Positions 1 to 64,000 of a stretch of 64,000 nucleotides of DNA are shown here, piece after piece; within the stretch, counting starts at the first letter, position 1, and every line of letters begins with the position of its first letter. A program made the position numbers and the translations under genes. Below the pieces are notes generated by a model. It was not told where the DNA came from. It ran no database searches and saw only the letters and a program-made list of their open reading frames with translations. The DNA is from Rhizobium sp. (GTDB lineage: Bacteria > Pseudomonadota > Alphaproteobacteria > Rhizobiales > Rhizobiaceae). Location of the stretch: positions 1-64,000 of the forward strand of contig JAQGJP010000032.1 in the NCBI GenBank assembly GCA_028290545.1. The letters run 5' to 3'.

Positions 1-170
1 ATCTTCGGCGGATAGCTGATGGAATCCGGCGGCGACTTGATGCTGGTCAGGAAGATCCAGACCAGCGGCACCAGCGTGATCAGCGCATAGAGGATGACGA
101 TTGCCGCGGCGACGCGCTTGGTGGTGACGCTGGGTTCGACGACCGAATGGGCGGAATTGATGGCGCTCAT
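1..170 (-). CDS. Sugar ABC transporter permease, MalG type (partial, runs off left edge)
   Basis: Only the first 56 codons are present. The ATG at 170 overlaps the stop of the permease gene upstream (ATGA), so the two are translationally coupled. The visible protein has a short polar N terminus ending in TTKR, one hydrophobic helix at about residues 20-42, then TSIKSPPDS, the usual junction between helix 1 and the periplasmic loop of CUT1 second permeases (MalG/UgpE). It should pair with the MalF-type protein encoded just before it. The EAA loop lies outside the window, so the family call rests on the N terminus and the position. Confidence 0.85.
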   Translation of the reverse strand, partial: MSAINSAHSVVEPSVTTKRVAAAIVILYALITLVPLVWIFLTSIKSPPDSISYPPK

Positions 171-1135
171 CTCTGCTTCACCTTGTTGAGGGCTTTGACA
201 TAGATGTTGGCCAAGCCGAACACCGCGACGAACAGGACGATGGCGAAGGCCGAGGACCGACCCGTCGCCCAGGTTTCGAACGCCTGGCGCTTCAGCGTGA
301 TCGAGGCGACTTCGGTCACCGAGCCGGGTCCGCCACCAGTCAGCAGCGTCACCATGTCGAACATCTTGAAGTTCTCGATGCCACGGAACAGCACGGCGAG
401 CATGATGAAGGGCAGCGCCATCGGCACGGTGATCGACCAGAACTGCCGCCACGGCGAGGCGCGATCGACCTCGGCCGCCTCGTAGATATAATCGGGGATC
501 GAACGCAGGCCGGCAAGGCAGATCAGCATCACATAGGGCGTCCACATCCAGGTATCGACGATGATGATCGCCCAGGGCGCCAGCGACACATTGCCAAGCA
601 TCTGGATATCGGACGGCTGCAATCCGGTGAGGAACGATACGACATAGGCAAACAGCCCGATCTGCGGCTCATAGAGAAAGCGCCAGAAATTGCCGACTAC
701 GGCCGGCGACAGCATCATCGGGATCAGGATGATGGTCGTCCAGAAAGCGTGGCCCCGGAACTTCCGGTCGATCAGATAGGCGAGCGCGAAGCCGATCAGC
801 GTCTGCAACACAATGGTCCAGAAAACGAAATGCGCGGTGGTCTGCATGGCGATCCAGATATCCGGATCGTTGAGCACGCGCTGGTAATTCCTGAGGCCGA
901 CGCCCTCGACGACCGCATTCGGCCGGTTGGCGCGAAAATTCGTGAAGGAAAGATAGACCGCCCAGAGCAGCGGAAAGATATTGATCGCCAGAAGCAAGGT
1001 GATGGCGGGGGCGATGAACAGCCATGCAATTGCTCTGTCGGACAGGCCGCGCACCCGTTTTGCGACGGGCGCCGGCGTCGCCCTTACAGCCGCTGCGGCC
1101 GCCTTGTCGACGATGGAAGTGTTGGAAAAAGTCAA
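167..1135 (-). CDS. Sugar ABC transporter permease, MalF type
   Basis: This 322-residue inner-membrane protein is the first permease of a CUT1 importer. A polar N-terminal tail of about 35 residues precedes helix 1 (WLFIAPAITLLLAINIFPLL). The ATPase-contacting EAA loop is visible as YEAAEVDRASPWRQFW at about residues 217-232, and GGGPGSVTEV near the C terminus is typical of MalF/UgpA proteins. The gene lies downstream of the binding-protein gene and overlaps the next permease by 4 nt. The transported sugar is not readable from sequence; the adjacent polyol dehydrogenases and kinases suggest a polyol or pentose-like compound. Confidence 0.93.
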   Translation of the reverse strand: MTFSNTSIVDKAAAAAVRATPAPVAKRVRGLSDRAIAWLFIAPAITLLLAINIFPLLWAVYLSFTNFRANRPNAVVEGVGLRNYQRVLNDPDIWIAMQTTAHFVFWTIVLQTLIGFALAYLIDRKFRGHAFWTTIILIPMMLSPAVVGNFWRFLYEPQIGLFAYVVSFLTGLQPSDIQMLGNVSLAPWAIIIVDTWMWTPYVMLICLAGLRSIPDYIYEAAEVDRASPWRQFWSITVPMALPFIMLAVLFRGIENFKMFDMVTLLTGGGPGSVTEVASITLKRQAFETWATGRSSAFAIVLFVAVFGLANIYVKALNKVKQR

Positions 1136-1223
1136 GGCATCACCTGGTCTTCATGGACGTGAGACAAGTCAGGCGGCCAGGCCCTAGTGCCGATCCAGGC
1201 CGCCACGCGGGGAGGAATCCCCC

Positions 1224-1252
1224 AGCACCTACTGTTCAAGGACTAAGGTGCT
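1224..1252 (-). other. Intercistronic stem-loop between binding-protein and permease genes
   Basis: Arms AGCACCT (1224-1230) and AGGTGCT (1246-1252) form a 7-bp stem directly after the binding-protein stop. A second small hairpin, GGGGA/TCCCC, lies at about 1210-1223. There is no U-tract, so it looks like a processing or decay-protection element rather than a full terminator. Confidence 0.45.
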
Positions 1253-1254
1253 TG

Positions 1255-2580
1255 CTAGATCTTGCCGTCGTCCTCGAAGGTTTCCGTCCAGTCCTTCACC
1301 AGACCGTCCAGCGCTTCCTTGGCCGTGCCATTGCCGGCGATCACATAGTTGTGGACGCGCTTCTGCATGGCCTGCAGCAATGGCGCATAGCTGGGTTCGG
1401 CCCAGAAGTCCTTGACGATCGCCATCGAGTCCAGGAATGCCTGGGCATAGGGCTGGCTGGACGCGAAGCCGGGGGCGTTGACGACGGAATTCAGGCAGGA
1501 AAAGCCGCCAAGTTCCCACCATTTGGCCTGCACGTCAGGCTGTGCGAACCATTTGATGTATTGAAGCGCGGCTTCCTGCTTGTCGGAATAGGACACGACA
1601 GAAATGCCTTGCCCGCCAAGCTGGGCGAAATGCGCCTTCTCGGCCGGATTGGGGAAGAAGCCGATCCGCTCGCCACCGACCTTCTCGTCCTTGTAGAGGC
1701 CGGGCCAGGTGAAGGCGAAGTTCATATGCATCGCCACCTGACCGGATTTGAAGGCATCGGCGGACTCGGTCATATAGACGTTGGAACTGCCGGGCGGCGT
1801 GCAGCAATCATAGAGGGACTTATAGAATTCGAGGCCCTTGACGGCATCGGCGGAGTTGACGAAGCCTTCCATCTCGTAGGGCTTCTTCGGATTGTCGTAC
1901 TGGAAACCCCAGTCGTACAGGACATTGGTGACGCCCATGGTGATGCCTTCCGAGCCGCGCTCGGTGTAGATCGAGGCGCCGTACACAGTCTGGCCGTCGA
2001 CCTCGCGCTTCTGGAAGAATTCGGCGATCTGCTTGAGCTGGTCATAGGTCTTGGGGGCATCCAGTTTCCAGCCGTATTTTTCCTGGAATTCCTTTTGCAG
2101 TTCGGGCTTCTCGAACCAGTCCTTGCGATAGGTCCAGCCCACCACATCGCCCATGGCCGGCAGCGCCCAATAGTTGGGAGTATTCTTCGGCCATTGCGAA
2201 TAACCGACGACGGTTGCCGGCACGAAGTCATCCATCTTGATGCCTTCCTTGTCGAAGAAGTCGTTCAGCTTGACGTAGTGGCCGTTTTCGGCCGCGCCGC
2301 CGATCCACTGGCTGTCGCCGATGATCAGGTCGCAAAGCTTGCCCTTTGAGTTCAGTTCATTGAGGAAGCGGTCGGCATAGCTCGTCCACGGGACGAATTC
2401 GAATTTCATGTCGATCTTGGTCTTGGCGGTAAAGTCCTTGGAAAGTTCGACCAGTGCGTTAGCCGGATCCCAGGCCGCCCAGCACAGCGTCAATTGCTCG
2501 GCTTTCGCCATTTGCGGCAATGCAGCGGACATCAGCAAAGCTGCGGCAATCCCCACAGGGGTCTTCAATTTCATCTGCAT
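1255..2580 (-). CDS. Sugar ABC transporter substrate-binding protein (CUT1)
   Basis: Periplasmic solute-binding protein of 441 residues. The ATG at 2580 is chosen because GGGAGG lies just upstream and because it gives a Sec signal peptide (MKLKTP, hydrophobic core GIAAALLMSAAL, cleavage after MAKA); a longer reading frame upstream would bury it. The rest matches family 1 extracellular binding proteins: the early WAAWDPANAL strand, GQVAMHMNFAFTWPG mid-protein and a tryptophan-rich C-terminal lobe. It leads the operon with the two permeases; the ATPase is probably beyond the left edge. The SorC regulator gene lies upstream on the same strand, 307 nt away. Confidence 0.93.
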   Translation of the reverse strand: MQMKLKTPVGIAAALLMSAALPQMAKAEQLTLCWAAWDPANALVELSKDFTAKTKIDMKFEFVPWTSYADRFLNELNSKGKLCDLIIGDSQWIGGAAENGHYVKLNDFFDKEGIKMDDFVPATVVGYSQWPKNTPNYWALPAMGDVVGWTYRKDWFEKPELQKEFQEKYGWKLDAPKTYDQLKQIAEFFQKREVDGQTVYGASIYTERGSEGITMGVTNVLYDWGFQYDNPKKPYEMEGFVNSADAVKGLEFYKSLYDCCTPPGSSNVYMTESADAFKSGQVAMHMNFAFTWPGLYKDEKVGGERIGFFPNPAEKAHFAQLGGQGISVVSYSDKQEAALQYIKWFAQPDVQAKWWELGGFSCLNSVVNAPGFASSQPYAQAFLDSMAIVKDFWAEPSYAPLLQAMQKRVHNYVIAGNGTAKEALDGLVKDWTETFEDDGKI

Positions 2581-2887
2581 GCTTCCCTCCCGGACAACGG
2601 AGGACGGCACGACGCCTCCTCCAATTCCTCGGCCCTTCACGGGCCAACCCACCACGATCCTTCTCTCCATCGTGTTGAGTATTTTGTTTAGTTATTGCCA
2701 TTTCACTGAACAAATCAAGAGGCATTCGTTGCTGCACTGCAGCGCTTTCTCGAGAAGCGGCAAGTGTTGGATTTCGTGGTCCGGGGAGTGGAATGGTTTT
2801 GCGCGGTCAAGCGCAAATAAATTCAGCGACTTAACAAAAAGATGATTCACGCATTGCAGTGCGGCTGCCGAATTTGAAAATTCGCTG
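2581..2887. other. Intergenic region carrying the promoter of the CUT1 operon
   Basis: These 307 nt between the SorC regulator gene and the binding-protein gene contain no plausible coding sequence. The part near 2670-2720 and 2810-2880 is clearly more A+T rich than its surroundings. It holds the ribosome binding site of the binding-protein gene, the spaced inverted repeat at 2683-2714, and on the minus strand a TTGATT...ATAACT pair with a 17-nt spacer that could be the promoter. Nothing else recognisable was found. Confidence 0.6.
2683..2714 (-). promoter_or_regulatory. Candidate SorC-regulator operator (spaced inverted repeat)
   Basis: Arms TTTGTTTA (2683-2690) and TGAACAAA (2707-2714) are inverted copies with one mismatch and a 16-nt spacer. 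They overlap the putative promoter of the sugar-binding-protein operon, with the SorC-family gene immediately upstream. SorC proteins bind widely spaced AT-rich inverted repeats; the assignment is inference from position and symmetry. Confidence 0.35.
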
Positions 2888-3883
2888 TCAGTGCGCGGCG
2901 AAGTCGAGCAGGCTGGCCGCGGTCGTCTCATCCGTGATCAGGACATTGACATATCTGGCACGAAGGCAGGCAAGAATCGCATCCCGCTTGCTGAGGCCGG
3001 CGGCAACGCCGATCGACAGATTGCGGTGGCGGCAGGATTCGAGGCTGATACCGATGGTACGGGCATCGAGGTCCTGATCGACGATCCTGCCCTCGGTGTC
3101 GATGTAGCGACTCAGGATGTCGCCAACGGCCCCTTTTTGCCGAAGCTGTTCGTGCTCCTCCAGCGATACATAGCCGGACTGGATGAGCACCGAATCCGGC
3201 ACCATGGCGCCGATTCCGAAGCAGATGACCGGCACGCGCGCCGCGAATTCGAGCACGGCGGCGATGGTCGGGTCATGCTCCAGCGCCTGTTTCGTGGCGG
3301 CATGGCCAAACATGGCGGGAACCGGCAGCAGGGTAGCGATGCCCTTGCCGGCATTGGCGAAAAGCTCGGCGACATTATTGGTCTGAGGACCCGACGAGCG
3401 GACGTTCATCGATCCGTTCAGCAGCACGACCTCGACACCCTCGTTCCAATAGGGCGGCAGGCGGCGGGCTACCGCCGTCATCGTCCGGCCCCAGGAAATG
3501 CCGATCGCCGGGATTTTTCCGAGGCCGGCGAGATATTGCCCGGCAGCGCGGGCGACGGCGTCGAGCACCAATGCATCGTCTTCGTCGCTATTGCAGGGAA
3601 CGATCACTGCTTCCTTGATGCCGAAGGCACGCTCCAGGCGGCTCTCGAGACCCGGCAGACGCGGCGTGTGCGGTACGATTTCGATGCGCACCAGGCCGGT
3701 TTCCTTGGCCTCGGTCAATAACCGGCTGGCCTGCCAGCGCGTCAGGCCCAGTTCGGCCGATAGGTCGCTCATCGTCATGTCGAGATGGTAGTAGCGCTTG
3801 GCCACCTGGATCATCAGTTGTTCACGCTGCTCGGCTGAGAGATTGCGGAACTGGATATCGCGCTCAAGGCGGGCAGGCTTCAT
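2888..3883 (-). CDS. SorC/DeoR-family sugar-responsive transcriptional regulator
   Basis: The 331-residue protein has an N-terminal helix-turn-helix at about residues 36-60 (MSDLSAELGLTRWQASRLL) followed by the SorC sugar-phosphate-binding domain, with NSDEDDALVLDAVARAAGQYL and GISWGRTM as typical stretches. Length matches the family (310-340 residues). It is the last gene of the kinase/dehydrogenase operon, its ATG overlapping the kinase stop by 4 nt. It probably senses a phosphorylated intermediate made by that kinase and controls the divergently acting sugar importer downstream. EryD-like polyol regulators belong to the same family, but the other erythritol genes (eryB, eryC) are absent here. 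Confidence 0.9.
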   Translation of the reverse strand: MKPARLERDIQFRNLSAEQREQLMIQVAKRYYHLDMTMSDLSAELGLTRWQASRLLTEAKETGLVRIEIVPHTPRLPGLESRLERAFGIKEAVIVPCNSDEDDALVLDAVARAAGQYLAGLGKIPAIGISWGRTMTAVARRLPPYWNEGVEVVLLNGSMNVRSSGPQTNNVAELFANAGKGIATLLPVPAMFGHAATKQALEHDPTIAAVLEFAARVPVICFGIGAMVPDSVLIQSGYVSLEEHEQLRQKGAVGDILSRYIDTEGRIVDQDLDARTIGISLESCRHRNLSIGVAAGLSKRDAILACLRARYVNVLITDETTAASLLDFAAH

Positions 3884-5397
3884 CTCCAGCTCCCCAACTG
3901 GCTTGTTGCCAGCCGCCGCGATTGCGGCATCAGCAATTCGGTAGCCTCAAGATATTCTCCCAGCAAATGCTGGTAGATCGCATGCGCGGCAAGGTCGGGT
4001 TCGATGATCGTCGTGTTCTGCCTGACGGCATCGGCGGCAGCAAAGAGATCCGGCACGAGACCGGAGCCCGCCGCCGCCGCCGCCGCCGCACCGATGATAG
4101 TGAGATTGGCCTCCTGCGGCAGTTCGACGGGCATGCCGATCGCATCGACCGTCGCCTGCAGCCAGAGCCGGTTCTTGGCGTAACCCCCGGAACTGACGAT
4201 GCGATCGACGGGCACTTCGAGCTCCTGCACGCGCTTCAGCACATTGGCGGAGGCGAGCGCCACGCCTTCGATCGCCGAACGATACATGCTCGCCCGATCA
4301 TGGCCTAGTGACAAGCCGATGATGGCGCCGCGCAGCAGCGGCTCGCGGTAAGGCGTGCGGTTGCCCATGAAATAATCGAGCGTCAACAGTCCGGTTCCGC
4401 CGACCGGAATGGCGGCCGCTTTCTCCCGCAGCGCCGTGCGGCCGGGGGCATCGAGTTCGAACAGGTTCTTTTCGAACCAGGTGAGCACCGAACCGGCGGA
4501 GACCTGCCCCGCCTCGACCAGCCAGTGGTCATCGACCAGCGCATGCGGATAAGGGCCCCAGAAACCATCCATCGGCCGCTGCCGGTCGAGCTGGAACAAC
4601 TGGACGACGGATGTGCCGCCGATCATCAGCATTTCGCCGGGCTTCAGCGTGCCCGCACCGAGCATGCCGATATGGGCGTCGATGCCACCTTGCGAGAGAA
4701 TAGGCCTGCCTATCAGGCCAAGATGGGCCGCCGCCGTCGCGCTGATCCGGTCGATCGGCGCGCCGACGGCGAAGATTTCCGGAGGCAACTTGGCTTCCAA
4801 CCCCTCGACGCCGAATTCGGCATAGAGCTCCGACGGAAAGCGGCGACTTACGGAATCATAATTCCACTTGCAGGTCGCGTTCATGCGCGAGGCGACCCAG
4901 CGCCCGGTCAGCATGAAATTGATATAGTCGAGGCATTCGCAGACGATATCGGCTTGGGCATAGATTTCGCGCTCATGGCCGGCGAGCCACATCGCCTTGG
5001 AGATCAGCCATTCCGAGGCATTGCCGCCGCCGACATAATCCATCACCGGATTTTTGGACTTCGCACTTCGCTCGGCTTCCTGTGCCGCACGGCAATCCAT
5101 CCACAGCATGGCGGGTCTCAGCGGCGTGCCGTCGCGTTTGCAGGCGACGACGGTGGACGCGGTCGTGGCTACACAGATGCCGGCGATCTCAGGCGAGCCG
5201 AGATCCTGTATCAAGCCACGGCATGTGCGGCCCAGCGCATCCCACCAATCAAGCGGCGATTGCTCGGCCCAGCCGGGACGAGGATAGGCCGTTTCGTATT
5301 GCTCCTCGCGCTCACCCAGCATGTGCCGCGTCGACAGGTCGAACACGCCGACGCGAATACCGCCGGTGCCGAAATCCAGACCGAGGAGATTGGCCAT
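3880..5397 (-). CDS. FGGY-family carbohydrate kinase
   Basis: ATP-dependent sugar or polyol kinase of 505 residues. The N-terminal domain starts with the phosphate-binding loop GLDFGTGGIRVGVFD; WMDCRA (near residue 110), GGIDAHIGMLGAG and GGTSVVQLF mark the conserved FGGY core, and SSGGYAKNRLWLQ near residue 405 is the C-terminal adenosine motif. A poly-alanine run (about residues 437-444) is encoded by a GCC/GCG repeat at 4060-4090. The gene overlaps the SorC regulator and follows a zinc dehydrogenase by 14 nt. Its ribulokinase/erythritol-kinase-like motifs suggest a ketopentose, ketotetrose or polyol substrate, but the exact one cannot be read. Confidence 0.88.
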   Translation of the reverse strand: MANLLGLDFGTGGIRVGVFDLSTRHMLGEREEQYETAYPRPGWAEQSPLDWWDALGRTCRGLIQDLGSPEIAGICVATTASTVVACKRDGTPLRPAMLWMDCRAAQEAERSAKSKNPVMDYVGGGNASEWLISKAMWLAGHEREIYAQADIVCECLDYINFMLTGRWVASRMNATCKWNYDSVSRRFPSELYAEFGVEGLEAKLPPEIFAVGAPIDRISATAAAHLGLIGRPILSQGGIDAHIGMLGAGTLKPGEMLMIGGTSVVQLFQLDRQRPMDGFWGPYPHALVDDHWLVEAGQVSAGSVLTWFEKNLFELDAPGRTALREKAAAIPVGGTGLLTLDYFMGNRTPYREPLLRGAIIGLSLGHDRASMYRSAIEGVALASANVLKRVQELEVPVDRIVSSGGYAKNRLWLQATVDAIGMPVELPQEANLTIIGAAAAAAAGSGLVPDLFAAADAVRQNTTIIEPDLAAHAIYQHLLGEYLEATELLMPQSRRLATSQLGSWR

Positions 5398-5411
5398 GCG
5401 TTATTATCCCC

Positions 5412-6428
5412 TTACGGACGGAACATGATCTTCGAGAAGAATTCGCTCTTGTTCTTGATCTTGTCGAACATTCCCGGCAGCGCCTCCAGACCAAGCTCCT
5501 GGGTGATCATGAACTCCCATCTGAGCCTGCCGCTCGCCAGACTGTCAAGCGTGACGGTCCATTGCTTGCCGGGATAAGGCGCGCCGAACGAGTTCCAGGC
5601 GCCATGCAGCGAGACTTCCTGACGCAGGAAATGCTGGAAGGTCTTGTTCTCCAGCGTCACGTCGCCGACCGGAATGCCGATGAACACGACATGGCCGCCG
5701 GGCGCCGCGAGCTTGGCCGCGACGTTGATCGAGGAATTATGACCGGCGGCCTCGACGATCAGGTCGCATTTGAGATCGGCCGGGATGGCGTCGGTGACGA
5801 GGAATGTTTGCGATGCACCAGCTTCCTTCGCCTGCGCCAGCTTCTCGTCGGAAATGTCGATGGCGACGACCTCCGAGCAGCCCATCAGTTTCATCCACTG
5901 GATGGCGAACAGGCCGATCGGGCCGCAGCCGATCACCGCGCCGCGCTGGCCGGCGGTCGGCGGCGCTTTCCAGATCGCGTGCAGGGCGATGGAGGCGGGA
6001 TCGATCATGGCGGTGGCACGCGGGTCCATGCCCTCGGGCGCCCTGAGCAGGTTGCTGACCGGCACGGCGACGAATTCGGTATAGGCACCATCGCGGCGCG
6101 AGCCGAAATAATCATAGTCGCGGCAACGGGAGAAAGTGCCGGTCAGGCACTGGTCGCATTTGTAGCACGGCAGCATCGGCGGCACGCCCATCAGTTCGCC
6201 CACCTTGAAGCCTTCCACGCCTTCACCGATCTCGGTGATGTGGCCTGAAAACTCATGGCCGCAGACGATCGGCATCTTGTGGGCACCCTTGATCAGCATG
6301 CGCGGAATGTCCGAGCCGCAGACGCCGACGGCAGCGACCCGCACCATCACATGACCGGGCTTGAGTTCTGGCTTGGGGATGTCCTCAAGGCGGATATCTC
6401 CGGGCGAATACATGACGGCTGCGCGCAT
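5412..6428 (-). CDS. Zinc-dependent medium-chain dehydrogenase (polyol-phosphate or sorbitol dehydrogenase-like)
   Basis: NAD(P)-dependent alcohol dehydrogenase of 338 residues. Catalytic zinc ligands are visible in VCGSD (Cys about residue 38) and CGHEF (His-Glu about 59). The structural zinc lobe is C..C..C.......C in CYKCDQCLTGTFSRC. The Rossmann motif is GCGPIGLFAIQWMK near residue 170. Closest by eye to galactitol-1-phosphate 5-dehydrogenase and sorbitol dehydrogenase. It lies between the iron-type dehydrogenase and the FGGY kinase in one operon, consistent with oxidising a polyol to a ketose before or after phosphorylation. Confidence 0.88.
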   Translation of the reverse strand: MRAAVMYSPGDIRLEDIPKPELKPGHVMVRVAAVGVCGSDIPRMLIKGAHKMPIVCGHEFSGHITEIGEGVEGFKVGELMGVPPMLPCYKCDQCLTGTFSRCRDYDYFGSRRDGAYTEFVAVPVSNLLRAPEGMDPRATAMIDPASIALHAIWKAPPTAGQRGAVIGCGPIGLFAIQWMKLMGCSEVVAIDISDEKLAQAKEAGASQTFLVTDAIPADLKCDLIVEAAGHNSSINVAAKLAAPGGHVVFIGIPVGDVTLENKTFQHFLRQEVSLHGAWNSFGAPYPGKQWTVTLDSLASGRLRWEFMITQELGLEALPGMFDKIKNKSEFFSKIMFRP

Positions 6429-6460
6429 TTTGTGGTCCTGTCTTTCAATAGTCTGATCAG

Positions 6461-7576
6461 CTATTCAAAGCTGCTGGTGAAGGCGTCGGTGGCGATGATC
6501 GCATCGCGGACGATCGGCACGGAGAGCGGCACGGCCACTTTCCAGGTCGGCGATCCCGGCAGCAGCGCCGCTTCGGCGACACGCTCCAGATCGGACTTGG
6601 TGACGGCGCCGAGATTGAGATCGGCAAGCCGGGTCGGCAGTCCGAGGCTGCGGCAGAAGGCTGTCATCTCGCGGATTTCGGCCAACGGCCTTCCCTCCAG
6701 CATCAGCAGGCAGAGCACGCCGAAAGCCACCTTCTCGCCATGAAAGAAGGAATGAGTCTCATCCAGCACGGTCAGGCCGTCATGAATGCCATGCGCCGCC
6801 GAAACACCGCAATTCTCGAAGCCGAGGCCCGACAGCAGCGTATTGGCCTCGATGATATTCTCCACCGCAGGCGTCAGCGCGCCGCGTTCAGCGGCAAACT
6901 TCGCAGCCAGCGCATCGCGCATCAGCACGTCGTGGCAGGCCCGCGCAATGGCGATACCGGCAGCCGGCGGCAGCATGTTGGGCTTGACGAGATTGTTGGA
7001 ATTGGAATCGAGATTGGAACGCGCCTCGAACCAGGTGGAGAGCGCATCACCGATGCCGGAGATAAGAAATCGCACCGGCGCCTTGACGATCACGGCGCTG
7101 TCGACAATGACGATATCGGGATTGCGGCCCAGGAAATGTGCTTCCTGATAAACACCGTCATCGGTGTAGCGGACCGAGATGGCGCTGCACGGCGCGTCGG
7201 TGGACGCAATCGTCGGGACGATGACGATCCTGCCGCCGGTGGCGATCGCCGCCATCTTGGCCGTGTCGGCCGTCTTGCCGCCGCCGATGCCGACGACTAC
7301 GGAAGCGCCGGACGAATTCACCAGGCCGGTGACGCGCTCGATCTCGCCGCTGGAGCATTCGCCGTTGAAGCGTTCGATCTGGTAAGCGATGCCAGATGCC
7401 TCCATGCTGTCCTTCAGCATCGCGCCGTATTGGTCGAGCACGAACGGATCTGCCAGCAGGAAGGCCTTGTCGCCGAGTTTGGAAATATGTTCGCCGAGCC
7501 GGCCCATCTCGCCGGCCCGCTGGATATACTTGTTCGGTCCGCCATAGGAGCGACCGCCCGCATTTTCCGTAGCCAT
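6461..7576 (-). CDS. Glycerol dehydrogenase-family (iron-type) polyol dehydrogenase
   Basis: This 371-residue protein belongs to the GldA family of NAD-dependent, metal-dependent polyol dehydrogenases. GIGGGKTADTAK near residue 95 is the NAD-binding loop. The metal ligands are likely the Asp in SGIGDALSTWFEA, the His in AHGIHDGLT and the His in HGEKVAFG. The ATG at 7576 is chosen because GGGAGAGG lies 5 nt upstream; an in-frame GTG-type start 24 nt earlier has none. It is followed at 32 nt by the zinc dehydrogenase gene. A second polyol dehydrogenase in one operon suggests either a two-step pathway or two stereoisomeric substrates. Confidence 0.88.
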   Translation of the reverse strand: MATENAGGRSYGGPNKYIQRAGEMGRLGEHISKLGDKAFLLADPFVLDQYGAMLKDSMEASGIAYQIERFNGECSSGEIERVTGLVNSSGASVVVGIGGGKTADTAKMAAIATGGRIVIVPTIASTDAPCSAISVRYTDDGVYQEAHFLGRNPDIVIVDSAVIVKAPVRFLISGIGDALSTWFEARSNLDSNSNNLVKPNMLPPAAGIAIARACHDVLMRDALAAKFAAERGALTPAVENIIEANTLLSGLGFENCGVSAAHGIHDGLTVLDETHSFFHGEKVAFGVLCLLMLEGRPLAEIREMTAFCRSLGLPTRLADLNLGAVTKSDLERVAEAALLPGSPTWKVAVPLSVPIVRDAIIATDAFTSSFE

Positions 7577-7665
7577 GTTCCTCTCCCTTCGTTTGCACAA
7601 CAGTGCAGAAACTTTACATTTGTCGACGACCGGGCGCAGGTATCACCCGGTTTGCATTTCCCCGC

Positions 7666-8424
7666 CTAGAAGCCGCCGTTCACATAGCCGCCATCGACCG
7701 GCATGGTCATGCCGGTGACATAGATCGCCGCAGGCGAGGCAAGAAACAGCGCGGTGCCGACGAGATCGTCGACCGTGCCCCAGCGTTTCAGCGCTGTTCG
7801 GTTCTCGATCTTGCCAGCCGCAACCGGGTCTTCCCAGAGGCCGCGCGTCATGTCTGTCTTGTGATACCCCGGCGCGATGGCATTGACGCGGACACCGTCC
7901 GGGCCGAACTTGTGCGACAGGGCACGGGTCAGGCCGACGATGCCGGTCTTGCTGGCACAATAGGCCGGCACCGTGTCATCGGCCAGGTAAGAGAGCATCG
8001 ACGCCGTGTTGATGATCGCGCCCTTCGATACTTTGAGCAGCGGATAGGCGGCCATCGACAGCCGCATGGCGCTGTTGAGATTGATATCGATGACCTCCAT
8101 ATAGGTCTCCTCATCAAACTCGGCATGCGGCCGGGCGATGCCGGCGGCGTTGACCAGCACGGACAGCGAATTGAGATTGCCGATGAAGGCATCGATCGCC
8201 GCGCGGTCGCGAACATCCAAAGTGCCGAAGCGAATACCGGAAAGTGCCGGATCTTTCCGCACCTGCCCCAGCTTTTTTTCCGATGTGCCGGTGGCGATCA
8301 CCTCGGCACCAAGTTGTGCGAAGCCTTGGGCGATCGCGAGCCCGATGCCGCTGGTGGCCCCCGAGACAAGCACGGTCTGGCCCCGGAAGAGATCGCTGCG
8401 GAACGTGTCGATAATGTCTTGCAT
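7666..8424 (-). CDS. SDR-family oxidoreductase
   Basis: Classical short-chain dehydrogenase of 252 residues with SGATSGIG (cofactor loop), NAAG, the catalytic Ser in NTASMLS and YCASK. The C terminus VDGGYVNGGF is standard. The ATG at 8424 follows a purine-rich GGAAAGGAAAA and falls in the 19-nt gap after the preceding SDR gene. Its place among polyol kinases and dehydrogenases suggests oxidation of a sugar or polyol hydroxyl. Confidence 0.9.
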   Translation of the reverse strand: MQDIIDTFRSDLFRGQTVLVSGATSGIGLAIAQGFAQLGAEVIATGTSEKKLGQVRKDPALSGIRFGTLDVRDRAAIDAFIGNLNSLSVLVNAAGIARPHAEFDEETYMEVIDINLNSAMRLSMAAYPLLKVSKGAIINTASMLSYLADDTVPAYCASKTGIVGLTRALSHKFGPDGVRVNAIAPGYHKTDMTRGLWEDPVAAGKIENRTALKRWGTVDDLVGTALFLASPAAIYVTGMTMPVDGGYVNGGF

Positions 8425-8443
8425 GTTGTTTTCCTTTCCCTGG

Positions 8444-9217
8444 CTACCAGACCGTATAGCCGCCATCGGCGCTGACAATCGAACCGGTCATCAGGCTCGA
8501 TGCCTCGGACGCCAGGAACAGGATGACGGCGGCGATTTCCGGCGCCTGGCCCATGCGGTTCATTGGCGTGTTGCCGACCCAGTGCTTCATCATTTCCGGA
8601 TCGTCATAGACATAACGGGTAAGCTCGGTTTCGATATAGGTGGGCGCCACGGCATTGACCCGGACCTTGCGCGTCGCCCATTCCGCCGCCAGCGAGCGTG
8701 TCAGGTGGTGGACGCCCGCCTTGGAGGCATTGTATTGCGCCTGTTCCTGCGGCCGGTTGACGATATCGGCCGACATCGAGCCGACATTGACGATATTGCC
8801 GCCGCCCTGATCGATCATCGCCTTGCCGAAGGTGCGGCAGCACCAGAACACGCCATTGAGATTGACATCGATGACCTTGAGCCAGGTCTGGTCGTCCATG
8901 GTTTCGGCCGGGCGGTTGGAAATGGCGATGCCGGCATTGTTGACGAGGACGTCGACGCGGCCATGCTTGGCGATGATCGCCGCATGCACGGCTTCCACCG
9001 CGCGCGGATCGGTGACATCGAGCGTCTCGCTATCGACATTGCGGCCCTTGGCGCGCAGTTCCTCGGCAGCCTTCGCCGCGGCCTCGCCGTTCATGTCGGT
9101 GATGACGACGGTGGCGCCGGCTTCGCTCAGCGCATCTGCGGTCGCAAAACCGATGCCGCGCGCGGCGCCGGTGACGACGGCGATCTTTCCCTTGAGACTG
9201 AACAATTCGAGATACAT
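8444..9217 (-). CDS. SDR-family oxidoreductase (xylitol/arabinitol dehydrogenase-like)
   Basis: Classical SDR of 257 residues: GAARGIG cofactor loop, NNAGIAISN, the catalytic Ser in NVGSMSAD and YNASK, then LASEASSLMTGSIVSADGGY near the C terminus. The start at 9217 (MYLELFSLKGK) is set by GGGGAGTGAGG just upstream; longer in-frame extension runs back into the kinase gene and is not SDR-like. The gene follows the xylulokinase-like gene by 8 nt, which supports a polyol-to-ketose oxidation feeding that kinase. Confidence 0.9.
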   Translation of the reverse strand: MYLELFSLKGKIAVVTGAARGIGFATADALSEAGATVVITDMNGEAAAKAAEELRAKGRNVDSETLDVTDPRAVEAVHAAIIAKHGRVDVLVNNAGIAISNRPAETMDDQTWLKVIDVNLNGVFWCCRTFGKAMIDQGGGNIVNVGSMSADIVNRPQEQAQYNASKAGVHHLTRSLAAEWATRKVRVNAVAPTYIETELTRYVYDDPEMMKHWVGNTPMNRMGQAPEIAAVILFLASEASSLMTGSIVSADGGYTVW

Positions 9218-9225
9218 GGTTTTCC

Positions 9226-10746
9226 TCACTCCCCTTGCAATGATGTAGCAGCCAGCGCGTCGAGATCGTCGTAGAGCGCCTGGCTGTTGAAATAGAGCCT
9301 GTCGAAAATCGGTTGCATCCTGCAATATTTTTCCTGCCATGCGGGATCGGGCGCGATCTCGTCGGCATAGCGGACGAAGGCCGAGACCGCCTGATCCAAA
9401 CTGGAGAACTGGCCTGTGGCGACCGCACCCATCGCCGCGCAGCCGAGAATGCCGCATTCCTGTTCCTCCGGCACCACGATCGGGACGCCATAGATGCTGG
9501 CCTTGATCCTGAGCCAGAATTCGGTCTTGGCACCGCCGCCGGAGGCAATGACGCGCTCGATCTTCTGCCCGGAAGCCTTTTCCATGACCTGCAGATGGCG
9601 GGCGCCGGCAAAGGCCACGCCTTCGAGAATAGCGCGGTTGAGATGCGAAAGACCGTGCGCCGCACCGAGACCGAAGAACTGCGCGCGGGCATTGCGATGC
9701 GCGCCGAGCCGCTCGCCGGTCAGGAAGGGGAGGAAGAACAGGCCGTCCGAACCAACCGGCGCCTCGTCCGCCCGGGCGACAAGCTGGACGTAGCTCTCCT
9801 TGCCTTCATGCAAAGCACGGCGCGCCCAGCGCATCGCGTCTCCGCCGCTTTCCAGCAATGCGAACGGTCCCCAATTGCCCTCGACCGTGGCGACGTTGGA
9901 GATTTCCGGATCAAGCAGGGGCGCGGTTGCTATCAGCGTCAGGATGCAGGATGTGCCAGTGACGTCGGACACCAGGCCAGGGCGGCAGGTGCCGGAACCG
10001 AGCAGCGCCACCGGATAGTCCGCGCCCCCCACCAGAACCGGCGTGCCCGACGCAAGGCCGGTTTCCAGCGCTGCAGCTTCGGTGACAGCACCGAGGATTT
10101 CCAGCGGATTGCGGATCGGCGGCAGTTTCGCGGCGTCCAGCCCCAGGCGCTCGACCATGGTGCTGGACCACGAACGCGTCACGGGATTCATCAGGAACGA
10201 GCAGGACGCATCGCCCTCGTCCATGGCGATTTCGCCGGTCAGCCTGAGGTTGATGTAATCCTTGGGCATGATGACGTGCGCGGCACGGGCGTAGGCTTCG
10301 GGATCGTTGTCCCGCAGCCAGGCAAGCTTGAACCCCGGCCAAGCCGGCGTCGGCGGATTGCCGCTTTCGGAAAGATAGGATTCCGGCGCGTTGGCCTGTT
10401 CGAAATCGCGGACGAGGTCGATGGTCCGCTTGTCGTTCCAGAGCGGCACGAGATCGCGTGTCAGTTCTCCCTTGCCGTCGACCAGCACGGTGCCGTGCAT
10501 CTGGCCGCAGGCGACGACCGCGGAAATCCGGCCTTTCGCGTCCGGCACATCTGTCAATACCGTGCGGATTGTGGCGGCTACGCCTGCCCACCAATCCCTG
10601 GGGCGTTGCTCGGCCCAACCGAAGCGCGGCACAATCTGGTCATGCTCGCGGGCGGCGATGGTGACGATCCGGCCGACGCCATCGACCAGCGCCGCGCGGA
10701 CGCTTCCCGTGCCGATATCGATGGCGAGCGTGAGGGCGGAGGTCAT
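9226..10746 (-). CDS. xylB: Xylulokinase-like FGGY kinase
   Basis: FGGY kinase of 506 residues. It starts with IDIGTGSVRAALVD and carries CGQMHGTVL and LWNDKRT, the two segments typical of xylulokinases, then GGADYPVALLGSG, VTGTSCIL and the C-terminal ASGGGAKTEFWLRIKASIYG. The expected reaction is phosphorylation of a ketopentose such as D-xylulose to the 5-phosphate for the pentose phosphate pathway. It follows the CUT2 permease gene by 19 nt. It is a different subfamily from the kinase at 3880-5397, so the locus can phosphorylate at least two substrates. Confidence 0.85.
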   Translation of the reverse strand: MTSALTLAIDIGTGSVRAALVDGVGRIVTIAAREHDQIVPRFGWAEQRPRDWWAGVAATIRTVLTDVPDAKGRISAVVACGQMHGTVLVDGKGELTRDLVPLWNDKRTIDLVRDFEQANAPESYLSESGNPPTPAWPGFKLAWLRDNDPEAYARAAHVIMPKDYINLRLTGEIAMDEGDASCSFLMNPVTRSWSSTMVERLGLDAAKLPPIRNPLEILGAVTEAAALETGLASGTPVLVGGADYPVALLGSGTCRPGLVSDVTGTSCILTLIATAPLLDPEISNVATVEGNWGPFALLESGGDAMRWARRALHEGKESYVQLVARADEAPVGSDGLFFLPFLTGERLGAHRNARAQFFGLGAAHGLSHLNRAILEGVAFAGARHLQVMEKASGQKIERVIASGGGAKTEFWLRIKASIYGVPIVVPEEQECGILGCAAMGAVATGQFSSLDQAVSAFVRYADEIAPDPAWQEKYCRMQPIFDRLYFNSQALYDDLDALAATSLQGE

Positions 10747-10765
10747 GCGGATGGCTTTCCCACGC

Positions 10766-11761
10766 TCAACGCTTCAACTGGCCGGTGCTGTATTGCAGCA
10801 GCATGGCAACGACGATGATCAGGCCCATATAGACCTGCTGGTGATAGCCCGGCACGCCGGCAAGGTTCATGATATTGGCGATGATGCCCATGACCAGCGC
10901 GCCGAGCAGCGTATTGATGACGCCGCCCTTGCCGCCCATCAGGCTGGCGCCGCCGATGACCACGGCGGCGATGACATTGAGTTCGGCGGCAACGCCGACC
11001 TGCGCGGAACCGACGCCGGTGCGGCTCGACGAGATGATGCCGGCGACCGCCGCCAGCATGCCGGAGATCACATAGACGGCGAGGATATAGCGCGGCACGG
11101 CGATACCCGACAAGCGCACGGCTTCCTCATTGGAGCCGATGGCGGTGATGATCCGGCCGAAGCGGGTGAAATTGAGCACGATGCCGCCGATGATGAAGAC
11201 GATGAACATCAGGATCACAGGCTGCGGAATGCCGAACAGGAAGCCCGAACCAAAACGGCTGAAGGCGGCACCCGCATCGTTGAGCGGGATCGGTCGTCCT
11301 TCGGAAATGATCAGCGCCAGGCCGCGCGCCATGGCCATCATCGCCAGCGACATGACAAAGGACGGCAGCTTGAGATAGGCGATGAAACCACCCGTGACCA
11401 TGCCGCAGACCGCGCCGGCAGCCAGCACCAGCGCTATCGTGGCGACCGGGCCGAAGCCCGACATGGCGATGAAATAACCGGTCAGCACGCTGCCGAGCGC
11501 CATGATCGAGCCGACCGAGAGATCGATGCCGCGCGTCAGGATGACGAACAGCATGCCGACCGACATGATGCCGGCGCTCGACGCCACCTGCCTGAGCACG
11601 TTGAGGATATTGCCCCGGCTCAGGAAGCTGTCGGACCAGAATGTGGCGACAATGACGAGAACCAGGAAGATCGCCAGCGTTCCGAACCGTTGCAGAACCG
11701 TTCGGAATTCGATCTTGCGCCTGGTTTCCTGCGGCATCGTGGAGTCTGTTGTCGTGCTCAT
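10766..11761 (-). CDS. Sugar ABC transporter permease (RbsC family, CUT2)
   Basis: Inner-membrane permease of 331 residues with eight to ten hydrophobic helices. LTRGIDLSVGSIMALGSVLTG is the family motif of ribose/xylose/autoinducer permeases, and ELNVIAAVVIGGASLMGGKGG is the conserved cytoplasmic segment near residue 260. Its ATG overlaps the ATPase stop by 1 nt (TGATG). It forms one importer with the ATPase and binding protein upstream. Confidence 0.94.
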   Translation of the reverse strand: MSTTTDSTMPQETRRKIEFRTVLQRFGTLAIFLVLVIVATFWSDSFLSRGNILNVLRQVASSAGIMSVGMLFVILTRGIDLSVGSIMALGSVLTGYFIAMSGFGPVATIALVLAAGAVCGMVTGGFIAYLKLPSFVMSLAMMAMARGLALIISEGRPIPLNDAGAAFSRFGSGFLFGIPQPVILMFIVFIIGGIVLNFTRFGRIITAIGSNEEAVRLSGIAVPRYILAVYVISGMLAAVAGIISSSRTGVGSAQVGVAAELNVIAAVVIGGASLMGGKGGVINTLLGALVMGIIANIMNLAGVPGYHQQVYMGLIIVVAMLLQYSTGQLKR

Positions 11762-13269
11762 CAGTTGCTACCCGGATTTGCTGTGAGTGTTCCGCCCGTC
11801 ATCGACAGGCCAAGCAGGTTTTCTTCGCTGTAGGTGTCTGGGAAAAGTTCGCCGCGAATCTCGCCCTGGCCCATGGCCAGCACCCGGTCGCAAAGCCCGA
11901 ACAGTTCCTGGTGTTCCGACGAGATCACCAGCACTGCCTTGCCGTCCTCGGCGAGCTTGTTGACCAGCGCATAGATTTCGGTCTTGGCACCGACATCGAC
12001 GCCGCGCGTCGGCTCATCGAGAATGATGACATCGCCGTCGGCATGAAACCACTTGGCGAGCGCGACTTTCTGCTGGTTGCCGCCGGACAGGCTCGATACC
12101 GGCGCGTCGATGCTGGACGCCTTGAGCCGCAGGCTCTTGCCGAGCGCTGTGACTTCGCTGCGCTCCTTGGCGCGTCTGAGGAAGCCGAAACCGTTCACGA
12201 CCGAGGACATCTTGGCCATGGTGGCGTTGACGCGGATCGGCTTGTCGAGGATCACGCCCTGCTGCTTGCGGTCTTCCGGCACCAGCCCGATCCCGGCCCT
12301 GACCGCATCCTTGGGCGAACGCAATCTGAGCGGCTCGCCCCTGAGCAGGACCGAACCGCTATCGAGCGGATCGGCGCCGAAGATCACGCGGGCGACTTCC
12401 GTCCGGCCCGAACCGATCAGGCCGCCGAGACCGACGATCTCGCCCCTGCGCACGGAGAAACTGACATTGCGGACCATGCGGCCGGCATTGAGGTTCTCGA
12501 CCTTCAGGAGTTCCTCGCCGATGACGCGTTTGCCGCGCTCGGGAAACATGGTCGAGATGGGGCGGCCGACCATCATGCGGATGATATCGTCGACCTTGAC
12601 GTCGCCGGTATTGACCGTGCCGACGGTCTGGCCGTCCTTCATGACCGTCATGCGGTCGGCGATGTCGAACACTTCGTCGAGGCGATGGGAGATATAGACA
12701 ATACCGACACCGCGATCGCGCAGGCCCCGGATGATCTGGTGCAGCCGCATCGCGTCCTGCGCAGAAAGCACGGAGGTCGGCTCGTCGAAAACGATGATCT
12801 TGATATCCTGCGACAGCGCCTTGGCGATCTCGACCACCTGCTGGTGGGCGACCGCCAGCGTGCCGACGATACGATTGGGATCGATCCGGAAGCCCAGGCG
12901 GTCGATCAGTTCCTTGGCGCGCTTGCGCAGGCTGGCATGCGAAATGACCGTTGGCAGTTCACCGAGGAAAATATTCTCGGCCACCGTCAGGTCGGGCGCC
13001 AGCGCCAGTTCCTGATGGATGACGACAATCCCCATCGCCCGGGCGGCGCGCGGATCGCGGAATACCACCGGCTTGTCGTCGATGACGACTTCACCATGGC
13101 TCGGGATCATTTCGCCGCCGAGAACGCGCATCAGCGTCGACTTTCCGGCCCCATTCTCGCCCAGAAGGGCATGGACCTCGCCGGCCTGGATGTCGAAATC
13201 CACCAATTTCAGCGCATGGATACCGCCGAACGACTTCGATATGGATTTGAGTTTGACGAGTTCAGCCAT
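11761..13269 (-). CDS. Sugar ABC transporter ATP-binding protein (RbsA/MglA family, CUT2)
   Basis: Tandem-domain ATPase of 502 residues. The first domain has GENGAGKST (Walker A), a degenerate signature and VFDEPTSVLS (Walker B). The second has GLIGSGRTEVAR, LSGGNQQKVALAKW and ILDEPTRGVDVG. Two successive ATG codons (13272 and 13269) are possible; 13269 is preferred because GGAGAG sits 6 nt away rather than 3. It is separated from the binding-protein gene by a 107-nt gap containing a stem-loop. Confidence 0.95.
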   Translation of the reverse strand: MAELVKLKSISKSFGGIHALKLVDFDIQAGEVHALLGENGAGKSTLMRVLGGEMIPSHGEVVIDDKPVVFRDPRAARAMGIVVIHQELALAPDLTVAENIFLGELPTVISHASLRKRAKELIDRLGFRIDPNRIVGTLAVAHQQVVEIAKALSQDIKIIVFDEPTSVLSAQDAMRLHQIIRGLRDRGVGIVYISHRLDEVFDIADRMTVMKDGQTVGTVNTGDVKVDDIIRMMVGRPISTMFPERGKRVIGEELLKVENLNAGRMVRNVSFSVRRGEIVGLGGLIGSGRTEVARVIFGADPLDSGSVLLRGEPLRLRSPKDAVRAGIGLVPEDRKQQGVILDKPIRVNATMAKMSSVVNGFGFLRRAKERSEVTALGKSLRLKASSIDAPVSSLSGGNQQKVALAKWFHADGDVIILDEPTRGVDVGAKTEIYALVNKLAEDGKAVLVISSEHQELFGLCDRVLAMGQGEIRGELFPDTYSEENLLGLSMTGGTLTANPGSN

Positions 13270-13291
13270 CATGCTCTCCGGACAGAAGGCA

Positions 13292-13324
13292 ATGAGACGA
13301 CGGAGGTTGGCCCCGCCGTCTCAT
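13292..13324 (-). other. Stem-loop between CUT2 binding-protein and ATPase genes
   Basis: ATGAGACG and CGTCTCAT pair across the gap, and the inner bases CGG/CCG extend the stem past one mismatch. No U-tract follows. It fits a partial terminator or RNA decay barrier that lowers expression of the membrane components relative to the binding protein. Confidence 0.45.
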
Positions 13325-13376
13325 CTCTATAGCTTCGCAGCTCTACATCGTCAGAGCCGTCTCGGGAGGAATCCTA

Positions 13377-14345
13377 TCAAAATACAGCGTCGGCGCGATA
13401 GAACTTGTCGACGTTCTCTTTGGTGATGACGGCAGGCGTCGTCAGATTGAGCTTGTTGAAGTCCTTCGGCAGTTCGCCCTTCAACGCCTTCAGGCCGATA
13501 TCGACGGCGGTACGCGCCACGAGATCCGGATCGTTAAGGCCCGTCGCGCCATATTTGCCTTCCTTGATGAGGGCGAGCGCTTCCTTTTGGGCGTCAGCGG
13601 CGGCGAGCGCCAGCACGTCGGTCTTGCCGGCCGCTTCGAGCGCCTTCAGCGCGCCGAGAACCATCGAGTCGTTCTCGCCGAGCACGACGTTGACATCCGG
13701 ATGGGCAGTCAGCAGGTCTTCCATGGCAGCAAGGCCACCTTCGTTCGACCATGCGCCCCAGCCCTGTCCGACAACCTCAAAGTCGGTGTGGCCCTGGTTG
13801 GTCAACTGGCCTTCGACCAGGCCCCGGAATACGCCGAGACGGCGGTCACGGCCGACTTCGTTGCCCTTGTCGCCCGAAAGCAGGATGATTTTCAGATGCT
13901 TGCCCTTGGTGGCATCGGCAAGCCATTGGCCAACGAGAAAGCCGTTCTGGTCGTTGGACGAACGAACCTGGGTGATGACATTTGCCTTGGTGTTGATCGA
14001 CGAATCCATCACCACGACCTTGACGCCGGCAGCGGTGGCCGCATCGGCGGCGGCAACGAGGCCTTCCGGATCACGCGGATTGAGGATGAGAAGATTGACG
14101 CCCTTGGCGACCATGTCCTCGACGTCGGCGATCTGCTTGGCCATGTCGTTCTGGCCATCGGCGCTGGTCACTTCGCAACCCGCCTTCTTGGCCTGATCTT
14201 CAGCGGCTGCGACCTGCGCGGCAAAATAGGGCGCGCCAAGCGTATACATGGCGATGCCGACCTTGCAGTCAGCCGCATTCGCAGCGCTCAGCGAAGCGAC
14301 GCTCATGGCGAGCGCCAATACGCATCCGGAAAGGGTAATTCTCAT
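13377..14345 (-). CDS. Sugar ABC transporter substrate-binding protein (RbsB family, CUT2)
   Basis: Periplasmic binding protein of 322 residues. The ATG at 14345 follows GGAGGAG at 6 nt and opens a Sec signal peptide (MRITLSGCVLALAMSV, cleavage after ANA). The mature protein begins DCKVGIAMYTLGAPYF, a typical type I periplasmic-binding first strand, and has GVNLLILNPRDPEG at about 95-108 and VVLGENDSMVLGALKAL near 215. The family binds pentoses, hexoses and polyols. It is the promoter-proximal gene of the minus-strand locus and is divergent from the isomerase operon. Confidence 0.93.
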   Translation of the reverse strand: MRITLSGCVLALAMSVASLSAANAADCKVGIAMYTLGAPYFAAQVAAAEDQAKKAGCEVTSADGQNDMAKQIADVEDMVAKGVNLLILNPRDPEGLVAAADAATAAGVKVVVMDSSINTKANVITQVRSSNDQNGFLVGQWLADATKGKHLKIILLSGDKGNEVGRDRRLGVFRGLVEGQLTNQGHTDFEVVGQGWGAWSNEGGLAAMEDLLTAHPDVNVVLGENDSMVLGALKALEAAGKTDVLALAAADAQKEALALIKEGKYGATGLNDPDLVARTAVDIGLKALKGELPKDFNKLNLTTPAVITKENVDKFYRADAVF

Positions 14346-14394
14346 GGGTTTCTCCTCCAGTTTCCATGACATCGGCAGCAATTCGCTCCCTTTT

Positions 14395-14409
14395 TGTAGT
14401 TAAAATACA
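14395..14409. promoter_or_regulatory. Candidate operator, TGTA-N7-TACA
   Basis: This 15-bp partial palindrome (TGTAGTTAAAATACA) lies about 50 nt upstream of the CUT2 binding-protein ATG. It shares the TGTAG left arm and length with the palindrome at 14564-14578 on the other side of the divergent promoter region. No regulator gene is adjacent, so the binding protein is unknown. Confidence 0.25.
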
Positions 14410-14563
14410 TTCTTAAGGTTTGGTCAAGAGGAATTTTTCACTCATATTTGATATCTGTGCACATTCGTGATGTATATTGCGCCGCGACAGAACCTCGCTG
14501 CACCGCAATAAGGCAATTTTGGTGTACATTAGCAATCCATCGCTTGAACTTCTCATCTTTTCA

Positions 14564-14578
14564 TGTAGCATTACTACA
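14564..14578. promoter_or_regulatory. Candidate operator, TGTAG-N5-CTACA
   Basis: Perfect 5-bp arms around CATTA, 26 nt upstream of the isomerase ATG. With the related site at 14395-14409 it brackets the 258-nt divergent promoter region, which is otherwise A+T rich and non-coding. Confidence 0.3.
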
Positions 14579-14603
14579 AATAGGAATTGCATGGGAGAAA
14601 GCT

Positions 14604-15230
14604 ATGACCTTGTTCGAGCCGGGCGTCGGCCGGGTGGACATCGAAAGCGGACAATTGCAGGGTGCGACCAACCGATATGTGAAGACATTTCGCGACCTCG
14701 AAGGACTTTACGAGGATGAGGCAGCATTAGCGGCAGTGATTGCTGAAAAGGGCGATGCGGTTGCCTATGAGGTCACCGACTACAAGCCGTCTGCCAATGC
14801 CGGCGACATCATCATCGGTGTGACCCGAATGGAGCCGGGCAGGATCGGCCGTGAGTATTACCTGACCCGTGGTCATATCCATGCGCGACCCAACCGGCCG
14901 GAAATGTATTATGGCGAAAGCGGCGTCGGCGTGATGTTGCTCGAATCGCCGGATGGCCAGGTCCGCACGATCGAGATGCGCGCCAGGACGATGTGCTATG
15001 TACCGCCCTTCTGGATCCATCGTTCGGTCAATGTCGGCAGCGAGCCGCTGGTGATGACATTCGCCTATCCGGCTGATTCCGGCCAGGATTACGAGATCAT
15101 CGCCAAGGCCGGCGGTATGAGGAGCCGTATCATCGACGACGGCAATGGCGGCTGGAAGGCCGTCGACAATGCCAGCTACCGGCAGAGGCCGCAGTCGCTG
15201 GTCGACAGCATCATGGCATTGACCGATTGA
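14604..15230 (+). CDS. Cupin-type glucose-6-phosphate isomerase family protein
   Basis: The 208-residue protein matches the metal-dependent cupin phosphoglucose isomerases first known from Archaea. His91, His93, Glu100 and His139 have exactly the spacing of the metal ligands of the Pyrococcus enzyme (His88, His90, Glu97, His136), within YYLTRGHIHARPNRPE and PPFWIHR. The start at 14604 follows GGGAGAAAGCT; earlier in-frame codons lack a ribosome site. It leads a plus-strand operon divergent from the CUT2 importer. The reaction is probably aldose-ketose isomerisation of a phosphorylated sugar; glucose 6-phosphate itself is not assured. Confidence 0.85.
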   Translation: MTLFEPGVGRVDIESGQLQGATNRYVKTFRDLEGLYEDEAALAAVIAEKGDAVAYEVTDYKPSANAGDIIIGVTRMEPGRIGREYYLTRGHIHARPNRPEMYYGESGVGVMLLESPDGQVRTIEMRARTMCYVPPFWIHRSVNVGSEPLVMTFAYPADSGQDYEIIAKAGGMRSRIIDDGNGGWKAVDNASYRQRPQSLVDSIMALTD

Positions 15231-15246
15231 AATCGAGGCAGAGGCA

Positions 15247-16200
15247 ATGACGGATTACGCGCCGGCCACCCAACCCACGCTGTATTTCATCGGCGTGACG
15301 ACGGCCAAGAGCTCGATCATGAAGGTGTTTCCCGCCTGGGCCGACTATCTCGGCCTCAAGGACGCGGTGATCAGAGGCATCGATTTTCCACTGCACGCGG
15401 ACCCGGAGGCTTATCGTCATGCGGTCGCCTTCATCCGTGACGTTCCGATGTCGCTGGGGGCGCTGGTCACAACTCACAAGATTGATCTGTTCAACGCCTG
15501 CAAGAACATGTTCGACGAGATCGACCCGCATGCGCGGCTGATGGACGAGACGAGCTGCATTTCCAAGCGCGATGGCAAGCTGATCTGCCACGCCAAGGAC
15601 CCGATCTCTTCGGGACTGGCCATGGACGCCTTCCTGCCGGACGGCTATTTCGAACGCACGGGTGCCGAACTGTTTTCGATCGGCGCCGGCGGCTCGACCA
15701 TCGCGCTGACATGGCACATGATGCACAAAAGGCGCGAGGGCGACCGGCCGTCACGGATCGTCGTTTCCAATCGCAGCGGGCACAGGATCGATGAAATCAA
15801 GCGGATCCATGCCGCGATGGGCACGACGCTGCCGGTCGATTATGTCGTGGCGCCCCGGCCCGCCGACAATGACGCGATCGTCGGATCGCTGAAACCGGGC
15901 TCGGTGGTGATCAACGCCACCGGCCTCGGCAAGGACGCGCCGGGATCGCCGCTGACGAATGCGGTGGTCTTTCCGGAAAACGGCGTCGTCTGGGATCTCA
16001 ATTATCGCGGCGAGTTGATCTTTCTCGATCAGGCCCGGGCGCAGGCGGATGCCCGGCATCTGCAGATCGAGGATGGCTGGATCTATTTCATCCATGGCTG
16101 GACGCAGGTGATCGCCGAGGTTTTCAACGTCGACATCCCGACCAGCGGTCCTAAATTCGATGCGATTTCGAAAATCGCGCTGGACGTCACGAAGGGCTGA
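15247..16200 (+). CDS. Shikimate dehydrogenase-like NAD(P)-dependent oxidoreductase
   Basis: This 317-residue protein is AroE-like but longer than AroE (about 270-290). SS at residues 22-23, Lys78 in VTTHK and the Asp of CHAKDPISSG align with the shikimate-binding Ser, catalytic Lys and Asp. The Rossmann loop is SIGAGGSTIAL, and VWDLNYRG replaces the usual VYDxxY segment. The rest of the substrate pocket differs clearly from housekeeping AroE (for example the N/TDG motif is KDP). Placed between a phosphosugar isomerase and a hydroxyacid dehydrogenase, it more likely oxidises a sugar acid or cyclitol-like compound than shikimate. Confidence 0.8.
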   Translation: MTDYAPATQPTLYFIGVTTAKSSIMKVFPAWADYLGLKDAVIRGIDFPLHADPEAYRHAVAFIRDVPMSLGALVTTHKIDLFNACKNMFDEIDPHARLMDETSCISKRDGKLICHAKDPISSGLAMDAFLPDGYFERTGAELFSIGAGGSTIALTWHMMHKRREGDRPSRIVVSNRSGHRIDEIKRIHAAMGTTLPVDYVVAPRPADNDAIVGSLKPGSVVINATGLGKDAPGSPLTNAVVFPENGVVWDLNYRGELIFLDQARAQADARHLQIEDGWIYFIHGWTQVIAEVFNVDIPTSGPKFDAISKIALDVTKG

Positions 16201-16201
16201 C

Positions 16202-17155
16202 ATGATGCGCCACGAGATCTTCGTCACGCCGCGTTCGCTGACCGAAGCACCGCATCCCGCCGTCGAGGCGATGATCGGCCACGGCGTCGAGATCGTCTAT
16301 GCGACCGCCGGCAAGCTGCCGGATGAAGCCGAGCTTCTGCGGCTGGTGCCTGATGTCACCGGCTGGCTGGCCGGCGTCGAGCCTGTTTCACCGGCCGTGA
16401 TCGCGGCGGCGTCGAAACTGCGCGTCATCAGCCGCAACGGCACCGGGCTCGACAACCTGCCGCTCGCCGATCTGAAATCGCGCGGCATCGCCGTCCGCAC
16501 GGCCGATGGCGCCAATGCGCGCGGCGTGGCGGAACTGGCGATCGCGATGATCTTCTCGGCGATGCGGCATCTGCCGTTCACAGACCAGGGCTTGAAGGCA
16601 GGCGGCTGGCCCCGACGTCGCGGCATCGAGTTCTTCGGCCGAACGCTGGGCGTGATCGGCTGCGGCGCTGTCGGCGGTGAAGTTGCGCGACTGGCATCGG
16701 CGATGGGCGCACATGTCATCGCTTATGACCCCGCCCGGCCGGAGCTAGGCATCGACCCGAAGCGTTTCCGCTGGGCCGAGCACGAGGAGATTTTTCGCGA
16801 GGCCGATATCCTGACGCTGCATTGCCCGCCGGGCCGCGATGGCAAACGCCTGATCGATCGAGACATGCTCAAGACGGTGAGGCCCGGCCTGATCCTCATC
16901 AATACCGCACGCGCCTCGCTGGTGGATGAAGCGGCGCTGATCGAGGCGCTGGATGAGAGACGCGTGCAGACCTATTGCGTCGACGTGTTCGACCCGGAGC
17001 CACCTGCCTTTCCCGGTCTGGCTTCGCGGCCGGATGTAATCGCCACGTCGCATATCGGTGGCTATACCGAGGAAAGCGTCAACCGTGCGACGCAGATGGC
17101 GGTGTTCAACCTGTTGGAATCGCTCGGTTTCCAACAGCATGAATTGACGGCGTGA
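16202..17155 (+). CDS. D-isomer-specific 2-hydroxyacid dehydrogenase (phosphoglycerate dehydrogenase-like)
   Basis: NAD-dependent dehydrogenase of 317 residues. SRNGTGLDNLP marks the catalytic domain, GVIGCGAVGGEVARL the NAD-binding loop, and the catalytic triad is the Arg in NTARASLVDE, the Glu in VFDPEPPA and the His in TSHIGGYT. ATG codons at 16202 and 16205 are both possible; the former lies 1 nt after the previous stop. No C-terminal ACT domain is present, unlike full-length SerA. Its partner genes suggest oxidation of a 2-hydroxy sugar acid or reduction of a keto acid. Confidence 0.88.
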   Translation: MMRHEIFVTPRSLTEAPHPAVEAMIGHGVEIVYATAGKLPDEAELLRLVPDVTGWLAGVEPVSPAVIAAASKLRVISRNGTGLDNLPLADLKSRGIAVRTADGANARGVAELAIAMIFSAMRHLPFTDQGLKAGGWPRRRGIEFFGRTLGVIGCGAVGGEVARLASAMGAHVIAYDPARPELGIDPKRFRWAEHEEIFREADILTLHCPPGRDGKRLIDRDMLKTVRPGLILINTARASLVDEAALIEALDERRVQTYCVDVFDPEPPAFPGLASRPDVIATSHIGGYTEESVNRATQMAVFNLLESLGFQQHELTA

Positions 17156-18018
17156 GATTGCTCATGACGACGCCCGACGCAATCCCGTTCGACGAACCGC
17201 TTTCGGAAAAACTCGCTGCAGGTCCCGACGATGGCGTTTCGCTCTACTGGCTGGGACAGGCTGGCTTCGTGATCGACGCCCATGGCAGGCGCATCGTCAT
17301 CGACCCCTATCTTTCCAACACGCTGGCCGTCAAATATCGCTCCACGCGCCATTCGCATCAGCGCATGGCACCGGCGCCACTGACGCTGGATGAGCTTGGT
17401 GCGGTGGATCTCGTACTCTGCACACATCATCATACCGACCACATGGATGGCGAAACGCTGCAGAAACTGGCGGAACGCCTGTCGGCGCTCAAATTCGTGG
17501 TGCCCGCCGCGTCCGGGGAGCTGGCTATGCAGCGGATCGGCGTCGATGCCATCAGGTTGATCACGGTCGATGCCGGCGAACATCTCGATATTGGCGGCAT
17601 CCAGATCGACGTCGTCCGTGCCGCTCATGAAACGCTGGAGCGGGATGACGAGGGCCACCATAAGTTCCTCGGCTACGGATTGAACTTGGGCGGTGTGCGT
17701 GTCTTCCATTCGGGCGATACCATACCCTTTGATGGGCAGGTGGAAGAGGTCCGCTCGTTTGCGCCCGACGTGGCGCTGCTGCCGGTCAATGGCCGCAGCA
17801 AGATTTTGGCAGAGGCAGGCTTCGCCGGTAACCTGACGCTTACCGAATCGATATCGCTCTGCGAGCGGTGCGGCGTCAAACGCATGATCGCCCATCACTA
17901 CGGCATGTTCGCCTTCAACACGATTTCAGCTGCCGAGATCGACCGGGCGGCAACGACTGCGCCCCTTGATCTGCAGCGCGCCCGCTATCAGGTCGAATTC
18001 CGGATTGACGCTGCATAG
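17152..18018 (+). CDS. UlaG-like MBL-fold metallohydrolase
   Basis: Metallo-beta-lactamase-fold hydrolase of 288 residues. The zinc or manganese ligands are H92-x-H94-x-D96-H97 in THHHTDHMDG, with VFHSGDT and IAHHYGMF providing later ligands. LYWLGQAGFVID at the start is typical of the UlaG (L-ascorbate-6-phosphate lactonase) branch. The GTG at 17152 overlaps the preceding stop (GTGA); an ATG at 17164 is the alternative and neither has a strong ribosome site. In context it may open a lactone or phosphosugar ring. Confidence 0.82.
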   Translation: MRLLMTTPDAIPFDEPLSEKLAAGPDDGVSLYWLGQAGFVIDAHGRRIVIDPYLSNTLAVKYRSTRHSHQRMAPAPLTLDELGAVDLVLCTHHHTDHMDGETLQKLAERLSALKFVVPAASGELAMQRIGVDAIRLITVDAGEHLDIGGIQIDVVRAAHETLERDDEGHHKFLGYGLNLGGVRVFHSGDTIPFDGQVEEVRSFAPDVALLPVNGRSKILAEAGFAGNLTLTESISLCERCGVKRMIAHHYGMFAFNTISAAEIDRAATTAPLDLQRARYQVEFRIDAA

Positions 18019-18077
18019 CCAAGATGGCAGGTGATCCGCTTCCGCAGGCAGTGGCTGCAGCAATCCCGGAGAGTTCA

Positions 18078-18284
18078 ATGACAACAGTCGAGATAGACAA
18101 CCGCAGCGATTTCGCCCTCTGGGCCATTGAACGCGCACAGGAAATCGTCCGCGTGGAAGGTTCCGCGCTCGCGCTGGCCGCGCGCGACATGAATGAGGCG
18201 GACCTGCAGACATCGGGGGCGGCACTTGGCAAAGCGATCGCCGATGCCATGCTCGAAGTCTTCGACGGGCTTATGACCGACTGA
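18078..18284 (+). CDS. Small conserved-looking protein of unknown function
   Basis: A 68-residue acidic, alanine-rich, mostly helical protein without cysteines, membrane segment or signal peptide. The ATG at 18078 follows CCGGAGAG at 6 nt, which argues that it is translated; an in-frame start at 18024 lacks a site. It is the last gene of the plus-strand operon, 59 nt after the UlaG-like gene and 8 nt before the convergent SDR gene. I do not recognise the family. Confidence 0.55.
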   Translation: MTTVEIDNRSDFALWAIERAQEIVRVEGSALALAARDMNEADLQTSGAALGKAIADAMLEVFDGLMTD

Positions 18285-18292
18285 AGGCCCGA

Positions 18293-19021
18293 TCAGATCC
18301 AGCTTTCGAGCCGCGTGTTCATCACCAGTTCGGCGACCGATGCGGTGTTGGGCAGGCTGAGCAGGAAGCTCACGGTATCGCCGATGGTTTCCGGCGGGAT
18401 GCGATTGGCCGAGGGCGTGACGCCCGGCACCGAGGCGACAAGCTGGGTATCGACCGCGCCGGGGCAAAGGGCGGTGACGCGAACGCCATGCTCCCAGCCT
18501 GCGAATTTCGCCGCATGCGTCAGCGCCATCACCGCATGCTTGGTCATGGCATAGGCGACCGAGACGCCATCGCGATAACGCTTGCCGTCTGTCGAGGCGA
18601 CATTGATGATCCGCCCATGACCGGCTTTTTCGAGATGCGGCAGTGCCAGCCGGATCAGCCGGAACGGGCCTTTGACATTGACCGCCCACATTTCATCGAG
18701 CACGGATTCATCGCCGGACCGAAGATCGATAGCGCGCAAGATGCCAGCATTGTTGATCAGCCCGTCGAGCCGCCCGAAGCGCTCGATCGTCGCATCCAGC
18801 CAGGGTTCGGCGTCTTCCGGCTTCGTCGCATCGAATTTGGCAATCAACGTGCGCTCGGGATCGAGGCCTTTCAATTCGGAGGGCTTGCGAACGCCTAGCG
18901 ACAGCAGATAACCATCGTCCTGCAGGCGTTTGGCGATCGCGAGGCCGATGCCGCGCGAGGCGCCGGAGATCATGATCACCCGGCCTTCGGGCGACAGCGA
19001 ACGAGCCGAACTCTCCGCCAT
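18293..19021 (-). CDS. SDR-family oxidoreductase
   Basis: Classical SDR of 242 residues with SGASRGIG, NNAGILRA, the catalytic Ser in NVASTDG and YAMTK. It ends with VMNTRLESWI instead of the common VDGG end. The ATG at 19021 overlaps the previous SDR stop by 1 nt (TGATG). It is the last gene of the ten-gene operon starting at 28014. Confidence 0.9.
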   Translation of the reverse strand: MAESSARSLSPEGRVIMISGASRGIGLAIAKRLQDDGYLLSLGVRKPSELKGLDPERTLIAKFDATKPEDAEPWLDATIERFGRLDGLINNAGILRAIDLRSGDESVLDEMWAVNVKGPFRLIRLALPHLEKAGHGRIINVASTDGKRYRDGVSVAYAMTKHAVMALTHAAKFAGWEHGVRVTALCPGAVDTQLVASVPGVTPSANRIPPETIGDTVSFLLSLPNTASVAELVMNTRLESWI

Positions 19022-19803
19022 CAGAATATCCCCTGATAGACGCCGCCGTCATTGACGATGTTCTGGCCGGTAATGTAGCCGGCATTGGCGCCGCACAGGA
19101 AAGCGATCAGGTCGCCGCACTCTTTCGGCGAAGCAAACCGCCCGGCCGGTGTCATCTTCAGCCGGTCGGCAACGATCGCCTCATAGGTGGTGCCGCCGCG
19201 TGCCGCGTGTCCATGCAGGTTGGTCTGCAGCGCGTCGGTGTCGAAAAATCCCGGCAACACGCTGTTGATCACCACGTTGTGGGCGACAAGCTCGCGGACC
19301 ATCGAGGCGATGGCGCCCGACAGAGCCAGCCGCGCGCCATGGCTATGGGCGAAATTGACCTGCGGGAACTTGATATTGCTGACCGAGATGTTGACGACAC
19401 GACCGAACTTGCGGTCGCACATGCCTGGCACGGTCTTCTGGATCAGTTCGAGCGAGGAGAAGCAATGCGCCTCGAACCAATGGTCCCAGTCGGCACGGGT
19501 CAACGTGCGAAAATCCGCCGGCGTCTGGCGGACGCCGGGATTGGTGACGAGGATATCGGGATCGGGGCATGCGGCCAGCACCTCGGCACGGCCGTCCGGC
19601 GTGGTGATATCGGCGGCGACATATTTCGCCTCGACGCCGAACCGCGCCGAGAGATCGTCGGCCGCTGTCTTCAATGCATCGGCGCTTCTTGCGACCAGCG
19701 TCAGCGATACGCCTTCGAGCGCCAGCGCTTCGGCTGCGGCATGGCCGAGACCCTTGCTGCCGCCACAGACCAGCGCATGCCGTCCCCTGATTCCCAGATC
19801 CAT
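19021..19803 (-). CDS. Divergent SDR-family protein lacking the usual catalytic Tyr and Lys
   Basis: The 260-residue protein keeps the SDR fold: CGGSKGLG cofactor loop, TNPG in place of NNAG, VNIS with Ser140, and NDGGVYQGIF at the end. At +13 and +17 from Ser140, where Tyr and Lys of YxxxK should be, it has His153 and Ala157 (Arg158 next), in NFAHSHGARLALSG. Such substitutions occur in a poorly characterised SDR branch. The ATG at 19803 follows GAGGAGA. It may be a reductase with altered chemistry, an epimerase or lyase, or a non-catalytic partner of the SDR after it. Confidence 0.85.
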   Translation of the reverse strand: MDLGIRGRHALVCGGSKGLGHAAAEALALEGVSLTLVARSADALKTAADDLSARFGVEAKYVAADITTPDGRAEVLAACPDPDILVTNPGVRQTPADFRTLTRADWDHWFEAHCFSSLELIQKTVPGMCDRKFGRVVNISVSNIKFPQVNFAHSHGARLALSGAIASMVRELVAHNVVINSVLPGFFDTDALQTNLHGHAARGGTTYEAIVADRLKMTPAGRFASPKECGDLIAFLCGANAGYITGQNIVNDGGVYQGIF

Positions 19804-19825
19804 CCCCGTCTCCTCTTTCTTATTG

Positions 19826-21247
19826 TTATGGCGCGAATGAACCTGCGAGCAGACGCGGCGGAACCTTGAAGCGGCCGGCGACATCCTTGAGCTGTTCGCG
19901 CTCGGTGATCACCTCAGCCGTATTGCCCGACACCAGGACCGTCGCCGGCAGGAGTTGGGCGTTATAGCGCGCGGCAGACGATTCCGTGTAGCCGCCGGCA
20001 TCGAGAAAGGCGATGAAATCGCCGCGCACCAATTCCGGCATCTGGCGATGCGGGCCGAGTTCGTCAGAATTGCACAGCGGGCCGACCAGATCGACGGTCT
20101 CCGTCGGCTTGGCGCCGGCGTTCTTGACCGGCACCGAATGATAGTACCAGTCGAGCACCGCTGCCCAGGAAAGATGGTTGGTCGAGAGATCGAGATTGAC
20201 CCATTTTTTGGTCGTGCCGGTTTTGACCGCGCCGACCTTGCCGACCGCGATGCCGGCGGGACCGGAGAGCGCCCGACCCGGCTCCAGACGAAGCTTCGGC
20301 AGCGGCAGGCCGAGTTTCTCGGCCTCGTCCTTGATGGCGGCGGCGCAAAGGCTGGCATAATCCTCCGGCTTCGGCGCATCCGGACCGTCGAGCTGGCTGT
20401 TGGGGCCGGTGCCATACCATTTGCCGAAGGTCCAGCCGCCGCCGATATCGATGCAGGGCGGCGTCCAGCCGGTATTGTCGCGGATATAGCCCGACCAGGT
20501 GATCATTTCCCTGGCCATGACGGCAAAATCGGCCGGATCGTTGGACATGCGGCTCAAGTGGAAATGGGTTTCCTTGAGATGGACGCGTGGCATTGACTTG
20601 GCGCGATTGACGATCTCCACCGTCTGTTCGCGGCTCATTCCCCATTTGGTGCTGTCGCTCTGCTGCTTCAGCGTGCCCGGACCATGCATGGCGACACCGG
20701 TGCGGTTGCGCAGCGGCTCCAGATCAAGCTTCAGGCGGATGCCGATATCGACATCGCAATCCAGCCGTTCGGCGATCTCGACGATCCGGTCGAGTTCATC
20801 CGTCGCGTCGATATTGATGCAGAGGCCGTTGGCGATCGCCATTTCCAGCTCGTCGTCCTGCTTGTTGGAGCCATTGAGGACGAGGCTTTTCGGATTGGTA
20901 CCGGCCAGCAGCGCCATGTACATTTCCTGCGCGCCGAAGCAATCGCCGCCCGCGCCCTCTTGATTCATGATGTGACGGATGGCAAGCCCGTTGTTGGACT
21001 TATTGGCGAACAGGATCTCGGTGTCCGGGTAGAATTTCTGGAAGGCATCGCGGAAGGCGCGATAGTTCTGGCGCAGCTGGTTCTCCGAGATGATATAGAG
21101 TGGCGTGCCGTATTTCTCGGCCAGAACCTGCACGTCGCAACCATCGACAAACAGGTTGCCGTTGGCGCCAATGCCGACGAACTCACCGAATGTCGTGCTG
21201 TAATCAGCCGGTTTGAGTTCCGGTGCGCGAAGCTTTGCGTGGGCCAT
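19826..21247 (-). CDS. Diaminopimelate decarboxylase-like PLP enzyme (fold type III)
   Basis: A 473-residue alanine-racemase-fold PLP enzyme. Lys83 in ILFANKSNNG is the PLP lysine; HFHLSRMSND matches the HxH phosphate region, DIGGGWTFG the glycine loop, LEPGRALSG the EPGR motif and VGPLCNSDELG the intersubunit Cys-x-Ser-x-Asp motif of LysA. It is longer than LysA (about 420) and carries a 30-residue N-terminal extension and an insertion around KWYGTGPNSQLDG. The ATG at 21247 follows AAAGGGAGA. In a catabolic operon with a DapA-family lyase and an aminotransferase it probably decarboxylates a related amino acid rather than DAP. Confidence 0.85.
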   Translation of the reverse strand: MAHAKLRAPELKPADYSTTFGEFVGIGANGNLFVDGCDVQVLAEKYGTPLYIISENQLRQNYRAFRDAFQKFYPDTEILFANKSNNGLAIRHIMNQEGAGGDCFGAQEMYMALLAGTNPKSLVLNGSNKQDDELEMAIANGLCINIDATDELDRIVEIAERLDCDVDIGIRLKLDLEPLRNRTGVAMHGPGTLKQQSDSTKWGMSREQTVEIVNRAKSMPRVHLKETHFHLSRMSNDPADFAVMAREMITWSGYIRDNTGWTPPCIDIGGGWTFGKWYGTGPNSQLDGPDAPKPEDYASLCAAAIKDEAEKLGLPLPKLRLEPGRALSGPAGIAVGKVGAVKTGTTKKWVNLDLSTNHLSWAAVLDWYYHSVPVKNAGAKPTETVDLVGPLCNSDELGPHRQMPELVRGDFIAFLDAGGYTESSAARYNAQLLPATVLVSGNTAEVITEREQLKDVAGRFKVPPRLLAGSFAP

Positions 21248-21272
21248 GGTGATCTCCCTTTCCGAATGTTGA

Positions 21273-22178
21273 TTAGAGCAGGCCGAGTTGCTTGAGACCC
21301 TGTTCGAGACCCTTGAGCGGCGCACCTTCCAGCGCGCGGAGCGGCCGGCGCGGCACCCCGCCTCCCGGCAGGCCCATCATATCCATTGCCGCCTTGGTGG
21401 CCGGATAGAGCGTGCGTCCGCCCGAAGTGCAAAGATCGGTCAACCGGCGGCCCATCGCCTGGACTTCGGCCGCCCTGGCGGCATCGCCGCGCTTCGGCGC
21501 GAAGTAGAGATCGAGCCCGCCATGCGGCCACATGTTGGGGAAACAATCGACCGTGCCATCGGCGCCGAGATCGACGGCGGGGACACCGAACACCGAAGAC
21601 GGGCCGCAGAAGACCCGCAGCTTCTGATGTACGGCAAGATAGGTGCTGTAATAGTTGTTCCAGTCGCCGGAGCTTTCCTTGACGGCGACAACCTTGTCGA
21701 TCTCGGCAAGCCGGGTTACCAGCGCCGGCGTCAGCGCATTCACCGCATTGCCGGGAATATTGTAGACAGCGAGAGGCAGGCCGACCCGGTCGTTGACGTC
21801 GCTGTAATGGGCGAAAATCTCGTCGTCGGTGAGCTTGACGAAATAGGGCGGCACGAGCAGCGCGCCATCGACACCGGCTTTCTCGGCCGCATTGGTCAGA
21901 TCGACGGTCTCATCGACGGTAACGGCCCCGGTGCCGACGATCAGCGTGCCCTTACCCTTCATGACCTCGGCAGAAATTTCATAGAGCCGCTTGCGCTCGG
22001 CATTGCTGAGAGCCCAGAATTCGCCGGTGCAGCCGCCGGCGACGATGCCGGTGGCGCCTTCCTTGATCAGCCGTTCGACATTGCCGGCAAAGGCCTTTTC
22101 ATCAATGGCGCCGTCCCTGGTGAACGGTGTGGTGACGGCCGGCATCGGCCCGGTCCAGTTGACGCTGTTTCTATCCAT
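21273..22178 (-). CDS. DapA-family (beta/alpha)8 lyase/aldolase
   Basis: Class I aldolase-superfamily protein of 301 residues with Schiff-base Lys167 in VVAVKESSGDW, Tyr139 in LAVYNIPG and GGCTGEFWALS replacing the GTTGE loop. The C terminus has a short glycine/proline-rich segment (GLPGGGVPRRPLRAL) typical of the family. Members include dihydrodipicolinate synthase, N-acetylneuraminate lyase, keto-deoxy-sugar-acid aldolases and hydroxyproline-pathway deaminase. It lies between the class III aminotransferase and the LysA-like gene. Confidence 0.88.
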   Translation of the reverse strand: MDRNSVNWTGPMPAVTTPFTRDGAIDEKAFAGNVERLIKEGATGIVAGGCTGEFWALSNAERKRLYEISAEVMKGKGTLIVGTGAVTVDETVDLTNAAEKAGVDGALLVPPYFVKLTDDEIFAHYSDVNDRVGLPLAVYNIPGNAVNALTPALVTRLAEIDKVVAVKESSGDWNNYYSTYLAVHQKLRVFCGPSSVFGVPAVDLGADGTVDCFPNMWPHGGLDLYFAPKRGDAARAAEVQAMGRRLTDLCTSGGRTLYPATKAAMDMMGLPGGGVPRRPLRALEGAPLKGLEQGLKQLGLL

Positions 22179-22204
22179 GGCAAATGCCTTTCATTCCTGT
22201 TCGG

Positions 22205-23611
22205 TCAAGCGGACCAGAGTTTTTCGCGGACGAGTTCGTCCATTGTCGCATCGACCGCAGCCCGCGTCTTCGACACCATTTCATCGATCTCGGCTTCCGA
22301 AATGATGAAGGGTGGCGAGAAGGAGATCGTGTCAGCATGCGGCAGGGCGCGGGTGATGATGCCACGGTCGCGGGCCTGCTTGACGATGCGGGCGGCGATC
22401 TTCAGCGTCGGATCGAATTTGGTCATCGGGTTCTTGGCAGCGACAAATTCGACGGCGGCGACCAGGCTCTGGCCACGGATTTCACCGACCAGCGGATGAT
22501 CGGCGAAGGCCGCCTGCAGCTTGGCATGCATGAAGGCGCCACGCGATGCAGCTTGGGCCACCAGCCCGCCGTCCTCGATCAGCTGCAGGTTTGCAAGTGC
22601 GGCGGCGGCTGCCAGAGGATGGGCCGAATAGGTATAGCCATGACCGAAAGCGCCGAATTTCGCCTGGCCATCGACGATCGTCCGCCAGACCTTTTCCGAT
22701 ACGATGCAGCCCGACAGCGGGATATAGGCCGAGGTGATGCCCTTGGCGACCGTGATCAGGTCGGGCTTCATGCCCATGACGGTCGAGCCGAACCATTGCC
22801 CGAGACGGCCGAAACCGGAGATCACCTCATCGGCGATCAGCAGGATATCGTATTTGGTCAGGATCGCCTGGATGGCGTCGTAATAACCCGGCGGCGGCAC
22901 GATGACGCCGCCAGCGCCCATCACCGGCTCCATGATCATCGCGCCGACGGTTTCCGGGCCCTCCGCGAGAATCAGCTGTTCGAGGTCATTGGCGAGCTTG
23001 GCGACGAAATCGGCGTCGCTCATGCCGGCTTCGGCTTCCCAGAGCCGATAGGGCGCGGTCGTGTGCTTGACGAACGGCAGCGGCAGGTCGAAGCCCGAAT
23101 GCAGCGAGGCCATGCCGGTCAGGCTGCCCGAAACGATCGTCACCCCATGATAGCCGCGATTGCGGGCGATGATCTTCTTCTTCTCGGGCAGCCCCCGCGA
23201 ATTCCAGTAATACCAGACGAGCTTGACCTGTGTGTCGTTGGCGTCGGATCCGGACTGGCCGAAGAAAACCTTCGACATGCCTTCCGGCGCCATGCCGATG
23301 ACCTTTTCGGCAAGCAGCACCGGCGCTTCCGTGCCCCAGGAAGAGAAGGAGTGGAAATACGGCAGCGTCACCGCCTGCTGGTGGATCACATCGGCGATTT
23401 CCTTGCGGCCATAGCCGACATTGACGCACCAGAGGCCAGCCATGCCGTCGATATAGCGGTTGCCGTGGTTGTCATCCAGCCAGACGCCCTCGCCCTTGAC
23501 GATGACGGACGGGCCATTCTTCTCGTGTTCGGCGAGTGCCGTGAACGGATGGAAAAGAAACTTCTTGTCGAGTTCTTCAATATCGGGTGTGTTGCGCAAT
23601 AGGGTATTCAT
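22205..23611 (-). CDS. Class III PLP aminotransferase (pyruvate-dependent type)
   Basis: Omega-aminotransferase of 468 residues. GMAGLWCVNVGYGRKEI near residue 56, FFGQSGSDANDTQVKLVWYY, RGYHGVT and LLIADEVISGFGRLG are characteristic of the beta-alanine/putrescine-pyruvate group, with the PLP lysine in TVAKGITSAYIPL. It transfers an amino group from an omega-amino compound to pyruvate, yielding a semialdehyde. The succinate-semialdehyde dehydrogenase gene at 28291 could take the product. It sits directly after the ATPase gene of the importer. Confidence 0.9.
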   Translation of the reverse strand: MNTLLRNTPDIEELDKKFLFHPFTALAEHEKNGPSVIVKGEGVWLDDNHGNRYIDGMAGLWCVNVGYGRKEIADVIHQQAVTLPYFHSFSSWGTEAPVLLAEKVIGMAPEGMSKVFFGQSGSDANDTQVKLVWYYWNSRGLPEKKKIIARNRGYHGVTIVSGSLTGMASLHSGFDLPLPFVKHTTAPYRLWEAEAGMSDADFVAKLANDLEQLILAEGPETVGAMIMEPVMGAGGVIVPPPGYYDAIQAILTKYDILLIADEVISGFGRLGQWFGSTVMGMKPDLITVAKGITSAYIPLSGCIVSEKVWRTIVDGQAKFGAFGHGYTYSAHPLAAAAALANLQLIEDGGLVAQAASRGAFMHAKLQAAFADHPLVGEIRGQSLVAAVEFVAAKNPMTKFDPTLKIAARIVKQARDRGIITRALPHADTISFSPPFIISEAEIDEMVSKTRAAVDATMDELVREKLWSA

Positions 23612-23635
23612 CGGCGGATTTCTCCTGATCGTCCG

Positions 23636-24721
23636 TTATGCCTGTGTGTCTGAATTGAGCCTACGGCCGCTGTCGCGGTCGAAGAAGTGCAGCCGGTCGC
23701 GGCGCAGGTCGAAGCGGACCGTCTCCCCGGTCCTGAGTTGCGTATCGCCGGGCGCGCGGACGATTGCCGGCCTGCCGTCGATGTCGAGCGTGACGATCGA
23801 TTCATGGCCGGTCGGCTCGACCAGCCGGATCGTCGCCGTACCGTCGCCACTGCCGAGAATGATGTTTTCCGGCCGGATGCCGAGCGTGATCGCCTGGCTG
23901 GCGGATGGCCGAGCGGAAAGCAGCCCTTCCGGAATATCGAACAGGATCGAACCGAGCTTGAGCTTCAGGCCACCATCCACCAGCAGTTCGGCATTGGCCA
24001 GGGTCATCGACGGCGTGCCGATGAACGAAGCGACGAAGGCGTTGACCGGCCGATTGTAGATCTCCGACGGCGTGCCGAATTGCTGCAGGTTGCCGCCGTG
24101 CATCACGGCGATGCGCGTCGACATGGTCATGGCTTCAAGCTGGTCGTGGGTGACATAGACCATGGTCTTGCCGAGCCGGCGGTGCAGTTCGATCAGTTCG
24201 GTGCGCATATGGGCGCGGAGTTTCGCATCGAGATTGGACAGCGGCTCGTCGAGCAGGAAGACCTTGGGATCGCGCACCAGCGCCCGCCCGAGCGCGACGC
24301 GCTGCTGCTGGCCGCCGGACAATTGCTTCGGCTTGCGGTCGAGCAGCGGCCCGAGCTGCAACAGGTCGGCGACCGCCTTGATCCGCGCCGGATGTTCCGA
24401 TTTCGGCACGCCACGCTTCTTCAGCGGATAGGCGATGTTCTGGCTGACGCTCATATGCGGATAGAGCGCATAGGACTGGAAGACCATGGCGATGTCGCGC
24501 TCGCCGGGCGCCACATTGTTGACCGGCCGTTCGCCGATGCGGATCTCACCGCCGGTCGGCTGTTCGAGACCGGCGAGCATCCGGAGCGTGGTCGTCTTGC
24601 CGCAGCCGGACGGACCGAGCAGCGACACGAATTCGCCGGATGCGATCTCGAGATTCAGGTCGGGTATCGCGACCACCGGCCCGAACGCCTTCTGAACCCT
24701 ATCAAAAACCACGTTTACCAA
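23636..24721 (-). CDS. Sugar ABC transporter ATP-binding protein (MalK/UgpC family)
   Basis: CUT1 ATPase of 361 residues with GPSGCGKTTTLRM (Walker A), [15 protein letters not shown] (signature), FLLDEPLSNLDAKLR (Walker B) and VTHDQ (switch His), followed by a C-terminal TOBE regulatory region. The start is a TTG at 24721 preceded by AAGGACGG; an in-frame GTG four codons on is the alternative. It lies 10 nt after the permease stop. Confidence 0.94.
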   Translation of the reverse strand: MVNVVFDRVQKAFGPVVAIPDLNLEIASGEFVSLLGPSGCGKTTTLRMLAGLEQPTGGEIRIGERPVNNVAPGERDIAMVFQSYALYPHMSVSQNIAYPLKKRGVPKSEHPARIKAVADLLQLGPLLDRKPKQLSGGQQQRVALGRALVRDPKVFLLDEPLSNLDAKLRAHMRTELIELHRRLGKTMVYVTHDQLEAMTMSTRIAVMHGGNLQQFGTPSEIYNRPVNAFVASFIGTPSMTLANAELLVDGGLKLKLGSILFDIPEGLLSARPSASQAITLGIRPENIILGSGDGTATIRLVEPTGHESIVTLDIDGRPAIVRAPGDTQLRTGETVRFDLRRDRLHFFDRDSGRRLNSDTQA

Positions 24722-24731
24722 GTGTCCGTCC

Positions 24732-25568
24732 TTAACCCTTCACGCCGCCGGCGCCGAAGCCGCGGGTGAGATAGCTCTGCAGGAATGCGAAGATGATGAT
24801 GAGCGGAATGCTCATCATCACGGATGCCGCCATCAGCAGCGACCAGTCGATGTTGAAGGAGGTGATCAGCATGTTCATGACGCCAGTGGTCAGCGGCCGC
24901 GACTGATCGGAGTTCACCAGCACCAGCGCATAGAGATATTCGTTCCAGGCGAGGATGAAAGTGAACAGTGCTGTCGAAATGATGCCGGGCAGCGCTTGCG
25001 GCAGGATCACGTCGATGAAGGCGCCCATGCGGCTGGCGCCATCGACCAATGCCGCCGATTCCAGATCTTCCGGAATACCGGCCATGAACGAGCGCAGCAG
25101 CCAGAGCGCATAGGGCAACGAGAAGGTCGTATAGGCGATCACCAGGCTCGCCAGCGTGTTGGAGAGCCCGATCTTGACCATCATCAGGTAGAGCGGGATC
25201 AGCAGCACGACCGACGGCAGAAGATAGGTGAACAGCACCATGCCTGCCAGCGTCTCGCGGCCACGATATTTGAAGCGGACGAGGCTATAGGCACCCAAAG
25301 CGCCGACGACGATCACCAGCACCGTCGTTGCGGTCGCCAGGATCATCGAATTGGCGAAATAGCGCAGGAACGGCGTCTTTTCGAGCAGGATTGCATAATG
25401 CTCGAAGGTTATCGTCTTCGGCAGGATGTTGGGCGGAATCTTGAACAGCTCGCTCTGCGGCTTGACCGAGGTGAGGATCATCCAGATCAGCGGGAAGGCG
25501 ATCACCAGAACCAGAGCCCAGGTGACGAGGTTGGTGATGATGTAGGACAGGCGGCTCTGCTGGTTCAT
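24732..25568 (-). CDS. Sugar ABC transporter permease, MalG type
   Basis: Inner-membrane protein of 278 residues with six helices. TSVKPQSELFKIPP follows helix 1, and the EAA loop is LESAALVDGASRMGAFIDVILP near residue 180. It starts by ATGA overlap with the MalF-type gene, and precedes the ATPase gene, forming one importer with the Tat-exported binding protein. Confidence 0.94.
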   Translation of the reverse strand: MNQQSRLSYIITNLVTWALVLVIAFPLIWMILTSVKPQSELFKIPPNILPKTITFEHYAILLEKTPFLRYFANSMILATATTVLVIVVGALGAYSLVRFKYRGRETLAGMVLFTYLLPSVVLLIPLYLMMVKIGLSNTLASLVIAYTTFSLPYALWLLRSFMAGIPEDLESAALVDGASRMGAFIDVILPQALPGIISTALFTFILAWNEYLYALVLVNSDQSRPLTTGVMNMLITSFNIDWSLLMAASVMMSIPLIIIFAFLQSYLTRGFGAGGVKG

Positions 25569-26476
25569 TGCGCGCCCTTTCTTGCCTGATAGAGATAGAG
25601 CAGCATGAAAATCAGCATCACCACCATCATCGCCACAGCATAGGTCGCGGCCATGCCCATCTGGTTGAGGCTGAAGGCCTGCTGGTAGACGATCAGCGGC
25701 AATGTGCGGGTGCTGTCGACCGGTCCTCCGCCCGAAAGCAGATAGATCAGGTCGAATTCCTTGAAGTCCCAGATGATCCTGAGCAGGATGACGATCGACA
25801 GCACGTCGCGCAGTTGCGGCAGGGTGACATCGAAGAAGCGTGCGAATGTACCGGCGCCATCGATCTTGGCGGCTTCATAGAGATGTTCGGGGATGGTCTG
25901 CAGGCGCGCCAGCACCGCGATCACCACGAAGGGGAAGAATTTCCAGGCACCGACGACGATCACGCTCAGCATCGTGTTCGGCATCTTGCCGAGCCAGTCG
26001 ACCGGCATGTCGACAATGCCGGCAATCAGCAAAAGATGGTTGAGGATTCCGTAGAGATCGTTGAACAGCCAGCGCCAGACGAGTACGGCGACCACCGTCG
26101 AGACGAAATAGGGAAACAGAACAAGGCTGCGCGCCAGCGAGCGGAAGAGAATGTTCTGGTTGAGCAGCAGCGCCATGCCGACCCCGAACAGGATCTGCAG
26201 GAACAGCGTGCCGGCCGTCCACAGAATCGTCGTCCAGAGCGCGAACCAGAAATATCTGGTGCCGAGGATCGCCGTATAGTTGTCGATCCCGACCCAGGCG
26301 CCTTTCAGCGTCGGCGTATAGATCGAGAAGAACGACAGATAGATCGCCGAAACCAGCGGATAGACGATAACCGCCGACAGGATAACGACCGTCGGCGCAA
26401 TCAGCGACATGCCGATCAGGCTATAGCGCTTCTCAAGCGTCATACGGTTTTCGCGTGCAGCGGCCACGTCAATCAT
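25565..26476 (-). CDS. Sugar ABC transporter permease, MalF type
   Basis: Inner-membrane protein of 303 residues. Six helices, SIYTPTLKGAWVGIDNY after helix 1 and the EAA loop YEAAKIDGAGTFARFFDV near residue 205 identify a CUT1 first permease. The ATG at 26476 is used; ATG 26443 (MTLEKRYSLIG) is an alternative, and neither has a strong ribosome site. A 179-nt stem-loop-rich gap separates it from the binding-protein gene. Confidence 0.92.
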   Translation of the reverse strand: MIDVAAARENRMTLEKRYSLIGMSLIAPTVVILSAVIVYPLVSAIYLSFFSIYTPTLKGAWVGIDNYTAILGTRYFWFALWTTILWTAGTLFLQILFGVGMALLLNQNILFRSLARSLVLFPYFVSTVVAVLVWRWLFNDLYGILNHLLLIAGIVDMPVDWLGKMPNTMLSVIVVGAWKFFPFVVIAVLARLQTIPEHLYEAAKIDGAGTFARFFDVTLPQLRDVLSIVILLRIIWDFKEFDLIYLLSGGGPVDSTRTLPLIVYQQAFSLNQMGMAATYAVAMMVVMLIFMLLYLYQARKGAQ

Positions 26477-26565
26477 CCAGTTTCATGAAAGTGCTGATCG
26501 AGACAGCCTCTCCGGAGTCACCCTCGGCCTTGAGCCGACGGTCCACAGTCAATCGACCATGGATA

Positions 26566-26642
26566 CTCGGGACGATGCCCGAGCATGCCTGGTGGAGACA
26601 TTGCTCATTGTCTCGGCCCAGCATGGCGCATCTGCGCCATGC
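26566..26642 (-). other. Three stem-loops between binding-protein and permease genes
   Basis: CTCGGG/CCCGAG (26566-26583), GAGACA/TGTCTC (26595-26614) and a strong 10-bp hairpin GCATGGCGCA-TC-TGCGCCATGC (26621-26642) follow the binding-protein stop. None has a U-tract. They probably stabilise the upstream mRNA segment and reduce downstream expression. Confidence 0.5.
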
Positions 26643-26655
26643 CTCGTTTGCTCGA

Positions 26656-28014
26656 TCAGGCCTTCATGATCGCTTCGATCTTGCCCGAGATTTCCTTGAC
26701 GGTCGCCTTCGGATCTTCGCCGTTCAGCACGACGCGCTGGACGAGTTCGGCAATCGCATTGCTGCCGATGATCTCGTTGGCCTTGAGGTTCGGCTTCCAG
26801 CCTTCGTTCTCGTAGCCGAGGTTTTTGCCGGCGGCAGCGGCGGCTGACATCAGCGCAACTTCCTTGGGGAACTTCTTGATGATCGGATTGTCGAGATAGG
26901 CCGGATCCTCGGCGATCGTCTTCAAGACCGGAAGAACGTGGCCGGGGGCCGCATGAAGCTGCGGGATATAGCCCTTGGGCTCGAACAGGAAGGCCGCGAA
27001 TTTCTTCGTGACGTCCATGTCCCCGGCATCCTTGGGGATAAATACCGACGGGAAATCGTTGAACGTCCAGTTCGGTACGTCTTTCGAGATCGTCGGATAG
27101 ACCGCGCAGGTAACGGAATCGGCGATTTCAGGGTTCTGCGCCGTGACATTGGCAAGCACGCGGCCGGCATAGATGCCGGTGGCCGTGGCACCCGACACAA
27201 ATGCCGTCAGGCTTTCGCCCCAGCTATAGTTGGTGGCGCCCGGCGGGCAGAATTCGCGCATCGACTTGTAGAATTCCAGCGCCTTGTAGGTGCCGTCGCT
27301 GTCGAGCGCGATATCCAGATCCTTGGTGAACACCTGGCCGCCGGCGCGATGGATGAAGCCGATGAAGATCAGCGACGTCATGGAGTTCAGGCCATATGGC
27401 AGAGGCGCGCCATAGATGCCACCGCCCTGCATTTTCTGTGCCGCGCTGCGCAGTTCGTCCCAGGTTTCCGGCGCCTTGTCGATGCCGGCCTTTTCCATCA
27501 GGTCCTTGCGGAGCCAGAGCATGTCGGCGGCTGTATTGCCGATCGCGGTGCCGCAATAGTGCCCGTCGGCGGTCTTGTAGACATCGTTGGCGCCGGGGAA
27601 ATACTTGTCTTCGCCGATCGCCTTGATCACATCATCCATGGGCTCGAGCAGGCCCTGACCGTAGTAATTCTGGGCGGCGAAGGACGGCAGGTGGGTGACG
27701 ACATTCGGAACCTGCTTGGCGGCGAAGGCTGCGGCGAACTGGGCCGGATAGCCCTCATCCGACGTGGGCTCGAACAGCACCTTGACGCCGGGATTGGCGG
27801 CTTCGAACGCCGCAATCTGGGCATTGTACATGGCGAGCTGATCGGGCGACGCCTGCGGCGACCACCAGCGGATTGTGGCATCGGCGGCATAGGCGCGGCT
27901 CGCGAGGCCAGGTGCAAGACCGGCAACGCCGGCAACGCCAAGACCCTGCAGAACATGCCGGCGGGAAACGCCGGTGCGGGCCAGATTGATCAACGATGTG
28001 GAAATCTTGGACAT
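26656..28014 (-). CDS. Sugar ABC transporter substrate-binding protein with Tat signal
   Basis: CUT1 binding protein of 452 residues. The N terminus carries a twin-arginine signal, SRRHVLQGLG, with hydrophobic region VAGVAGLAPGLA and cleavage after AYA. The mature protein begins ATIRWWSPQASPDQLAMYN, a standard family 1 binding-protein start. The ATG at 28014 is chosen over a GTG two codons upstream because GGGGAG is better spaced. First gene of the ten-gene operon; IclR-type operator A is centred 54 nt upstream. Confidence 0.92.
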   Translation of the reverse strand: MSKISTSLINLARTGVSRRHVLQGLGVAGVAGLAPGLASRAYAADATIRWWSPQASPDQLAMYNAQIAAFEAANPGVKVLFEPTSDEGYPAQFAAAFAAKQVPNVVTHLPSFAAQNYYGQGLLEPMDDVIKAIGEDKYFPGANDVYKTADGHYCGTAIGNTAADMLWLRKDLMEKAGIDKAPETWDELRSAAQKMQGGGIYGAPLPYGLNSMTSLIFIGFIHRAGGQVFTKDLDIALDSDGTYKALEFYKSMREFCPPGATNYSWGESLTAFVSGATATGIYAGRVLANVTAQNPEIADSVTCAVYPTISKDVPNWTFNDFPSVFIPKDAGDMDVTKKFAAFLFEPKGYIPQLHAAPGHVLPVLKTIAEDPAYLDNPIIKKFPKEVALMSAAAAAGKNLGYENEGWKPNLKANEIIGSNAIAELVQRVVLNGEDPKATVKEISGKIEAIMKA

Positions 28015-28061
28015 AAACACGCACTCCCCTATTTGATTTCTGCTTTCGGTAATTCTCTATG

Positions 28062-28075
28062 CGTACATCTGTTCG
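28062..28075 (-). promoter_or_regulatory. Operator A (IclR-type inverted repeat) of the ten-gene operon
   Basis: CGTACATCTGTTCG on the plus strand matches the recurrent CGnACATTTGTnCG at all arm positions. Read on the minus strand it is followed by CATA as at operators D and E. It sits 48-61 nt upstream of the binding-protein ATG. Confidence 0.65.
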
Positions 28076-28211
28076 CAAATATGATCAGCAAAATATCCAG
28101 ATGACAAGATGAAATTCGCTATTTTACCGGCGCATCTGCCTAAAATTGCTCAAATCCCTGATTCTGTTATATCTTAAGTTCGTAGAATAACTTTTAGAAA
28201 AATTTTGATAG

Positions 28212-28225
28212 CGTACATTTGTACG
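28212..28225 (+). promoter_or_regulatory. Operator B (IclR-type inverted repeat) of gabD-IclR
   Basis: CGTACATTTGTACG: the arms CGTACA/TGTACG are perfect inverted repeats around TT. It lies 66-79 nt upstream of the aldehyde dehydrogenase ATG, in the 276-nt divergent region that also holds operator A. Confidence 0.65.
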
Positions 28226-28290
28226 AAAATGGTGACAAGCCTGCGTTGATGCTGTAACCAGAAGACAAAGCCACCAATCGAGGAATATCC

Positions 28291-29745
28291 ATGAACATCG
28301 TCAATGACCCCCTGCTTTTCCGTCAAGCCTTCTATGCCGACGGGCAGTGGCACGCGGGCGGCGCGGATGTGATCAAGGTCGTCAATCCGGCCACGGGCCA
28401 GGTGATCGGCACCGTACCGAAGGCGACCGTCGAGGACACGCGGGCGGCGATCGAAGCCGCCCACGCCGCCTTTCCGGACTGGTCGACGCGTCCAGCCAAG
28501 GAACGGTCGGCGATCATGCGCAAATGGTTCGAGCTGATCGTTGCAAACGCCGACGATCTCGGCCGGTTGCTGACTGCCGAACAGGGTAAGCCCTTTCCGG
28601 AAGCGCGCGGTGAGATCCTCTATGGCGCTGCCTTCTTCGAATGGTTCGCCGAGGATGCCAAACGAATTTCCGGCGAAACGATCCCCGCCCCGACCCGCGA
28701 CAAGCGCATGCTGGTAATCCGCCAGCCGATCGGCGTCTGCTCGGCGATCACGCCGTGGAATTTCCCGATGGCGATGATCCCGCGCAAGGCTGGACCGGCG
28801 ATCGCCGCCGGCTGCACGATGGTACTGAAGCCCGCCAGCGCCACGCCGTTTTCGGCGCTTGCGCTCGCCGAACTGGCCGAACGCGCGGGCCTTCCCAAGG
28901 GCGTGTTCAACGTCGTGACCGGCGCCGCCGGTGTGGTCGGCGAGGAACTGGTGACCAATCCGCTGGTCCGCAAGATCACCTTCACCGGCTCGACCGAAGT
29001 CGGTCGCGAACTGATGGCCAAGGCCGCGAAAACCATCAAGAAAGTCTCGCTCGAACTCGGTGGCAATGCACCGCTGATCGTCTTCGACGACGCGACGCTG
29101 GAAACCGCCGTACAGGGCGCGATGGCCTCTAAGTTTCGGAACATGGGCCAGACCTGCGTCTGCGCCAACCGCATCTACGTGCAGGATGGCATATACGATG
29201 CTTTCGTTGCGCGCTTCTCCGAGGTTGTCGCCGCCATGAAGGTCGGCGACGGCATGGAAGAGGGCGTCATCCAGGGTCCGCTCATCGATGAAGCCGCCGT
29301 TTCCAAGGTCGAAGAGCATGTGCGCGATGCGCTGGATGGCGGCGCGCGCATCGTCACAGGCGGCAAGCGGCATGCGCTCGGCGGCACATTCTACGAGCCG
29401 ACCGTGATCGCCGATGCCAAGCAATCGATGAAGATCGCCCATGAGGAAACGTTCGGGCCGGTGGCGCCGATCTTCCGCTTCACGGACGAAAAGGAAGCGA
29501 TCCGGCTTGCCAACGACACGGAGTTCGGCCTTTCGGCTTATTTCTTCACCCGCGACCTCGCCCGTACATGGCGCGTGGCGGAAGCGCTTGAAGTCGGCCA
29601 GATCGGCATCAACACCGGCATCACCGCCTTCGAAGGCGCGCCGTTCGGCGGCGTCAAGGCGTCCGGCATCGGTCGCGAGGGCTCGCATCACGGCATCGAC
29701 GAATATCTGGAGCTGAAATACCTCTGCATGGGTGACATGAATTGA
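28291..29745 (+). CDS. gabD: NAD(P)-dependent succinate-semialdehyde dehydrogenase family
   Basis: Aldehyde dehydrogenase of 484 residues. The N terminus (DPLLFRQAFYADGQW), TPWNFPMAMIPRKAGPA, KPASATPFSALALAEL, the Glu in LELGGNAP and the catalytic Cys in GQTCVCANR are typical of the GabD branch. It oxidises a semialdehyde (succinate or glutarate type) to the acid. An alpha-ketoglutarate-semialdehyde substrate is an alternative given the neighbouring amino-acid oxidase and DapA-family genes. It is co-transcribed with the IclR gene, whose TTG overlaps its stop. Confidence 0.92.
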   Translation: MNIVNDPLLFRQAFYADGQWHAGGADVIKVVNPATGQVIGTVPKATVEDTRAAIEAAHAAFPDWSTRPAKERSAIMRKWFELIVANADDLGRLLTAEQGKPFPEARGEILYGAAFFEWFAEDAKRISGETIPAPTRDKRMLVIRQPIGVCSAITPWNFPMAMIPRKAGPAIAAGCTMVLKPASATPFSALALAELAERAGLPKGVFNVVTGAAGVVGEELVTNPLVRKITFTGSTEVGRELMAKAAKTIKKVSLELGGNAPLIVFDDATLETAVQGAMASKFRNMGQTCVCANRIYVQDGIYDAFVARFSEVVAAMKVGDGMEEGVIQGPLIDEAAVSKVEEHVRDALDGGARIVTGGKRHALGGTFYEPTVIADAKQSMKIAHEETFGPVAPIFRFTDEKEAIRLANDTEFGLSAYFFTRDLARTWRVAEALEVGQIGINTGITAFEGAPFGGVKASGIGREGSHHGIDEYLELKYLCMGDMN

Positions 29746-30575
29746 GAACGCAATCCGACCCAACTGACGAGTCGGACAATGACGAGATCGCCATCGACAG
29801 CGGCGATCCCGGCCCGGCGGGCCGCGATTATGTGAATGCACTGGCACGCGGCCTTGAGGTGATCAAGGTTTTCACCCGCTACACGCCAAAAATGACGCTC
29901 AGCGAGGTTGCCCAGGCGACCGGCATGACGCGCGCCACCGTGCGGCGCTTCCTGCTGACGCTGGCGCATGAGGGCTATGTCGAGATATCGGGCAAGCATT
30001 TCAGCCTGCGGCCGAAGATCCTCGAACTCGGATTTTCGGCGCTGTCGTCTATGGATCTCTGGGACGTCGTGCAGCCCGTCATCAACGATCTCTCGGAGAA
30101 ACTCAGCGAAAGCTGCTTTGCCGCCGTGCTTGACGGGGAATCCGTGATTTACGTGGCGCGCGCCACCCCGAACAATCGCCGGGTCAATGTCGGCATCTCG
30201 ATCGGCAGCCGCGTGCCCGCGCATTGCGTCTCGACCGGGCGGGTATTGCTGGCCTCCCTGCCTGAGGATCAGCTGCACCAGTATATCGAGACCATGACGC
30301 TGACAAAATTCACGCCGAACACCATCACTTCCCGGGTGCAGCTCCGCGACGTGCTGGAAGAGGTGCGGCGGCAAGGCTGGTCGATCGTCGATCAGGAACT
30401 CGAAGTGGGCCTGCGCTCACTGTCGGTGCCGATCCGCGACGGCAGCGACCAGATCGTGGCAGCGCTGAATGTCTGCTGCCCATCGACGCGCATCAGCCTG
30501 GAAGAAATGAAAACGCGCATTTTGGCGAATACGTTCGAAGCGTCGCGCAACATCACGCTCGCCCTGCACTGCTGA
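29742..30575 (+). CDS. IclR-family transcriptional regulator (PcaR/PobR type)
   Basis: A 277-residue regulator with an N-terminal winged helix (MTLSEVAQATGMTRATVRRFL, about residues 49-69) and a C-terminal effector domain (SLSVPIRDGSDQIVAALNVCC). The start is TTG at 29742, overlapping the gabD stop (TTGA); the next possible start, GTG at DYVNALARG, would remove 30 poorly conserved residues. It is a close paralogue of the regulator at 39477 (shared RPKILELGFSAL and VVQPV-NDL). Likely binds the CGnACATTTGTnCG sites nearby. Confidence 0.92.
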   Translation: MRTQSDPTDESDNDEIAIDSGDPGPAGRDYVNALARGLEVIKVFTRYTPKMTLSEVAQATGMTRATVRRFLLTLAHEGYVEISGKHFSLRPKILELGFSALSSMDLWDVVQPVINDLSEKLSESCFAAVLDGESVIYVARATPNNRRVNVGISIGSRVPAHCVSTGRVLLASLPEDQLHQYIETMTLTKFTPNTITSRVQLRDVLEEVRRQGWSIVDQELEVGLRSLSVPIRDGSDQIVAALNVCCPSTRISLEEMKTRILANTFEASRNITLALHC

Positions 30576-30577
30576 TT

Positions 30578-31723
30578 TCAGGCAAACCGTGTCGGCGTGT
30601 AATCCGTCATGTCCTCGCCGGGATCGCGGCCGAGCACGATATTCGCCACCAGCTGCGCCGAGAACGGACCGAGCGTGTAGCCGGCGTCGCCCGGAATGGC
30701 GAAATGCAGCCCCGGCACGGACGGCACGGGTCCCAGAACACCCTTGCCATCGACCGACGTATTGACCCCTGCCCATGTCCTGATGATCCTGAGAGGCGCG
30801 ATCTGCGGGGCGATGTGGCGCGCCAGCGTGGCATTGGCAATCAAGCTGTCCAACCGCACGGTCGGATGATCGCGGTCGCCGACGATATCGGCCGGCCAGC
30901 CGCCGCCGATGACGATCTGGCCGCTGGAAAACTGCTTGAGCGTGATCATCCGGTCAGCATGCTGGACGAGGTGGCCGATCATCGGCGCCGTCGCCTCGGT
31001 GATGTTCATATGCAGCGGTTCGGCGCGTGCCGGGATATGAACACCCAGCTGAGTGGCCAGCGGCGTGGTGCCGGCGGCGGTGGCCAGCACCAGCGTCCCG
31101 GCGCGCAAAGTCGCCCCCCTGGCGGTCTCCACCCGGAACCCGCTGCTTTCTTGTGAGAGCGCGCTAACCGCCTCGCCTTCCCGGAGCACGACACCCAGTC
31201 CGATCAGCCAGCGGCGGATCGCGGCATTGCATTTCAGCGGATTGAGCTTGCCCTCGTCGAGGCAGATTTCCGCGCCGATCACCGCCGGGCCGAGATAGGG
31301 CGCCATGCGGTCGAGATCGGCGCGATCGAGCATCTCGACCTCGAGCCCCAGCTCACGTTCGCGCGCCGCCTTGATGCGGAGAAAGGCGAGCTGGTCCTCT
31401 GTCTCGGCGACCATCAGGCCGCCATTCTTCCTGATTTCGAAATCGGCTCCGAGCTTATTCTCGAACGCCTGCCAGAAACGCACCGCCTTCGGGTAAAGCG
31501 GCAATTGCCGCTGCATGCCCGGCACGTTTTGGGGATAGAGCTGCATGAAGCGGCTCTGCATCTGCACATGCAGGCTGCCGGCATTGGCGTTCGAGCCACC
31601 GATACGGCCGTCATCGATCAGCATCACGCTACGACCGCCTTCGGCTAGAAAACCCGCGACACAACTGCCGACGACACCGCCACCGACGACGATCACGTCG
31701 ATATCGGACGCCGCTCCGCTCAC
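30578..31723 (-). CDS. FAD-dependent oxidoreductase, DadA/OoxB/LhpB-like subunit
   Basis: DAO-family flavoprotein of 381 residues with VVGGGVVGSCVAGFL as FAD loop, SNANAGSLHVQ near residue 50 and GDAGYTLGPFSAQLVANIVLG at the C terminus. The start is GTG at 31723, overlapping the stop of the large-subunit gene (GTGA). It pairs with the Fe-S/FAD subunit encoded just upstream, like the beta subunits of octopine/nopaline oxidase, HcnC and D-hydroxyproline dehydrogenase. It probably oxidises the C-N bond of an N-substituted or D-amino acid at the membrane. Confidence 0.88.
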   Translation of the reverse strand: MSGAASDIDVIVVGGGVVGSCVAGFLAEGGRSVMLIDDGRIGGSNANAGSLHVQMQSRFMQLYPQNVPGMQRQLPLYPKAVRFWQAFENKLGADFEIRKNGGLMVAETEDQLAFLRIKAARERELGLEVEMLDRADLDRMAPYLGPAVIGAEICLDEGKLNPLKCNAAIRRWLIGLGVVLREGEAVSALSQESSGFRVETARGATLRAGTLVLATAAGTTPLATQLGVHIPARAEPLHMNITEATAPMIGHLVQHADRMITLKQFSSGQIVIGGGWPADIVGDRDHPTVRLDSLIANATLARHIAPQIAPLRIIRTWAGVNTSVDGKGVLGPVPSVPGLHFAIPGDAGYTLGPFSAQLVANIVLGRDPGEDMTDYTPTRFA

Positions 31724-33408
31724 GGCTGGCCACCACCGGCGAGATCCTCGATCCGCACCGGACGGATCGGCACGCGCGGTGCAAAGCCGGAATATTCGTC
31801 GCGTTCGTATCCGAGCCTCGCGGCCATCAGCGTATCCAGCACCGGCGCGCAATAACGGCCCTGGCACCGCCCCATGCCGACGCGGGTCTGGCGCTTGACG
31901 GCGCCGATCATCGTCAGATCCTCCGATAGGGCATCCTCGATCTGGCCGAAGCTCACCTCTTCGCAGCGGCAGACCAGGGTCTCGCGATCGGCGAGCGAGG
32001 CGTGATAGCCGCTGAACGCATAGAGCTGCCAGAGTACAGACTGGAAGCGCCGATGACGAGCGAGATCAGCGCTCGCTTTGGCAATATCCGTCTGGACGAT
32101 TTTGCCCAGACTTTTCGCCGCTGCGGTTCCAACCAGCGTGCCTTCCGCCAGCGCCGCCCGAGCGCCGCCAAGGCCCGTGCAGTCACCGAGCGCATAAAGT
32201 CCGCTGACGCTCGTCTGGCCGGATGCATCGCGCCGCGTCACCAATTGCCTGCGGACCGGATCGAAATCATGATGACAGCCGAGCCCGCGCAGCAATTCAT
32301 TAGCCGGCTCAAAGCCGTAGCCGAGACATAGCGTATCGACCTCGAATGTCCTGACGGAACCGCTGCCATCTGCCGGACCGGTCGTAACTTTCAGGCCATC
32401 GCCGCTCTTCTCGACCTTGCGGACCACCTCCCCATGGACCATGCCGGTCCCGGCTCTCATGCGCTTCCAATGATAGACAATACCGTTGCGAACCAGAGAC
32501 GGCGAGGCCGAAAGCATGGACAAAACCGTGGAAAAATTGCCGATGCCGGGCTGTTTCGCCGCCTCGATCACCGCCACCACATCGCTGCCGGCATCGATCA
32601 GTTCTGACGCAAGCTGCAGGTTGAGCGGGCCGTTGCCGGCGATCAGCACCCGTTTGCCGGGCGACCGCCGCGCCGTGCGCCAGAGCGTCTGGGCGGCCCC
32701 CGTGGTCATTACCCCCGGCAGCGTCCAGCCCGGCACCGGCCAGCCGCGTTCGTAGGCACCGGTTGCGACGACGGCTGCCTTCGGATGATAGCGAACAGTG
32801 CCATTAGGGCCGCTCGCGGCAAATTCCAGCGGCGCGAACGCTCCCCAGACGGTGACGCCGCTGCGAATGGTCACGCCGAGCGAACGGGCCGTCTCGATCA
32901 GATCAGCGCCTTCCCTGTGCTGCGCGTCCGGCGCGGCAATGTCCTCGCCCCTGACATCAGGCTGCTTGAAATATTGCCCTCCCGGCTGCGAGCGCTCATC
33001 GAGCACCACGACCTCGGCGCCCGCGCGACGGGCGGCAATCGCCGCCGACAGGCCGCCTGGTCCCGCGCCGATGACCAGCACTTCCGGGCTTTCGACCCTG
33101 ATATCCTGGATCGTTGCTGGCGGCCGGTAATCGGATACAGGCGGCAGCGGCCGGCCATGCGCTTCGGCGCGGACGACATGCGGTCCCGAAACCTTGGTCA
33201 TGCAGGCCCGCTGATTCGGCCTGCCGTCGACCTCCACGAGACAATCCTGACAGACGCCCATGCCGCAGAACATGCCGCGATCGACCCCACCGGCCGTCGT
33301 CCGGAAGCTCTTGACGCCTGCCGCTGTCAGGCTTGCGGCCAGGCTTTCTCCATGCCGGGCCACGATTTTCCGGCCGTCAAATTCGATCGTTTCCGTCTTG
33401 CTGTCCAT
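31720..33408 (-). CDS. [2Fe-2S]/FAD/BFD oxidoreductase, OoxA/HcnB-like subunit with fused ferredoxin domain
   Basis: A 562-residue protein. The N-terminal Fer2_4 domain has a Cys cluster in FCGMGVCQDCLVE plus Cys in RAC (C-x4-C-x2-C-x12-C). The middle is a pyridine-nucleotide-disulphide-type FAD domain (VIGAGPGGLSAAIAARR). The C terminus is a BFD-like [2Fe-2S] domain with VCRCEEV and GRCQGRYC. It thus fuses the small ferredoxin subunit to the OoxA/LhpE-type subunit. ATG 33408 is preferred; a GTG at 33429 is possible. Partner of the gene at 30578-31723. Confidence 0.88.
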   Translation of the reverse strand: MDSKTETIEFDGRKIVARHGESLAASLTAAGVKSFRTTAGGVDRGMFCGMGVCQDCLVEVDGRPNQRACMTKVSGPHVVRAEAHGRPLPPVSDYRPPATIQDIRVESPEVLVIGAGPGGLSAAIAARRAGAEVVVLDERSQPGGQYFKQPDVRGEDIAAPDAQHREGADLIETARSLGVTIRSGVTVWGAFAPLEFAASGPNGTVRYHPKAAVVATGAYERGWPVPGWTLPGVMTTGAAQTLWRTARRSPGKRVLIAGNGPLNLQLASELIDAGSDVVAVIEAAKQPGIGNFSTVLSMLSASPSLVRNGIVYHWKRMRAGTGMVHGEVVRKVEKSGDGLKVTTGPADGSGSVRTFEVDTLCLGYGFEPANELLRGLGCHHDFDPVRRQLVTRRDASGQTSVSGLYALGDCTGLGGARAALAEGTLVGTAAAKSLGKIVQTDIAKASADLARHRRFQSVLWQLYAFSGYHASLADRETLVCRCEEVSFGQIEDALSEDLTMIGAVKRQTRVGMGRCQGRYCAPVLDTLMAARLGYERDEYSGFAPRVPIRPVRIEDLAGGGQP

Positions 33409-33536
33409 TGCATTTCCAGTGTCTGACACGCCATATCCATCCAGCCAAAGGCGGCTTAATCCGAAAAAATCACCGATGAAAAAGGAATTCTTGGCGGAAG
33501 CGCCGTTGCGCGATCTGGCATCTTATGTTCTCTCTG

Positions 33537-33550
33537 CGAACTTCTGTACA
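33537..33550 (+). promoter_or_regulatory. Operator C in the oxidase/SDR divergent region
   Basis: CGAACTTCTGTACA matches the consensus with two deviations (positions 6 and 14). It lies 57 nt upstream of the SDR ATG and 129 nt upstream of the oxidase ATG, so it may serve both. Confidence 0.55.
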
Positions 33551-33606
33551 TATTTTGCATGCAAGGATAACGTTCGCAAGTCCTCGCATGGGTCTGGAGA
33601 GTTCGA

Positions 33607-34362
33607 ATGTCGCTTTTTCTTGAAAACAAGGTTGCCTTGGTTACCGGCGGTTCGCGCGGGCTCGGTGCCGCCATCATCAAATGCCTGGCGAGCCAAGGCG
33701 CGATCGGCGCGGCGGTCGACCGCGAACCGCCTGTTTCACCGCACAGTTTGCCCAATGGATTCATCGCGATCAAGGCGGACGTGACCGACGAGCAATCGGT
33801 GAAAGCGGCCGTCGAGCAGACGCTCGAACGCTTCGGCCGGCTGGATATCGTGATTGCCAATGCCGGCGTCGTGCCGCCGTGGTCGGAGACAATAAACCTC
33901 GATCTCCGCAACTACGATGAGGTCATGGCGATCAATGGCCGCGGCGTGCTGGCAACCATCAAGCATGCTGTCGCGCCGCTTATGGAGACGCGCGGAACGG
34001 TGGTGGTCATGGGTTCCATCAACTCGATACTGGCCCACCCCAGACAATTGGCCTACACCGCCAGCAAGCACGCGGTTCTCGGCATTCTTCGTGCCACGGC
34101 GCTCGATCTCGGACGCCACGGAATCCGTGTCAATGGCGTGGCACCGGGTCCGATTGCCACCGATGCGCTACTTGGACGCATCAAGGCGCGGGCAGCGACC
34201 GGACCATCCGAGACAGAGGCAATTGCCGCGCTCGAAGGACAGACCGCCCTGGGGCGGCTGGCGACCCAGGACGAAGTGGCGAACACCGTGGCTTTCCTTG
34301 CCGGGCCGATGGCAAGCGGCATCACCGGGCAGCTCATCAGGGTCGACGCCGGCATGGCATAA
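33607..34362 (+). CDS. SDR-family oxidoreductase
   Basis: Classical SDR of 251 residues: VTGGSRGLGAAI, NAGVVPPW, catalytic Ser in VMGSINS, YTASK and ITGQLIRVDAGMA. The ribosome site GGAGAG is 6 nt upstream. It is transcribed alone, divergent from the FAD/Fe-S oxidase and 209 nt before the amino-acid importer. A hydroxy-acid or hydroxy-amino-acid dehydrogenase role is plausible. Confidence 0.9.
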   Translation: MSLFLENKVALVTGGSRGLGAAIIKCLASQGAIGAAVDREPPVSPHSLPNGFIAIKADVTDEQSVKAAVEQTLERFGRLDIVIANAGVVPPWSETINLDLRNYDEVMAINGRGVLATIKHAVAPLMETRGTVVVMGSINSILAHPRQLAYTASKHAVLGILRATALDLGRHGIRVNGVAPGPIATDALLGRIKARAATGPSETEAIAALEGQTALGRLATQDEVANTVAFLAGPMASGITGQLIRVDAGMA

Positions 34363-34419
34363 ACTGGCTCGAATATGCGCCGCAGAGTCTCCCGGCAACG
34401 AACACGATTCTTACATTTC

Positions 34420-34452
34420 CGGACAAAAGTTCGCATAACGTACATTTTTTTG
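34420..34452 (+). promoter_or_regulatory. Operator D, tandem IclR-type sites
   Basis: D1 is CGGACAAAAGTTCG (34420-34433), with one arm mismatch. D2 is CGTACATTTTTTTG (34439-34452), with a good left half. The start-to-start distance is 19 bp, the same as at operators E and G, and the joining GTTCGCATAACG is identical to that in E. A TTGAC -35-like element starts at 34453, so occupancy would hinder RNA polymerase. Confidence 0.6.
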
Positions 34453-34571
34453 TTGACGAGCGGTCACACACTTGTCAGCTTAATGTGGGCTAAACGGAGC
34501 GGCAGCGCTCCAGCCAATAAACAAATAGGAACAGTCACAATCCGGCAATGTCCGGAACAGGAGGTCATTCC

Positions 34572-35381
34572 ATGCTTCATAAATTGTTGTCGCTCGCATC
34601 GCTTGCGGTCGTTGGAGCCGCGCTCGCGATTGTTCCCGCCCAGGCGCGCTCGCTCGACCAGATCATCACGGCCGGCACGATCAAGATCGGTGTCAACCCG
34701 AACTTTCCGCCGATGAGTTCCTATGGCGAGACCAACGAATTCCAGGGTTTCGACATCGACGTCGGCAACAAGATCGCCGAGGCGCTCGGCGTCAAGGCCG
34801 AGTTCGTGCCGACGGAAACCGCCCAGCGCGTGCCGTTCCTCGTCGCCGACCAGATCGACATCTCGCTCGGCGCGCTGACCCGCAGCGCCGAACGCGCCAA
34901 GTTGATCGATTTCACCGTACCGCTGCACACCGAATCCATGGCCGTGCTGACGACTGACAAGGTCACTGCCGCCAAATGGACTGACCTCGACACCGACAAA
35001 GTCACGCTGGTCAACATGCGCGGCAACTGGTCGGTCGACTTCCTCAAGGAAAAGCTGCCGAAATCCAAGGTCCTGCTGGTTGAAAGCAACGCCGACACGG
35101 TGCGCGCCATTGCCCAGGGCCGCGCCGACGCGCTGATCGAGAATGTCGATTTCTTCATGTCCTTCACCAAGAACTATCCGGATGTGAAGTGGAAGACACT
35201 GAACGACACGATCTTCACCAATTATGACAGCATCGGCGTCTCCAAGGGCAATGACGGCCTGCGGATGTTCCTCAACACGCTGCTCTACGACATGCATTCC
35301 AGCGAGTATATCAACACGACCTGGACCAAGTGGTATGGCGCACCGATGCTGAAGCCGGTCGTTCCGAACCCGTTCTTCTGA
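34572..35381 (+). CDS. Polar amino-acid ABC transporter substrate-binding protein
   Basis: Periplasmic family 3 binding protein of 269 residues. The start at 34572 follows AGGAGGT. The Sec signal is MLHKLLSLASLAVVGAALAIV with cleavage after AQA. The mature part begins with LDQIITAGTIKIGVNPNFPP and has GFDIDVGNKIAEALG, LGALTRSAERAKLIDFT and GNDGLRMFLNTLLYDM. Family members bind polar amino acids and opines. It leads a four-gene importer operon. Confidence 0.94.
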   Translation: MLHKLLSLASLAVVGAALAIVPAQARSLDQIITAGTIKIGVNPNFPPMSSYGETNEFQGFDIDVGNKIAEALGVKAEFVPTETAQRVPFLVADQIDISLGALTRSAERAKLIDFTVPLHTESMAVLTTDKVTAAKWTDLDTDKVTLVNMRGNWSVDFLKEKLPKSKVLLVESNADTVRAIAQGRADALIENVDFFMSFTKNYPDVKWKTLNDTIFTNYDSIGVSKGNDGLRMFLNTLLYDMHSSEYINTTWTKWYGAPMLKPVVPNPFF

Positions 35382-35397
35382 TTGTTGTAACTCTCCA

Positions 35398-35451
35398 GCG
35401 ACTCGGAGATATCTCTCCGGGTCGCCAGGGCATTATCGTTCTGAAATGCCC
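35398..35451 (+). other. Two stem-loops between binding-protein and permease genes
   Basis: The first hairpin (35398-35425) has a 12-bp stem GCGACTCGGAGA/TCTCCGGGTCGC with one G-T pair and loop TATC. The second (35428-35451) is GGGCATT/AATGCCC with a 10-nt loop. No U-tract follows, so they are probably mRNA-stabilising or attenuating elements. Confidence 0.55.
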
Positions 35452-35478
35452 GGCGGCCAAAGATGAGGGGCAGACCGT

Positions 35479-36153
35479 TTGAACTACACATTCCAATATA
35501 GCGTTGTGCTCGAACATCTGCCCTATCTGATCGGTGGGGCCATCGTCACTTTGGAAGTCGCTTTCATCTCCTTCTGGCTGGGCGCGATGATCGGCCTGGC
35601 AGGCGCGCTCGCCAAACTGCGCGGCGGCAGGATCCTCAGAAGCATTGTCAATGCCTATGTGATCTTCTTCACCAACACGCCAGCGCTGGTGCAGATCTTC
35701 TTCCTTTTCTATGCACTGCCGGATGTCGGCATCATTCTCGATCCGTTCACCGCCGTGACCATCGGCATGACGATCAATACCGGCGCCTATCTCACGGAAA
35801 TCCTGCGCGGCGGGATATTGTCGGTGCGCCGCGCCGAGCTGGAGACCGCCGAGGTGCTGGGCATGTCGCATGTGCAGACTTTACGCTACGTGATCCTGCC
35901 GCATATCGCCAAGACGCTGTTTGCGCCGCTCAGCAATTTCTTCATCTGGATGGTGCTCGGCAGTTCGATGGCGGCGATCTTCGGCGTCGAGGAACTGACC
36001 GGACGCGCCATCAATATCTCCACGAGCAATATGCGCACGATCGAAACATTCTCCGTCGTCGCGGTGATTTATATCTTCCTGACCATCATCGCCTCGATAA
36101 CGCTCGCGCTGGTGGGGCGCTGGGCGTTCCGGGTCACGGCGAGGATATTCTGA
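35479..36153 (+). CDS. Amino-acid ABC transporter permease
   Basis: HisM/GlnP-family permease of 224 residues with five helices and the family loop ETAEVLGMSHVQTLRYVILP at about residues 134-153. The start is a TTG at 35479 with GAGGGG upstream; there is no better ATG. It forms a heterodimer with the following permease, which overlaps by 1 nt. Confidence 0.92.
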   Translation: MNYTFQYSVVLEHLPYLIGGAIVTLEVAFISFWLGAMIGLAGALAKLRGGRILRSIVNAYVIFFTNTPALVQIFFLFYALPDVGIILDPFTAVTIGMTINTGAYLTEILRGGILSVRRAELETAEVLGMSHVQTLRYVILPHIAKTLFAPLSNFFIWMVLGSSMAAIFGVEELTGRAINISTSNMRTIETFSVVAVIYIFLTIIASITLALVGRWAFRVTARIF

Positions 36154-36833
36154 TGCTGGATCGTATTCTTGAGGAAGCGCCACGCTTCTTCACCTACTAC
36201 AACATGATCTTTGTGTTGAAAGCCATGGGGACGACCTTGCTGCTGACCGCAGTCGGCTGCATCACCGGCTTTGTTGTCGGCTTTGCGATCGCTTCGCTGC
36301 GCGCCACAAAGATGATGGCGCTCATGCCGTTCCGGATCCTGATCACCATCTATGTCGAGATTTTCCGGCGTATTCCGTTCCTGGTAACACTGTTCATCGT
36401 CATGTTCGCGATCCAGGTGATCAGCCGGGATATTTCGCTGTTCGTGATCGCGACAATCTCGATCTGCATGCTGTCGACCGCCTTCTTGTCGGAGATCATC
36501 CGGGCCGGCATGGAATCGGTACCGCGCCAGCAGGTGGAAGCCGCCGAGACGCTGAATTTCGGCTTCTGGCGCACGCAGTTGCGGGTCGTGCTGCCGCAAT
36601 CCTGGAAAGTCATCATCCCGCCGGCCTTCGCCTTCATGGTGATGTTCATCAAGGACACGTCGCTTGCCTCGCAAATGGGCGTGATCGAACTGACCTTCAC
36701 CGGCAAGAGCCTGATGAACCGCGGATTCTCGCCCTTCCTCGTCTATGGCATGGTGCTTGCCAGCTATTTCGCGATGTCTTATCCGCTGAGCCGGCTGGGA
36801 GCCTATATGGAGAAACGTCTTGCCTCTTCTTGA
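36153..36833 (+). CDS. Amino-acid ABC transporter permease
   Basis: Second HisQ/GlnP-type permease of 226 residues, with VEAAETLNFGFWRTQLRVVLP as coupling loop near residue 127. ATG overlaps the preceding TGA (TGATG) and its own end overlaps the ATPase gene by 14 nt, indicating tight translational coupling. Confidence 0.92.
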   Translation: MLDRILEEAPRFFTYYNMIFVLKAMGTTLLLTAVGCITGFVVGFAIASLRATKMMALMPFRILITIYVEIFRRIPFLVTLFIVMFAIQVISRDISLFVIATISICMLSTAFLSEIIRAGMESVPRQQVEAAETLNFGFWRTQLRVVLPQSWKVIIPPAFAFMVMFIKDTSLASQMGVIELTFTGKSLMNRGFSPFLVYGMVLASYFAMSYPLSRLGAYMEKRLASS

Positions 36834-37557
36834 AGTCAAAAACCTGTCCGCGTCCTATGGACACTACAAGGTGCTGGAAAATGTCAGCCTGTCGATCGAG
36901 AAGGGTGAAATCGTCAGCCTGATCGGCTCCTCCGGTTCAGGCAAGAGCACGTTGCTGCGCGTGCTGATGGGCCTGCTGAAGCCATCGGCCGGGCATGTCG
37001 AGATCGATGGCCTGTCAGTCAACTACGGTTCCCGCGCTAGCCTGAAATCCATCCGCGACCGCATGGCGATCGTCTTCCAGCAGTACAATCTGTTCCAGAA
37101 CATGGATGTGCTCCGGAACGTCACCATCGCTCCGGTCGAGATCAAGAAGCGCCCGAAAGCGGATGTCGATCGCGAGGCGCGTGCGATCCTCGACCGCGTC
37201 GGCCTGTCGGCCAAGCTCAAATCCTATCCCGACCAGCTCTCGGGCGGCCAGCAGCAACGTGTGGCGATTGCCCGGGCGCTGGCGCTGAAGCCAGAAATCC
37301 TGTTGCTCGATGAAGTCACGGCGGCGCTCGACCCTGAACTCGTCAACGAAGTGCTCGATACCGTCGCCCAACTGGCGCGCGAAGGCATCACCATGCTGAT
37401 CGTCAGCCACGAAATGGGCTTCGTTCGCGAAGTGTCATCGCGGGTGGTGATGATGGACAAGGGCCAGATCGTCGAAGTCGGCACGCCCAAGGAAATTTTC
37501 GAACATCCGAAGGAAGTCCGCACTGGCGAATTCGTCAGCAAGATCCTGCGGCACTGA
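36820..37557 (+). CDS. Amino-acid ABC transporter ATP-binding protein (GlnQ/HisP family)
   Basis: ATPase of 245 residues: [16 protein letters not shown] (Walker A), [15 protein letters not shown] (signature), [15 protein letters not shown] (Walker B, with Val where Pro-Thr is usual as DEPTSALD), VSHEMGF (switch His). The start is TTG at 36820 with GGAGAAA upstream. It completes the importer; its end is 5 nt from the convergent antitoxin gene. Confidence 0.94.
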
Positions 37558-37562
37558 AGCGA

Positions 37563-37898
37563 TCAGTTTACCGCAATCTGTACATTCTTGCCGATGCGCT
37601 GGAGCATTTCGATCAACGTATCAAGCGTAAACTTGCCGACTTTTTTGTTGACGACGTCAGACACGCGCGGACGCGATACGCGGAGACGTTCGGCGGCTTC
37701 AGATTGTTTGAGATGACTTTGAGAGATCCAGTCGGAAAGCTCGGTCATCAACTGCTCTTTCAGACGCGAAATTTTTTCGATTTCCGCCTGAGTTTCAGCG
37801 AGCAGCGCGTCCGCCTCTTTCTGGGCAAATCCCAATTCAGCAAAGATATTGGCGTCCGCAGGGGTTATATGTCCAACATCGTGATCATTTCCGCTCAT
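37563..37898 (-). CDS. XRE-family antitoxin (HigA-like, HTH_37 type)
   Basis: A 111-residue DNA-binding protein with a C-terminal helix-turn-helix (LKQSEAAERLRVSRPRVSDVV, about residues 65-85) followed by FTLDTLIEMLQRIGKNVQI, as in antitoxins paired with Gp49/HigB-type toxins. ATG 37898 follows GGAGAAAAAGC. The reading frame overlaps by 14 nt the end of a toxin-like frame that lacks its N terminus (37885-38034), the usual gene order for this toxin-antitoxin class. It may now act as an orphan repressor. Confidence 0.85.
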   Translation of the reverse strand: MSGNDHDVGHITPADANIFAELGFAQKEADALLAETQAEIEKISRLKEQLMTELSDWISQSHLKQSEAAERLRVSRPRVSDVVNKKVGKFTLDTLIEMLQRIGKNVQIAVN

Positions 37899-38034
37899 TG
37901 CTTTTTCTCCATCTGAGCGCAGCCTTGTACCGTTCCTTGCCAATTTCGATGTCATGTTTCGCTGTTTTCTGGGTCTTCTTTACGAAACTGTGCAGTACGA
38001 AAACCGCGTCATCGAAAATCCTAAACTGATGCCT
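37885..38034 (-). pseudogene. Remnant of a HigB/Gp49-type RNA-interferase toxin (C-terminal part only)
   Basis: The frame upstream of the antitoxin encodes FRIFDDAVFVLHSFVKKTQK followed by TAKHDIEIGKERYKAALRWR and KSNERK, the characteristic C-terminal half of Gp49/HigB toxins (VLHxFxKKTQKT, then a basic helix). The frame is closed upstream by TGA at 38035-38037, there is no start codon, and the first 50 or so residues of a normal 100-110-residue toxin are missing. The TGA at 37885 overlaps the antitoxin ATG region as in intact systems. This supports decay of a former toxin-antitoxin pair. Confidence 0.75.
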
Positions 38035-38045
38035 TCACCGTCCCC

Positions 38046-38061
38046 GTATAAATATTTATAC
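38046..38061. promoter_or_regulatory. Perfect 16-bp palindrome, possible antitoxin operator
   Basis: GTATAAATATTTATAC is its own reverse complement and is far more A+T rich than its surroundings. It lies between the end of the FAD oxidoreductase gene and the toxin remnant, where the toxin-antitoxin promoter/operator would be expected if only the toxin start was deleted. Antitoxin binding is inference. Confidence 0.4.
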
Positions 38062-38075
38062 AGAGAAACGAAGAA

Positions 38076-39215
38076 TCAAGTCTTCGGCAGGAACGGCGTC
38101 AGGTCGATATCGAAGGGTGCGGGCTTTCCCTGCACCAGATTGGCAACGATGCGCGCAGCGACCGGCCCGGCGGTAAAGCCCATCCACGGAAAGAAATTGA
38201 CGAAGAAACCCGGTGATTTGCGGATTTCGCCGAGGATCGGCTTCCAGTCATCCGTGCCGTTGACGATCGCCGCCCAGGTGCGGATCACGCGGATATCCTT
38301 GAGGGCCGGCACCACCGATAGCGCTACGGCCATGTTCCGGCGCAGCGATTCCGGATTGGCGACCGGCGTGCCATAGGGACCGATATTGGCTTCCCAACCG
38401 CCGCCGATCAGCAGCGAGCCGACCTGGTTCTGTTTCAGCGTCAGCTTGTCGCTGGCGCAATAGAGCAAATGCGGGATCAGCGGCCCGACGCGCTCGGTGG
38501 CGCTGACCTGGATCGGGAAGCCCTGCACATCGCCAAGCTCGATCCCCAGCAAAGCGGCGATCTTGCCAGCATCCGAGCCGGCGGCATTGACGATGCGGTT
38601 GGCGGAGAAGACTCCCTTGCTGGTCGCGACCTCATAGCCCGCCTTGGTGCGTTCGATGCCGAGCACCTGCGTCTGCCGCTCGATGCGGGCGCCCAGCCTC
38701 TGCGCTGCCCTTGCGAAAGCCGGCGCGACCGCGAATGGATTTGCCTTGCCTTCATCGGGACAGAAGGCACCGCCGATCATCTGGTCGGAAACGTAGGGCG
38801 CGATGCGCTGGATGTCGGCGCGATCGAGGATCTGTATTTCCAGCCCCTGCCCGCGCTCGTATGCAGCTTTGCGCTCGATCGCCTGCATATCCGCAGGCGT
38901 CCGCGCCACCAGCAAACCGCCGCGCAGCCTGACTTCAAGATCGGTGCCGAGTTCGTCGCCAAGCGACCGCCACATGTCGATGGATTTTGCCAGCAATCCG
39001 ACCGTGGACGCATAATTTGCCGCCCAGCCCTCGCCATAGCGCACGAACGGATCGTGCGGGATCTGCGCATGCAGGCTGCCGGCATTGGAACCGGAAGCGA
39101 GCGTGTTGAGATCGAAGCGTTCCAGAACCGTGACATCGACCCCATCGGCGGCCAGATAGTAGGCCGTCGCACAACCGGCCAGCCCGCCGCCGATCACAAT
39201 CACATCCGCCATCAT
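38076..39215 (-). CDS. FAD-dependent oxidoreductase, DadA-like (lone subunit)
   Basis: DAO-family flavoprotein of 379 residues with VIGGGLAGCATAYYL, SGSNAGSLHAQIP and a C-terminal GFTAGPVAARIVANLVQG. It is clearly paralogous to the product of 30578-31723 (shared SNAGSLH and EGKANPF/EGKLNPL motifs). No large Fe-S subunit is adjacent, so it may work alone or share the subunit encoded at 31720-33408. It has its own promoter with operator E 49 nt upstream. Confidence 0.9.
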   Translation of the reverse strand: MMADVIVIGGGLAGCATAYYLAADGVDVTVLERFDLNTLASGSNAGSLHAQIPHDPFVRYGEGWAANYASTVGLLAKSIDMWRSLGDELGTDLEVRLRGGLLVARTPADMQAIERKAAYERGQGLEIQILDRADIQRIAPYVSDQMIGGAFCPDEGKANPFAVAPAFARAAQRLGARIERQTQVLGIERTKAGYEVATSKGVFSANRIVNAAGSDAGKIAALLGIELGDVQGFPIQVSATERVGPLIPHLLYCASDKLTLKQNQVGSLLIGGGWEANIGPYGTPVANPESLRRNMAVALSVVPALKDIRVIRTWAAIVNGTDDWKPILGEIRKSPGFFVNFFPWMGFTAGPVAARIVANLVQGKPAPFDIDLTPFLPKT

Positions 39216-39263
39216 TCAATCCACTGCCAGCCACGATAGGCTTGGTATTCCTTGTTCACTATG

Positions 39264-39296
39264 ATAACATTTGTTCGCATAACGCACTTCTGAAAT
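39264..39296 (-). promoter_or_regulatory. Operator E, tandem IclR-type sites
   Basis: E1 is ATAACATTTGTTCG (39264-39277, outer CG replaced by AT). E2 starts 19 bp later with the half-site CGCAC (39283). The joining GTTCGCATAACG is identical to that in operator D. It lies just upstream of the lone FAD oxidoreductase gene. Confidence 0.55.
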
Positions 39297-39383
39297 CAAC
39301 CGTGCAAGCCCGTTGTAAAGCGGAATTCAAACCGGTTATACCCGGCTGCTCGCTCAAATATCATGCATCTCCTAAGTTCAGCG

Positions 39384-39397
39384 TGTACAAACGTGCG
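39384..39397 (+). promoter_or_regulatory. Operator F upstream of the second IclR gene
   Basis: TGTACAAACGTGCG (reverse CGCACGTTTGTACA) matches the consensus with two deviations. It is 80-93 nt upstream of the regulator ATG and suggests autoregulation. Confidence 0.5.
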
Positions 39398-39476
39398 AAA
39401 TCTGCTGCTAGCGCTTGCAACCCCGTGGATTGCTGGCTAATCCGGTAGGAGCAGCACTTCGACCAGGCAGGATAGT

Positions 39477-40289
39477 ATGGCTACGGAAGCAAAAATGAAA
39501 AAGCAGGTCGAGGACGTGATTGTCGAGGAAGAAAATGCGCGTGACTTTGTCACATCCTTTGCCCGGGGCCTGGACGTCATCCGCACATTTACACGTTCCA
39601 AGCCGCGGATGACACTGAGCGAGGTCGCCGAACAGGCCGACATGAACCGCGCCGCCGCCCGTCGCTTCCTGCTGACGCTGGTGCGCGAGGGGTATGCGGA
39701 GCTCGATGGCAAGTTCTTCAGCCTGCGCCCGAAGATCCTTGAACTCGGCTTTTCGGCGCTGGCATCGATGAGCCTGCCGGAAGTCGTCCAACCAGTGCTC
39801 AACGACCTCGCCGAGAAACTGCAGGAATCCTGTTTTTGCGTCGTGCTCGACGGGGATTCCACTGTCTATATCGCCGCCGCCAAATCCAAGCGCGTCATCA
39901 ATGCCTCGATCGAACTCGGCAGCCGCGCGCCGGCCTATTGCATGTCGTCGGGCCGGGTCCTGCTCGGCAGCCTGAAGGCGGAAGAGCTGGATTCAGCGCT
40001 TGAGAATATCAAGCTCGAACAGATCACCGACAATACCGTGACCTCGAAGCTGAAGTTGAGAAGCGCCATCCGCGATGCCCGCACCAAAGGCTATGCGATC
40101 GTCGACCAGGAATACGAGATCGGCCTGCGTTCGATATCCGTGCCGGTGGCCGACCGCGGCGGAACCGTGATCGCGGCGCTCAATGTCTGCTGCCCGAGCC
40201 CACGCTACACGATGGAAGAAATGCTGCAGAAGGTGCTGCCCGCATTGCTCGACAGTTCCAGCCAGATCACGGTGTCGCTGCCGCACTGA
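39477..40289 (+). CDS. IclR-family transcriptional regulator (second paralogue)
   Basis: A 270-residue PcaR/PobR-type regulator with winged helix MTLSEVAEQADMNRAAARRFL (about residues 44-64) and effector domain ending in SISVPVADRGGTVIAALNVCC. It is paralogous to the protein at 29742-30575 over its whole length. The recognition helices differ (NRAAARRF versus TRATVRRF), so binding preference may differ slightly. Convergent with the DapA-family gene, separated by a bidirectional terminator. Confidence 0.93.
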   Translation: MATEAKMKKQVEDVIVEEENARDFVTSFARGLDVIRTFTRSKPRMTLSEVAEQADMNRAAARRFLLTLVREGYAELDGKFFSLRPKILELGFSALASMSLPEVVQPVLNDLAEKLQESCFCVVLDGDSTVYIAAAKSKRVINASIELGSRAPAYCMSSGRVLLGSLKAEELDSALENIKLEQITDNTVTSKLKLRSAIRDARTKGYAIVDQEYEIGLRSISVPVADRGGTVIAALNVCCPSPRYTMEEMLQKVLPALLDSSSQITVSLPH

Positions 40290-40313
40290 CCGAAATTCTT
40301 CCCTGGAAAATGA

Positions 40314-40339
40314 AAATGAGCGCCTTTCGGCGCTCATTT
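40314..40339. terminator. Bidirectional rho-independent terminator
   Basis: A perfect 11-bp stem AAATGAGCGCC/GGCGCTCATTT with loop TTTC lies between the convergent IclR and DapA-family genes. T-rich flanks on both strands make it usable in both directions. Confidence 0.8.
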
Positions 40340-40364
40340 GCTTGGGAGCGTTATGCTTTTGCGC

Positions 40365-41309
40365 TCAGGCCGCGGCGCTCTTGTCGAGATCGGCCAGGAG
40401 TTGGTCCAGTTCGGCGATCACGCCTGACAAAACCTTGAGACGCGCCTTGCCTTCATCACCGAGAGACGAAAATGTCGTCAGCGGCGGACGCACATCACCC
40501 ATGGGATAGCCGGCGAGAGCAACCAGTGCCTTCGAATAGCACTGGTGCCCATAGGTCGGATGACCCTCGGCGATCGTGTGTTCGATCTTGGTGATATGCT
40601 TCTGGATTTTCTTGGCGTCATCGATACGTCCCGCCTCCAGCAGCGCCCAGAGCTTCTGCGTGGCGCGCGGAATGTAATTTCCGAACGGATCGACATAGCC
40701 GATGGCGCCGAGCAGGAAGGATTCGACGATACGCTCGCCGGCAAACACCTTCATCTCGCCCTTCGATTCCTGGATGACATCGTAGACCCGACCGACATCG
40801 GTAGAGGCTTCCTTGATATACTGGATTTGTTCGAATGCCTTGGTCAACCGCGCCACGAGCTTGGCCGACATATCGACATTCGACGTGAACGGATTGTTGT
40901 AAAGCATGATCGGCAGTTTGGTCGCCGCGCAGATCGCCTTGTAGTAGCCGAAGATCTCGTCCTCGGTCGGCGTATAGTAATATGGGGGAACGATCATCAG
41001 GCCATCGGCGCCGAGATCTTCCGCCATTTTCGCGTAAGCTGCGGCCCGCGGCGTGTAGGCATTCATCGAACCGACCAGAACATGCATGCGCCCATTCACA
41101 TGCTTGACCGTTGCCTCGACATAGGCGCGGCGCTCTTCATCCGTCAGCGTCAGGAACTCGCCCGTCGTGCCGAGGATGATGACGCCGGGAACGCCGCATT
41201 CGATCTGCCAATCGAGAAATGCTTTCAAGGCATTGTAGTCGATGCTCTCTCCGCCCGGTGTGAAAGGGGTTACCGTGACTGTGTAACTACCCCGAAACTC
41301 GATACCCAT
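40365..41309 (-). CDS. DapA-family (beta/alpha)8 lyase/aldolase/deaminase
   Basis: A 314-residue class I aldolase-superfamily protein with Schiff-base Lys166 in IQYIKEAST, Tyr137 in MLYNNP, ILGTTGEFLTLT loop and VPPYYYTPTEDEI. It differs strongly from the DapA-family protein at 21273. Possible activities include keto-deoxy-acid aldolase or pyrroline-hydroxycarboxylate deaminase, the latter because of the D-amino-acid/imino-acid oxidase genes and the semialdehyde dehydrogenase. It is monocistronic, with operator G over its promoter. Confidence 0.9.
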   Translation of the reverse strand: MGIEFRGSYTVTVTPFTPGGESIDYNALKAFLDWQIECGVPGVIILGTTGEFLTLTDEERRAYVEATVKHVNGRMHVLVGSMNAYTPRAAAYAKMAEDLGADGLMIVPPYYYTPTEDEIFGYYKAICAATKLPIMLYNNPFTSNVDMSAKLVARLTKAFEQIQYIKEASTDVGRVYDVIQESKGEMKVFAGERIVESFLLGAIGYVDPFGNYIPRATQKLWALLEAGRIDDAKKIQKHITKIEHTIAEGHPTYGHQCYSKALVALAGYPMGDVRPPLTTFSSLGDEGKARLKVLSGVIAELDQLLADLDKSAAA

Positions 41310-41403
41310 TGTGGCGCTTCTCCTGATCTTTCATATCTTTTTAGACAGACCGCGTGACGTCGGCGCCTGCTTGTCGGCGAACAGCGAATTCGCGCGATTT
41401 AAT

Positions 41404-41436
41404 CGCACATTTGTTCATAATGCGCACGTTGTCAAT
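41404..41436 (-). promoter_or_regulatory. Operator G and promoter of the DapA-family gene
   Basis: G1 is CGCACATTTGTTCA (41404-41417, one deviation); a half-site CGCAC follows exactly 19 bp later (41423). On the minus strand a perfect TTGACA -35 lies at 41435-41430, and 17 nt on, the -10 region (AAATGT) falls inside G1. Binding would block the promoter, which suggests repression. Confidence 0.6.
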
Positions 41437-41612
41437 ATCGGCAGCCAAACTTATAGGAAGACCGGAAACTATGGCAAAGGCGCACTTGAACCGATTGCCG
41501 TTGCTGGCGAAGGCCAGCCGGATATGCTTTTCCCAACTGCATCCAGCTTGCCAGTCGACGGTCTGGTGGCAAAACTTCGCACTGTCGTGCGATACCGCAC
41601 ATTGCGAGCCTC

Positions 41613-42380
41613 TCAGCGGATATAGGTGGCGCCGTTGAAATCGATCGTGCCGCCGGTCATGTGGCGGCAGGTACCGCTGGCAAGAAAGCCGATCAACGAG
41701 CCGATCTCCTCCGGCGGCACCCATTCGCCCATGGCAAGTCCGGCCGTCAGCTTGTCGATCCCGCCGAGCACCGCCGCCGATTCCTCCGACATGCGGGTCT
41801 TCACCACACCCGGCGCGATGATATAGGCAAGGATGTTCTGGTCGGCATAGGTGCGCGCAATCGTCTGGGTCGCCGCCTTGATCGCGCCCTTTGAAGCGGC
41901 ATAGGCAATCGTCTTCGGGCTTGATGACCCGCGCTGCGCATTCCAGCTGACGATGGTGATGATGATGCCGCCGCCATACGCCTTATAATGATGCACAGCG
42001 CCGCGCATCAGGTCGGCCGGAGCACGGACATTGACCTGCAGCGTTTTCTCCCAGACCTCGTCCCATTCCGCCTCGTCTTCCTCGATGCCGCCGGCATTGA
42101 GGAAAATCGCCGCATTGTTGACGAGAACATCGATCCGGCCGCGCCAGGCGACCGCATCCGCCCACAGGCGGCGCACCTCCTTCTGCTGGCCTAGATCGGC
42201 CTGAACGATCAGATAACGGGCGGGATCAACACCCTCAAGCGCCGCCTCGACGCCGGCACGATCGCCGCCATAATGGGCTACCAGATTGGCGCCCATGCCG
42301 ATCAACGTCTTCGCTGTCTCGGCGCCGATCCCCTTGGATGCGCCGGTCAGCAACACCGTCTTGCCCTCGAGAGAAAACAT
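41613..42380 (-). CDS. SDR-family oxidoreductase
   Basis: Classical SDR of 255 residues: LTGASKGIGAE, NNAAIFLN, catalytic Ser in TIVSWNA, YAASK, and MTGGTIDFNGATYIR at the end. It follows no other gene and is divergent from the 3-hydroxyacyl-CoA-dehydrogenase-like operon, sharing operator H. The 303 nt between its stop and the DapA-family ATG hold operator G and no gene. Confidence 0.9.
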   Translation of the reverse strand: MFSLEGKTVLLTGASKGIGAETAKTLIGMGANLVAHYGGDRAGVEAALEGVDPARYLIVQADLGQQKEVRRLWADAVAWRGRIDVLVNNAAIFLNAGGIEEDEAEWDEVWEKTLQVNVRAPADLMRGAVHHYKAYGGGIIITIVSWNAQRGSSSPKTIAYAASKGAIKAATQTIARTYADQNILAYIIAPGVVKTRMSEESAAVLGGIDKLTAGLAMGEWVPPEEIGSLIGFLASGTCRHMTGGTIDFNGATYIR

Positions 42381-42419
42381 GCATCGATCCTTTCCGATTT
42401 CATTGCGGTTTTCAATATT

Positions 42420-42433
42420 CGAACATTTGTGCG
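42420..42433. promoter_or_regulatory. Operator H in the SDR/dehydrogenase divergent region
   Basis: CGAACATTTGTGCG is a full match to the recurrent motif and identical to operator I. It lies 40 nt upstream of the SDR ATG and 78 nt upstream of the dehydrogenase ATG. Confidence 0.65.
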
Positions 42434-42510
42434 ATTTTCAACTGTTTTCTGTTGCGCGCTTTCAAGGGGGCGGACTAAAGTGGCTGGAAACGTTTGGAGA
42501 ATGAAACGGT

Positions 42511-43473
42511 ATGACCACAGCCAATGCAGGACTGGAAAAAATCGCGATCATCGGTTCCGGCTCGATCGGCGCGGGCTGGGCGATCGTCTTTGCGCGCGCC
42601 GGGTTCGACGTCACGCTCCATGATGTCGCGGCGGCGCAACTCGATAAGGCGGAAACGCTGATCGGCGAACGGCTGGCGGAGCTTGCGACCTATTGCCTGC
42701 TCGGCAACCAGCCAGCGGAGATCGCCGCCAGAATTCGCTATATGGAAAATCTCGAACAAGCTGTTGCCAATGCCGATCTGGTGATCGAGGCCGCACCGGA
42801 AATTCTCGATCTCAAGCGCGATCTTTTTTCCCGGCTGATATCCGCAACCCAGGATCATGCGATTCTTGCTTCATCCTCGTCGGCGCTGACGACGACAACC
42901 ATCGCTGCCGATCTTGCCGGCCGGCATCGCTGTCTCGTCGCCCATCCCGGCAATCCACCCTATCTCTTGCCTGTCGTCGAGCTTGTACCGGCAGATTTCA
43001 CAGCACCGGACATAATACAATCGGCGCAGAAGATCTTCGAGGATGCCGGCATGTCAGTGGTGACGCTGGGACGCGAGGTCGAGGGTTTCGTGTTCAACCG
43101 CCTGCAGGGTGCGGTGCTGCGCGAGGCCTATTGTCTGGTCCGCGATGGCGTGGTTTCCGTCGATGATCTCGACAAAATCATCCGCGACGGGCTCGGCATG
43201 CGCTATGCCTTCATCGGCCCGTTCGAGACCAGCGATCTCAACGTACGGGGCGGCACCGCAGCGCATGCGGCGCGGATGGCTGCTGCCTATGAACGGATGG
43301 GGGCCGAGCGCGGCCAGCACGACCCCTGGACACCGGATCTCGTCGCCCGGGTTGCCGAACAACGCCGCGAGAAACTGCCGCTGCAAGACTGGGAGAAGCG
43401 CGTTGCCTGGCGCGACCGCCGGCTGATGGCGCTCAACCGGTTGAAGCAGGACCTTCGACAAACTGATGGCTGA
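42511..43473 (+). CDS. 3-hydroxyacyl-CoA dehydrogenase-family protein (L-carnitine/L-gulonate dehydrogenase-like)
   Basis: NAD-dependent dehydrogenase of 320 residues with IIGSGSIGAGWAIVFARAG (NAD loop), EAAPEILDLKRDLF, ASSSSALTTT (catalytic Ser region), LVAHPGNPPYLLPVVELVP (catalytic His) and GFVFNRLQGAVLREAYCLV. This one-domain-plus-dimerisation layout is that of lambda-crystallin, L-gulonate 3-dehydrogenase and carnitine dehydrogenase, which oxidise free 3-hydroxy acids. It leads an operon with the AcoX-like kinase and the GcvP pair. Confidence 0.88.
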   Translation: MTTANAGLEKIAIIGSGSIGAGWAIVFARAGFDVTLHDVAAAQLDKAETLIGERLAELATYCLLGNQPAEIAARIRYMENLEQAVANADLVIEAAPEILDLKRDLFSRLISATQDHAILASSSSALTTTTIAADLAGRHRCLVAHPGNPPYLLPVVELVPADFTAPDIIQSAQKIFEDAGMSVVTLGREVEGFVFNRLQGAVLREAYCLVRDGVVSVDDLDKIIRDGLGMRYAFIGPFETSDLNVRGGTAAHAARMAAAYERMGAERGQHDPWTPDLVARVAEQRREKLPLQDWEKRVAWRDRRLMALNRLKQDLRQTDG

Positions 43474-44596
43474 GCCGCGCCGCATCGGGCTGATCGTCAA
43501 TCCGATCGCCGGCATCGGCGGGCCGCTGGCCGCGCGGGGAAGCGACCGGTTCGCCGATCTGGCAGACGCACAGAGACAGGGCGGCATTCCAGTTGCCGAA
43601 GAACGGGCGAAGAGAGCGCTGCGGCGATTGAAGCAGCAGGCCGGCGATGTCGAAATCCTTGCCGCTTCCGGACCCATGGGCGCCTCAGCGGCACTGGCGG
43701 CCGGATTTGATGCCGCTCTGCTTGACGGCCCCTATGCTCGAATTTCGAACGCCAACGACACCAAAACGGCTGCTGAAGCGATGCTGCAAAAAGGCGTCGA
43801 ATTGATTCTGCTCGCCGGTGGCGACGGCACGGCACGCGACATTTTCAGCGTGGTCGGCGATCGGGTGCCGCTCGTCGGCGTCCCCACCGGCGTGAAGATG
43901 CATTCCGCCGTCTTCGCGCTCAGCCCGGAGGCTGCTGGCGAAACAGTGGCGCTTGCAGCGGGCCGAAACCACGCTACGCGGCTGGCGGAAATCATGGATG
44001 CCGACGAGGCTGAACTCGCGGCTGGCCGACCATCCGCTCGGCTGTTCGGCTATGCCAAGACGCCGGCCTTGCCCCGTCTGTTGCAGGTCGCCAAGGCGGC
44101 ACGGCCGGATGGCGGCGAGGCGGCGATCGAGGCACTTGGACGAAAGCTGGCGCAAGAGGCCAAAACCGACCAGTTGATCATCCTCGGCGCCGGCACGACG
44201 ATGGCCCTGATCAAGCGTGCCTTCGGATTTGCTGGAACCCTGCTGGGCGTCGATGCGGTTCTTAAAGGCGAGGTCATTGCCCTGGATGCCGATGCCGCAA
44301 CGCTGGAAAAACTTTGCCAAAACCATTCCGAGGTTTCGCTCATCGTAGGCATCGTCGGCGGCCAGGGCTTCGTGTTCGGTCGTGGTAATCAGCAGATTTC
44401 GCAGGAAGTTCTGCGAGCCGTTAAAACGAATGATCTCAGGATCGTCGCGACGCGCGAAAAGCTGCTCGCGCTGCCGGGCACGGAACTCAGGGTCGATACC
44501 GGCGATATCGCGCTCGATCGGACACTCGAGGGCTACAGGCGCATCGACACCGGCCCCAGTGATACGATGATGATGCGGTTGCGTGGCGGATTTTAG
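43466..44596 (+). CDS. ATP-NAD kinase-family protein, AcoX-like
   Basis: A 376-residue protein with the NAD-kinase-type nucleotide motif LLAGGDGTARDI (GGDGT at residues 118-122), an N-terminal GLIVNPIAGIGG typical of this branch, and a C-terminal beta domain (LIVGIVGGQGFVFGRGNQQIS). AcoX-like proteins occur in acetoin and related operons but their substrate is not established. It overlaps the dehydrogenase gene by 8 nt and precedes the GcvPA gene; no acetoin dehydrogenase genes are present. Confidence 0.85.
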   Translation: MAEPRRIGLIVNPIAGIGGPLAARGSDRFADLADAQRQGGIPVAEERAKRALRRLKQQAGDVEILAASGPMGASAALAAGFDAALLDGPYARISNANDTKTAAEAMLQKGVELILLAGGDGTARDIFSVVGDRVPLVGVPTGVKMHSAVFALSPEAAGETVALAAGRNHATRLAEIMDADEAELAAGRPSARLFGYAKTPALPRLLQVAKAARPDGGEAAIEALGRKLAQEAKTDQLIILGAGTTMALIKRAFGFAGTLLGVDAVLKGEVIALDADAATLEKLCQNHSEVSLIVGIVGGQGFVFGRGNQQISQEVLRAVKTNDLRIVATREKLLALPGTELRVDTGDIALDRTLEGYRRIDTGPSDTMMMRLRGGF

Positions 44597-44631
44597 CGCA
44601 TGGATTTCAGACTTTCCGCGCTTGTCTATTG

Positions 44632-44645
44632 CGAACATTTGTGCG
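44632..44645 (+). promoter_or_regulatory. Operator I upstream of gcvPA-like gene
   Basis: CGAACATTTGTGCG, identical to operator H, is 38-51 nt upstream of the ATG at 44683; a weak half-site CGTAG starts 19 bp downstream. It implies a separate promoter for the GcvP pair inside the operon. Confidence 0.65.
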
Positions 44646-44682
44646 AATTTCGTAGATAACTTTGGATAGTCGAAAGATTTTC

Positions 44683-46092
44683 ATGACCAGCAGCACCACA
44701 GCGCATCCGTGGATGGCCAACAGCGTCGAAGCCATCAAGGCTGAGATGCTGGCCACGATCGGCGCCTCCTCCATCACTGAGCTCTTCCAGCAGATCCCTC
44801 TGGAGCACCGGACGAGAAAGCCGCTGGATCTGCCGCCGGCCATCCGTTCCGAGGCCGCGCTGAAGCGGCACCTGCGCGACATCGCCGCCAAAAATCATGA
44901 TTGCGAGACGAACCTCAACTTTCTCGGCGGCGGCATCTGGCAGCATCATGTCCCGGCCGTCTGCGACGAGCTGGTGCGACGGCAGGAATGGCTGACCTCG
45001 GTGTTCGGCTCGCCGGAATCCGACCATGGACGCAACCAGGCCTGGTTCGAATTCTGCAGCCAGCTCGGCGAACTGCTGGAAATGGATCTGGTGGGCATGC
45101 CGGTCTATAGCTGGGGCTGCGCCGCAGGCCACGCGATCCGCATGGCTGCCCGCCTGACCGGCCGCTCGAAAGTGATCATTGCCGGTCCGGTGTCCCCCGA
45201 ACGGCTCTCGGTGATCCGCACCTATTGCGCCTCGGCGATCGAAGGCCGGGCAATCGAGGTGGTGCCTTGCGGCACCGACAAGGCGACCGGCCTGACGGAT
45301 CTGCGCAGCCTGCCGACATTGATCGATAACAGGACCGCCGCCGTCTATTTCGAGAATCCCAGCTATCATGGCCTGTTCGAGACCCAGGCTGCGGAAATCG
45401 CCATGATTGCCCGCAAGGCAGGCGCGGAAACCATTGTCGGCGTCGATCCCCTGACGCTCGGCGTCATCGCGCCGCCTTCGGCCTATGGTGTCGATATCGC
45501 TGTCGGTTCGATCCAGCCGCTCGGCGTGCATATGCATGGCGGCGGCGGAGTCGGCGGTTTCATCGCCTCGCGCGATGAAGAACGCTATGCGCGGGAATAT
45601 CCGACTTTTCTCGTCAGCATCGCGCCGACCTCGGTCGAGGGCGAGCATGGTTTCGGGCTCAGCCTGTTCCACCAGACGTCCTATGGCAGCCGCGACGAAG
45701 GCAAGGACTGGACCGGCAATTCCACCTATCTCTGGACCATCGCCGGTGCCGCCTATATGGCGCTGCTCGGACCGCAAGGCTTTGCCGAACTCGGCCGCAC
45801 GATCCTCGCCAATGCCCATGGTGCAGCGAAGAAGATCGGTGCCATCGATGGCGTGAAGATCACCCGCCCCAACGGTTTCTTCAAGGAATTCCTGGTCGAT
45901 TTCAGCGCCACCGGCAGGACGGTGGCCGACATCAACACGGCACTGCTCGATCACGGCATTTTCGGCGGCATCGACCTGTCGAAGGAAGACACGTCACTGG
46001 GCCAGACCGCGCTCTGTTGCGTCACCGAAATCCATACCGACGCCGATATCGACCATTTCGTTTCCGCGCTTGCCAAGGTGCTTTCCGCATGA
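44683..46092 (+). CDS. gcvPA: Glycine dehydrogenase (decarboxylating) subunit 1 homologue, GcvPA-like
   Basis: A 469-residue protein of the GcvPA family: LNFLGGGIWQHHVPAVCDEL matches the N-terminal domain of P proteins, AAGHAIRMAARLTGRSK and GVHMHGGGGVGGFIASR the cofactor-fold core. GcvPA is the non-PLP-lysine subunit of the two-subunit P protein. ATG 44683 is preferred to a TTG 21 nt earlier. Its stop overlaps the GcvPB start (ATGA). GcvT, GcvH and Lpd are not nearby, so glycine cleavage is not the obvious function. Confidence 0.82.
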   Translation: MTSSTTAHPWMANSVEAIKAEMLATIGASSITELFQQIPLEHRTRKPLDLPPAIRSEAALKRHLRDIAAKNHDCETNLNFLGGGIWQHHVPAVCDELVRRQEWLTSVFGSPESDHGRNQAWFEFCSQLGELLEMDLVGMPVYSWGCAAGHAIRMAARLTGRSKVIIAGPVSPERLSVIRTYCASAIEGRAIEVVPCGTDKATGLTDLRSLPTLIDNRTAAVYFENPSYHGLFETQAAEIAMIARKAGAETIVGVDPLTLGVIAPPSAYGVDIAVGSIQPLGVHMHGGGGVGGFIASRDEERYAREYPTFLVSIAPTSVEGEHGFGLSLFHQTSYGSRDEGKDWTGNSTYLWTIAGAAYMALLGPQGFAELGRTILANAHGAAKKIGAIDGVKITRPNGFFKEFLVDFSATGRTVADINTALLDHGIFGGIDLSKEDTSLGQTALCCVTEIHTDADIDHFVSALAKVLSA

Positions 46093-47612
46093 CCGACAGA
46101 TTGCCCCGCTACCACGCCGCCCGCTGGGACGAACCGATCATCACCGAACTCGGGCAGCCCGGCCGTCGCGGAATGTTTTTCGATGGCGGCAACGATGCCG
46201 ATGCATTTATTCCGAAGGCACTTGCCCGCAAGAGCTACCCTGCACTGCCGGAGCTCTCCGAGCCCGAGGTCTTCCGGCACTATCTGCATCTGGCGCAGAT
46301 GACGCTGGGCATGCAGGGCGTCAGCCTGTTCGGCACCTGCACGATGAAATACAACGCTCCGGTCAGCGAGGCGATCAGTTGGCGACCGGAAATGGCCGAG
46401 ACGCATCCGCTGCAGGACGAGGCGAGGCTGCAGGGCACGCTCGAATTCATCCATCGCTTCGACCTGATGCTGCGCGAACTCTCCGGCATGGATCAGTTCA
46501 TTTTCCAGCCCGGCGGCGGTGCCGATGCGGCCTATACCAATTGCGCCGTCACCCGCGCCTGGCTTGCTTCTCGCGGCGAACTGGGCAAGCGCGACGAGAT
46601 CATCACCTCGATCCAGGCCCATCCCTGCAATCCGGCAACCGCCGCCACAGCCGGATTCAAGGTGATCACCCTGACGCTCGAGGAAAACGGCTATCCGTCG
46701 CTTGAACAGCTGAAAGCCGCCGTTTCGGATCGGACTGCGGCGCTGATGATCGGCAATCCGGACGACATGGGAATCTACAACCCTGATATCAAGGAATGGG
46801 TGCGGATCGTCCACGAGGCCGGTGGGCTGTGCTTCTACGACCACGCCAATTTCAACGGCGTGATGGGCAAGCTGCGCGCCCGCGAACTCGGCTTCGACGC
46901 CTGCATGTATATGCTGCACAAGACGTTCGGAGCGCCAAAGGGCGGCAATGGTCCGTCAGTCGGTGCTTACGGTTGCTCGGCAGAACTGGCTCCGTTCCTG
47001 CCGGCACCGGTGGTGACGCACGAGAATGGTGGCTACCATCTCGACGACGACAGGCCTGAGAGCTGCGGCAAGATCCGCGAATATTTCGGCAATGTGCAAC
47101 AGGTGATGAAGGCCTATGCCTGGACGGCGGCGATGGGTTCGGACGGCATTCACGAAGCCTCCGACCTTTCGGTGCTCGCCAACAATTACATGGATGCGCG
47201 GCTCGGCAAGATTCGTGGCATCGCCCGTTCGCATGCTGATATCAGTGCGCATCGCATGGAAATGACCCGCTGGTCGATGGAGCCGCTCAGGCGGGAAACC
47301 GGCGTTTCGGTGTTCGACGTCCAGCGGCGGATGACCGATTTCGGTATCGATGCCTTCTGGCTCAGCCACGAGCCCTGGTTGGTGCCCGAACCCTTCACGC
47401 CTGAAGCCGGCGAGATGTGGTCGAAGGAGGAGATCGACCGCTGGATCGATGTGCTTGCCGCCGTCATCGACGAGGCCTATAGCGATCCGGAGACGGTCAA
47501 ATCCTCGCCGCACAACCAGGCGATCCACAAGCTCGATGGCTCGAAGCTCAATGATCCCGTGCATTTTGCCACGACGATGCGCGCCTGGCGCCGGAAGGCC
47601 GGCCCCTCATAA
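46089..47612 (+). CDS. gcvPB: Glycine dehydrogenase (decarboxylating) subunit 2 homologue, GcvPB-like
   Basis: A 507-residue PLP enzyme of the P-protein family. Lys278 in YMLHKTFGAPKGG is the PLP lysine; GTCTMKYNAPVSE, QPGGGADAAYTN and DHANFNGVMG are family segments. Forms a heterotetramer with GcvPA in known systems and decarboxylates glycine onto the lipoyl arm of GcvH. The lack of GcvT/GcvH genes and the catabolic regulon context suggest a different amino acid or use of a housekeeping GcvH. Confidence 0.85.
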   Translation: MTDRLPRYHAARWDEPIITELGQPGRRGMFFDGGNDADAFIPKALARKSYPALPELSEPEVFRHYLHLAQMTLGMQGVSLFGTCTMKYNAPVSEAISWRPEMAETHPLQDEARLQGTLEFIHRFDLMLRELSGMDQFIFQPGGGADAAYTNCAVTRAWLASRGELGKRDEIITSIQAHPCNPATAATAGFKVITLTLEENGYPSLEQLKAAVSDRTAALMIGNPDDMGIYNPDIKEWVRIVHEAGGLCFYDHANFNGVMGKLRARELGFDACMYMLHKTFGAPKGGNGPSVGAYGCSAELAPFLPAPVVTHENGGYHLDDDRPESCGKIREYFGNVQQVMKAYAWTAAMGSDGIHEASDLSVLANNYMDARLGKIRGIARSHADISAHRMEMTRWSMEPLRRETGVSVFDVQRRMTDFGIDAFWLSHEPWLVPEPFTPEAGEMWSKEEIDRWIDVLAAVIDEAYSDPETVKSSPHNQAIHKLDGSKLNDPVHFATTMRAWRRKAGPS

Positions 47613-47628
47613 CGGGGGGCCGGCTTTT
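47597..47628 (+). terminator. Rho-independent terminator of the GcvP operon
   Basis: GCCGGCCCC and GGGGCCGGC form a 9-bp GC stem around the gcvPB-like stop codon, followed by TTTT. It lies between convergent genes. Confidence 0.7.
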
Positions 47629-47632
47629 ACAC

Positions 47633-48076
47633 TCAAAGCGTCAGGTCGTAGGTCGTCCAGTTGGTCTTGGTCGCCAGCCGATCATAGACCGAGCGGGCGC
47701 GATAATTGTCCTCGCGGGTGATCCAGCGAATCAGCGACCATTGGCGCTGCTTGCCGAGATCCTTGGCGGCGTTGAAGAGATCATCGACCACGCCGGAGCC
47801 GCGCAGCGCCGGATCGACGAAAAGATCGTCGAGATAGCCGCCGAGCACCGACATCAGCGGCCGGACGAACTCCCTGACATGGGCGATGCCGACCGGCTTG
47901 CCGTCGGCATCCAGCGCCATCAGGCAGGTGATCCTGCCCTCGCCGATCCAGCCCCAGACCCGGTCGCGCATTTCCGCCGTCTGCTCGACCTTGTAGTAGA
48001 CCGCGTAGCCGGCATAGAGCCGGTCCCAGTCGGCGCGATAGTCCCTGACGTCGCTGATGACCCGATGATTTTCCAA
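47633..48076 (-). CDS. GNAT-family N-acetyltransferase
   Basis: A 147-residue GNAT protein. GIAHVREFVRPLMSVLGGYLDDLFVDPALRGSGVVDDLF contains the central strands and the acetyl-CoA loop (RGSGV, a variant of RxxGxG/A), followed by WITREDNYRARSVYDRLATK, the C-terminal helix. The start is TTG at 48076 with AGGGGGCGG upstream. It follows hyuA by 12 nt and is probably co-transcribed; the acyl acceptor is unknown. Confidence 0.85.
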   Translation of the reverse strand: MENHRVISDVRDYRADWDRLYAGYAVYYKVEQTAEMRDRVWGWIGEGRITCLMALDADGKPVGIAHVREFVRPLMSVLGGYLDDLFVDPALRGSGVVDDLFNAAKDLGKQRQWSLIRWITREDNYRARSVYDRLATKTNWTTYDLTL

Positions 48077-48088
48077 AGCCGCCCCCTG

Positions 48089-50173
48089 TTATGCCTTGCT
48101 CTTGTACTCGATAACATATGAGCCGCTTTCATCAAGCGTTGCGGTCCAGTGCGGCTCGATGACGATGGTCGTCGTCACCTCTTCGATCACCGCCGGACCC
48201 TTGATCGTATCGCCAGCACCGAGCTTGGCGCCGTCATAGACCGGCACGCGCTGGCGCTTGCCATCCGGGGTGAAGATCGCTTTCCGCGTGCCCCGGAGCG
48301 CGTTGTCGGCGCCTTTGCCCTTGGCAATCGGCGCGCCTTCCGGCTTTTCGATCACGCCATAAAGCGTGCTTTCCAGATTGACGACTTCGATCACGCTGTT
48401 CGGTTCGCTATAGGTATAGAGTTCCTCATGGCGGGTATTGAAGGCCTGCATCAGCCGGCTCGCCGACTTGGCGTTGATTTCGAAATTGTCGATCTCGACC
48501 GTACACTCATGCACCTGGCCGACATAACGCATTTCCAGGCTGCGCTTGATCTTGATCGAGCCCTTGCCGAAGCCATCCGCCTTCAGATGCGGCATGCCAT
48601 CCGTTTCAAGCTGCTTGAACAGTGTGTTGATCCGTTCGTATGCTTCGTCGTTGTCGAGCCGCACCGGGCACGTGGCCATATAGTTGTACTTCACGTCCGA
48701 GATGATCTGGCCGAAGGCGCAAAGACCGGATGCGAGTTTCGGCACGATGATCGTGGTGATGCCCATGCTGGAGGCAAGCGCCGTGATATGCGCGCCAGTC
48801 GCGCCACCGGCACAGACCAGCACGAAATCGCGCGGATCATAGCCTCGCTCGACCGAGACGCGGCGGATGCCGTTGACCATGTTGGCGTTGACAATGGTGA
48901 ACATGCCATAGGCGGCCTGTTCGAGCGAGATGCCGAGCGGTGCGGCGATCTTCTCGCGGATCGCGGTTTCGGCTTTCTGCAGATCGAGAGGCAGGCGCCC
49001 GCCGACCAGACCATCGGGATTGAGATAGCCGAGCACGATGTTGGCATCTGTCGTCGTCGGCTCCGTTCCGCCCTGATCGTAACAGGCAGGACCTGGATCG
49101 GAACCAGCGCTTTGCGGGCCGACCTGCAGCAGGCCGATCTCATCGATCCAACCGATCGAGCCGCCGCCGGCCCCCAGCGTTTCCACCTGGATCATCGGCA
49201 CGCCGATGCGGTAGCGCAGGAAATCGATGTTCTTGTTGAGGTTGGTCGTGCCGTCGCGCGTCAACGTGATGTCGAAGGACGTGCCGCCCATGTCGACGGT
49301 GATGACGTTCTTCTTGCCGAACGGCCGGGTGACATGCAAGCCCGCCGTCGGCGCCGAGGCAGGTCCCGAATTGATGGCGTAGACAGAACGGTCGCTCATC
49401 ACCTGGCCCACCGCCAACCCGCCATTCGACTGGAAGTAGCGTACCGGATGGCGCGCGCCAAGCGAGCGGAAATAGCCATCCACCGCCGTTACATAGCGCT
49501 TCAGGATCGGCGCCAGATAGGCGTTGGTGATCGCTGTCGAGGTACGGGTGTATTCTCGGATCTGCGGATAGAGCTCGGAGCCGACGGTGAGAACGGCATC
49601 CGGCATCATTTCCCGGACGATCGCGGCGGCACGGCGCTCGTGATCCATATTGATCACCGACCAGACGAAGGAAATCGCCACCGATTCCACGCCTTCGCGC
49701 AGGAAGAACGCGCAGGCCGCGCGGATATCGTCTTCCACCATCGGCGTGCGGATCGTGCCATCCGACAGCACCCGTTCGCGGACGCCCTTGCGAAGATAGC
49801 GCGGCACCAGCATCACGGCTTTGGGATATTCCGGGTCGTAGCGGTAGCCGTCTTCCTTGTGGCCGTTGCGGATCTCGATGGAATCCTCATGGCCGGCGGT
49901 GCAGATCAGCCCGGTCTTGGCGCCCTTGTGCTGGATCAGCGCATTGAGGCCGACGGTCGTGCCATTGATGCAGAGGTCGCAATTGGTGACGATGTCCTCG
50001 ATCGTCGTGCCGAGCTCCTCGGAGATCAACGCCAGGCCGTTACGGATTGCCAGCGTCGGATCGGATGGTGTCGACAGCGCCTTGAAGAGCCTTGTGTTAC
50101 CGGATTTTTCAGCGAGGACGAAATCGGTGAACGTGCCGCCGGCATCGATGCCGAGACGATATTTGGTGCGCAT
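48089..50173 (-). CDS. hyuA: Hydantoinase/oxoprolinase subunit A
   Basis: A 694-residue ATP-dependent hydrolase subunit. The actin-like ATPase starts LGIDAGGTFTDFVLAE; NGTTVGLNALIQ, VDMGGTSFDITL, GAGGGSIGWID and GCGGATGAHI-like CAGGATGAHITAL are the family signatures. Works with the HyuB subunit encoded just upstream (28-nt gap). Known members open hydantoins, 5-oxoproline, caprolactam or carboxylate acetophenone or acetone; which applies here is not readable, but the amidase and allantoinase-like neighbours favour cyclic amides. Confidence 0.93.
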   Translation of the reverse strand: MRTKYRLGIDAGGTFTDFVLAEKSGNTRLFKALSTPSDPTLAIRNGLALISEELGTTIEDIVTNCDLCINGTTVGLNALIQHKGAKTGLICTAGHEDSIEIRNGHKEDGYRYDPEYPKAVMLVPRYLRKGVRERVLSDGTIRTPMVEDDIRAACAFFLREGVESVAISFVWSVINMDHERRAAAIVREMMPDAVLTVGSELYPQIREYTRTSTAITNAYLAPILKRYVTAVDGYFRSLGARHPVRYFQSNGGLAVGQVMSDRSVYAINSGPASAPTAGLHVTRPFGKKNVITVDMGGTSFDITLTRDGTTNLNKNIDFLRYRIGVPMIQVETLGAGGGSIGWIDEIGLLQVGPQSAGSDPGPACYDQGGTEPTTTDANIVLGYLNPDGLVGGRLPLDLQKAETAIREKIAAPLGISLEQAAYGMFTIVNANMVNGIRRVSVERGYDPRDFVLVCAGGATGAHITALASSMGITTIIVPKLASGLCAFGQIISDVKYNYMATCPVRLDNDEAYERINTLFKQLETDGMPHLKADGFGKGSIKIKRSLEMRYVGQVHECTVEIDNFEINAKSASRLMQAFNTRHEELYTYSEPNSVIEVVNLESTLYGVIEKPEGAPIAKGKGADNALRGTRKAIFTPDGKRQRVPVYDGAKLGAGDTIKGPAVIEEVTTTIVIEPHWTATLDESGSYVIEYKSKA

Positions 50174-50201
50174 GATGGTCTCTTTCCAGATTGGGCAGGG
50201 T

Positions 50202-51989
50202 TCAGGCGGCGGAGCGCAATTGATGGGTGGCTTCGAGGTCGACCTTCAGCGAAGCCGGGTCGGCGATGACCACGCCATAATCCAGTTTCGCGCCTTCGAT
50301 CGACACGAGACCGTTGAGAATGTCATCGACCACTTTCTCGATCGGCCTTTTCATCGGGTCGCCGAAGCCGCCGCCGCCGGGATTCATGTTGGTCACGGTT
50401 TCTCCGGGCTTGATCACATCCATGATGTTGTCACGGATGGTGCGGGTCTTGCCGTCCTTCTTCCACTCAAGACGGCCGACCTTGGGGTCGATCAGTTGCG
50501 ATGAGGCCCCCGCCGCACCGAGCGCCGGAATGCGCCGGCCTTCGCCGAACATGATGAAGGTCATGTCGTCGCTGAGCGGCTCGACTTCCCATGCGGTACC
50601 CGAACCGCCGCGATACATGCCGGCGCCGCCGGAATCGGTCATCAGCGAATAGCGGTGGATGATGATCGGGTAGGAATATTCGAGCAGTTCGATATCGCCC
50701 GATGTCAGCGCGCCGAAGCAGCATTCCGGCCCGCAGGCATGCCAGCCGTCCTGATGCGGCGTGGCCCCCGCCCCTGAAATGATGGTGGCAAGCACCATCG
50801 TCACATATTCCTCATTGTGGCGCTTGTCCCAGCCGGCGATGTTGAGGCCGTTGGCATGGCCCCAGGAGGCCGAGACCTTCGACGGCACGGCCTTTTCGAA
50901 AGCCAGGCGCACGGCGTCGGTCAGTGTTTCCATCGGTGTCGTCGTGCAGTTCATGTGCGGGGCGGGTTCGACCGCGTTGCAGAGCGTGCCCTTCGGGCCC
51001 ATGTTGACCGTCACGCAGCGATAAAGGCCTTCGTTGTAAGGCGGCGGCAATTGCGCGAACATCATCAGCCCGAGATAGACGCCGGAATAGGAATTGCCCT
51101 CATAGGAATTGATGAAATAGGGGATCTGCGGTGGGCTGGAAATCTCGATATGGCAATTGTCGTCCGTGATGGTGACCTTGGCCTTGATCTCGAAATCGCC
51201 AAAGCCGTGGCCGGCGTCCTCGAGGATCGCAACGCTTTCATAGGTGCCGTCCGGAACAGTAGCGATCAGGTTGCGCATCTGCCGTTCGGCCATGTCGAGC
51301 AGTTCGTCGATGCAGGCATCGACCGTCTCCTTGCCATATTTGTCGAGCATGGCGATCAGGCTGCGCTCGCCCACCTGGCAGGCGCCGATCAGGGCGTTGA
51401 AATCACCTTCCTGGTCGCGGCGGGCGCGCATGTTCGTCAGGATCATGTTGAGTACGTCGTGGCGCGGCTTGCCGCGATCCCAGATCTTCACCGGCGGAAT
51501 GCGCAGGCATTCGGCATAGATTTCCTTGGCGCTGGGATTGTACCCCGCCGGCACCGGCCCGCCGATATCGGTCAGATGCCCCTTGCAGACCGTCCAGTAG
51601 ACCAGTTCGCCCTTGTAGAACACCGGCTTGTACATGCACATGTCGATCGCATGGCTGCCACCCCAGGCGGGATCGTTGTGCAGAAAGAGATCGCCCTCGT
51701 GGATATCGTCGCCGAAATAGCCCGCGACAATTTTCATCGCCGGGATTAGCGAGCCCAGATGGATCGGGATATCCTGCCCCTGCAGGATCATTTCCGGCCG
51801 CGCATTGAACAGCGCCGTCGAATAGTCATGCGCGAGATTGAAGACGCTCGATCGCGCCGTCTTTTCCAGCGACAGGGTCATCTCGCGCTGGGTGGTTTCG
51901 AGAATGCCGCGCACGACCGAAAGCGTGATCCGGTCGACGGGCTTTCCGGCTTTCGCCTTGGCCGGAGATTTAGCTGCTTTTTTTGCCAT
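50202..51989 (-). CDS. hyuB: Hydantoinase/oxoprolinase subunit B
   Basis: A 595-residue HyuB protein. The lysine/alanine-rich N terminus (KKAAKSPAKAKAGK) is unusual and low-complexity. The conserved part starts DRITLSVVRGILETTQREM; HLGSLIPAMK, HNDPAWGGSHAIDMCMYKPVF, and NMNPGGGGFGDPMKRP near the C terminus are typical. Leads the hyuBA-GNAT operon and is divergent from the AraC-type regulator. Confidence 0.92.
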   Translation of the reverse strand: MAKKAAKSPAKAKAGKPVDRITLSVVRGILETTQREMTLSLEKTARSSVFNLAHDYSTALFNARPEMILQGQDIPIHLGSLIPAMKIVAGYFGDDIHEGDLFLHNDPAWGGSHAIDMCMYKPVFYKGELVYWTVCKGHLTDIGGPVPAGYNPSAKEIYAECLRIPPVKIWDRGKPRHDVLNMILTNMRARRDQEGDFNALIGACQVGERSLIAMLDKYGKETVDACIDELLDMAERQMRNLIATVPDGTYESVAILEDAGHGFGDFEIKAKVTITDDNCHIEISSPPQIPYFINSYEGNSYSGVYLGLMMFAQLPPPYNEGLYRCVTVNMGPKGTLCNAVEPAPHMNCTTTPMETLTDAVRLAFEKAVPSKVSASWGHANGLNIAGWDKRHNEEYVTMVLATIISGAGATPHQDGWHACGPECCFGALTSGDIELLEYSYPIIIHRYSLMTDSGGAGMYRGGSGTAWEVEPLSDDMTFIMFGEGRRIPALGAAGASSQLIDPKVGRLEWKKDGKTRTIRDNIMDVIKPGETVTNMNPGGGGFGDPMKRPIEKVVDDILNGLVSIEGAKLDYGVVIADPASLKVDLEATHQLRSAA

Positions 51990-52179
51990 GTCGTCATTCC
52001 CCTGATCTTTTCGTGCAGATGGCGAAGATTAGTGACAGATGCGGGCTCTGGTCTTTTGCTCGGGTGCAGGAAATCTTGGCTTTCAGCGCATTGGGCGACG
52101 TTTCGACTTTGCGATAGTGCAGAGATCGGCATAGACTTCCCGCAAAATGGGAACAAGAACACGACTGGGACGTGAGGCC
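51990..52179. promoter_or_regulatory. Divergent hyuB/AraC promoter region with three GTGCAG repeats
   Basis: GTGCAG occurs in the same orientation at 52013, 52064 and 52117, that is, 51 and 53 bp apart, close to five helical turns. AraC proteins often use direct repeats. The region is otherwise non-coding. Whether the regulator binds them is inference. Confidence 0.3.
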
Positions 52180-53133
52180 ATGGAATCCGTGATCAGCACG
52201 GCCGGGATGGAACCGGCTAGCCGCAGCACATACTGGCATCAGGCGATCGCCGAGGCCTATTTTTCGCTGAATCTGCAATTCGGCGACGCGGCCAATTTCA
52301 ACGGCGAACTGATGAGCTGGACGCTCGGCGCGGTGTCGCTGTCACGGCTGCGCTCCGGCGCGCTGCAATATCGCCGGCTGCCGAAACATCTGGCGCAGGA
52401 CAATGAAGAGCAGTTGCTGGTGACCATTCCGGCGCGGGCGGAAGTGTATTTCTCGCAATGCGGCCATGACGTCCGCTGCAGCCCCGGCAGCTACATCATC
52501 GAGCGCAGCCACGAGCCCTATGAGTTCAGCCATTCGGAAGATGCCGATCTCTGGGTGCTGAAGATTGCCACCAAGGCGCTGGCCGGGCGCATCCGCGCGC
52601 CGGACCGGTTCTGCAGCATGCAGTTCAATGCCGGCGAAGGCGTCGGCGGCCTGTTCGCCGACCTCATCCACCATATCCCGCAGCGTTTCGCCTCGATGCC
52701 GGAGGCGGCGCGGGAGGCGATCGGCAAGCAGTTGGTCGACCTGCTCGCATTGTCGATTCAGTCCGACGACCGCACGTTGACATCGGGCTCATCGACGGTG
52801 CGCACCGCCCATCTCACCCGTATCGAGAATTTCGTGCGCGCCAACCTGCACCGGCTGGAGCTCGATCCGGAACTGATCTCGCGCGAATGCAGAATCTCCA
52901 TTCGCTACCTGCACGAACTGTTTCGCGACACCAACCAGACGCTGGGTCAGTGGATCCGCGACATGCGGCTGGAAGCGGCGCGCGAGGACCTGAAGACGAG
53001 CCGCAACCCCATGTCGATCGCCGAGATCTGCTACCGTCGCGGATTTTCGGACCAGGCCTATTTCTCGCGCGTGTTCAAGCAACAGTTCAGCATGAGCCCT
53101 CGCGAATACCGCCAGCGGCATCTCGGGCACTGA
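52180..53133 (+). CDS. AraC-family transcriptional regulator
   Basis: A 317-residue regulator with an N-terminal cupin-like AraC-binding domain (about residues 40-180) and two C-terminal helix-turn-helix motifs: ISRECRISIRYLHELFRDT and IAEICYRRGFSDQAYFSRVF, ending SPREYRQRH. ATG 52180 follows GTGAGG at 4 nt; ATG 52147 is an alternative adding 11 residues. Divergent from hyuBA and convergent with the amidase gene, so it likely controls the amide-degradation genes. Confidence 0.9.
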   Translation: MESVISTAGMEPASRSTYWHQAIAEAYFSLNLQFGDAANFNGELMSWTLGAVSLSRLRSGALQYRRLPKHLAQDNEEQLLVTIPARAEVYFSQCGHDVRCSPGSYIIERSHEPYEFSHSEDADLWVLKIATKALAGRIRAPDRFCSMQFNAGEGVGGLFADLIHHIPQRFASMPEAAREAIGKQLVDLLALSIQSDDRTLTSGSSTVRTAHLTRIENFVRANLHRLELDPELISRECRISIRYLHELFRDTNQTLGQWIRDMRLEAAREDLKTSRNPMSIAEICYRRGFSDQAYFSRVFKQQFSMSPREYRQRHLGH

Positions 53134-53138
53134 TCTTT

Positions 53139-54506
53139 TCAGACGTCGCGAACGGTTTCGTCCGCCGCCAGCGCCACGCTCAGCAAATGCTCGTCGGCGT
53201 CCGGCAGGCCGGAAAGCAGCAGGCCGACCGGCATGCCGGCGTCGCCAGTGCCGCAAGGGATCGACACGCCGCACCAATCGAGAAAATTGCCGATCAACGT
53301 GTTGCGCAGCGTCTTGCCGTTGGTCTTGACGAACAGGTCGTCATCCGCGACCAGTGGTGCGATCGGCGGCGCCACATGCGGCAGGGTCGGCGATACGAGG
53401 ATTTCACCCGGCGCGATCGACTTCGCCATGCTGGCGATCATCCGTTCGCGGGCGTTGAGAATTTCAATATAGCTGGCCATCGAGGTCTTCTCGCCCAATC
53501 TGGCGCGGACGACGACGCGGCGATCCATGTCGGCTGCGTCGGCTCCCAGGATACGGTCATGATGCAGCGCATAGGCTTCCGCCGTCACCAGCGGGCCGTG
53601 CTTGGCCATCAGGTCGAAGAGTTCGATGAACAGGGGGAACGCCTGGCGGCGGACTTTTGCGCCGGCAGCGGAAAGACGAGCCAGCGCCGCCTCGAACGCC
53701 GAGACGACGCCCTCTTCCGCATCATCGAAGAAGATGGTGTCCGGCACGACCAGCGAAACACCGGCGAGCGAGCCGCGCTGGACTTCGGACGCTGTCAGAC
53801 CGCGCATCGCCGCATCGATCCACACCGCATCCTGCACCGTCCGGGTAAGCGGACCGAGAGAATCCAGGCTTTTGGAGAGTGGATAGACGCCCTGCATCGA
53901 ATAGCGGCCACGCGTCGCCTTGTAGCCGACTGTACCGTTGAAAGCCGCCGGAATGCGGATCGAGCCGCCGGTATCGGTGCCCATCGCCACCGGCACCAGG
54001 CCAGCCGCGACCGCCACGCCTGCTCCGGATGACGAGCCGCCTGGAATGCGCGGCACATCCGTGGAATTGGGATTCTCGGGCGTGCCGTAATGCGGATTGA
54101 TCCCGAGCCCGGAAAAGGCGAATTCGCTCATGTTGGTCCGGCCGACCGCCACCATGCCGGCGGCCTTCAGGTTTGCGACAATGGCGGCGTCGGCTTTCGC
54201 GGCCGGCTCCCGCGACAGCACCTTGGAGCCTGCGGTTGTCACCAGTCCCTCAAGGTCGAACAGGTCTTTCCATGCGATCGGAATCCCATCGAGCACGCCC
54301 AGCGAACGGCCCGATTTGATGCGCTTCGAAGACGCCTCGGCTTCGGCCATGGCGCGCTCCGGCGTCAGGCTGACGAACACCGACTGATCCCCGTAGGATT
54401 TGATGCCGTCGAGTGTCTGCTCGGCCAGCGCCACCGGATCGAGGGCGCCGTCCTGGATCAGCACCGAAAGCTGGGCGATCGATTTACCTTTGTTGCCGTC
54501 AGCCAT
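53139..54506 (-). CDS. Amidase (amidase signature family)
   Basis: Serine amidase of 455 residues with the Ser-cis-Ser-Lys triad: Lys in GIPIAWKDLFDLEG, the first Ser in GGSSSGAGVAVAAG, and the nucleophile Ser in GTDTGGSIRIPAAF. The length is normal for the family. Substrates in the family range from simple amides to ureides. It follows the binding-protein-like gene by 9 nt in the long minus-strand operon. Confidence 0.92.
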   Translation of the reverse strand: MADGNKGKSIAQLSVLIQDGALDPVALAEQTLDGIKSYGDQSVFVSLTPERAMAEAEASSKRIKSGRSLGVLDGIPIAWKDLFDLEGLVTTAGSKVLSREPAAKADAAIVANLKAAGMVAVGRTNMSEFAFSGLGINPHYGTPENPNSTDVPRIPGGSSSGAGVAVAAGLVPVAMGTDTGGSIRIPAAFNGTVGYKATRGRYSMQGVYPLSKSLDSLGPLTRTVQDAVWIDAAMRGLTASEVQRGSLAGVSLVVPDTIFFDDAEEGVVSAFEAALARLSAAGAKVRRQAFPLFIELFDLMAKHGPLVTAEAYALHHDRILGADAADMDRRVVVRARLGEKTSMASYIEILNARERMIASMAKSIAPGEILVSPTLPHVAPPIAPLVADDDLFVKTNGKTLRNTLIGNFLDWCGVSIPCGTGDAGMPVGLLLSGLPDADEHLLSVALAADETVRDV

Positions 54507-54515
54507 AAGTCTCTC

Positions 54516-55739
54516 CTAGTTCCGTCCGACCAGCTGCATCCAGCGCCGCACGAGATAATTATGTTCGTCCATTGTCGTATTCCAGACGGCAATGCAATTG
54601 GCCCGCTGCCAATAGGAGCCGCCGCTGCGAACAGAGCCCGCCTTGATCCGAACCTTGCCATCAGGCCCCGGCAGATCGCAGGCAGCCGGCAGGCCGCCAT
54701 ACCAGTAATCCCACTCGGCTTCGGTCATGTATTCGCGTGAGCGCTCGGGCGTCGAGATATAGTATCCCTGACGCGCGACGACGGCGCCCGGCCAACCCGA
54801 TATCCACCAGTTCATATAGGCATAGGCGACGTCGAGCATGCGGGCATCGAGCGTCCGCGACAGGCAAAGGCCGCCATGCCAGGCGCGATAGCCCTCCACG
54901 GGTACCGATTGCTCGACCGGCACGCCCTGGCCGTTGAGGATGGTAATGCCCGTTGACCACATGCTCTGGATATCGGTCTGTTTCTCCACCATGAGGCGCG
55001 CGGCATCTTCCGCCGTCCGCCAGAAGTCCCGGAAGAAGCCGTCGCGTTTCCTCGCCTCCAGCAGATCGATGAGCTTGTCGATTTCGGCGACCGTCATATT
55101 GCCGATGTTGCGGAAACTCATCAGGCCGGCGGCCTGAGCGGCAAGTGCCGCATCGAATATGCCGATTGCCGGTTCATCGACCAGCGCCGTACGCCCCGAC
55201 CATTTCTCATCCAGCAGTGCGGCCCAGCTATCGAAATCTTCGGAACCTTCGATCATGTCGGTGCGATAGGCGTAGCTATCGAAATTATGCGTCGTCGGCA
55301 GCATCGAGATATAGCCCGTCGGCGTATCGCCCAGTTCGAGATTGGGCTGCACGAACAGTTTCCTGACCGGCGCATCGCCCTGGCCGAGCCGTGCATTCGG
55401 GCCGATACGGCCGGTTTTGGTCAGATCGTTGATCTCGTCCCAGAGCGTGATACGGTCGATGTCGATCGGCTGGATCGCCCGCCAATACCAGACGATATCG
55501 AGATTGTGGAAGCACTGGTCGTAAATATCGTAGCTCTCGGGCTCCTGCGCCGCCTTATGCTGGGTGGTCAGAAAGTCGTTGTTGTCGAAGACGATATCGA
55601 TGCCGAGATCCTTCTCGGCGCCGGTCCGCAATTCTTCCAGCAGCGAGATCGCCGTCCCAAGCACCCTGAGTTTCGGCCGCCCGGCGATATGCACGGCCGG
55701 TGCGGCAAGGGTTGCGGGCGGGAGCTGGTGCTTGTTCAT
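54516..55739 (-). CDS. PotD-like substrate-binding protein homologue without signal peptide
   Basis: A 407-residue protein homologous to the binding protein at 59525-60757: both end in xYWYGG/FWYEG, RSGG/RDGGS and a final NYLVRRWM/DHLIQKWD block. It begins MNKHQLPPATLAAPAVHIAG and has no hydrophobic signal; the in-frame DNA upstream, overlapping the cobW end, adds none. TLAAPAV resembles the end of a Tat signal whose front part is gone. It may be a cytoplasmic ligand-binding or chaperone-like protein, or have lost export. Lies between cobW and the amidase gene. Confidence 0.85.
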   Translation of the reverse strand: MNKHQLPPATLAAPAVHIAGRPKLRVLGTAISLLEELRTGAEKDLGIDIVFDNNDFLTTQHKAAQEPESYDIYDQCFHNLDIVWYWRAIQPIDIDRITLWDEINDLTKTGRIGPNARLGQGDAPVRKLFVQPNLELGDTPTGYISMLPTTHNFDSYAYRTDMIEGSEDFDSWAALLDEKWSGRTALVDEPAIGIFDAALAAQAAGLMSFRNIGNMTVAEIDKLIDLLEARKRDGFFRDFWRTAEDAARLMVEKQTDIQSMWSTGITILNGQGVPVEQSVPVEGYRAWHGGLCLSRTLDARMLDVAYAYMNWWISGWPGAVVARQGYYISTPERSREYMTEAEWDYWYGGLPAACDLPGPDGKVRIKAGSVRSGGSYWQRANCIAVWNTTMDEHNYLVRRWMQLVGRN

Positions 55740-55749
55740 GCGGGCGGGA

Positions 55750-56805
55750 TCAATTCTGGCTATATCGCGGATGGGCCGGCGTCTCTGCAGTCCCTTTAGC
55801 GAGCGCGAAGGCTTCGAAGGACCGTCTCAACAGCGTGGCATCCAATCCGTCGACGATAAAGACGATATGCGAGCGGCGATCCTCCGATGCCCACGCCTCC
55901 ATATGAACCGGCGTGTGCACCAGATGCTGCACACCATGGATCGCCACCGGCCGTGGCTCCCCCGATATGTTGAGGATGCCCTTGACCCGCAGCACGCGCG
56001 CGCCATGGCGGTTGAGCAGCATGGTCAGCCAGATGCCGAAACCCGTCCAGTCGATGGGATCATCGACGGCAATCGCGAAGGATCTGAACTGGGCGCTGTG
56101 GGCCTTGCCTTCGGCGGTGACGAGTTCGCGGCTGTCTTCGCAATAGAACCCGGTGGCGGACTGGACACGGGCGCCGCGTGGGGCAGCATCCGTGTCCAAC
56201 AGGCTGGCCACGGAAAATTGCTCGTTAAGGGCTTCGACAATTTCCGCGTCGGGATTGATACGCCGCAATCTCTCGGTCAGATCACTCGTCCGTTGCACAT
56301 CAGCAAGATCGGTCTTGGTGACGATCAGCCGGTCGGCAATCGCGGCCTGCCGGTTGGATTCGATATAGGTGTCGAGCTGGTTGAGCCCATTGACCGCATC
56401 GACCGTGGTGATGACGTTGCCGGGGCGGAAATGATGCCGCAACACCGGATCCGCCTTGATGGTCGACAGTACCGGAAACGGATCGGCAAGCCCCGTGCTT
56501 TCGATCACCACGCGCGAGAACGAAGGGATGAGGCCGCGCTCGCGCCGGGAATGCAGGTCACGCAGCGCATCGGCAAGCTCGCCGCGCACGGTGCAGCAGA
56601 TGCAGCCTGATTGCAGCAGAACCATGTTCTCGTCGATGCGCTCAACGAGTTGATGATCGAGACCAACCTCGCCGAATTCGTTGATCAGCACGGCGGTATC
56701 GCTCAGCGCCGGGTCTTCCAGCATTCGCTTCAGCAACGTCGTCTTGCCCGAGCCTAGGAAACCCGTCAGCAGATTGACCGTTGTGAATTGCGGGGTGTCA
56801 GCCAT
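55750..56805 (-). CDS. CobW/COG0523-family GTPase (metallochaperone)
   Basis: G3E-family GTPase of 351 residues. Walker A is GFLGSGKTTLL (residues 15-25), the metal site is GCICC (Cys68, Cys70, Cys71), INEFGEVG, ESTGLADP and TKTDLAD are the remaining GTPase motifs; the C-terminal CobW domain ends with HIVFIVDGLD. Family members deliver zinc, cobalt or other metals to enzymes encoded nearby. Candidates here are the allantoinase-like enzyme and the hydantoinase. It overlaps the CxxC protein gene by 8 nt. Confidence 0.93.
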   Translation of the reverse strand: MADTPQFTTVNLLTGFLGSGKTTLLKRMLEDPALSDTAVLINEFGEVGLDHQLVERIDENMVLLQSGCICCTVRGELADALRDLHSRRERGLIPSFSRVVIESTGLADPFPVLSTIKADPVLRHHFRPGNVITTVDAVNGLNQLDTYIESNRQAAIADRLIVTKTDLADVQRTSDLTERLRRINPDAEIVEALNEQFSVASLLDTDAAPRGARVQSATGFYCEDSRELVTAEGKAHSAQFRSFAIAVDDPIDWTGFGIWLTMLLNRHGARVLRVKGILNISGEPRPVAIHGVQHLVHTPVHMEAWASEDRRSHIVFIVDGLDATLLRRSFEAFALAKGTAETPAHPRYSQN

Positions 56806-57130
56806 CGCGCATCGCCTCGACTCGGGCGATCAGATCGGGATCGAGAGGATCGCAGGCGCGACCGATCATCCGTTCCGCCGCCGGCCAAAGATGGCCTAGA
56901 TCCTCGATAACCTCGCTCTTGCCGGTGCGGCTGGCGAGAACATAGGAAGAGCCCTGCCAGTCCGACAGCGTCAGCGCATAGGAGGCCAGGACGCGGTTGG
57001 CAGCAGCAACGCGATTGATGCGTTCGCGACGGCGGTCGATCCGCTCGACATTGCGCGTGTAGACGCCAGGCCGCGCCACCGCATCCGCCCAGTGTTCATT
57101 GCCGCCCAGAATGCCGCAAAGCGAGCACAT
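56798..57130 (-). CDS. Small CxxC protein of unknown function, cobW-linked
   Basis: A 110-residue protein starting MCSLCGILGGNEHWAD. ATG 57130 follows GGAGATG; an in-frame extension to 57238 would translate the inverted repeat and give MDPRVKPEDD, a common artefact. The two Cys and the His close to the N terminus could bind a metal or be a redox pair. The rest is helical and arginine-rich, without membrane segments. Overlap with cobW suggests a joint role in metal handling. I do not recognise a named family. Confidence 0.7.
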   Translation of the reverse strand: MCSLCGILGGNEHWADAVARPGVYTRNVERIDRRRERINRVAAANRVLASYALTLSDWQGSSYVLASRTGKSEVIEDLGHLWPAAERMIGRACDPLDPDLIARVEAMRDG

Positions 57131-57194
57131 AAGTTCATCTCCGAACACGTTGTCATCAACCCCAAATTCGGGGTGATCGAGCTTACGGCACTTG

Positions 57195-57294
57195 CTCCGC
57201 GAGTCATCCTCGGGCTTGACCCGAGGATCCATAAGCAATCACGTCATCGGTCAGCTTTGGATCCTCGGGTCAAGCCCGAGGATGACTCGCGGAG
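57195..57294. repeat. RIME-like intergenic inverted repeat
   Basis: Two perfect 37-bp inverted arms (57195-57231 and 57258-57294) flank a 26-nt spacer. Each arm contains its own hairpin, ATCCTCGGG-CTTGA-CCCGAGGAT, so the RNA can fold as two small hairpins or one long one. This CCTCGGGCTTGACCCGAGG core is a well-known repeat of rhizobial and related genomes. It lies in the 272-nt gap between the deacetylase gene and the CxxC gene. Confidence 0.85.
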
Positions 57295-57402
57295 GGTTTT
57301 ATCCCTCCAAATCCAACATCGCATTCCTCATCGATGGCGATGCCGTGGAGTCCAGCAACCCCGTTCAATCTTTTGCGCAAGCGAAAGCTGGGGTCTGTTC
57401 CC

Positions 57403-58284
57403 TTACTTCTGGCGCGGGAAGCGCTTGGCGAAGTCGTCGGCAATCTCGTTCATGGTGACGAATTTCACGCCCGGATGCTTGATCATGTGGGAATAGAGCC
57501 GTTCCAGCATCATCAGCACGTGCGGACGGCCAGCGACATCCGGGTGGATGGTGATCGGGAAGACCGCATAATCCATCTCGCGATAGACCCAATCGAACTG
57601 GTCGCGCCACATCTGTTCGATATCGTGCGGGTTGACGAAGCCGTGGCTGTTGGGGGATTTCTTGATGAACATCATCGGCGGCAGATCGTCGAGATGCCAG
57701 GAAGCAGGGATTTCGATCAGGTCGGTCTCATGGCCGCGCTTTAGCGGCACCATCCAGTCGGACGGCTTCCTGGAATAATCGATCTTGGTCCAGCTGTCGC
57801 CGACGCGCACATAATAGGGCGTGAAATCGTTGTGCATCAGCGAATGGTCGTATTTGATGCCGCGTTCGAGCAGCAGCTCGTTGGTGACGTTGGAGAATTC
57901 CCACCATGGTGCGACATAGCCGGTCGGACGCTTGCCGGAAAGCTTGGTGACCAGATCGATGCACTTGTCGAGCACTTCGATTTCCTGCTCGCGGGTCATG
58001 GCGATCGGGTTCTCATGCGTATAGCCATGAATGCCGATCTCATGCCCGGCTTCCGCAACCGCTTTCATCTGTTCCGGAAACGTCTCGATGGAGTGGCCGG
58101 GGATGAACCACGTCGTCTTGATGCCGAACCGCTCGAAAAGCTTCAGGAGCCGCAGGCTGCCGACTTCACCGGCGAACATGCCACGCGAAATATCGTCTGG
58201 CGAATCCTCCCCGCCGTAGGAGCCGAGCCAGCCGGCAACGGCATCGACGTCAACGCCAAAACTGCACAAGATTTCCTTCGCCAT
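57403..58284 (-). CDS. Polysaccharide deacetylase-family hydrolase (PuuE allantoinase/PgdA-like)
   Basis: NodB-fold hydrolase of 293 residues. The first motif GVDVDA gives Asp12/Asp14, the second HGYTHENP gives the His pair, and [12 protein letters not shown] the third. This spacing and length are those of the PuuE-type allantoinase and Helicobacter PgdA-like branch rather than chitooligosaccharide deacetylases. No signal peptide, so it acts in the cytoplasm. With hyuAB, amidase and a polyamine-type importer it probably hydrolyses a C-N bond in an imported ring or ureide. Confidence 0.88.
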
Positions 58285-58323
58285 CGGTAGTGTCTCCTTC
58301 GTGGTTTCTTCTGAATTCGGGTG

Positions 58324-59433
58324 TCAATGCGCCGGGATAACGGTGGCCTGCGCCGGGTTCCAGGACAGGATGATGCTTGAACCGACCGGAAAAGATTCCG
58401 GCCGGTATTTGTCGATATGCGCTTCGAGCGCCACCGTGCGCCCGTCGGGCAGCGCGGCGGCAAGCTGCGAGACGTGGCCGACGACGTCGAAACGGGTGAT
58501 TTTGGCGTCAATCAGATTGCCACTGTAATCACTGGCGATCCGGTCACGCTGCGCACCCTGGGCAGGATGCACCTCGATCGATTCCGCCGGGATCACCAGA
58601 CTGACTTTGGTCTTGTCGGAAATCGGCACCGATACTTGACCGGTGAGTGTGCCGGCAGGTGTATCGACCGTCGCTGTATCGCCGTTGGTGCTCCTGATCT
58701 CGCCGGTGAAAATCGTGTTACGGCCGATGAACTGCGCCACGAAGGGCGTGTTCGGCCGCGTATACAACTGGTGCGGCGGGCTGATCTGCTCGACCCGGCC
58801 CTGGTTCATCACCACGATCCGGTCCGACAGCGCCAGGGCCTCGGATTGTGCATGGGTGACGAACACGAATGTGACACCCAGCGTCTTCTGCAGCAGTTTC
58901 AATTCGTTCTGGATCGCCTTGCGGAGATTGGCATCGAGTGCGCCGAGCGGTTCGTCGAGCAACAGGATATCCGGCTCGACCACAAGCCCGCGCGCAAGGG
59001 CTATGCGCTGGCGCTGGCCACCGGACAGCTTGTCGGTCTTGCGCTCGGCAATGTCCTCAAGCCCGAGAGTGGCAAGGATGCGGTCGACCTTGGCATCGCG
59101 CTCGGTCTTGGGCATTCCCTTGACTTCAAGCCCGTAGCCGACATTGCGGCGCACGGTCATGTGCGGGAAGAGCGCGTAATTCTGGAAGATCATCGACGTC
59201 GGCCGGTCCTGCGGCGGCACGTCGTTCATCCGCGCACCCTTGATCATCATGTCGCCCGAGGAAATGCCCTCGAAGCCGGCGATCATGCGCAAAGTCGTGG
59301 TCTTGCCGCAGCCGGACGGACCGAGAAATGCGATGAACTCGCCTTTTGTCACGGACAGGTTGAATTCATCGACAGCCATGGTGCCGTTGTCGAATACCTT
59401 GCCGACATTGATGAGTTCTAGGTCGAAAATCAT
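58324..59433 (-). CDS. PotA/spermidine-putrescine-type ABC ATPase
   Basis: ATPase of 369 residues: GPSGCGKTTTLRMIAG, LSGGQRQRIALARGL, LLLDEPLGALDANLR, VTHAQ (Gln-variant switch region; His present), and a C-terminal TOBE domain (GRTVALEAHIDKY). ATG 59433 follows GGAG. It belongs with the binding protein and two permeases encoded upstream on the same strand. Confidence 0.93.
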   Translation of the reverse strand: MIFDLELINVGKVFDNGTMAVDEFNLSVTKGEFIAFLGPSGCGKTTTLRMIAGFEGISSGDMMIKGARMNDVPPQDRPTSMIFQNYALFPHMTVRRNVGYGLEVKGMPKTERDAKVDRILATLGLEDIAERKTDKLSGGQRQRIALARGLVVEPDILLLDEPLGALDANLRKAIQNELKLLQKTLGVTFVFVTHAQSEALALSDRIVVMNQGRVEQISPPHQLYTRPNTPFVAQFIGRNTIFTGEIRSTNGDTATVDTPAGTLTGQVSVPISDKTKVSLVIPAESIEVHPAQGAQRDRIASDYSGNLIDAKITRFDVVGHVSQLAAALPDGRTVALEAHIDKYRPESFPVGSSIILSWNPAQATVIPAH

Positions 59434-59485
59434 GGACGGTCTCCAGTGAACAGGAAGCAAGGCTCATGCCATCCTTCCGAAGAAG

Positions 59486-59515
59486 CCGGCCGGGATGAAG
59501 GGCCATCCCGGCCGG
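59486..59515 (-). other. Strong stem-loop between binding-protein and ATPase genes
   Basis: CCGGCCGGGATG and CATCCCGGCCGG form a perfect 12-bp stem with a 6-nt loop, 9 nt after the binding-protein stop. No U-tract. Same placement as the stem-loops in the other importer operons of this window. Confidence 0.6.
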
Positions 59516-59524
59516 AAGTCGATA

Positions 59525-60757
59525 TCAGGCGCTCAGGAATTCATCCCACTTCTGGATGAGGTGGTCGTATTCATCCGGCCACTGGTGCCAGTAAGCGACG
59601 TTCGCCGCGCGCTCTTCCAGCGAGCCGCCATCGCGCAGATCGCCTTCCTTGATGCCGCGCTCTTCCGCGCCGACCCAAGGCTTGCCTTCGTACCAGAACG
59701 CGTATTTTTCAGGCGCCATGACGCTCTTGATATTGGTCGATGGCGAATAGTAGCCCTGTTCGGACACAGTGATGCCCGGTTCGCCGGAAAGCCAATAGTC
59801 GGCATAGGCGATGACGGCGTTCTTGTTCGGGGTGCCGGCGATCATCGACGGACCGATGGCCCAGCCGCGATAGCCTTCCTTCGGGATAGCGTATTTGGCA
59901 GGCTTGCCCTGCGCCTTGACGGCCATGACGGCAGGCTGCCAGGCGTCGGAAACCACCATTTCGCCCGATGCCATGAGATTGACGAGTTCGCCGAAATCGC
60001 CCCAGAGCGCGCGGAACTGGCCTTCCTTCTTCTTGGAAATGAGGAAGGCTGCGGCTTCATCGATTTCCGCGGCGGTCGGGTTGCCCGGGTTCTTCACGTT
60101 TGACAGGCCAAGCGTGTTCATGGCCATGACGGCCTGACCAAACGCGATCAGCGGGTCTGTATTGAGACCGGACTTGCCCTTCCACTTCGGATCGAAGATG
60201 CAGGCCCAGGAATTGGCTTCCTCGTCGGAAACCACATCCGGATTATAGCCGATCGAGTCGTAGTTGTAGACGGCGGGCACCATGTTCAGCGTGGTCTGGG
60301 CTTCATCGGCCCAGATCTGGCCGACGATCTGGTTCCTGCGTTCCCACTTGTCGCTCGGTTTTGTGAACGTGTCGCGGATATTCGCCCAGTTCTTGATCTC
60401 GGCGGCCGGCAGCGGCTCGACATTGTTGGTCATGACGATCGACGGCAGGCGCTCGCCGATGGTTTCCCAGCAATCATAGTCCTTGGAACCGGACAGGATC
60501 TTGGTCTGTGCATCCGGGAAGGTTGCAGCTGTGCCGGACGTCGAGCCGACGCCGGAGAGCTTCTTGAAGTCGGCGAGGATGCGTTCCTGCACCGTCACCG
60601 AAAGGCCGATTGTGCGCAGTTGTTCGCCGGCAAGATCCTTGGCCTGCGCGTAGGCCGCGCGGGATGAAAGGAACGGTGTTCCGCCGCCGGCGGCCAGCGC
60701 CATGACGCCGGCCGTCCGCTTCAGAAGGGAGCGGCGATTGATTTCCATATTGGACAT
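59525..60757 (-). CDS. PotD-like ABC substrate-binding protein with Tat-like signal
   Basis: Binding protein of 410 residues. The N terminus MEINRRSLLKRTAG plus hydrophobic VMALAAGGG resembles a twin-arginine signal, cleavage after AYA. Body segments KILSGSKDYDCWET, YNYDSIGYNPDVV and GYRGWAIGPSMIAGTPNKNA are of the spermidine/putrescine family 1_8 type. It is homologous to the signal-less protein at 54516-55739. The ligand may be a ureide or amide rather than a polyamine. Confidence 0.9.
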   Translation of the reverse strand: MSNMEINRRSLLKRTAGVMALAAGGGTPFLSSRAAYAQAKDLAGEQLRTIGLSVTVQERILADFKKLSGVGSTSGTAATFPDAQTKILSGSKDYDCWETIGERLPSIVMTNNVEPLPAAEIKNWANIRDTFTKPSDKWERRNQIVGQIWADEAQTTLNMVPAVYNYDSIGYNPDVVSDEEANSWACIFDPKWKGKSGLNTDPLIAFGQAVMAMNTLGLSNVKNPGNPTAAEIDEAAAFLISKKKEGQFRALWGDFGELVNLMASGEMVVSDAWQPAVMAVKAQGKPAKYAIPKEGYRGWAIGPSMIAGTPNKNAVIAYADYWLSGEPGITVSEQGYYSPSTNIKSVMAPEKYAFWYEGKPWVGAEERGIKEGDLRDGGSLEERAANVAYWHQWPDEYDHLIQKWDEFLSA

Positions 60758-60864
60758 GTCTCTTCTCCAGTTTGTAATGAGTTCCCTGGAGCCTCGTTTG
60801 CCGAAGCTCCCCTTCGTTATCGGCCTTGTCCCCCCGGAAAATTCCGCCTCCGGGAACGAGGCGA

Positions 60865-61623
60865 TCAGTACCGCCCCACGAGGAGGCCTCCATCCACGAC
60901 CAGCACCTGGCCGGTCATGTATCTTGCAGCGTCGGATGCCAGAAATGCGATGACATCGGCGATATCCTCGGGCATGCCGAGGCGGCCCATGGGGATGAAT
61001 TCAGGGGCCTTCTCGGCACCGGCGGCACCGAGCGAATTCTCTTCGGACAGCAACTGGGCTGTGCGGATGTAGCCCGGCGCGATGCCGTTCACCCGGACAT
61101 TGTCCTTCGCGAGTTCGACCGCGAGGCCGCGCACCAGGCCGACCACGCCGGATTTCGCCGCGGAATAATGCACATGCTCATCCCAGCCATAGGCGACGCC
61201 CATGATCGAGGAGAGCGCGACGATGCTGCCGGATTTCCGGGCGCGCATCTTGGGTGCCGCGGCACGAACCAGGCGGAATATGCCCTTGAGATCGATGTCG
61301 AAGGTCAGATCCCATTTCTCGTCGGTGAGTTCGGCAAGCGGCGCCTTGTGGGCGATGCCGGCATTGGCGACGATCACATCGATCTTGCCATGGCGTGCCT
61401 CGACATCGGCGACGATTTCATCCGCCCGCTCCCTTGAGCGGACGTCATAGGCGAGGAATTCAGCCGAGCCACCGGCAGCCACGATGGCTTCGGCTACCGC
61501 CTTGCCTTCCTTCTCGAGGATATCGGTAACCACAACATGGTCACCGAGCGCGGCGAATGCCTTGGCTGTGGCGCTGCCGATGCCGATGCCGGCTCCCGTG
61601 ATAATGACGATACGTTTGGTCAT
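60865..61623 (-). CDS. SDR-family oxidoreductase
   Basis: Classical SDR of 252 residues: ITGAGIGIGSATAK, NAGIAHKA, catalytic Ser in ALSSIMG, YSAAK, and VDGGLLVGRY at the end. It sits between the second SDR gene (13-nt gap) and the binding-protein gene (107-nt gap), inside the transporter operon. Confidence 0.9.
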   Translation of the reverse strand: MTKRIVIITGAGIGIGSATAKAFAALGDHVVVTDILEKEGKAVAEAIVAAGGSAEFLAYDVRSRERADEIVADVEARHGKIDVIVANAGIAHKAPLAELTDEKWDLTFDIDLKGIFRLVRAAAPKMRARKSGSIVALSSIMGVAYGWDEHVHYSAAKSGVVGLVRGLAVELAKDNVRVNGIAPGYIRTAQLLSEENSLGAAGAEKAPEFIPMGRLGMPEDIADVIAFLASDAARYMTGQVLVVDGGLLVGRY

Positions 61624-61636
61624 TCCTGAAATCCTC

Positions 61637-62383
61637 TCAAAGCATTACATCGCCGGAATTGGGTCCGAGTGTCTGGCCGACGAACAGGCTGGCGGCCGGC
61701 GACGCCAGAAAGGCCACGGCTTCCGCCACTTCCTCCGGTTCGCCGAAACGGCCGAGCGGCAGTTCGGCCTTTTTGCGATCGCGCCATTCCTCGGAAAGGC
61801 CCAGGACCAGCGGCGTGTTGATCGGACCGGGGGCGACGGCATTGACGCGGACACCGCGGCTGGAAACCTCCCGCGCCAGCGATTTCGTCATGCCGATGAT
61901 CGCGGCCTTGGCGCCGGAATAATGGACGAGTTCGATACCGCCGATCTGGCCGAGCTGGGATGCGATATTGACGATGACGCCATGACCGGCGGCAAGCATT
62001 GCCGGCATCACCACCTTGCTCATCAGGAATGTGCCGCGCACATGCACCGCGAACATCCGGTCGAAATCGCTGACCTCGAGATTCTCGAACAAAGCCTGAT
62101 GAACGAATCCGGCATTGTTGACCAGCAGGCCGACATCGCCATGGGCATTGACTGCAAACGCATGCATGGCGGCGACATCGGTCTCCGACGAGACGTCACC
62201 CGCCTTCGCAGCCGCAATTCCGCCGGCGGCCCTGATCTCGCTCACCGTCGCCTCTGCGCTTTCCTGCGAAAGATCATTGACCAGCACTGCGTAACCTGAC
62301 GACGCGAGCTTGATGGCGATGGCCTTGCCGATGCCGGAACCGGCGCCGGTGACGATCGCCGAAATGGCTTTGCTCGGCATCAT
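61637..62383 (-). CDS. SDR-family oxidoreductase
   Basis: Classical SDR of 248 residues: VTGAGSGIGKAIAI, NNAGFVHQ, catalytic Ser in NIASQLG, YSGAK. The end (GQTLGPNSGDVML) departs from the usual VDGG. ATG 62383 overlaps the permease stop by 4 nt, so it is translationally coupled to the importer. Confidence 0.9.
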   Translation of the reverse strand: MMPSKAISAIVTGAGSGIGKAIAIKLASSGYAVLVNDLSQESAEATVSEIRAAGGIAAAKAGDVSSETDVAAMHAFAVNAHGDVGLLVNNAGFVHQALFENLEVSDFDRMFAVHVRGTFLMSKVVMPAMLAAGHGVIVNIASQLGQIGGIELVHYSGAKAAIIGMTKSLAREVSSRGVRVNAVAPGPINTPLVLGLSEEWRDRKKAELPLGRFGEPEEVAEAVAFLASPAASLFVGQTLGPNSGDVML

Positions 62384-63225
62384 GCTTCCTCCTGCACGGC
62401 GACGCGCTTGGCACGTCGAACCGACATCGTCATCAGGATCGCGTAGACCGACAGCAGCGCGAAGGAAAACAGTGTCGTCAGCACCCCGAAGGCGAAGACA
62501 TTCGGATGCACTTCCACCGAGAACGTGCCGTAGATCGCCAGCGGCAGGGTCAAGTCACGCCCGGAGGCAAACAATGTCCGCGAGAATTCGTCATAAGACA
62601 GTGTGAAGGCAAACAGCATCGCCGACAGCACGCCCGGGAAAATTAGCGGAAAAGTGATCTTCCGGAAAGTGCGGGCCGGTGACACCCCGAGCGACCAGGA
62701 GGCTTCCTCGACAGTCTGGTCGAAGCGGTTGAAGATCGCCAGCATCACCAGGAATGCGAAGGGGAAGGTGTAGACGACATGCAGCACGAAGGCCGTGCCC
62801 CACCAGTGGCGATCGATACCGAGGGTGTTGGCGACCAGCGCCATCCCGAGCCCGACGAGTACGCCGGGAACCATCATACCGAGGACGATGAGGTAGAAGA
62901 CCACGCCGGAGCCGCGGAATTTCTGCCGGAAAGCCTGGGCAGCGGTAACGCCGAGCACGGTCGACACGACCATGGTCATGATCGCCAGCGCCATCGAGCG
63001 GAACAACGCTTCCTCGATCGGCAACGGCGCGATGCGCGACGGCGGCGTCAGACCGAAGAGATGCTGGTACCAGTAGACCGACCATTCGATGATCGGAAAC
63101 TGCGGCCCGCCTTCCGGTCCGGTCTGGAACGACAGGATCGCCAGGACCAGCAGCGGTCCATAAAGAAAGACGAGGAAGAGCGTGGTATAGACGCCGAGGC
63201 CGAATTTGATGCCGCTTGCGTTCAT
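62380..63225 (-). CDS. PotC-type ABC transporter permease
   Basis: Inner-membrane permease of 281 residues with six helices. The EAA-type loop is VEEASWSLGVSPARTFRKITFP near residue 185. ATG 63225 follows AAGGAG; the longer in-frame reading overlaps the first permease and is not membrane-like. It overlaps the downstream SDR gene and is 2 nt from the first permease. Confidence 0.92.
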   Translation of the reverse strand: MNASGIKFGLGVYTTLFLVFLYGPLLVLAILSFQTGPEGGPQFPIIEWSVYWYQHLFGLTPPSRIAPLPIEEALFRSMALAIMTMVVSTVLGVTAAQAFRQKFRGSGVVFYLIVLGMMVPGVLVGLGMALVANTLGIDRHWWGTAFVLHVVYTFPFAFLVMLAIFNRFDQTVEEASWSLGVSPARTFRKITFPLIFPGVLSAMLFAFTLSYDEFSRTLFASGRDLTLPLAIYGTFSVEVHPNVFAFGVLTTLFSFALLSVYAILMTMSVRRAKRVAVQEEA

Positions 63226-63227
63226 GA

Positions 63228-64000
63228 TCAGAGCTCCTTCCTGAGATCGACGACCCGGAGAAGGGCAGCCACGACCGCGCCCATCAGCACTGTGAGGACC
63301 ACACCAGCGACCGCCGCGAAGGCCCATTTGAGCGAGCCCACCTGTGTAACGATGATATTGCCGAGCAGGTTGACCTTGCGGCCCGAAAGGGCGGCGGAAG
63401 TGGCAAACTCACCCAGCACCATGACGGAGACGAAGATCGAGCCAACCACCACGCCGGGCATGGACAGCGGCAGGATGATGGTCCGGAAGATCCGCCAGAA
63501 ACTGGCGCCAAGATCCTGCGCGGCCTCGATGATGGAAGGATCGATGCGGCCAAGCATGAAGGCGATCGGCCCGACCATGAACACGCAATAGATCTGCGTC
63601 ATGCCGATGATCACCGATAGATCGGAGAACAGCAGCACCTCGATCGGCTGGGTGATGATGCCGACTTTCATCAGGATCAGGTTGATCGCGCCTTCCTTGC
63701 CGAGCATCGGGCGCCAGGCGAGAACGCGGATCAGGAATGACGTCCAGAAGGGGATGACGCAAAGCACCAGAAGCACGGTGGACAGCGTCTTGTTCTTGAT
63801 GAACAGGCCGACGAACAGCGCTGCGGGATAGCCTACCAGCAGGGTGGCGACGAGCACCGTCAGCCAGATCCGCACAGTCGTCCAAAGCGCACCAATATAG
63901 GTGTCGCTGGAAAAGAAGGTGATCCAGCTGCTGAAGGTAAGCTTCGGCTCGATCTTGAAGGTCGTCTGCGTCCAGAAGGAGACATAGACCATCATTGCGA
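63228..64000 (-). CDS. PotB-type ABC transporter permease (partial, start beyond right edge)
   Basis: At least 256 residues of a spermidine/putrescine-family permease are present: CVIPFWTSFLIRVLAWRPML, the loop IEAAQDLGASFWRIFRTIILP and five to six helices. The methionines at 63995 and 63992 follow what should be helix 1 of the family (the large loop begins FKIEPKLTF), so the true N terminus with helix 1 probably lies outside the window. Confidence 0.88.
   Translation of the reverse strand, partial: AMMVYVSFWTQTTFKIEPKLTFSSWITFFSSDTYIGALWTTVRIWLTVLVATLLVGYPAALFVGLFIKNKTLSTVLLVLCVIPFWTSFLIRVLAWRPMLGKEGAINLILMKVGIITQPIEVLLFSDLSVIIGMTQIYCVFMVGPIAFMLGRIDPSIIEAAQDLGASFWRIFRTIILPLSMPGVVVGSIFVSVMVLGEFATSAALSGRKVNLLGNIIVTQVGSLKWAFAAVAGVVLTVLMGAVVAALLRVVDLRKEL

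What the first reader, a model, noticed from the sequence alone, without database searches (positions are those of the whole stretch)
28015..44682. One 14-bp operator motif in nine intergenic regions ties region 18-47.6 kb into a single regulon
The inverted repeat CGnACATTTGTnCG occurs, exact or with one to two deviations, before the ten-gene CUT1 operon (28062), gabD-IclR (28212), the oxidase/SDR pair (33537), the amino-acid importer (34420, 34439), the lone FAD oxidase (39264), the second IclR gene (39384), the DapA-family gene (41404), the SDR/dehydrogenase pair (42420) and the GcvP pair (44632). Seen directly: the copies and their promoter positions. Known: IclR regulators such as KdgR bind short inverted repeats. 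Inferred: the two encoded IclR proteins bind them, and the genes share one inducer.
Basis: partly seen in the sequence, partly recalled or inferred. Interest (0 to 1): 0.78.

Follow-up and report, generated by a model that had tools for sequence, protein, structure and literature searches.

The report
PcaU-type operators tie catabolic cluster together
A run of neighbouring transport and breakdown genes carries the same DNA switch in front of its operons, the switch is conserved before the same genes in other bacteria, and it is of a kind already known for the PcaU/PobR branch of the IclR regulators, two of which are encoded in the cluster.

Summary
The motif is real, intergenic and concentrated in this cluster, but it is only part of the operator: the unit is a three-box array of 25 bp, CGnACA-N2-TGTnCG-N5-CGnACA, as described for PcaU and PobR. 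A profile trained only on other genomes scores 8 operators here at 18.4-30.7 bits; the best of 380 kb of control DNA from the same genome is 14.9. All 10 genome-wide hits with a related profile, at E up to 10, are these sites (150 of 737 candidates scored). Of 8 intergenic regions with a gene start between 28.0 and 47.6 kb, 7 carry a strong site; the eighth is inside the importer operon. The same operators precede orthologous genes in Rhizobium, Mesorhizobium, Parvularcula, Burkholderia, Reyranella and Conexibacter loci. Corrections: seven intergenic regions, not nine; 34439 is the third box of 34420; 33537 departs by three bases; 39384 is weak; KdgR is the wrong model. Binding by the two encoded IclR proteins is very likely but not shown; shared inducer and activation are inferred. 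A new regulon of a known kind, over an unidentified pathway.

The parts
28051..28075 (-). operator before the CUT1 transporter operon (inner 14-mer 28062-28075); third box weak (AGAATT)
   Evidence: 23.7 bits; counterpart with third box CGAATA at L018:8302, Rhizobium sp. RU36D
28212..28225 (+). operator before gabD-IclR1: two boxes, with a conserved (A/G)GTGACAA at the place of box 3
   Evidence: exact 14-mer; 18.4 bits, but 12.4 (14.0 on the other strand) with distant-only training; not among the hits; 14-mer kept in L018, L019, L020, L021, the GTGACAA in the first three
33526..33550 (-). three-box operator between the divergent oxidase (OoxA-like, name recalled) and SDR genes
   Evidence: 25.1 bits; same site in L018 and L020 and a like one in L025
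   Evidence: only 0-mismatch match in the genome; TTGAC 6-8 nt after box 3 in 5 of 5 aligned loci
39253..39288 (.). four-box operator (two overlapping three-box sites) before the lone FAD oxidase, in the same intergenic region as the IclR2 start
   Evidence: 24.8 and 21.4 bits; counterpart L089:1364-1399 in RU36D, not used in training
39384..39397 (.). weak candidate site before the second IclR gene
   Evidence: 13.0 bits as 14-mer, 9.6 as three-box, within reach of background
41404..41428 (+). three-box operator before the second DapA-family gene
   Evidence: 24.7 bits; identical 25-mer at L088:1334 in RU36D, not used in training
42409..42433 (-). operator between divergent SDR and 3-hydroxyacyl-CoA dehydrogenase-like genes
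   Evidence: 30.7 bits, best in window; counterpart L088:2385
44632..44656 (+). three-box operator before the GcvPA-GcvPB pair (start codon read by me as ATG 44683)
   Evidence: 28.2 bits; counterpart L088:4602
29742..30575 (+). IclR1, PcaR/PcaU/PobR subfamily
   Evidence: TIGR02431 304.1 bits, cut-off 284.75; HTH_IclR and IclR_C
39477..40289 (+). IclR2, PcaR/PcaU/PobR subfamily, 55% identical to IclR1
   Evidence: TIGR02431 302.8 bits; HTH_IclR and IclR_C
18293..28020 (-). CUT1-type operon: solute-binding protein, two permeases, ATPase, class-III aminotransferase, DapA-family, LysA-like decarboxylase, two SDR (nine genes named)
28291..29745 (+). succinate-semialdehyde-dehydrogenase-like (GabD)
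   Evidence: TIGR01780 715.9 bits, cut-off 646.35
30578..33429 (-). FAD oxidase (DAO) and sarcosine-oxidase-alpha-like subunit
33607..34362 (+). SDR dehydrogenase
34548..37557 (+). polar amino-acid-type ABC importer (solute-binding protein, two permeases, ATPase)
38076..39215 (-). lone FAD oxidase (DAO)
40365..41309 (-). DapA-family lyase
41613..42380 (-). SDR dehydrogenase
42511..44596 (+). lambda-crystallin-like 3-hydroxyacyl dehydrogenase and NAD-kinase-fold protein (called AcoX-like here; that name is recalled)
44683..47612 (+). split P-protein pair GcvPA-GcvPB, a second set besides a full-length gcvP elsewhere in the genome

Best explanation
The motif is the core of a PcaU/PobR-type operator read by the two IclR paralogues encoded in the cluster. 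The full site is three boxes of alternating direction, CGnACA-N2-TGTnCG-N5-CGnACA, 25 bp, with box 3 starting 19 bp after box 1, about two helical turns (shown as sequence). It stands in front of each operon, as I delimit them, between 18.3 and 47.6 kb (shown as sequence). That IclR1, IclR2 or both bind it is inferred. They most likely switch the import, oxidation and cleavage enzymes of one catabolic pathway together when the compound or an early product is bound (inferred). They are probably activators, as PcaU and PobR are recalled to be, because at the importer promoter box 3 lies 6-8 nt before a conserved -35-like TTGAC (inferred, weaker).
For: Count of gapped palindromes in 80 intergenic regions from 14 loci of other genomes, window excluded: CGNACA-N2-TGTNCG comes first, 9 regions in 8 loci, while the best of each of 20 block shuffles is 2 or 3; second is GTNCGC-N3-GCGNAC (4 regions), the other pairing of the same half-sites. 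Third box: 23 of 42 sites (5 of 9 in the window) have at least 4 of 5 fixed bases at +19; other offsets from 10 to 39 have 0-4 of 42, except +12, which overlaps the site itself. Profile from 33 sites of other genomes: 18.4-30.7 bits here, best of 380 kb control 14.9. Distant-only training on 18 of those: 7 of 8 operators at 19.2-29.2, best control 14.7. Own genome: all 10 profile hits at E up to 10, at 7 of the 8 operators, lie here. Three-box pattern: 4 of 6 matches with at most 1 mismatch. Unseen contigs of Rhizobium sp. RU36D: sites before DapA, SDR/HCDH, GcvPA and DAO at matching places. IclR subfamily and half-site. Placement: 7 of 8 intergenic regions with a gene start, 0 of 2 convergent ones.
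Against: No binding or expression data. The best E-value is only 0.0133, and the gabD operator 28212 is not among its hits; 28212 lacks box 3 and falls to background with distant-only training. With the 14-mer profile alone the separation is not clean: a control site scores 17.3, above two of the six best window sites counted by 14-mer (34420 at 15.5; 39384 and 39264 lower still). 39384 before IclR2 is weak. 60 of 80 intergenic regions in other genomes have no site within 1 mismatch, many being gaps between co-directional genes; L026, with an IclR 57% identical, has none in its locus. No -10 element is conserved at a fixed distance in the importer alignment. The genome is 81% complete, and one search scored 150 of 737 candidates.
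Confidence: 0.86

Rival explanations
1. Two overlapping regulons (not exclusive with the main reading): IclR1 and IclR2 read the same boxes but prefer different arrangements, two-box sites at gabD and the CUT1 operon and three- or four-box sites at the importer, oxidase and DapA genes, and answer to different ligands.
For: Box 3 has 4-5 of 5 fixed bases at 33526, 34420, 39264, 41404 and 44632, and 1-3 of 5 at 28062, 28212, 39384 and 42420. The recognition helices differ (TRATVRR and NRAAARR). In Rhizobium sp. RU36D the IclR1 and IclR2 parts lie on different contigs.
Against: Loci whose genome has a single such IclR carry both kinds of site (L023, L024, L025), and IclR2-like helices (L023, L024, L027, L050) go with the same motif.
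Confidence: 0.3
2. The IclR proteins act mainly as repressors of the cluster (not exclusive with the main reading of the sites).
For: Many IclR proteins repress (recalled); the sites 44-56 bp before the GcvPA, SDR, CUT1 and DAO starts could cover promoters.
Against: The subfamily model passed is that of PcaR/PcaU/PobR, of which PcaU and PobR are activators (recalled); at the importer the operator ends 6-8 nt upstream of a TTGAC in 5 of 5 aligned loci.
Confidence: 0.3
3. The repeats are conserved promoter or other elements unrelated to the IclR proteins.
For: No binding data; site centres lie 44.5-121.5 bp from the start codons, where promoters lie.
Against: Box pitch of 19 bp with alternating direction and the PcaU/PobR half-site; best-scoring sites of the genome all here; co-occurrence with these IclR genes in 10 of 10 genomes searched, which were however chosen because they hold the IclR.
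Confidence: 0.05
4. Chance clustering of a degenerate 14-mer.
For: The raw 14-mer count exceeds shuffles only moderately and the 14-mer is barely enriched genome-wide.
Against: All 8 strong clusters are intergenic where 8% is intergenic; conservation at orthologous promoters.
Confidence: 0.01

Closest known systems
PcaU and PobR of Acinetobacter baylyi (IclR family) and their operators
   Same: Half-site CGnACA/TGTnCG; GTNCG-N5-CGNAC pairing plus an additional external half-site (PMC8222616, passages seen); the subfamily model is passed; Arg at the positions that I map to PobR Arg56 and Arg60.
   Different: No pca or pob gene among the family matches of the cluster; the targets are two importers, FAD oxidases, PLP enzymes and a split GcvP. 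The best conserved pair here is the inward one, CGnACA-N2-TGTnCG.
Three-box IclR sites and tandem sites 18-22 nt apart (Suvorova and Gelfand 2021, PMC8222616)
   Same: That paper predicts three-box sites for 32 orthologous groups and tandem sites 18-22 nt apart for 94; the 19-bp pitch found here fits.
KdgR / IclR A/T-rich palindromes
   Same: Same protein family, inverted repeat.
   Different: Different half-site; KdgR and IclR models not passed.

Membership tests
IclR family | HTH_IclR and IclR_C domains | tested here: met
   Both proteins, above gathering scores
PcaR/PcaU/PobR subfamily (by sequence) | TIGR02431 above its curated cut-off | tested here: met
   304.1 and 302.8 bits, cut-off 284.75
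PcaR/PcaU/PobR subfamily (by sequence) | Arg at recognition-helix positions equivalent to PobR Arg56 and Arg60 | tested here: met
   Both proteins (mapped by me with the table seen)
PcaU-type operator | CGnACA/TGTnCG half-sites, three boxes of alternating direction | tested here: met
   Box 3 with 4 or more of 5 bases in 23 of 42 sites, 5 of 9 in the window; the other window sites have it degenerate or lack it
PcaU-type operator | Third box required for binding | not testable with these tools
   Needs gel shifts; reported for PcaU (passage)
beta-ketoadipate pathway regulator | Regulates pca/pob or other aromatic catabolic genes | tested here: not met
   No such gene among the family matches of the cluster
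KdgR | NF011671 above cut-off | tested here: not met
   114.9 and 110.7 bits, cut-off 275
BhcR | NF045644 above cut-off | tested here: not met
   140.2 and 132.4 bits, cut-off 350

The most novel reading that the evidence does not exclude
The operator set marks out a complete, undescribed and horizontally mobile catabolic pathway for an amine- or peptide-like compound. A beta-hydroxyamine is oxidised to a beta-keto amine and cleaved by a split GcvP working with an AcoX-like NAD-kinase-fold partner, outside normal glycine cleavage, and a pair of PcaU-type regulators has been recruited to sense a non-aromatic ligand.
Probability: 0.25. Interest if true: 0.65.

Novelty: new member of a known kind. 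Interest (0 to 1): 0.42.

Why it matters
The operator says which genes belong to one pathway of unknown substrate. It gives a searchable 25-bp mark that already points to possible further members elsewhere (a family-5 solute-binding protein beside M20 and M24 peptidases in Rhizobium sp. RU36D, a DUF885 protein in Parvularcula). That makes the substrate, and the role of the AcoX-like/GcvPA/GcvPB module, testable by genetics. It also adds a conserved case of three-box operators, for which PMC8222616 proposes alternative dimerisation of IclR proteins and asks for experimental validation.

Tried and rejected
Rejected: chance clustering; the KdgR comparison; 34439 as a separate operator. Left undecided: the six exact 14-mer matches elsewhere in the genome. 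All six lie in open frames of 150 aa or more, but so do the four exact window sites, so that test does not discriminate; none of the six is among the profile hits. Three of them carry AACTGT or its complement in the core, which is also seen in one operator of L018.

Led nowhere: naming the substrate. Family models, six searches of solved structures (no match for the AcoX-like protein at E 0.001) and five literature searches for such a gene set or regulon gave no described pathway; two searches were searches on the operator side. One paper was read in part (PMC8222616: abstract and outline, 12 of 19 passages, section 12); the others were seen in listings only. The LysA-like gene has no match in the plasmid collection at E 1e-80.

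Results against the reading: the 14-mer with up to 1 mismatch (168 against 153 for the reversed control), the outward pattern GTNCGNNWWNCGNACA (92/95 against 133/129) and the three-box pattern with up to 2 mismatches (49/41 against 56/57) are not clearly enriched genome-wide; only the best end of the lists is dominated by this cluster (7 of the 90 three-box matches lie here, 4 of the best 6). With the 14-mer profile, 15 control sites in 380 kb reach 12 bits, the best 17.3, against 9 in 18-48 kb and 0 in the other 34 kb of the window. One of the 8 intergenic regions with a gene start in 28.0-47.6 kb has no site (35382-35478, inside the importer operon). Of 20 relatives, 8 have 1-4 profile hits at E up to 0.5, not followed up. 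Six of the 33 training sites have 2 mismatches and were picked by hand from the 8 regions whose best site had 2. Three of the 33 were dropped before building profile R1 (30 sequences). Box orientation was chosen to favour box 3, for all offsets alike but not in the profile.
Full report
What was checked. All ten coordinates in the finding carry the sequences described and all are intergenic. The count alone is only moderately above shuffled sequence (14 strand-matches against a mean of 6.67 and a maximum of 13), so stronger tests were run.

Recovery without the window. I fetched 29 named loci encoding relatives of IclR1, three loci from relatives of the window's genome and plasmid loci, two of which (Paracoccus and Roseicitreum) hold such an IclR. 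The window's genes have orthologues around the IclR gene in Rhizobium sp. RU36D, two Mesorhizobium, Parvularcula, Burkholderia, Reyranella, two Rhodospirillales and Conexibacter loci. I then counted every gapped palindrome of the form xxNxxx-N(0-8)-reverse complement in 80 intergenic regions, which came from 14 of the 16 loci given. CGNACA-N2-TGTNCG came first with 9 regions in 8 loci; the best of each of 20 shuffles (blocks of two bases) was 2 or 3. Second was GTNCGC-N3-GCGNAC, 4 regions in 4 loci, which is the outward pairing of the same half-sites. Not every region has a site: 20 of 80 have one within 1 mismatch, and the locus L026, with a 57% identical IclR, has none.

The unit has three boxes. 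Around 42 sites (9 in the window, 33 elsewhere) a further CGNACA box lies at +19 in 23 of 42; other offsets between 10 and 39 give 0-4 of 42, apart from +12, the site's own overlap. PMC8222616 reports such an additional half-site for PcaU, PobR and HmgR, predicts three-box sites for 32 groups of IclR proteins, and finds tandem sites 18-22 nt apart (passages and section 12 read).

Specificity. A 25-bp profile from the 33 sites outside the window scores eight window operators at 18.4-30.7 bits; apart from these operators and their overlapping readings nothing in the window reaches 13, and the best of 380 kb of control DNA from the same genome is 14.9. With 18 sites from distant genomes only, seven of the eight stay at 19.2 or above while the best control is 14.7; the gabD site falls to 12.4, or 14.0 on the other strand. 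With the 14-mer alone the separation is not clean (a control site scores 17.3). Over the whole genome, all 10 hits of profile R1 at E up to 10 lie at 28.05-44.66 kb and mark 7 of the 8 operators (best E 0.0133; 150 of 737 first-look candidates scored). Of 6 three-box matches with at most one mismatch, 4 are here; of 90 with at most two, 7 are here, and 90 is no more than the reversed control gives. Only the best matches are informative.

Placement. Between 28.0 and 47.6 kb there are 10 intergenic regions of 40 bp or more. Eight contain a gene start; seven of these have a site of 23.7 bits or more, and the eighth is a 97-bp gap inside the importer operon. The two convergent regions have none (best 6.7). 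All eight site clusters of 16 bits or more are intergenic where 8.0% of the sequence is. No hit of 9.5 bits or more lies between 18.3 and 28.0 kb (top 24 listed), so the nine-gene operon there has its site only at the front. Site 39384 before the second IclR gene reaches 9.6 bits and stays a weak candidate.

Prediction on unseen sequence. Profile R1 was run over ten related genomes and stretches around hits were taken. In Rhizobium sp. RU36D sites lie before the orthologues of DapA (the same 25-mer as in the window), SDR/HCDH, GcvPA and the lone oxidase, none of them used in training. In G023, of the window's family, which has an 85% identical IclR2 and otherwise only a 41% relative, sites of 15 bits or more lie before IclR2, SDR/HCDH (this one was in training), GcvPA, the AcoX-like gene, DapA/DAO, an SDR and the importer.

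Who reads it. Both IclR proteins pass the PcaR/PcaU/PobR model, are 55% identical and share the arginines that I map to PobR Arg56 and Arg60. A genome search with IclR1 gave three further matches at 21-29% identity. Four genomes with a single such IclR carry the motif. Binding is therefore very likely but inferred. Which paralogue acts where cannot be told from these data.

How it works. At the importer, box 3 is followed after 6-8 nt by a TTGAC in all five aligned loci, Burkholderia and Parvularcula included. That fits an activator bound beside the -35 region, as PcaU and PobR are recalled to be. No -10 element is conserved at a fixed distance, so this is a lean, not a result.

What it controls. 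Two importers, FAD oxidases of the sarcosine-oxidase type, a class-III aminotransferase, a GabD-like dehydrogenase, two DapA-family lyases, a LysA-like decarboxylase, several SDRs, a lambda-crystallin-like dehydrogenase, an NAD-kinase-fold (AcoX-like) protein and a split GcvP pair. The genome has a full-length gcvP elsewhere, so the pair is accessory. In RU36D operators also stand between an M20/M24 peptidase pair and a family-5 solute-binding protein, and in Parvularcula near a DUF885 gene. An amine- or peptide-like substrate is the best guess; the literature searches made gave no described pathway. The cluster is patchy: 0 of 8 congeners has an IclR1 relative at E 1e-60.

Verdict. The kind of operator is known. 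Whether this regulog is already listed in the supplement of PMC8222616 could not be checked.

Noticed in passing
43466-47612; plasmid loci L053-L057: An NAD-kinase-fold (AcoX-like) gene next to gcvPA-gcvPB also occurs on plasmids of other bacteria: adjacent in at least 7 of 12 plasmid records with the first gene (1 of 16 gcvPA records was not listed); three (Sphingomonas, Gemmobacter, Rhodococcus qingshengii) show no IclR gene within 16 kb in the incomplete gene tables.
   Followed up: partly
44683-47612 and genome contig C91:102450-105218: The genome has a full-length gcvP as well, so the split pair in the regulon is a second, accessory P-protein.
   Followed up: yes
L090:7048-7587 (Rhizobium sp. 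RU36D): The same operators lie between an M20/M24 peptidase pair and a family-5 solute-binding protein, perhaps extending the regulon beyond the cluster.
   Followed up: partly
L095:14318-15024 (Parvularcula): Operator-like sites at three places at the start of, or upstream of, a DUF885 protein gene.
   Followed up: partly
genome contig C63:29444-29460: A perfect outward-type palindrome GTGCGCTTTTCGCAC elsewhere in the genome, possibly the site of another regulator.
   Followed up: no
48089-54506: Hydantoinase A and B genes, an AraC-type regulator and an amidase follow the cluster; no three-box hit of 9.5 bits or more lies there.
   Followed up: no
congener genomes G002-G006 and G008: One to four profile hits each at E up to 0.5 in congeners that lack an IclR1 relative, perhaps sites of other PcaR-type proteins.
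   Followed up: no
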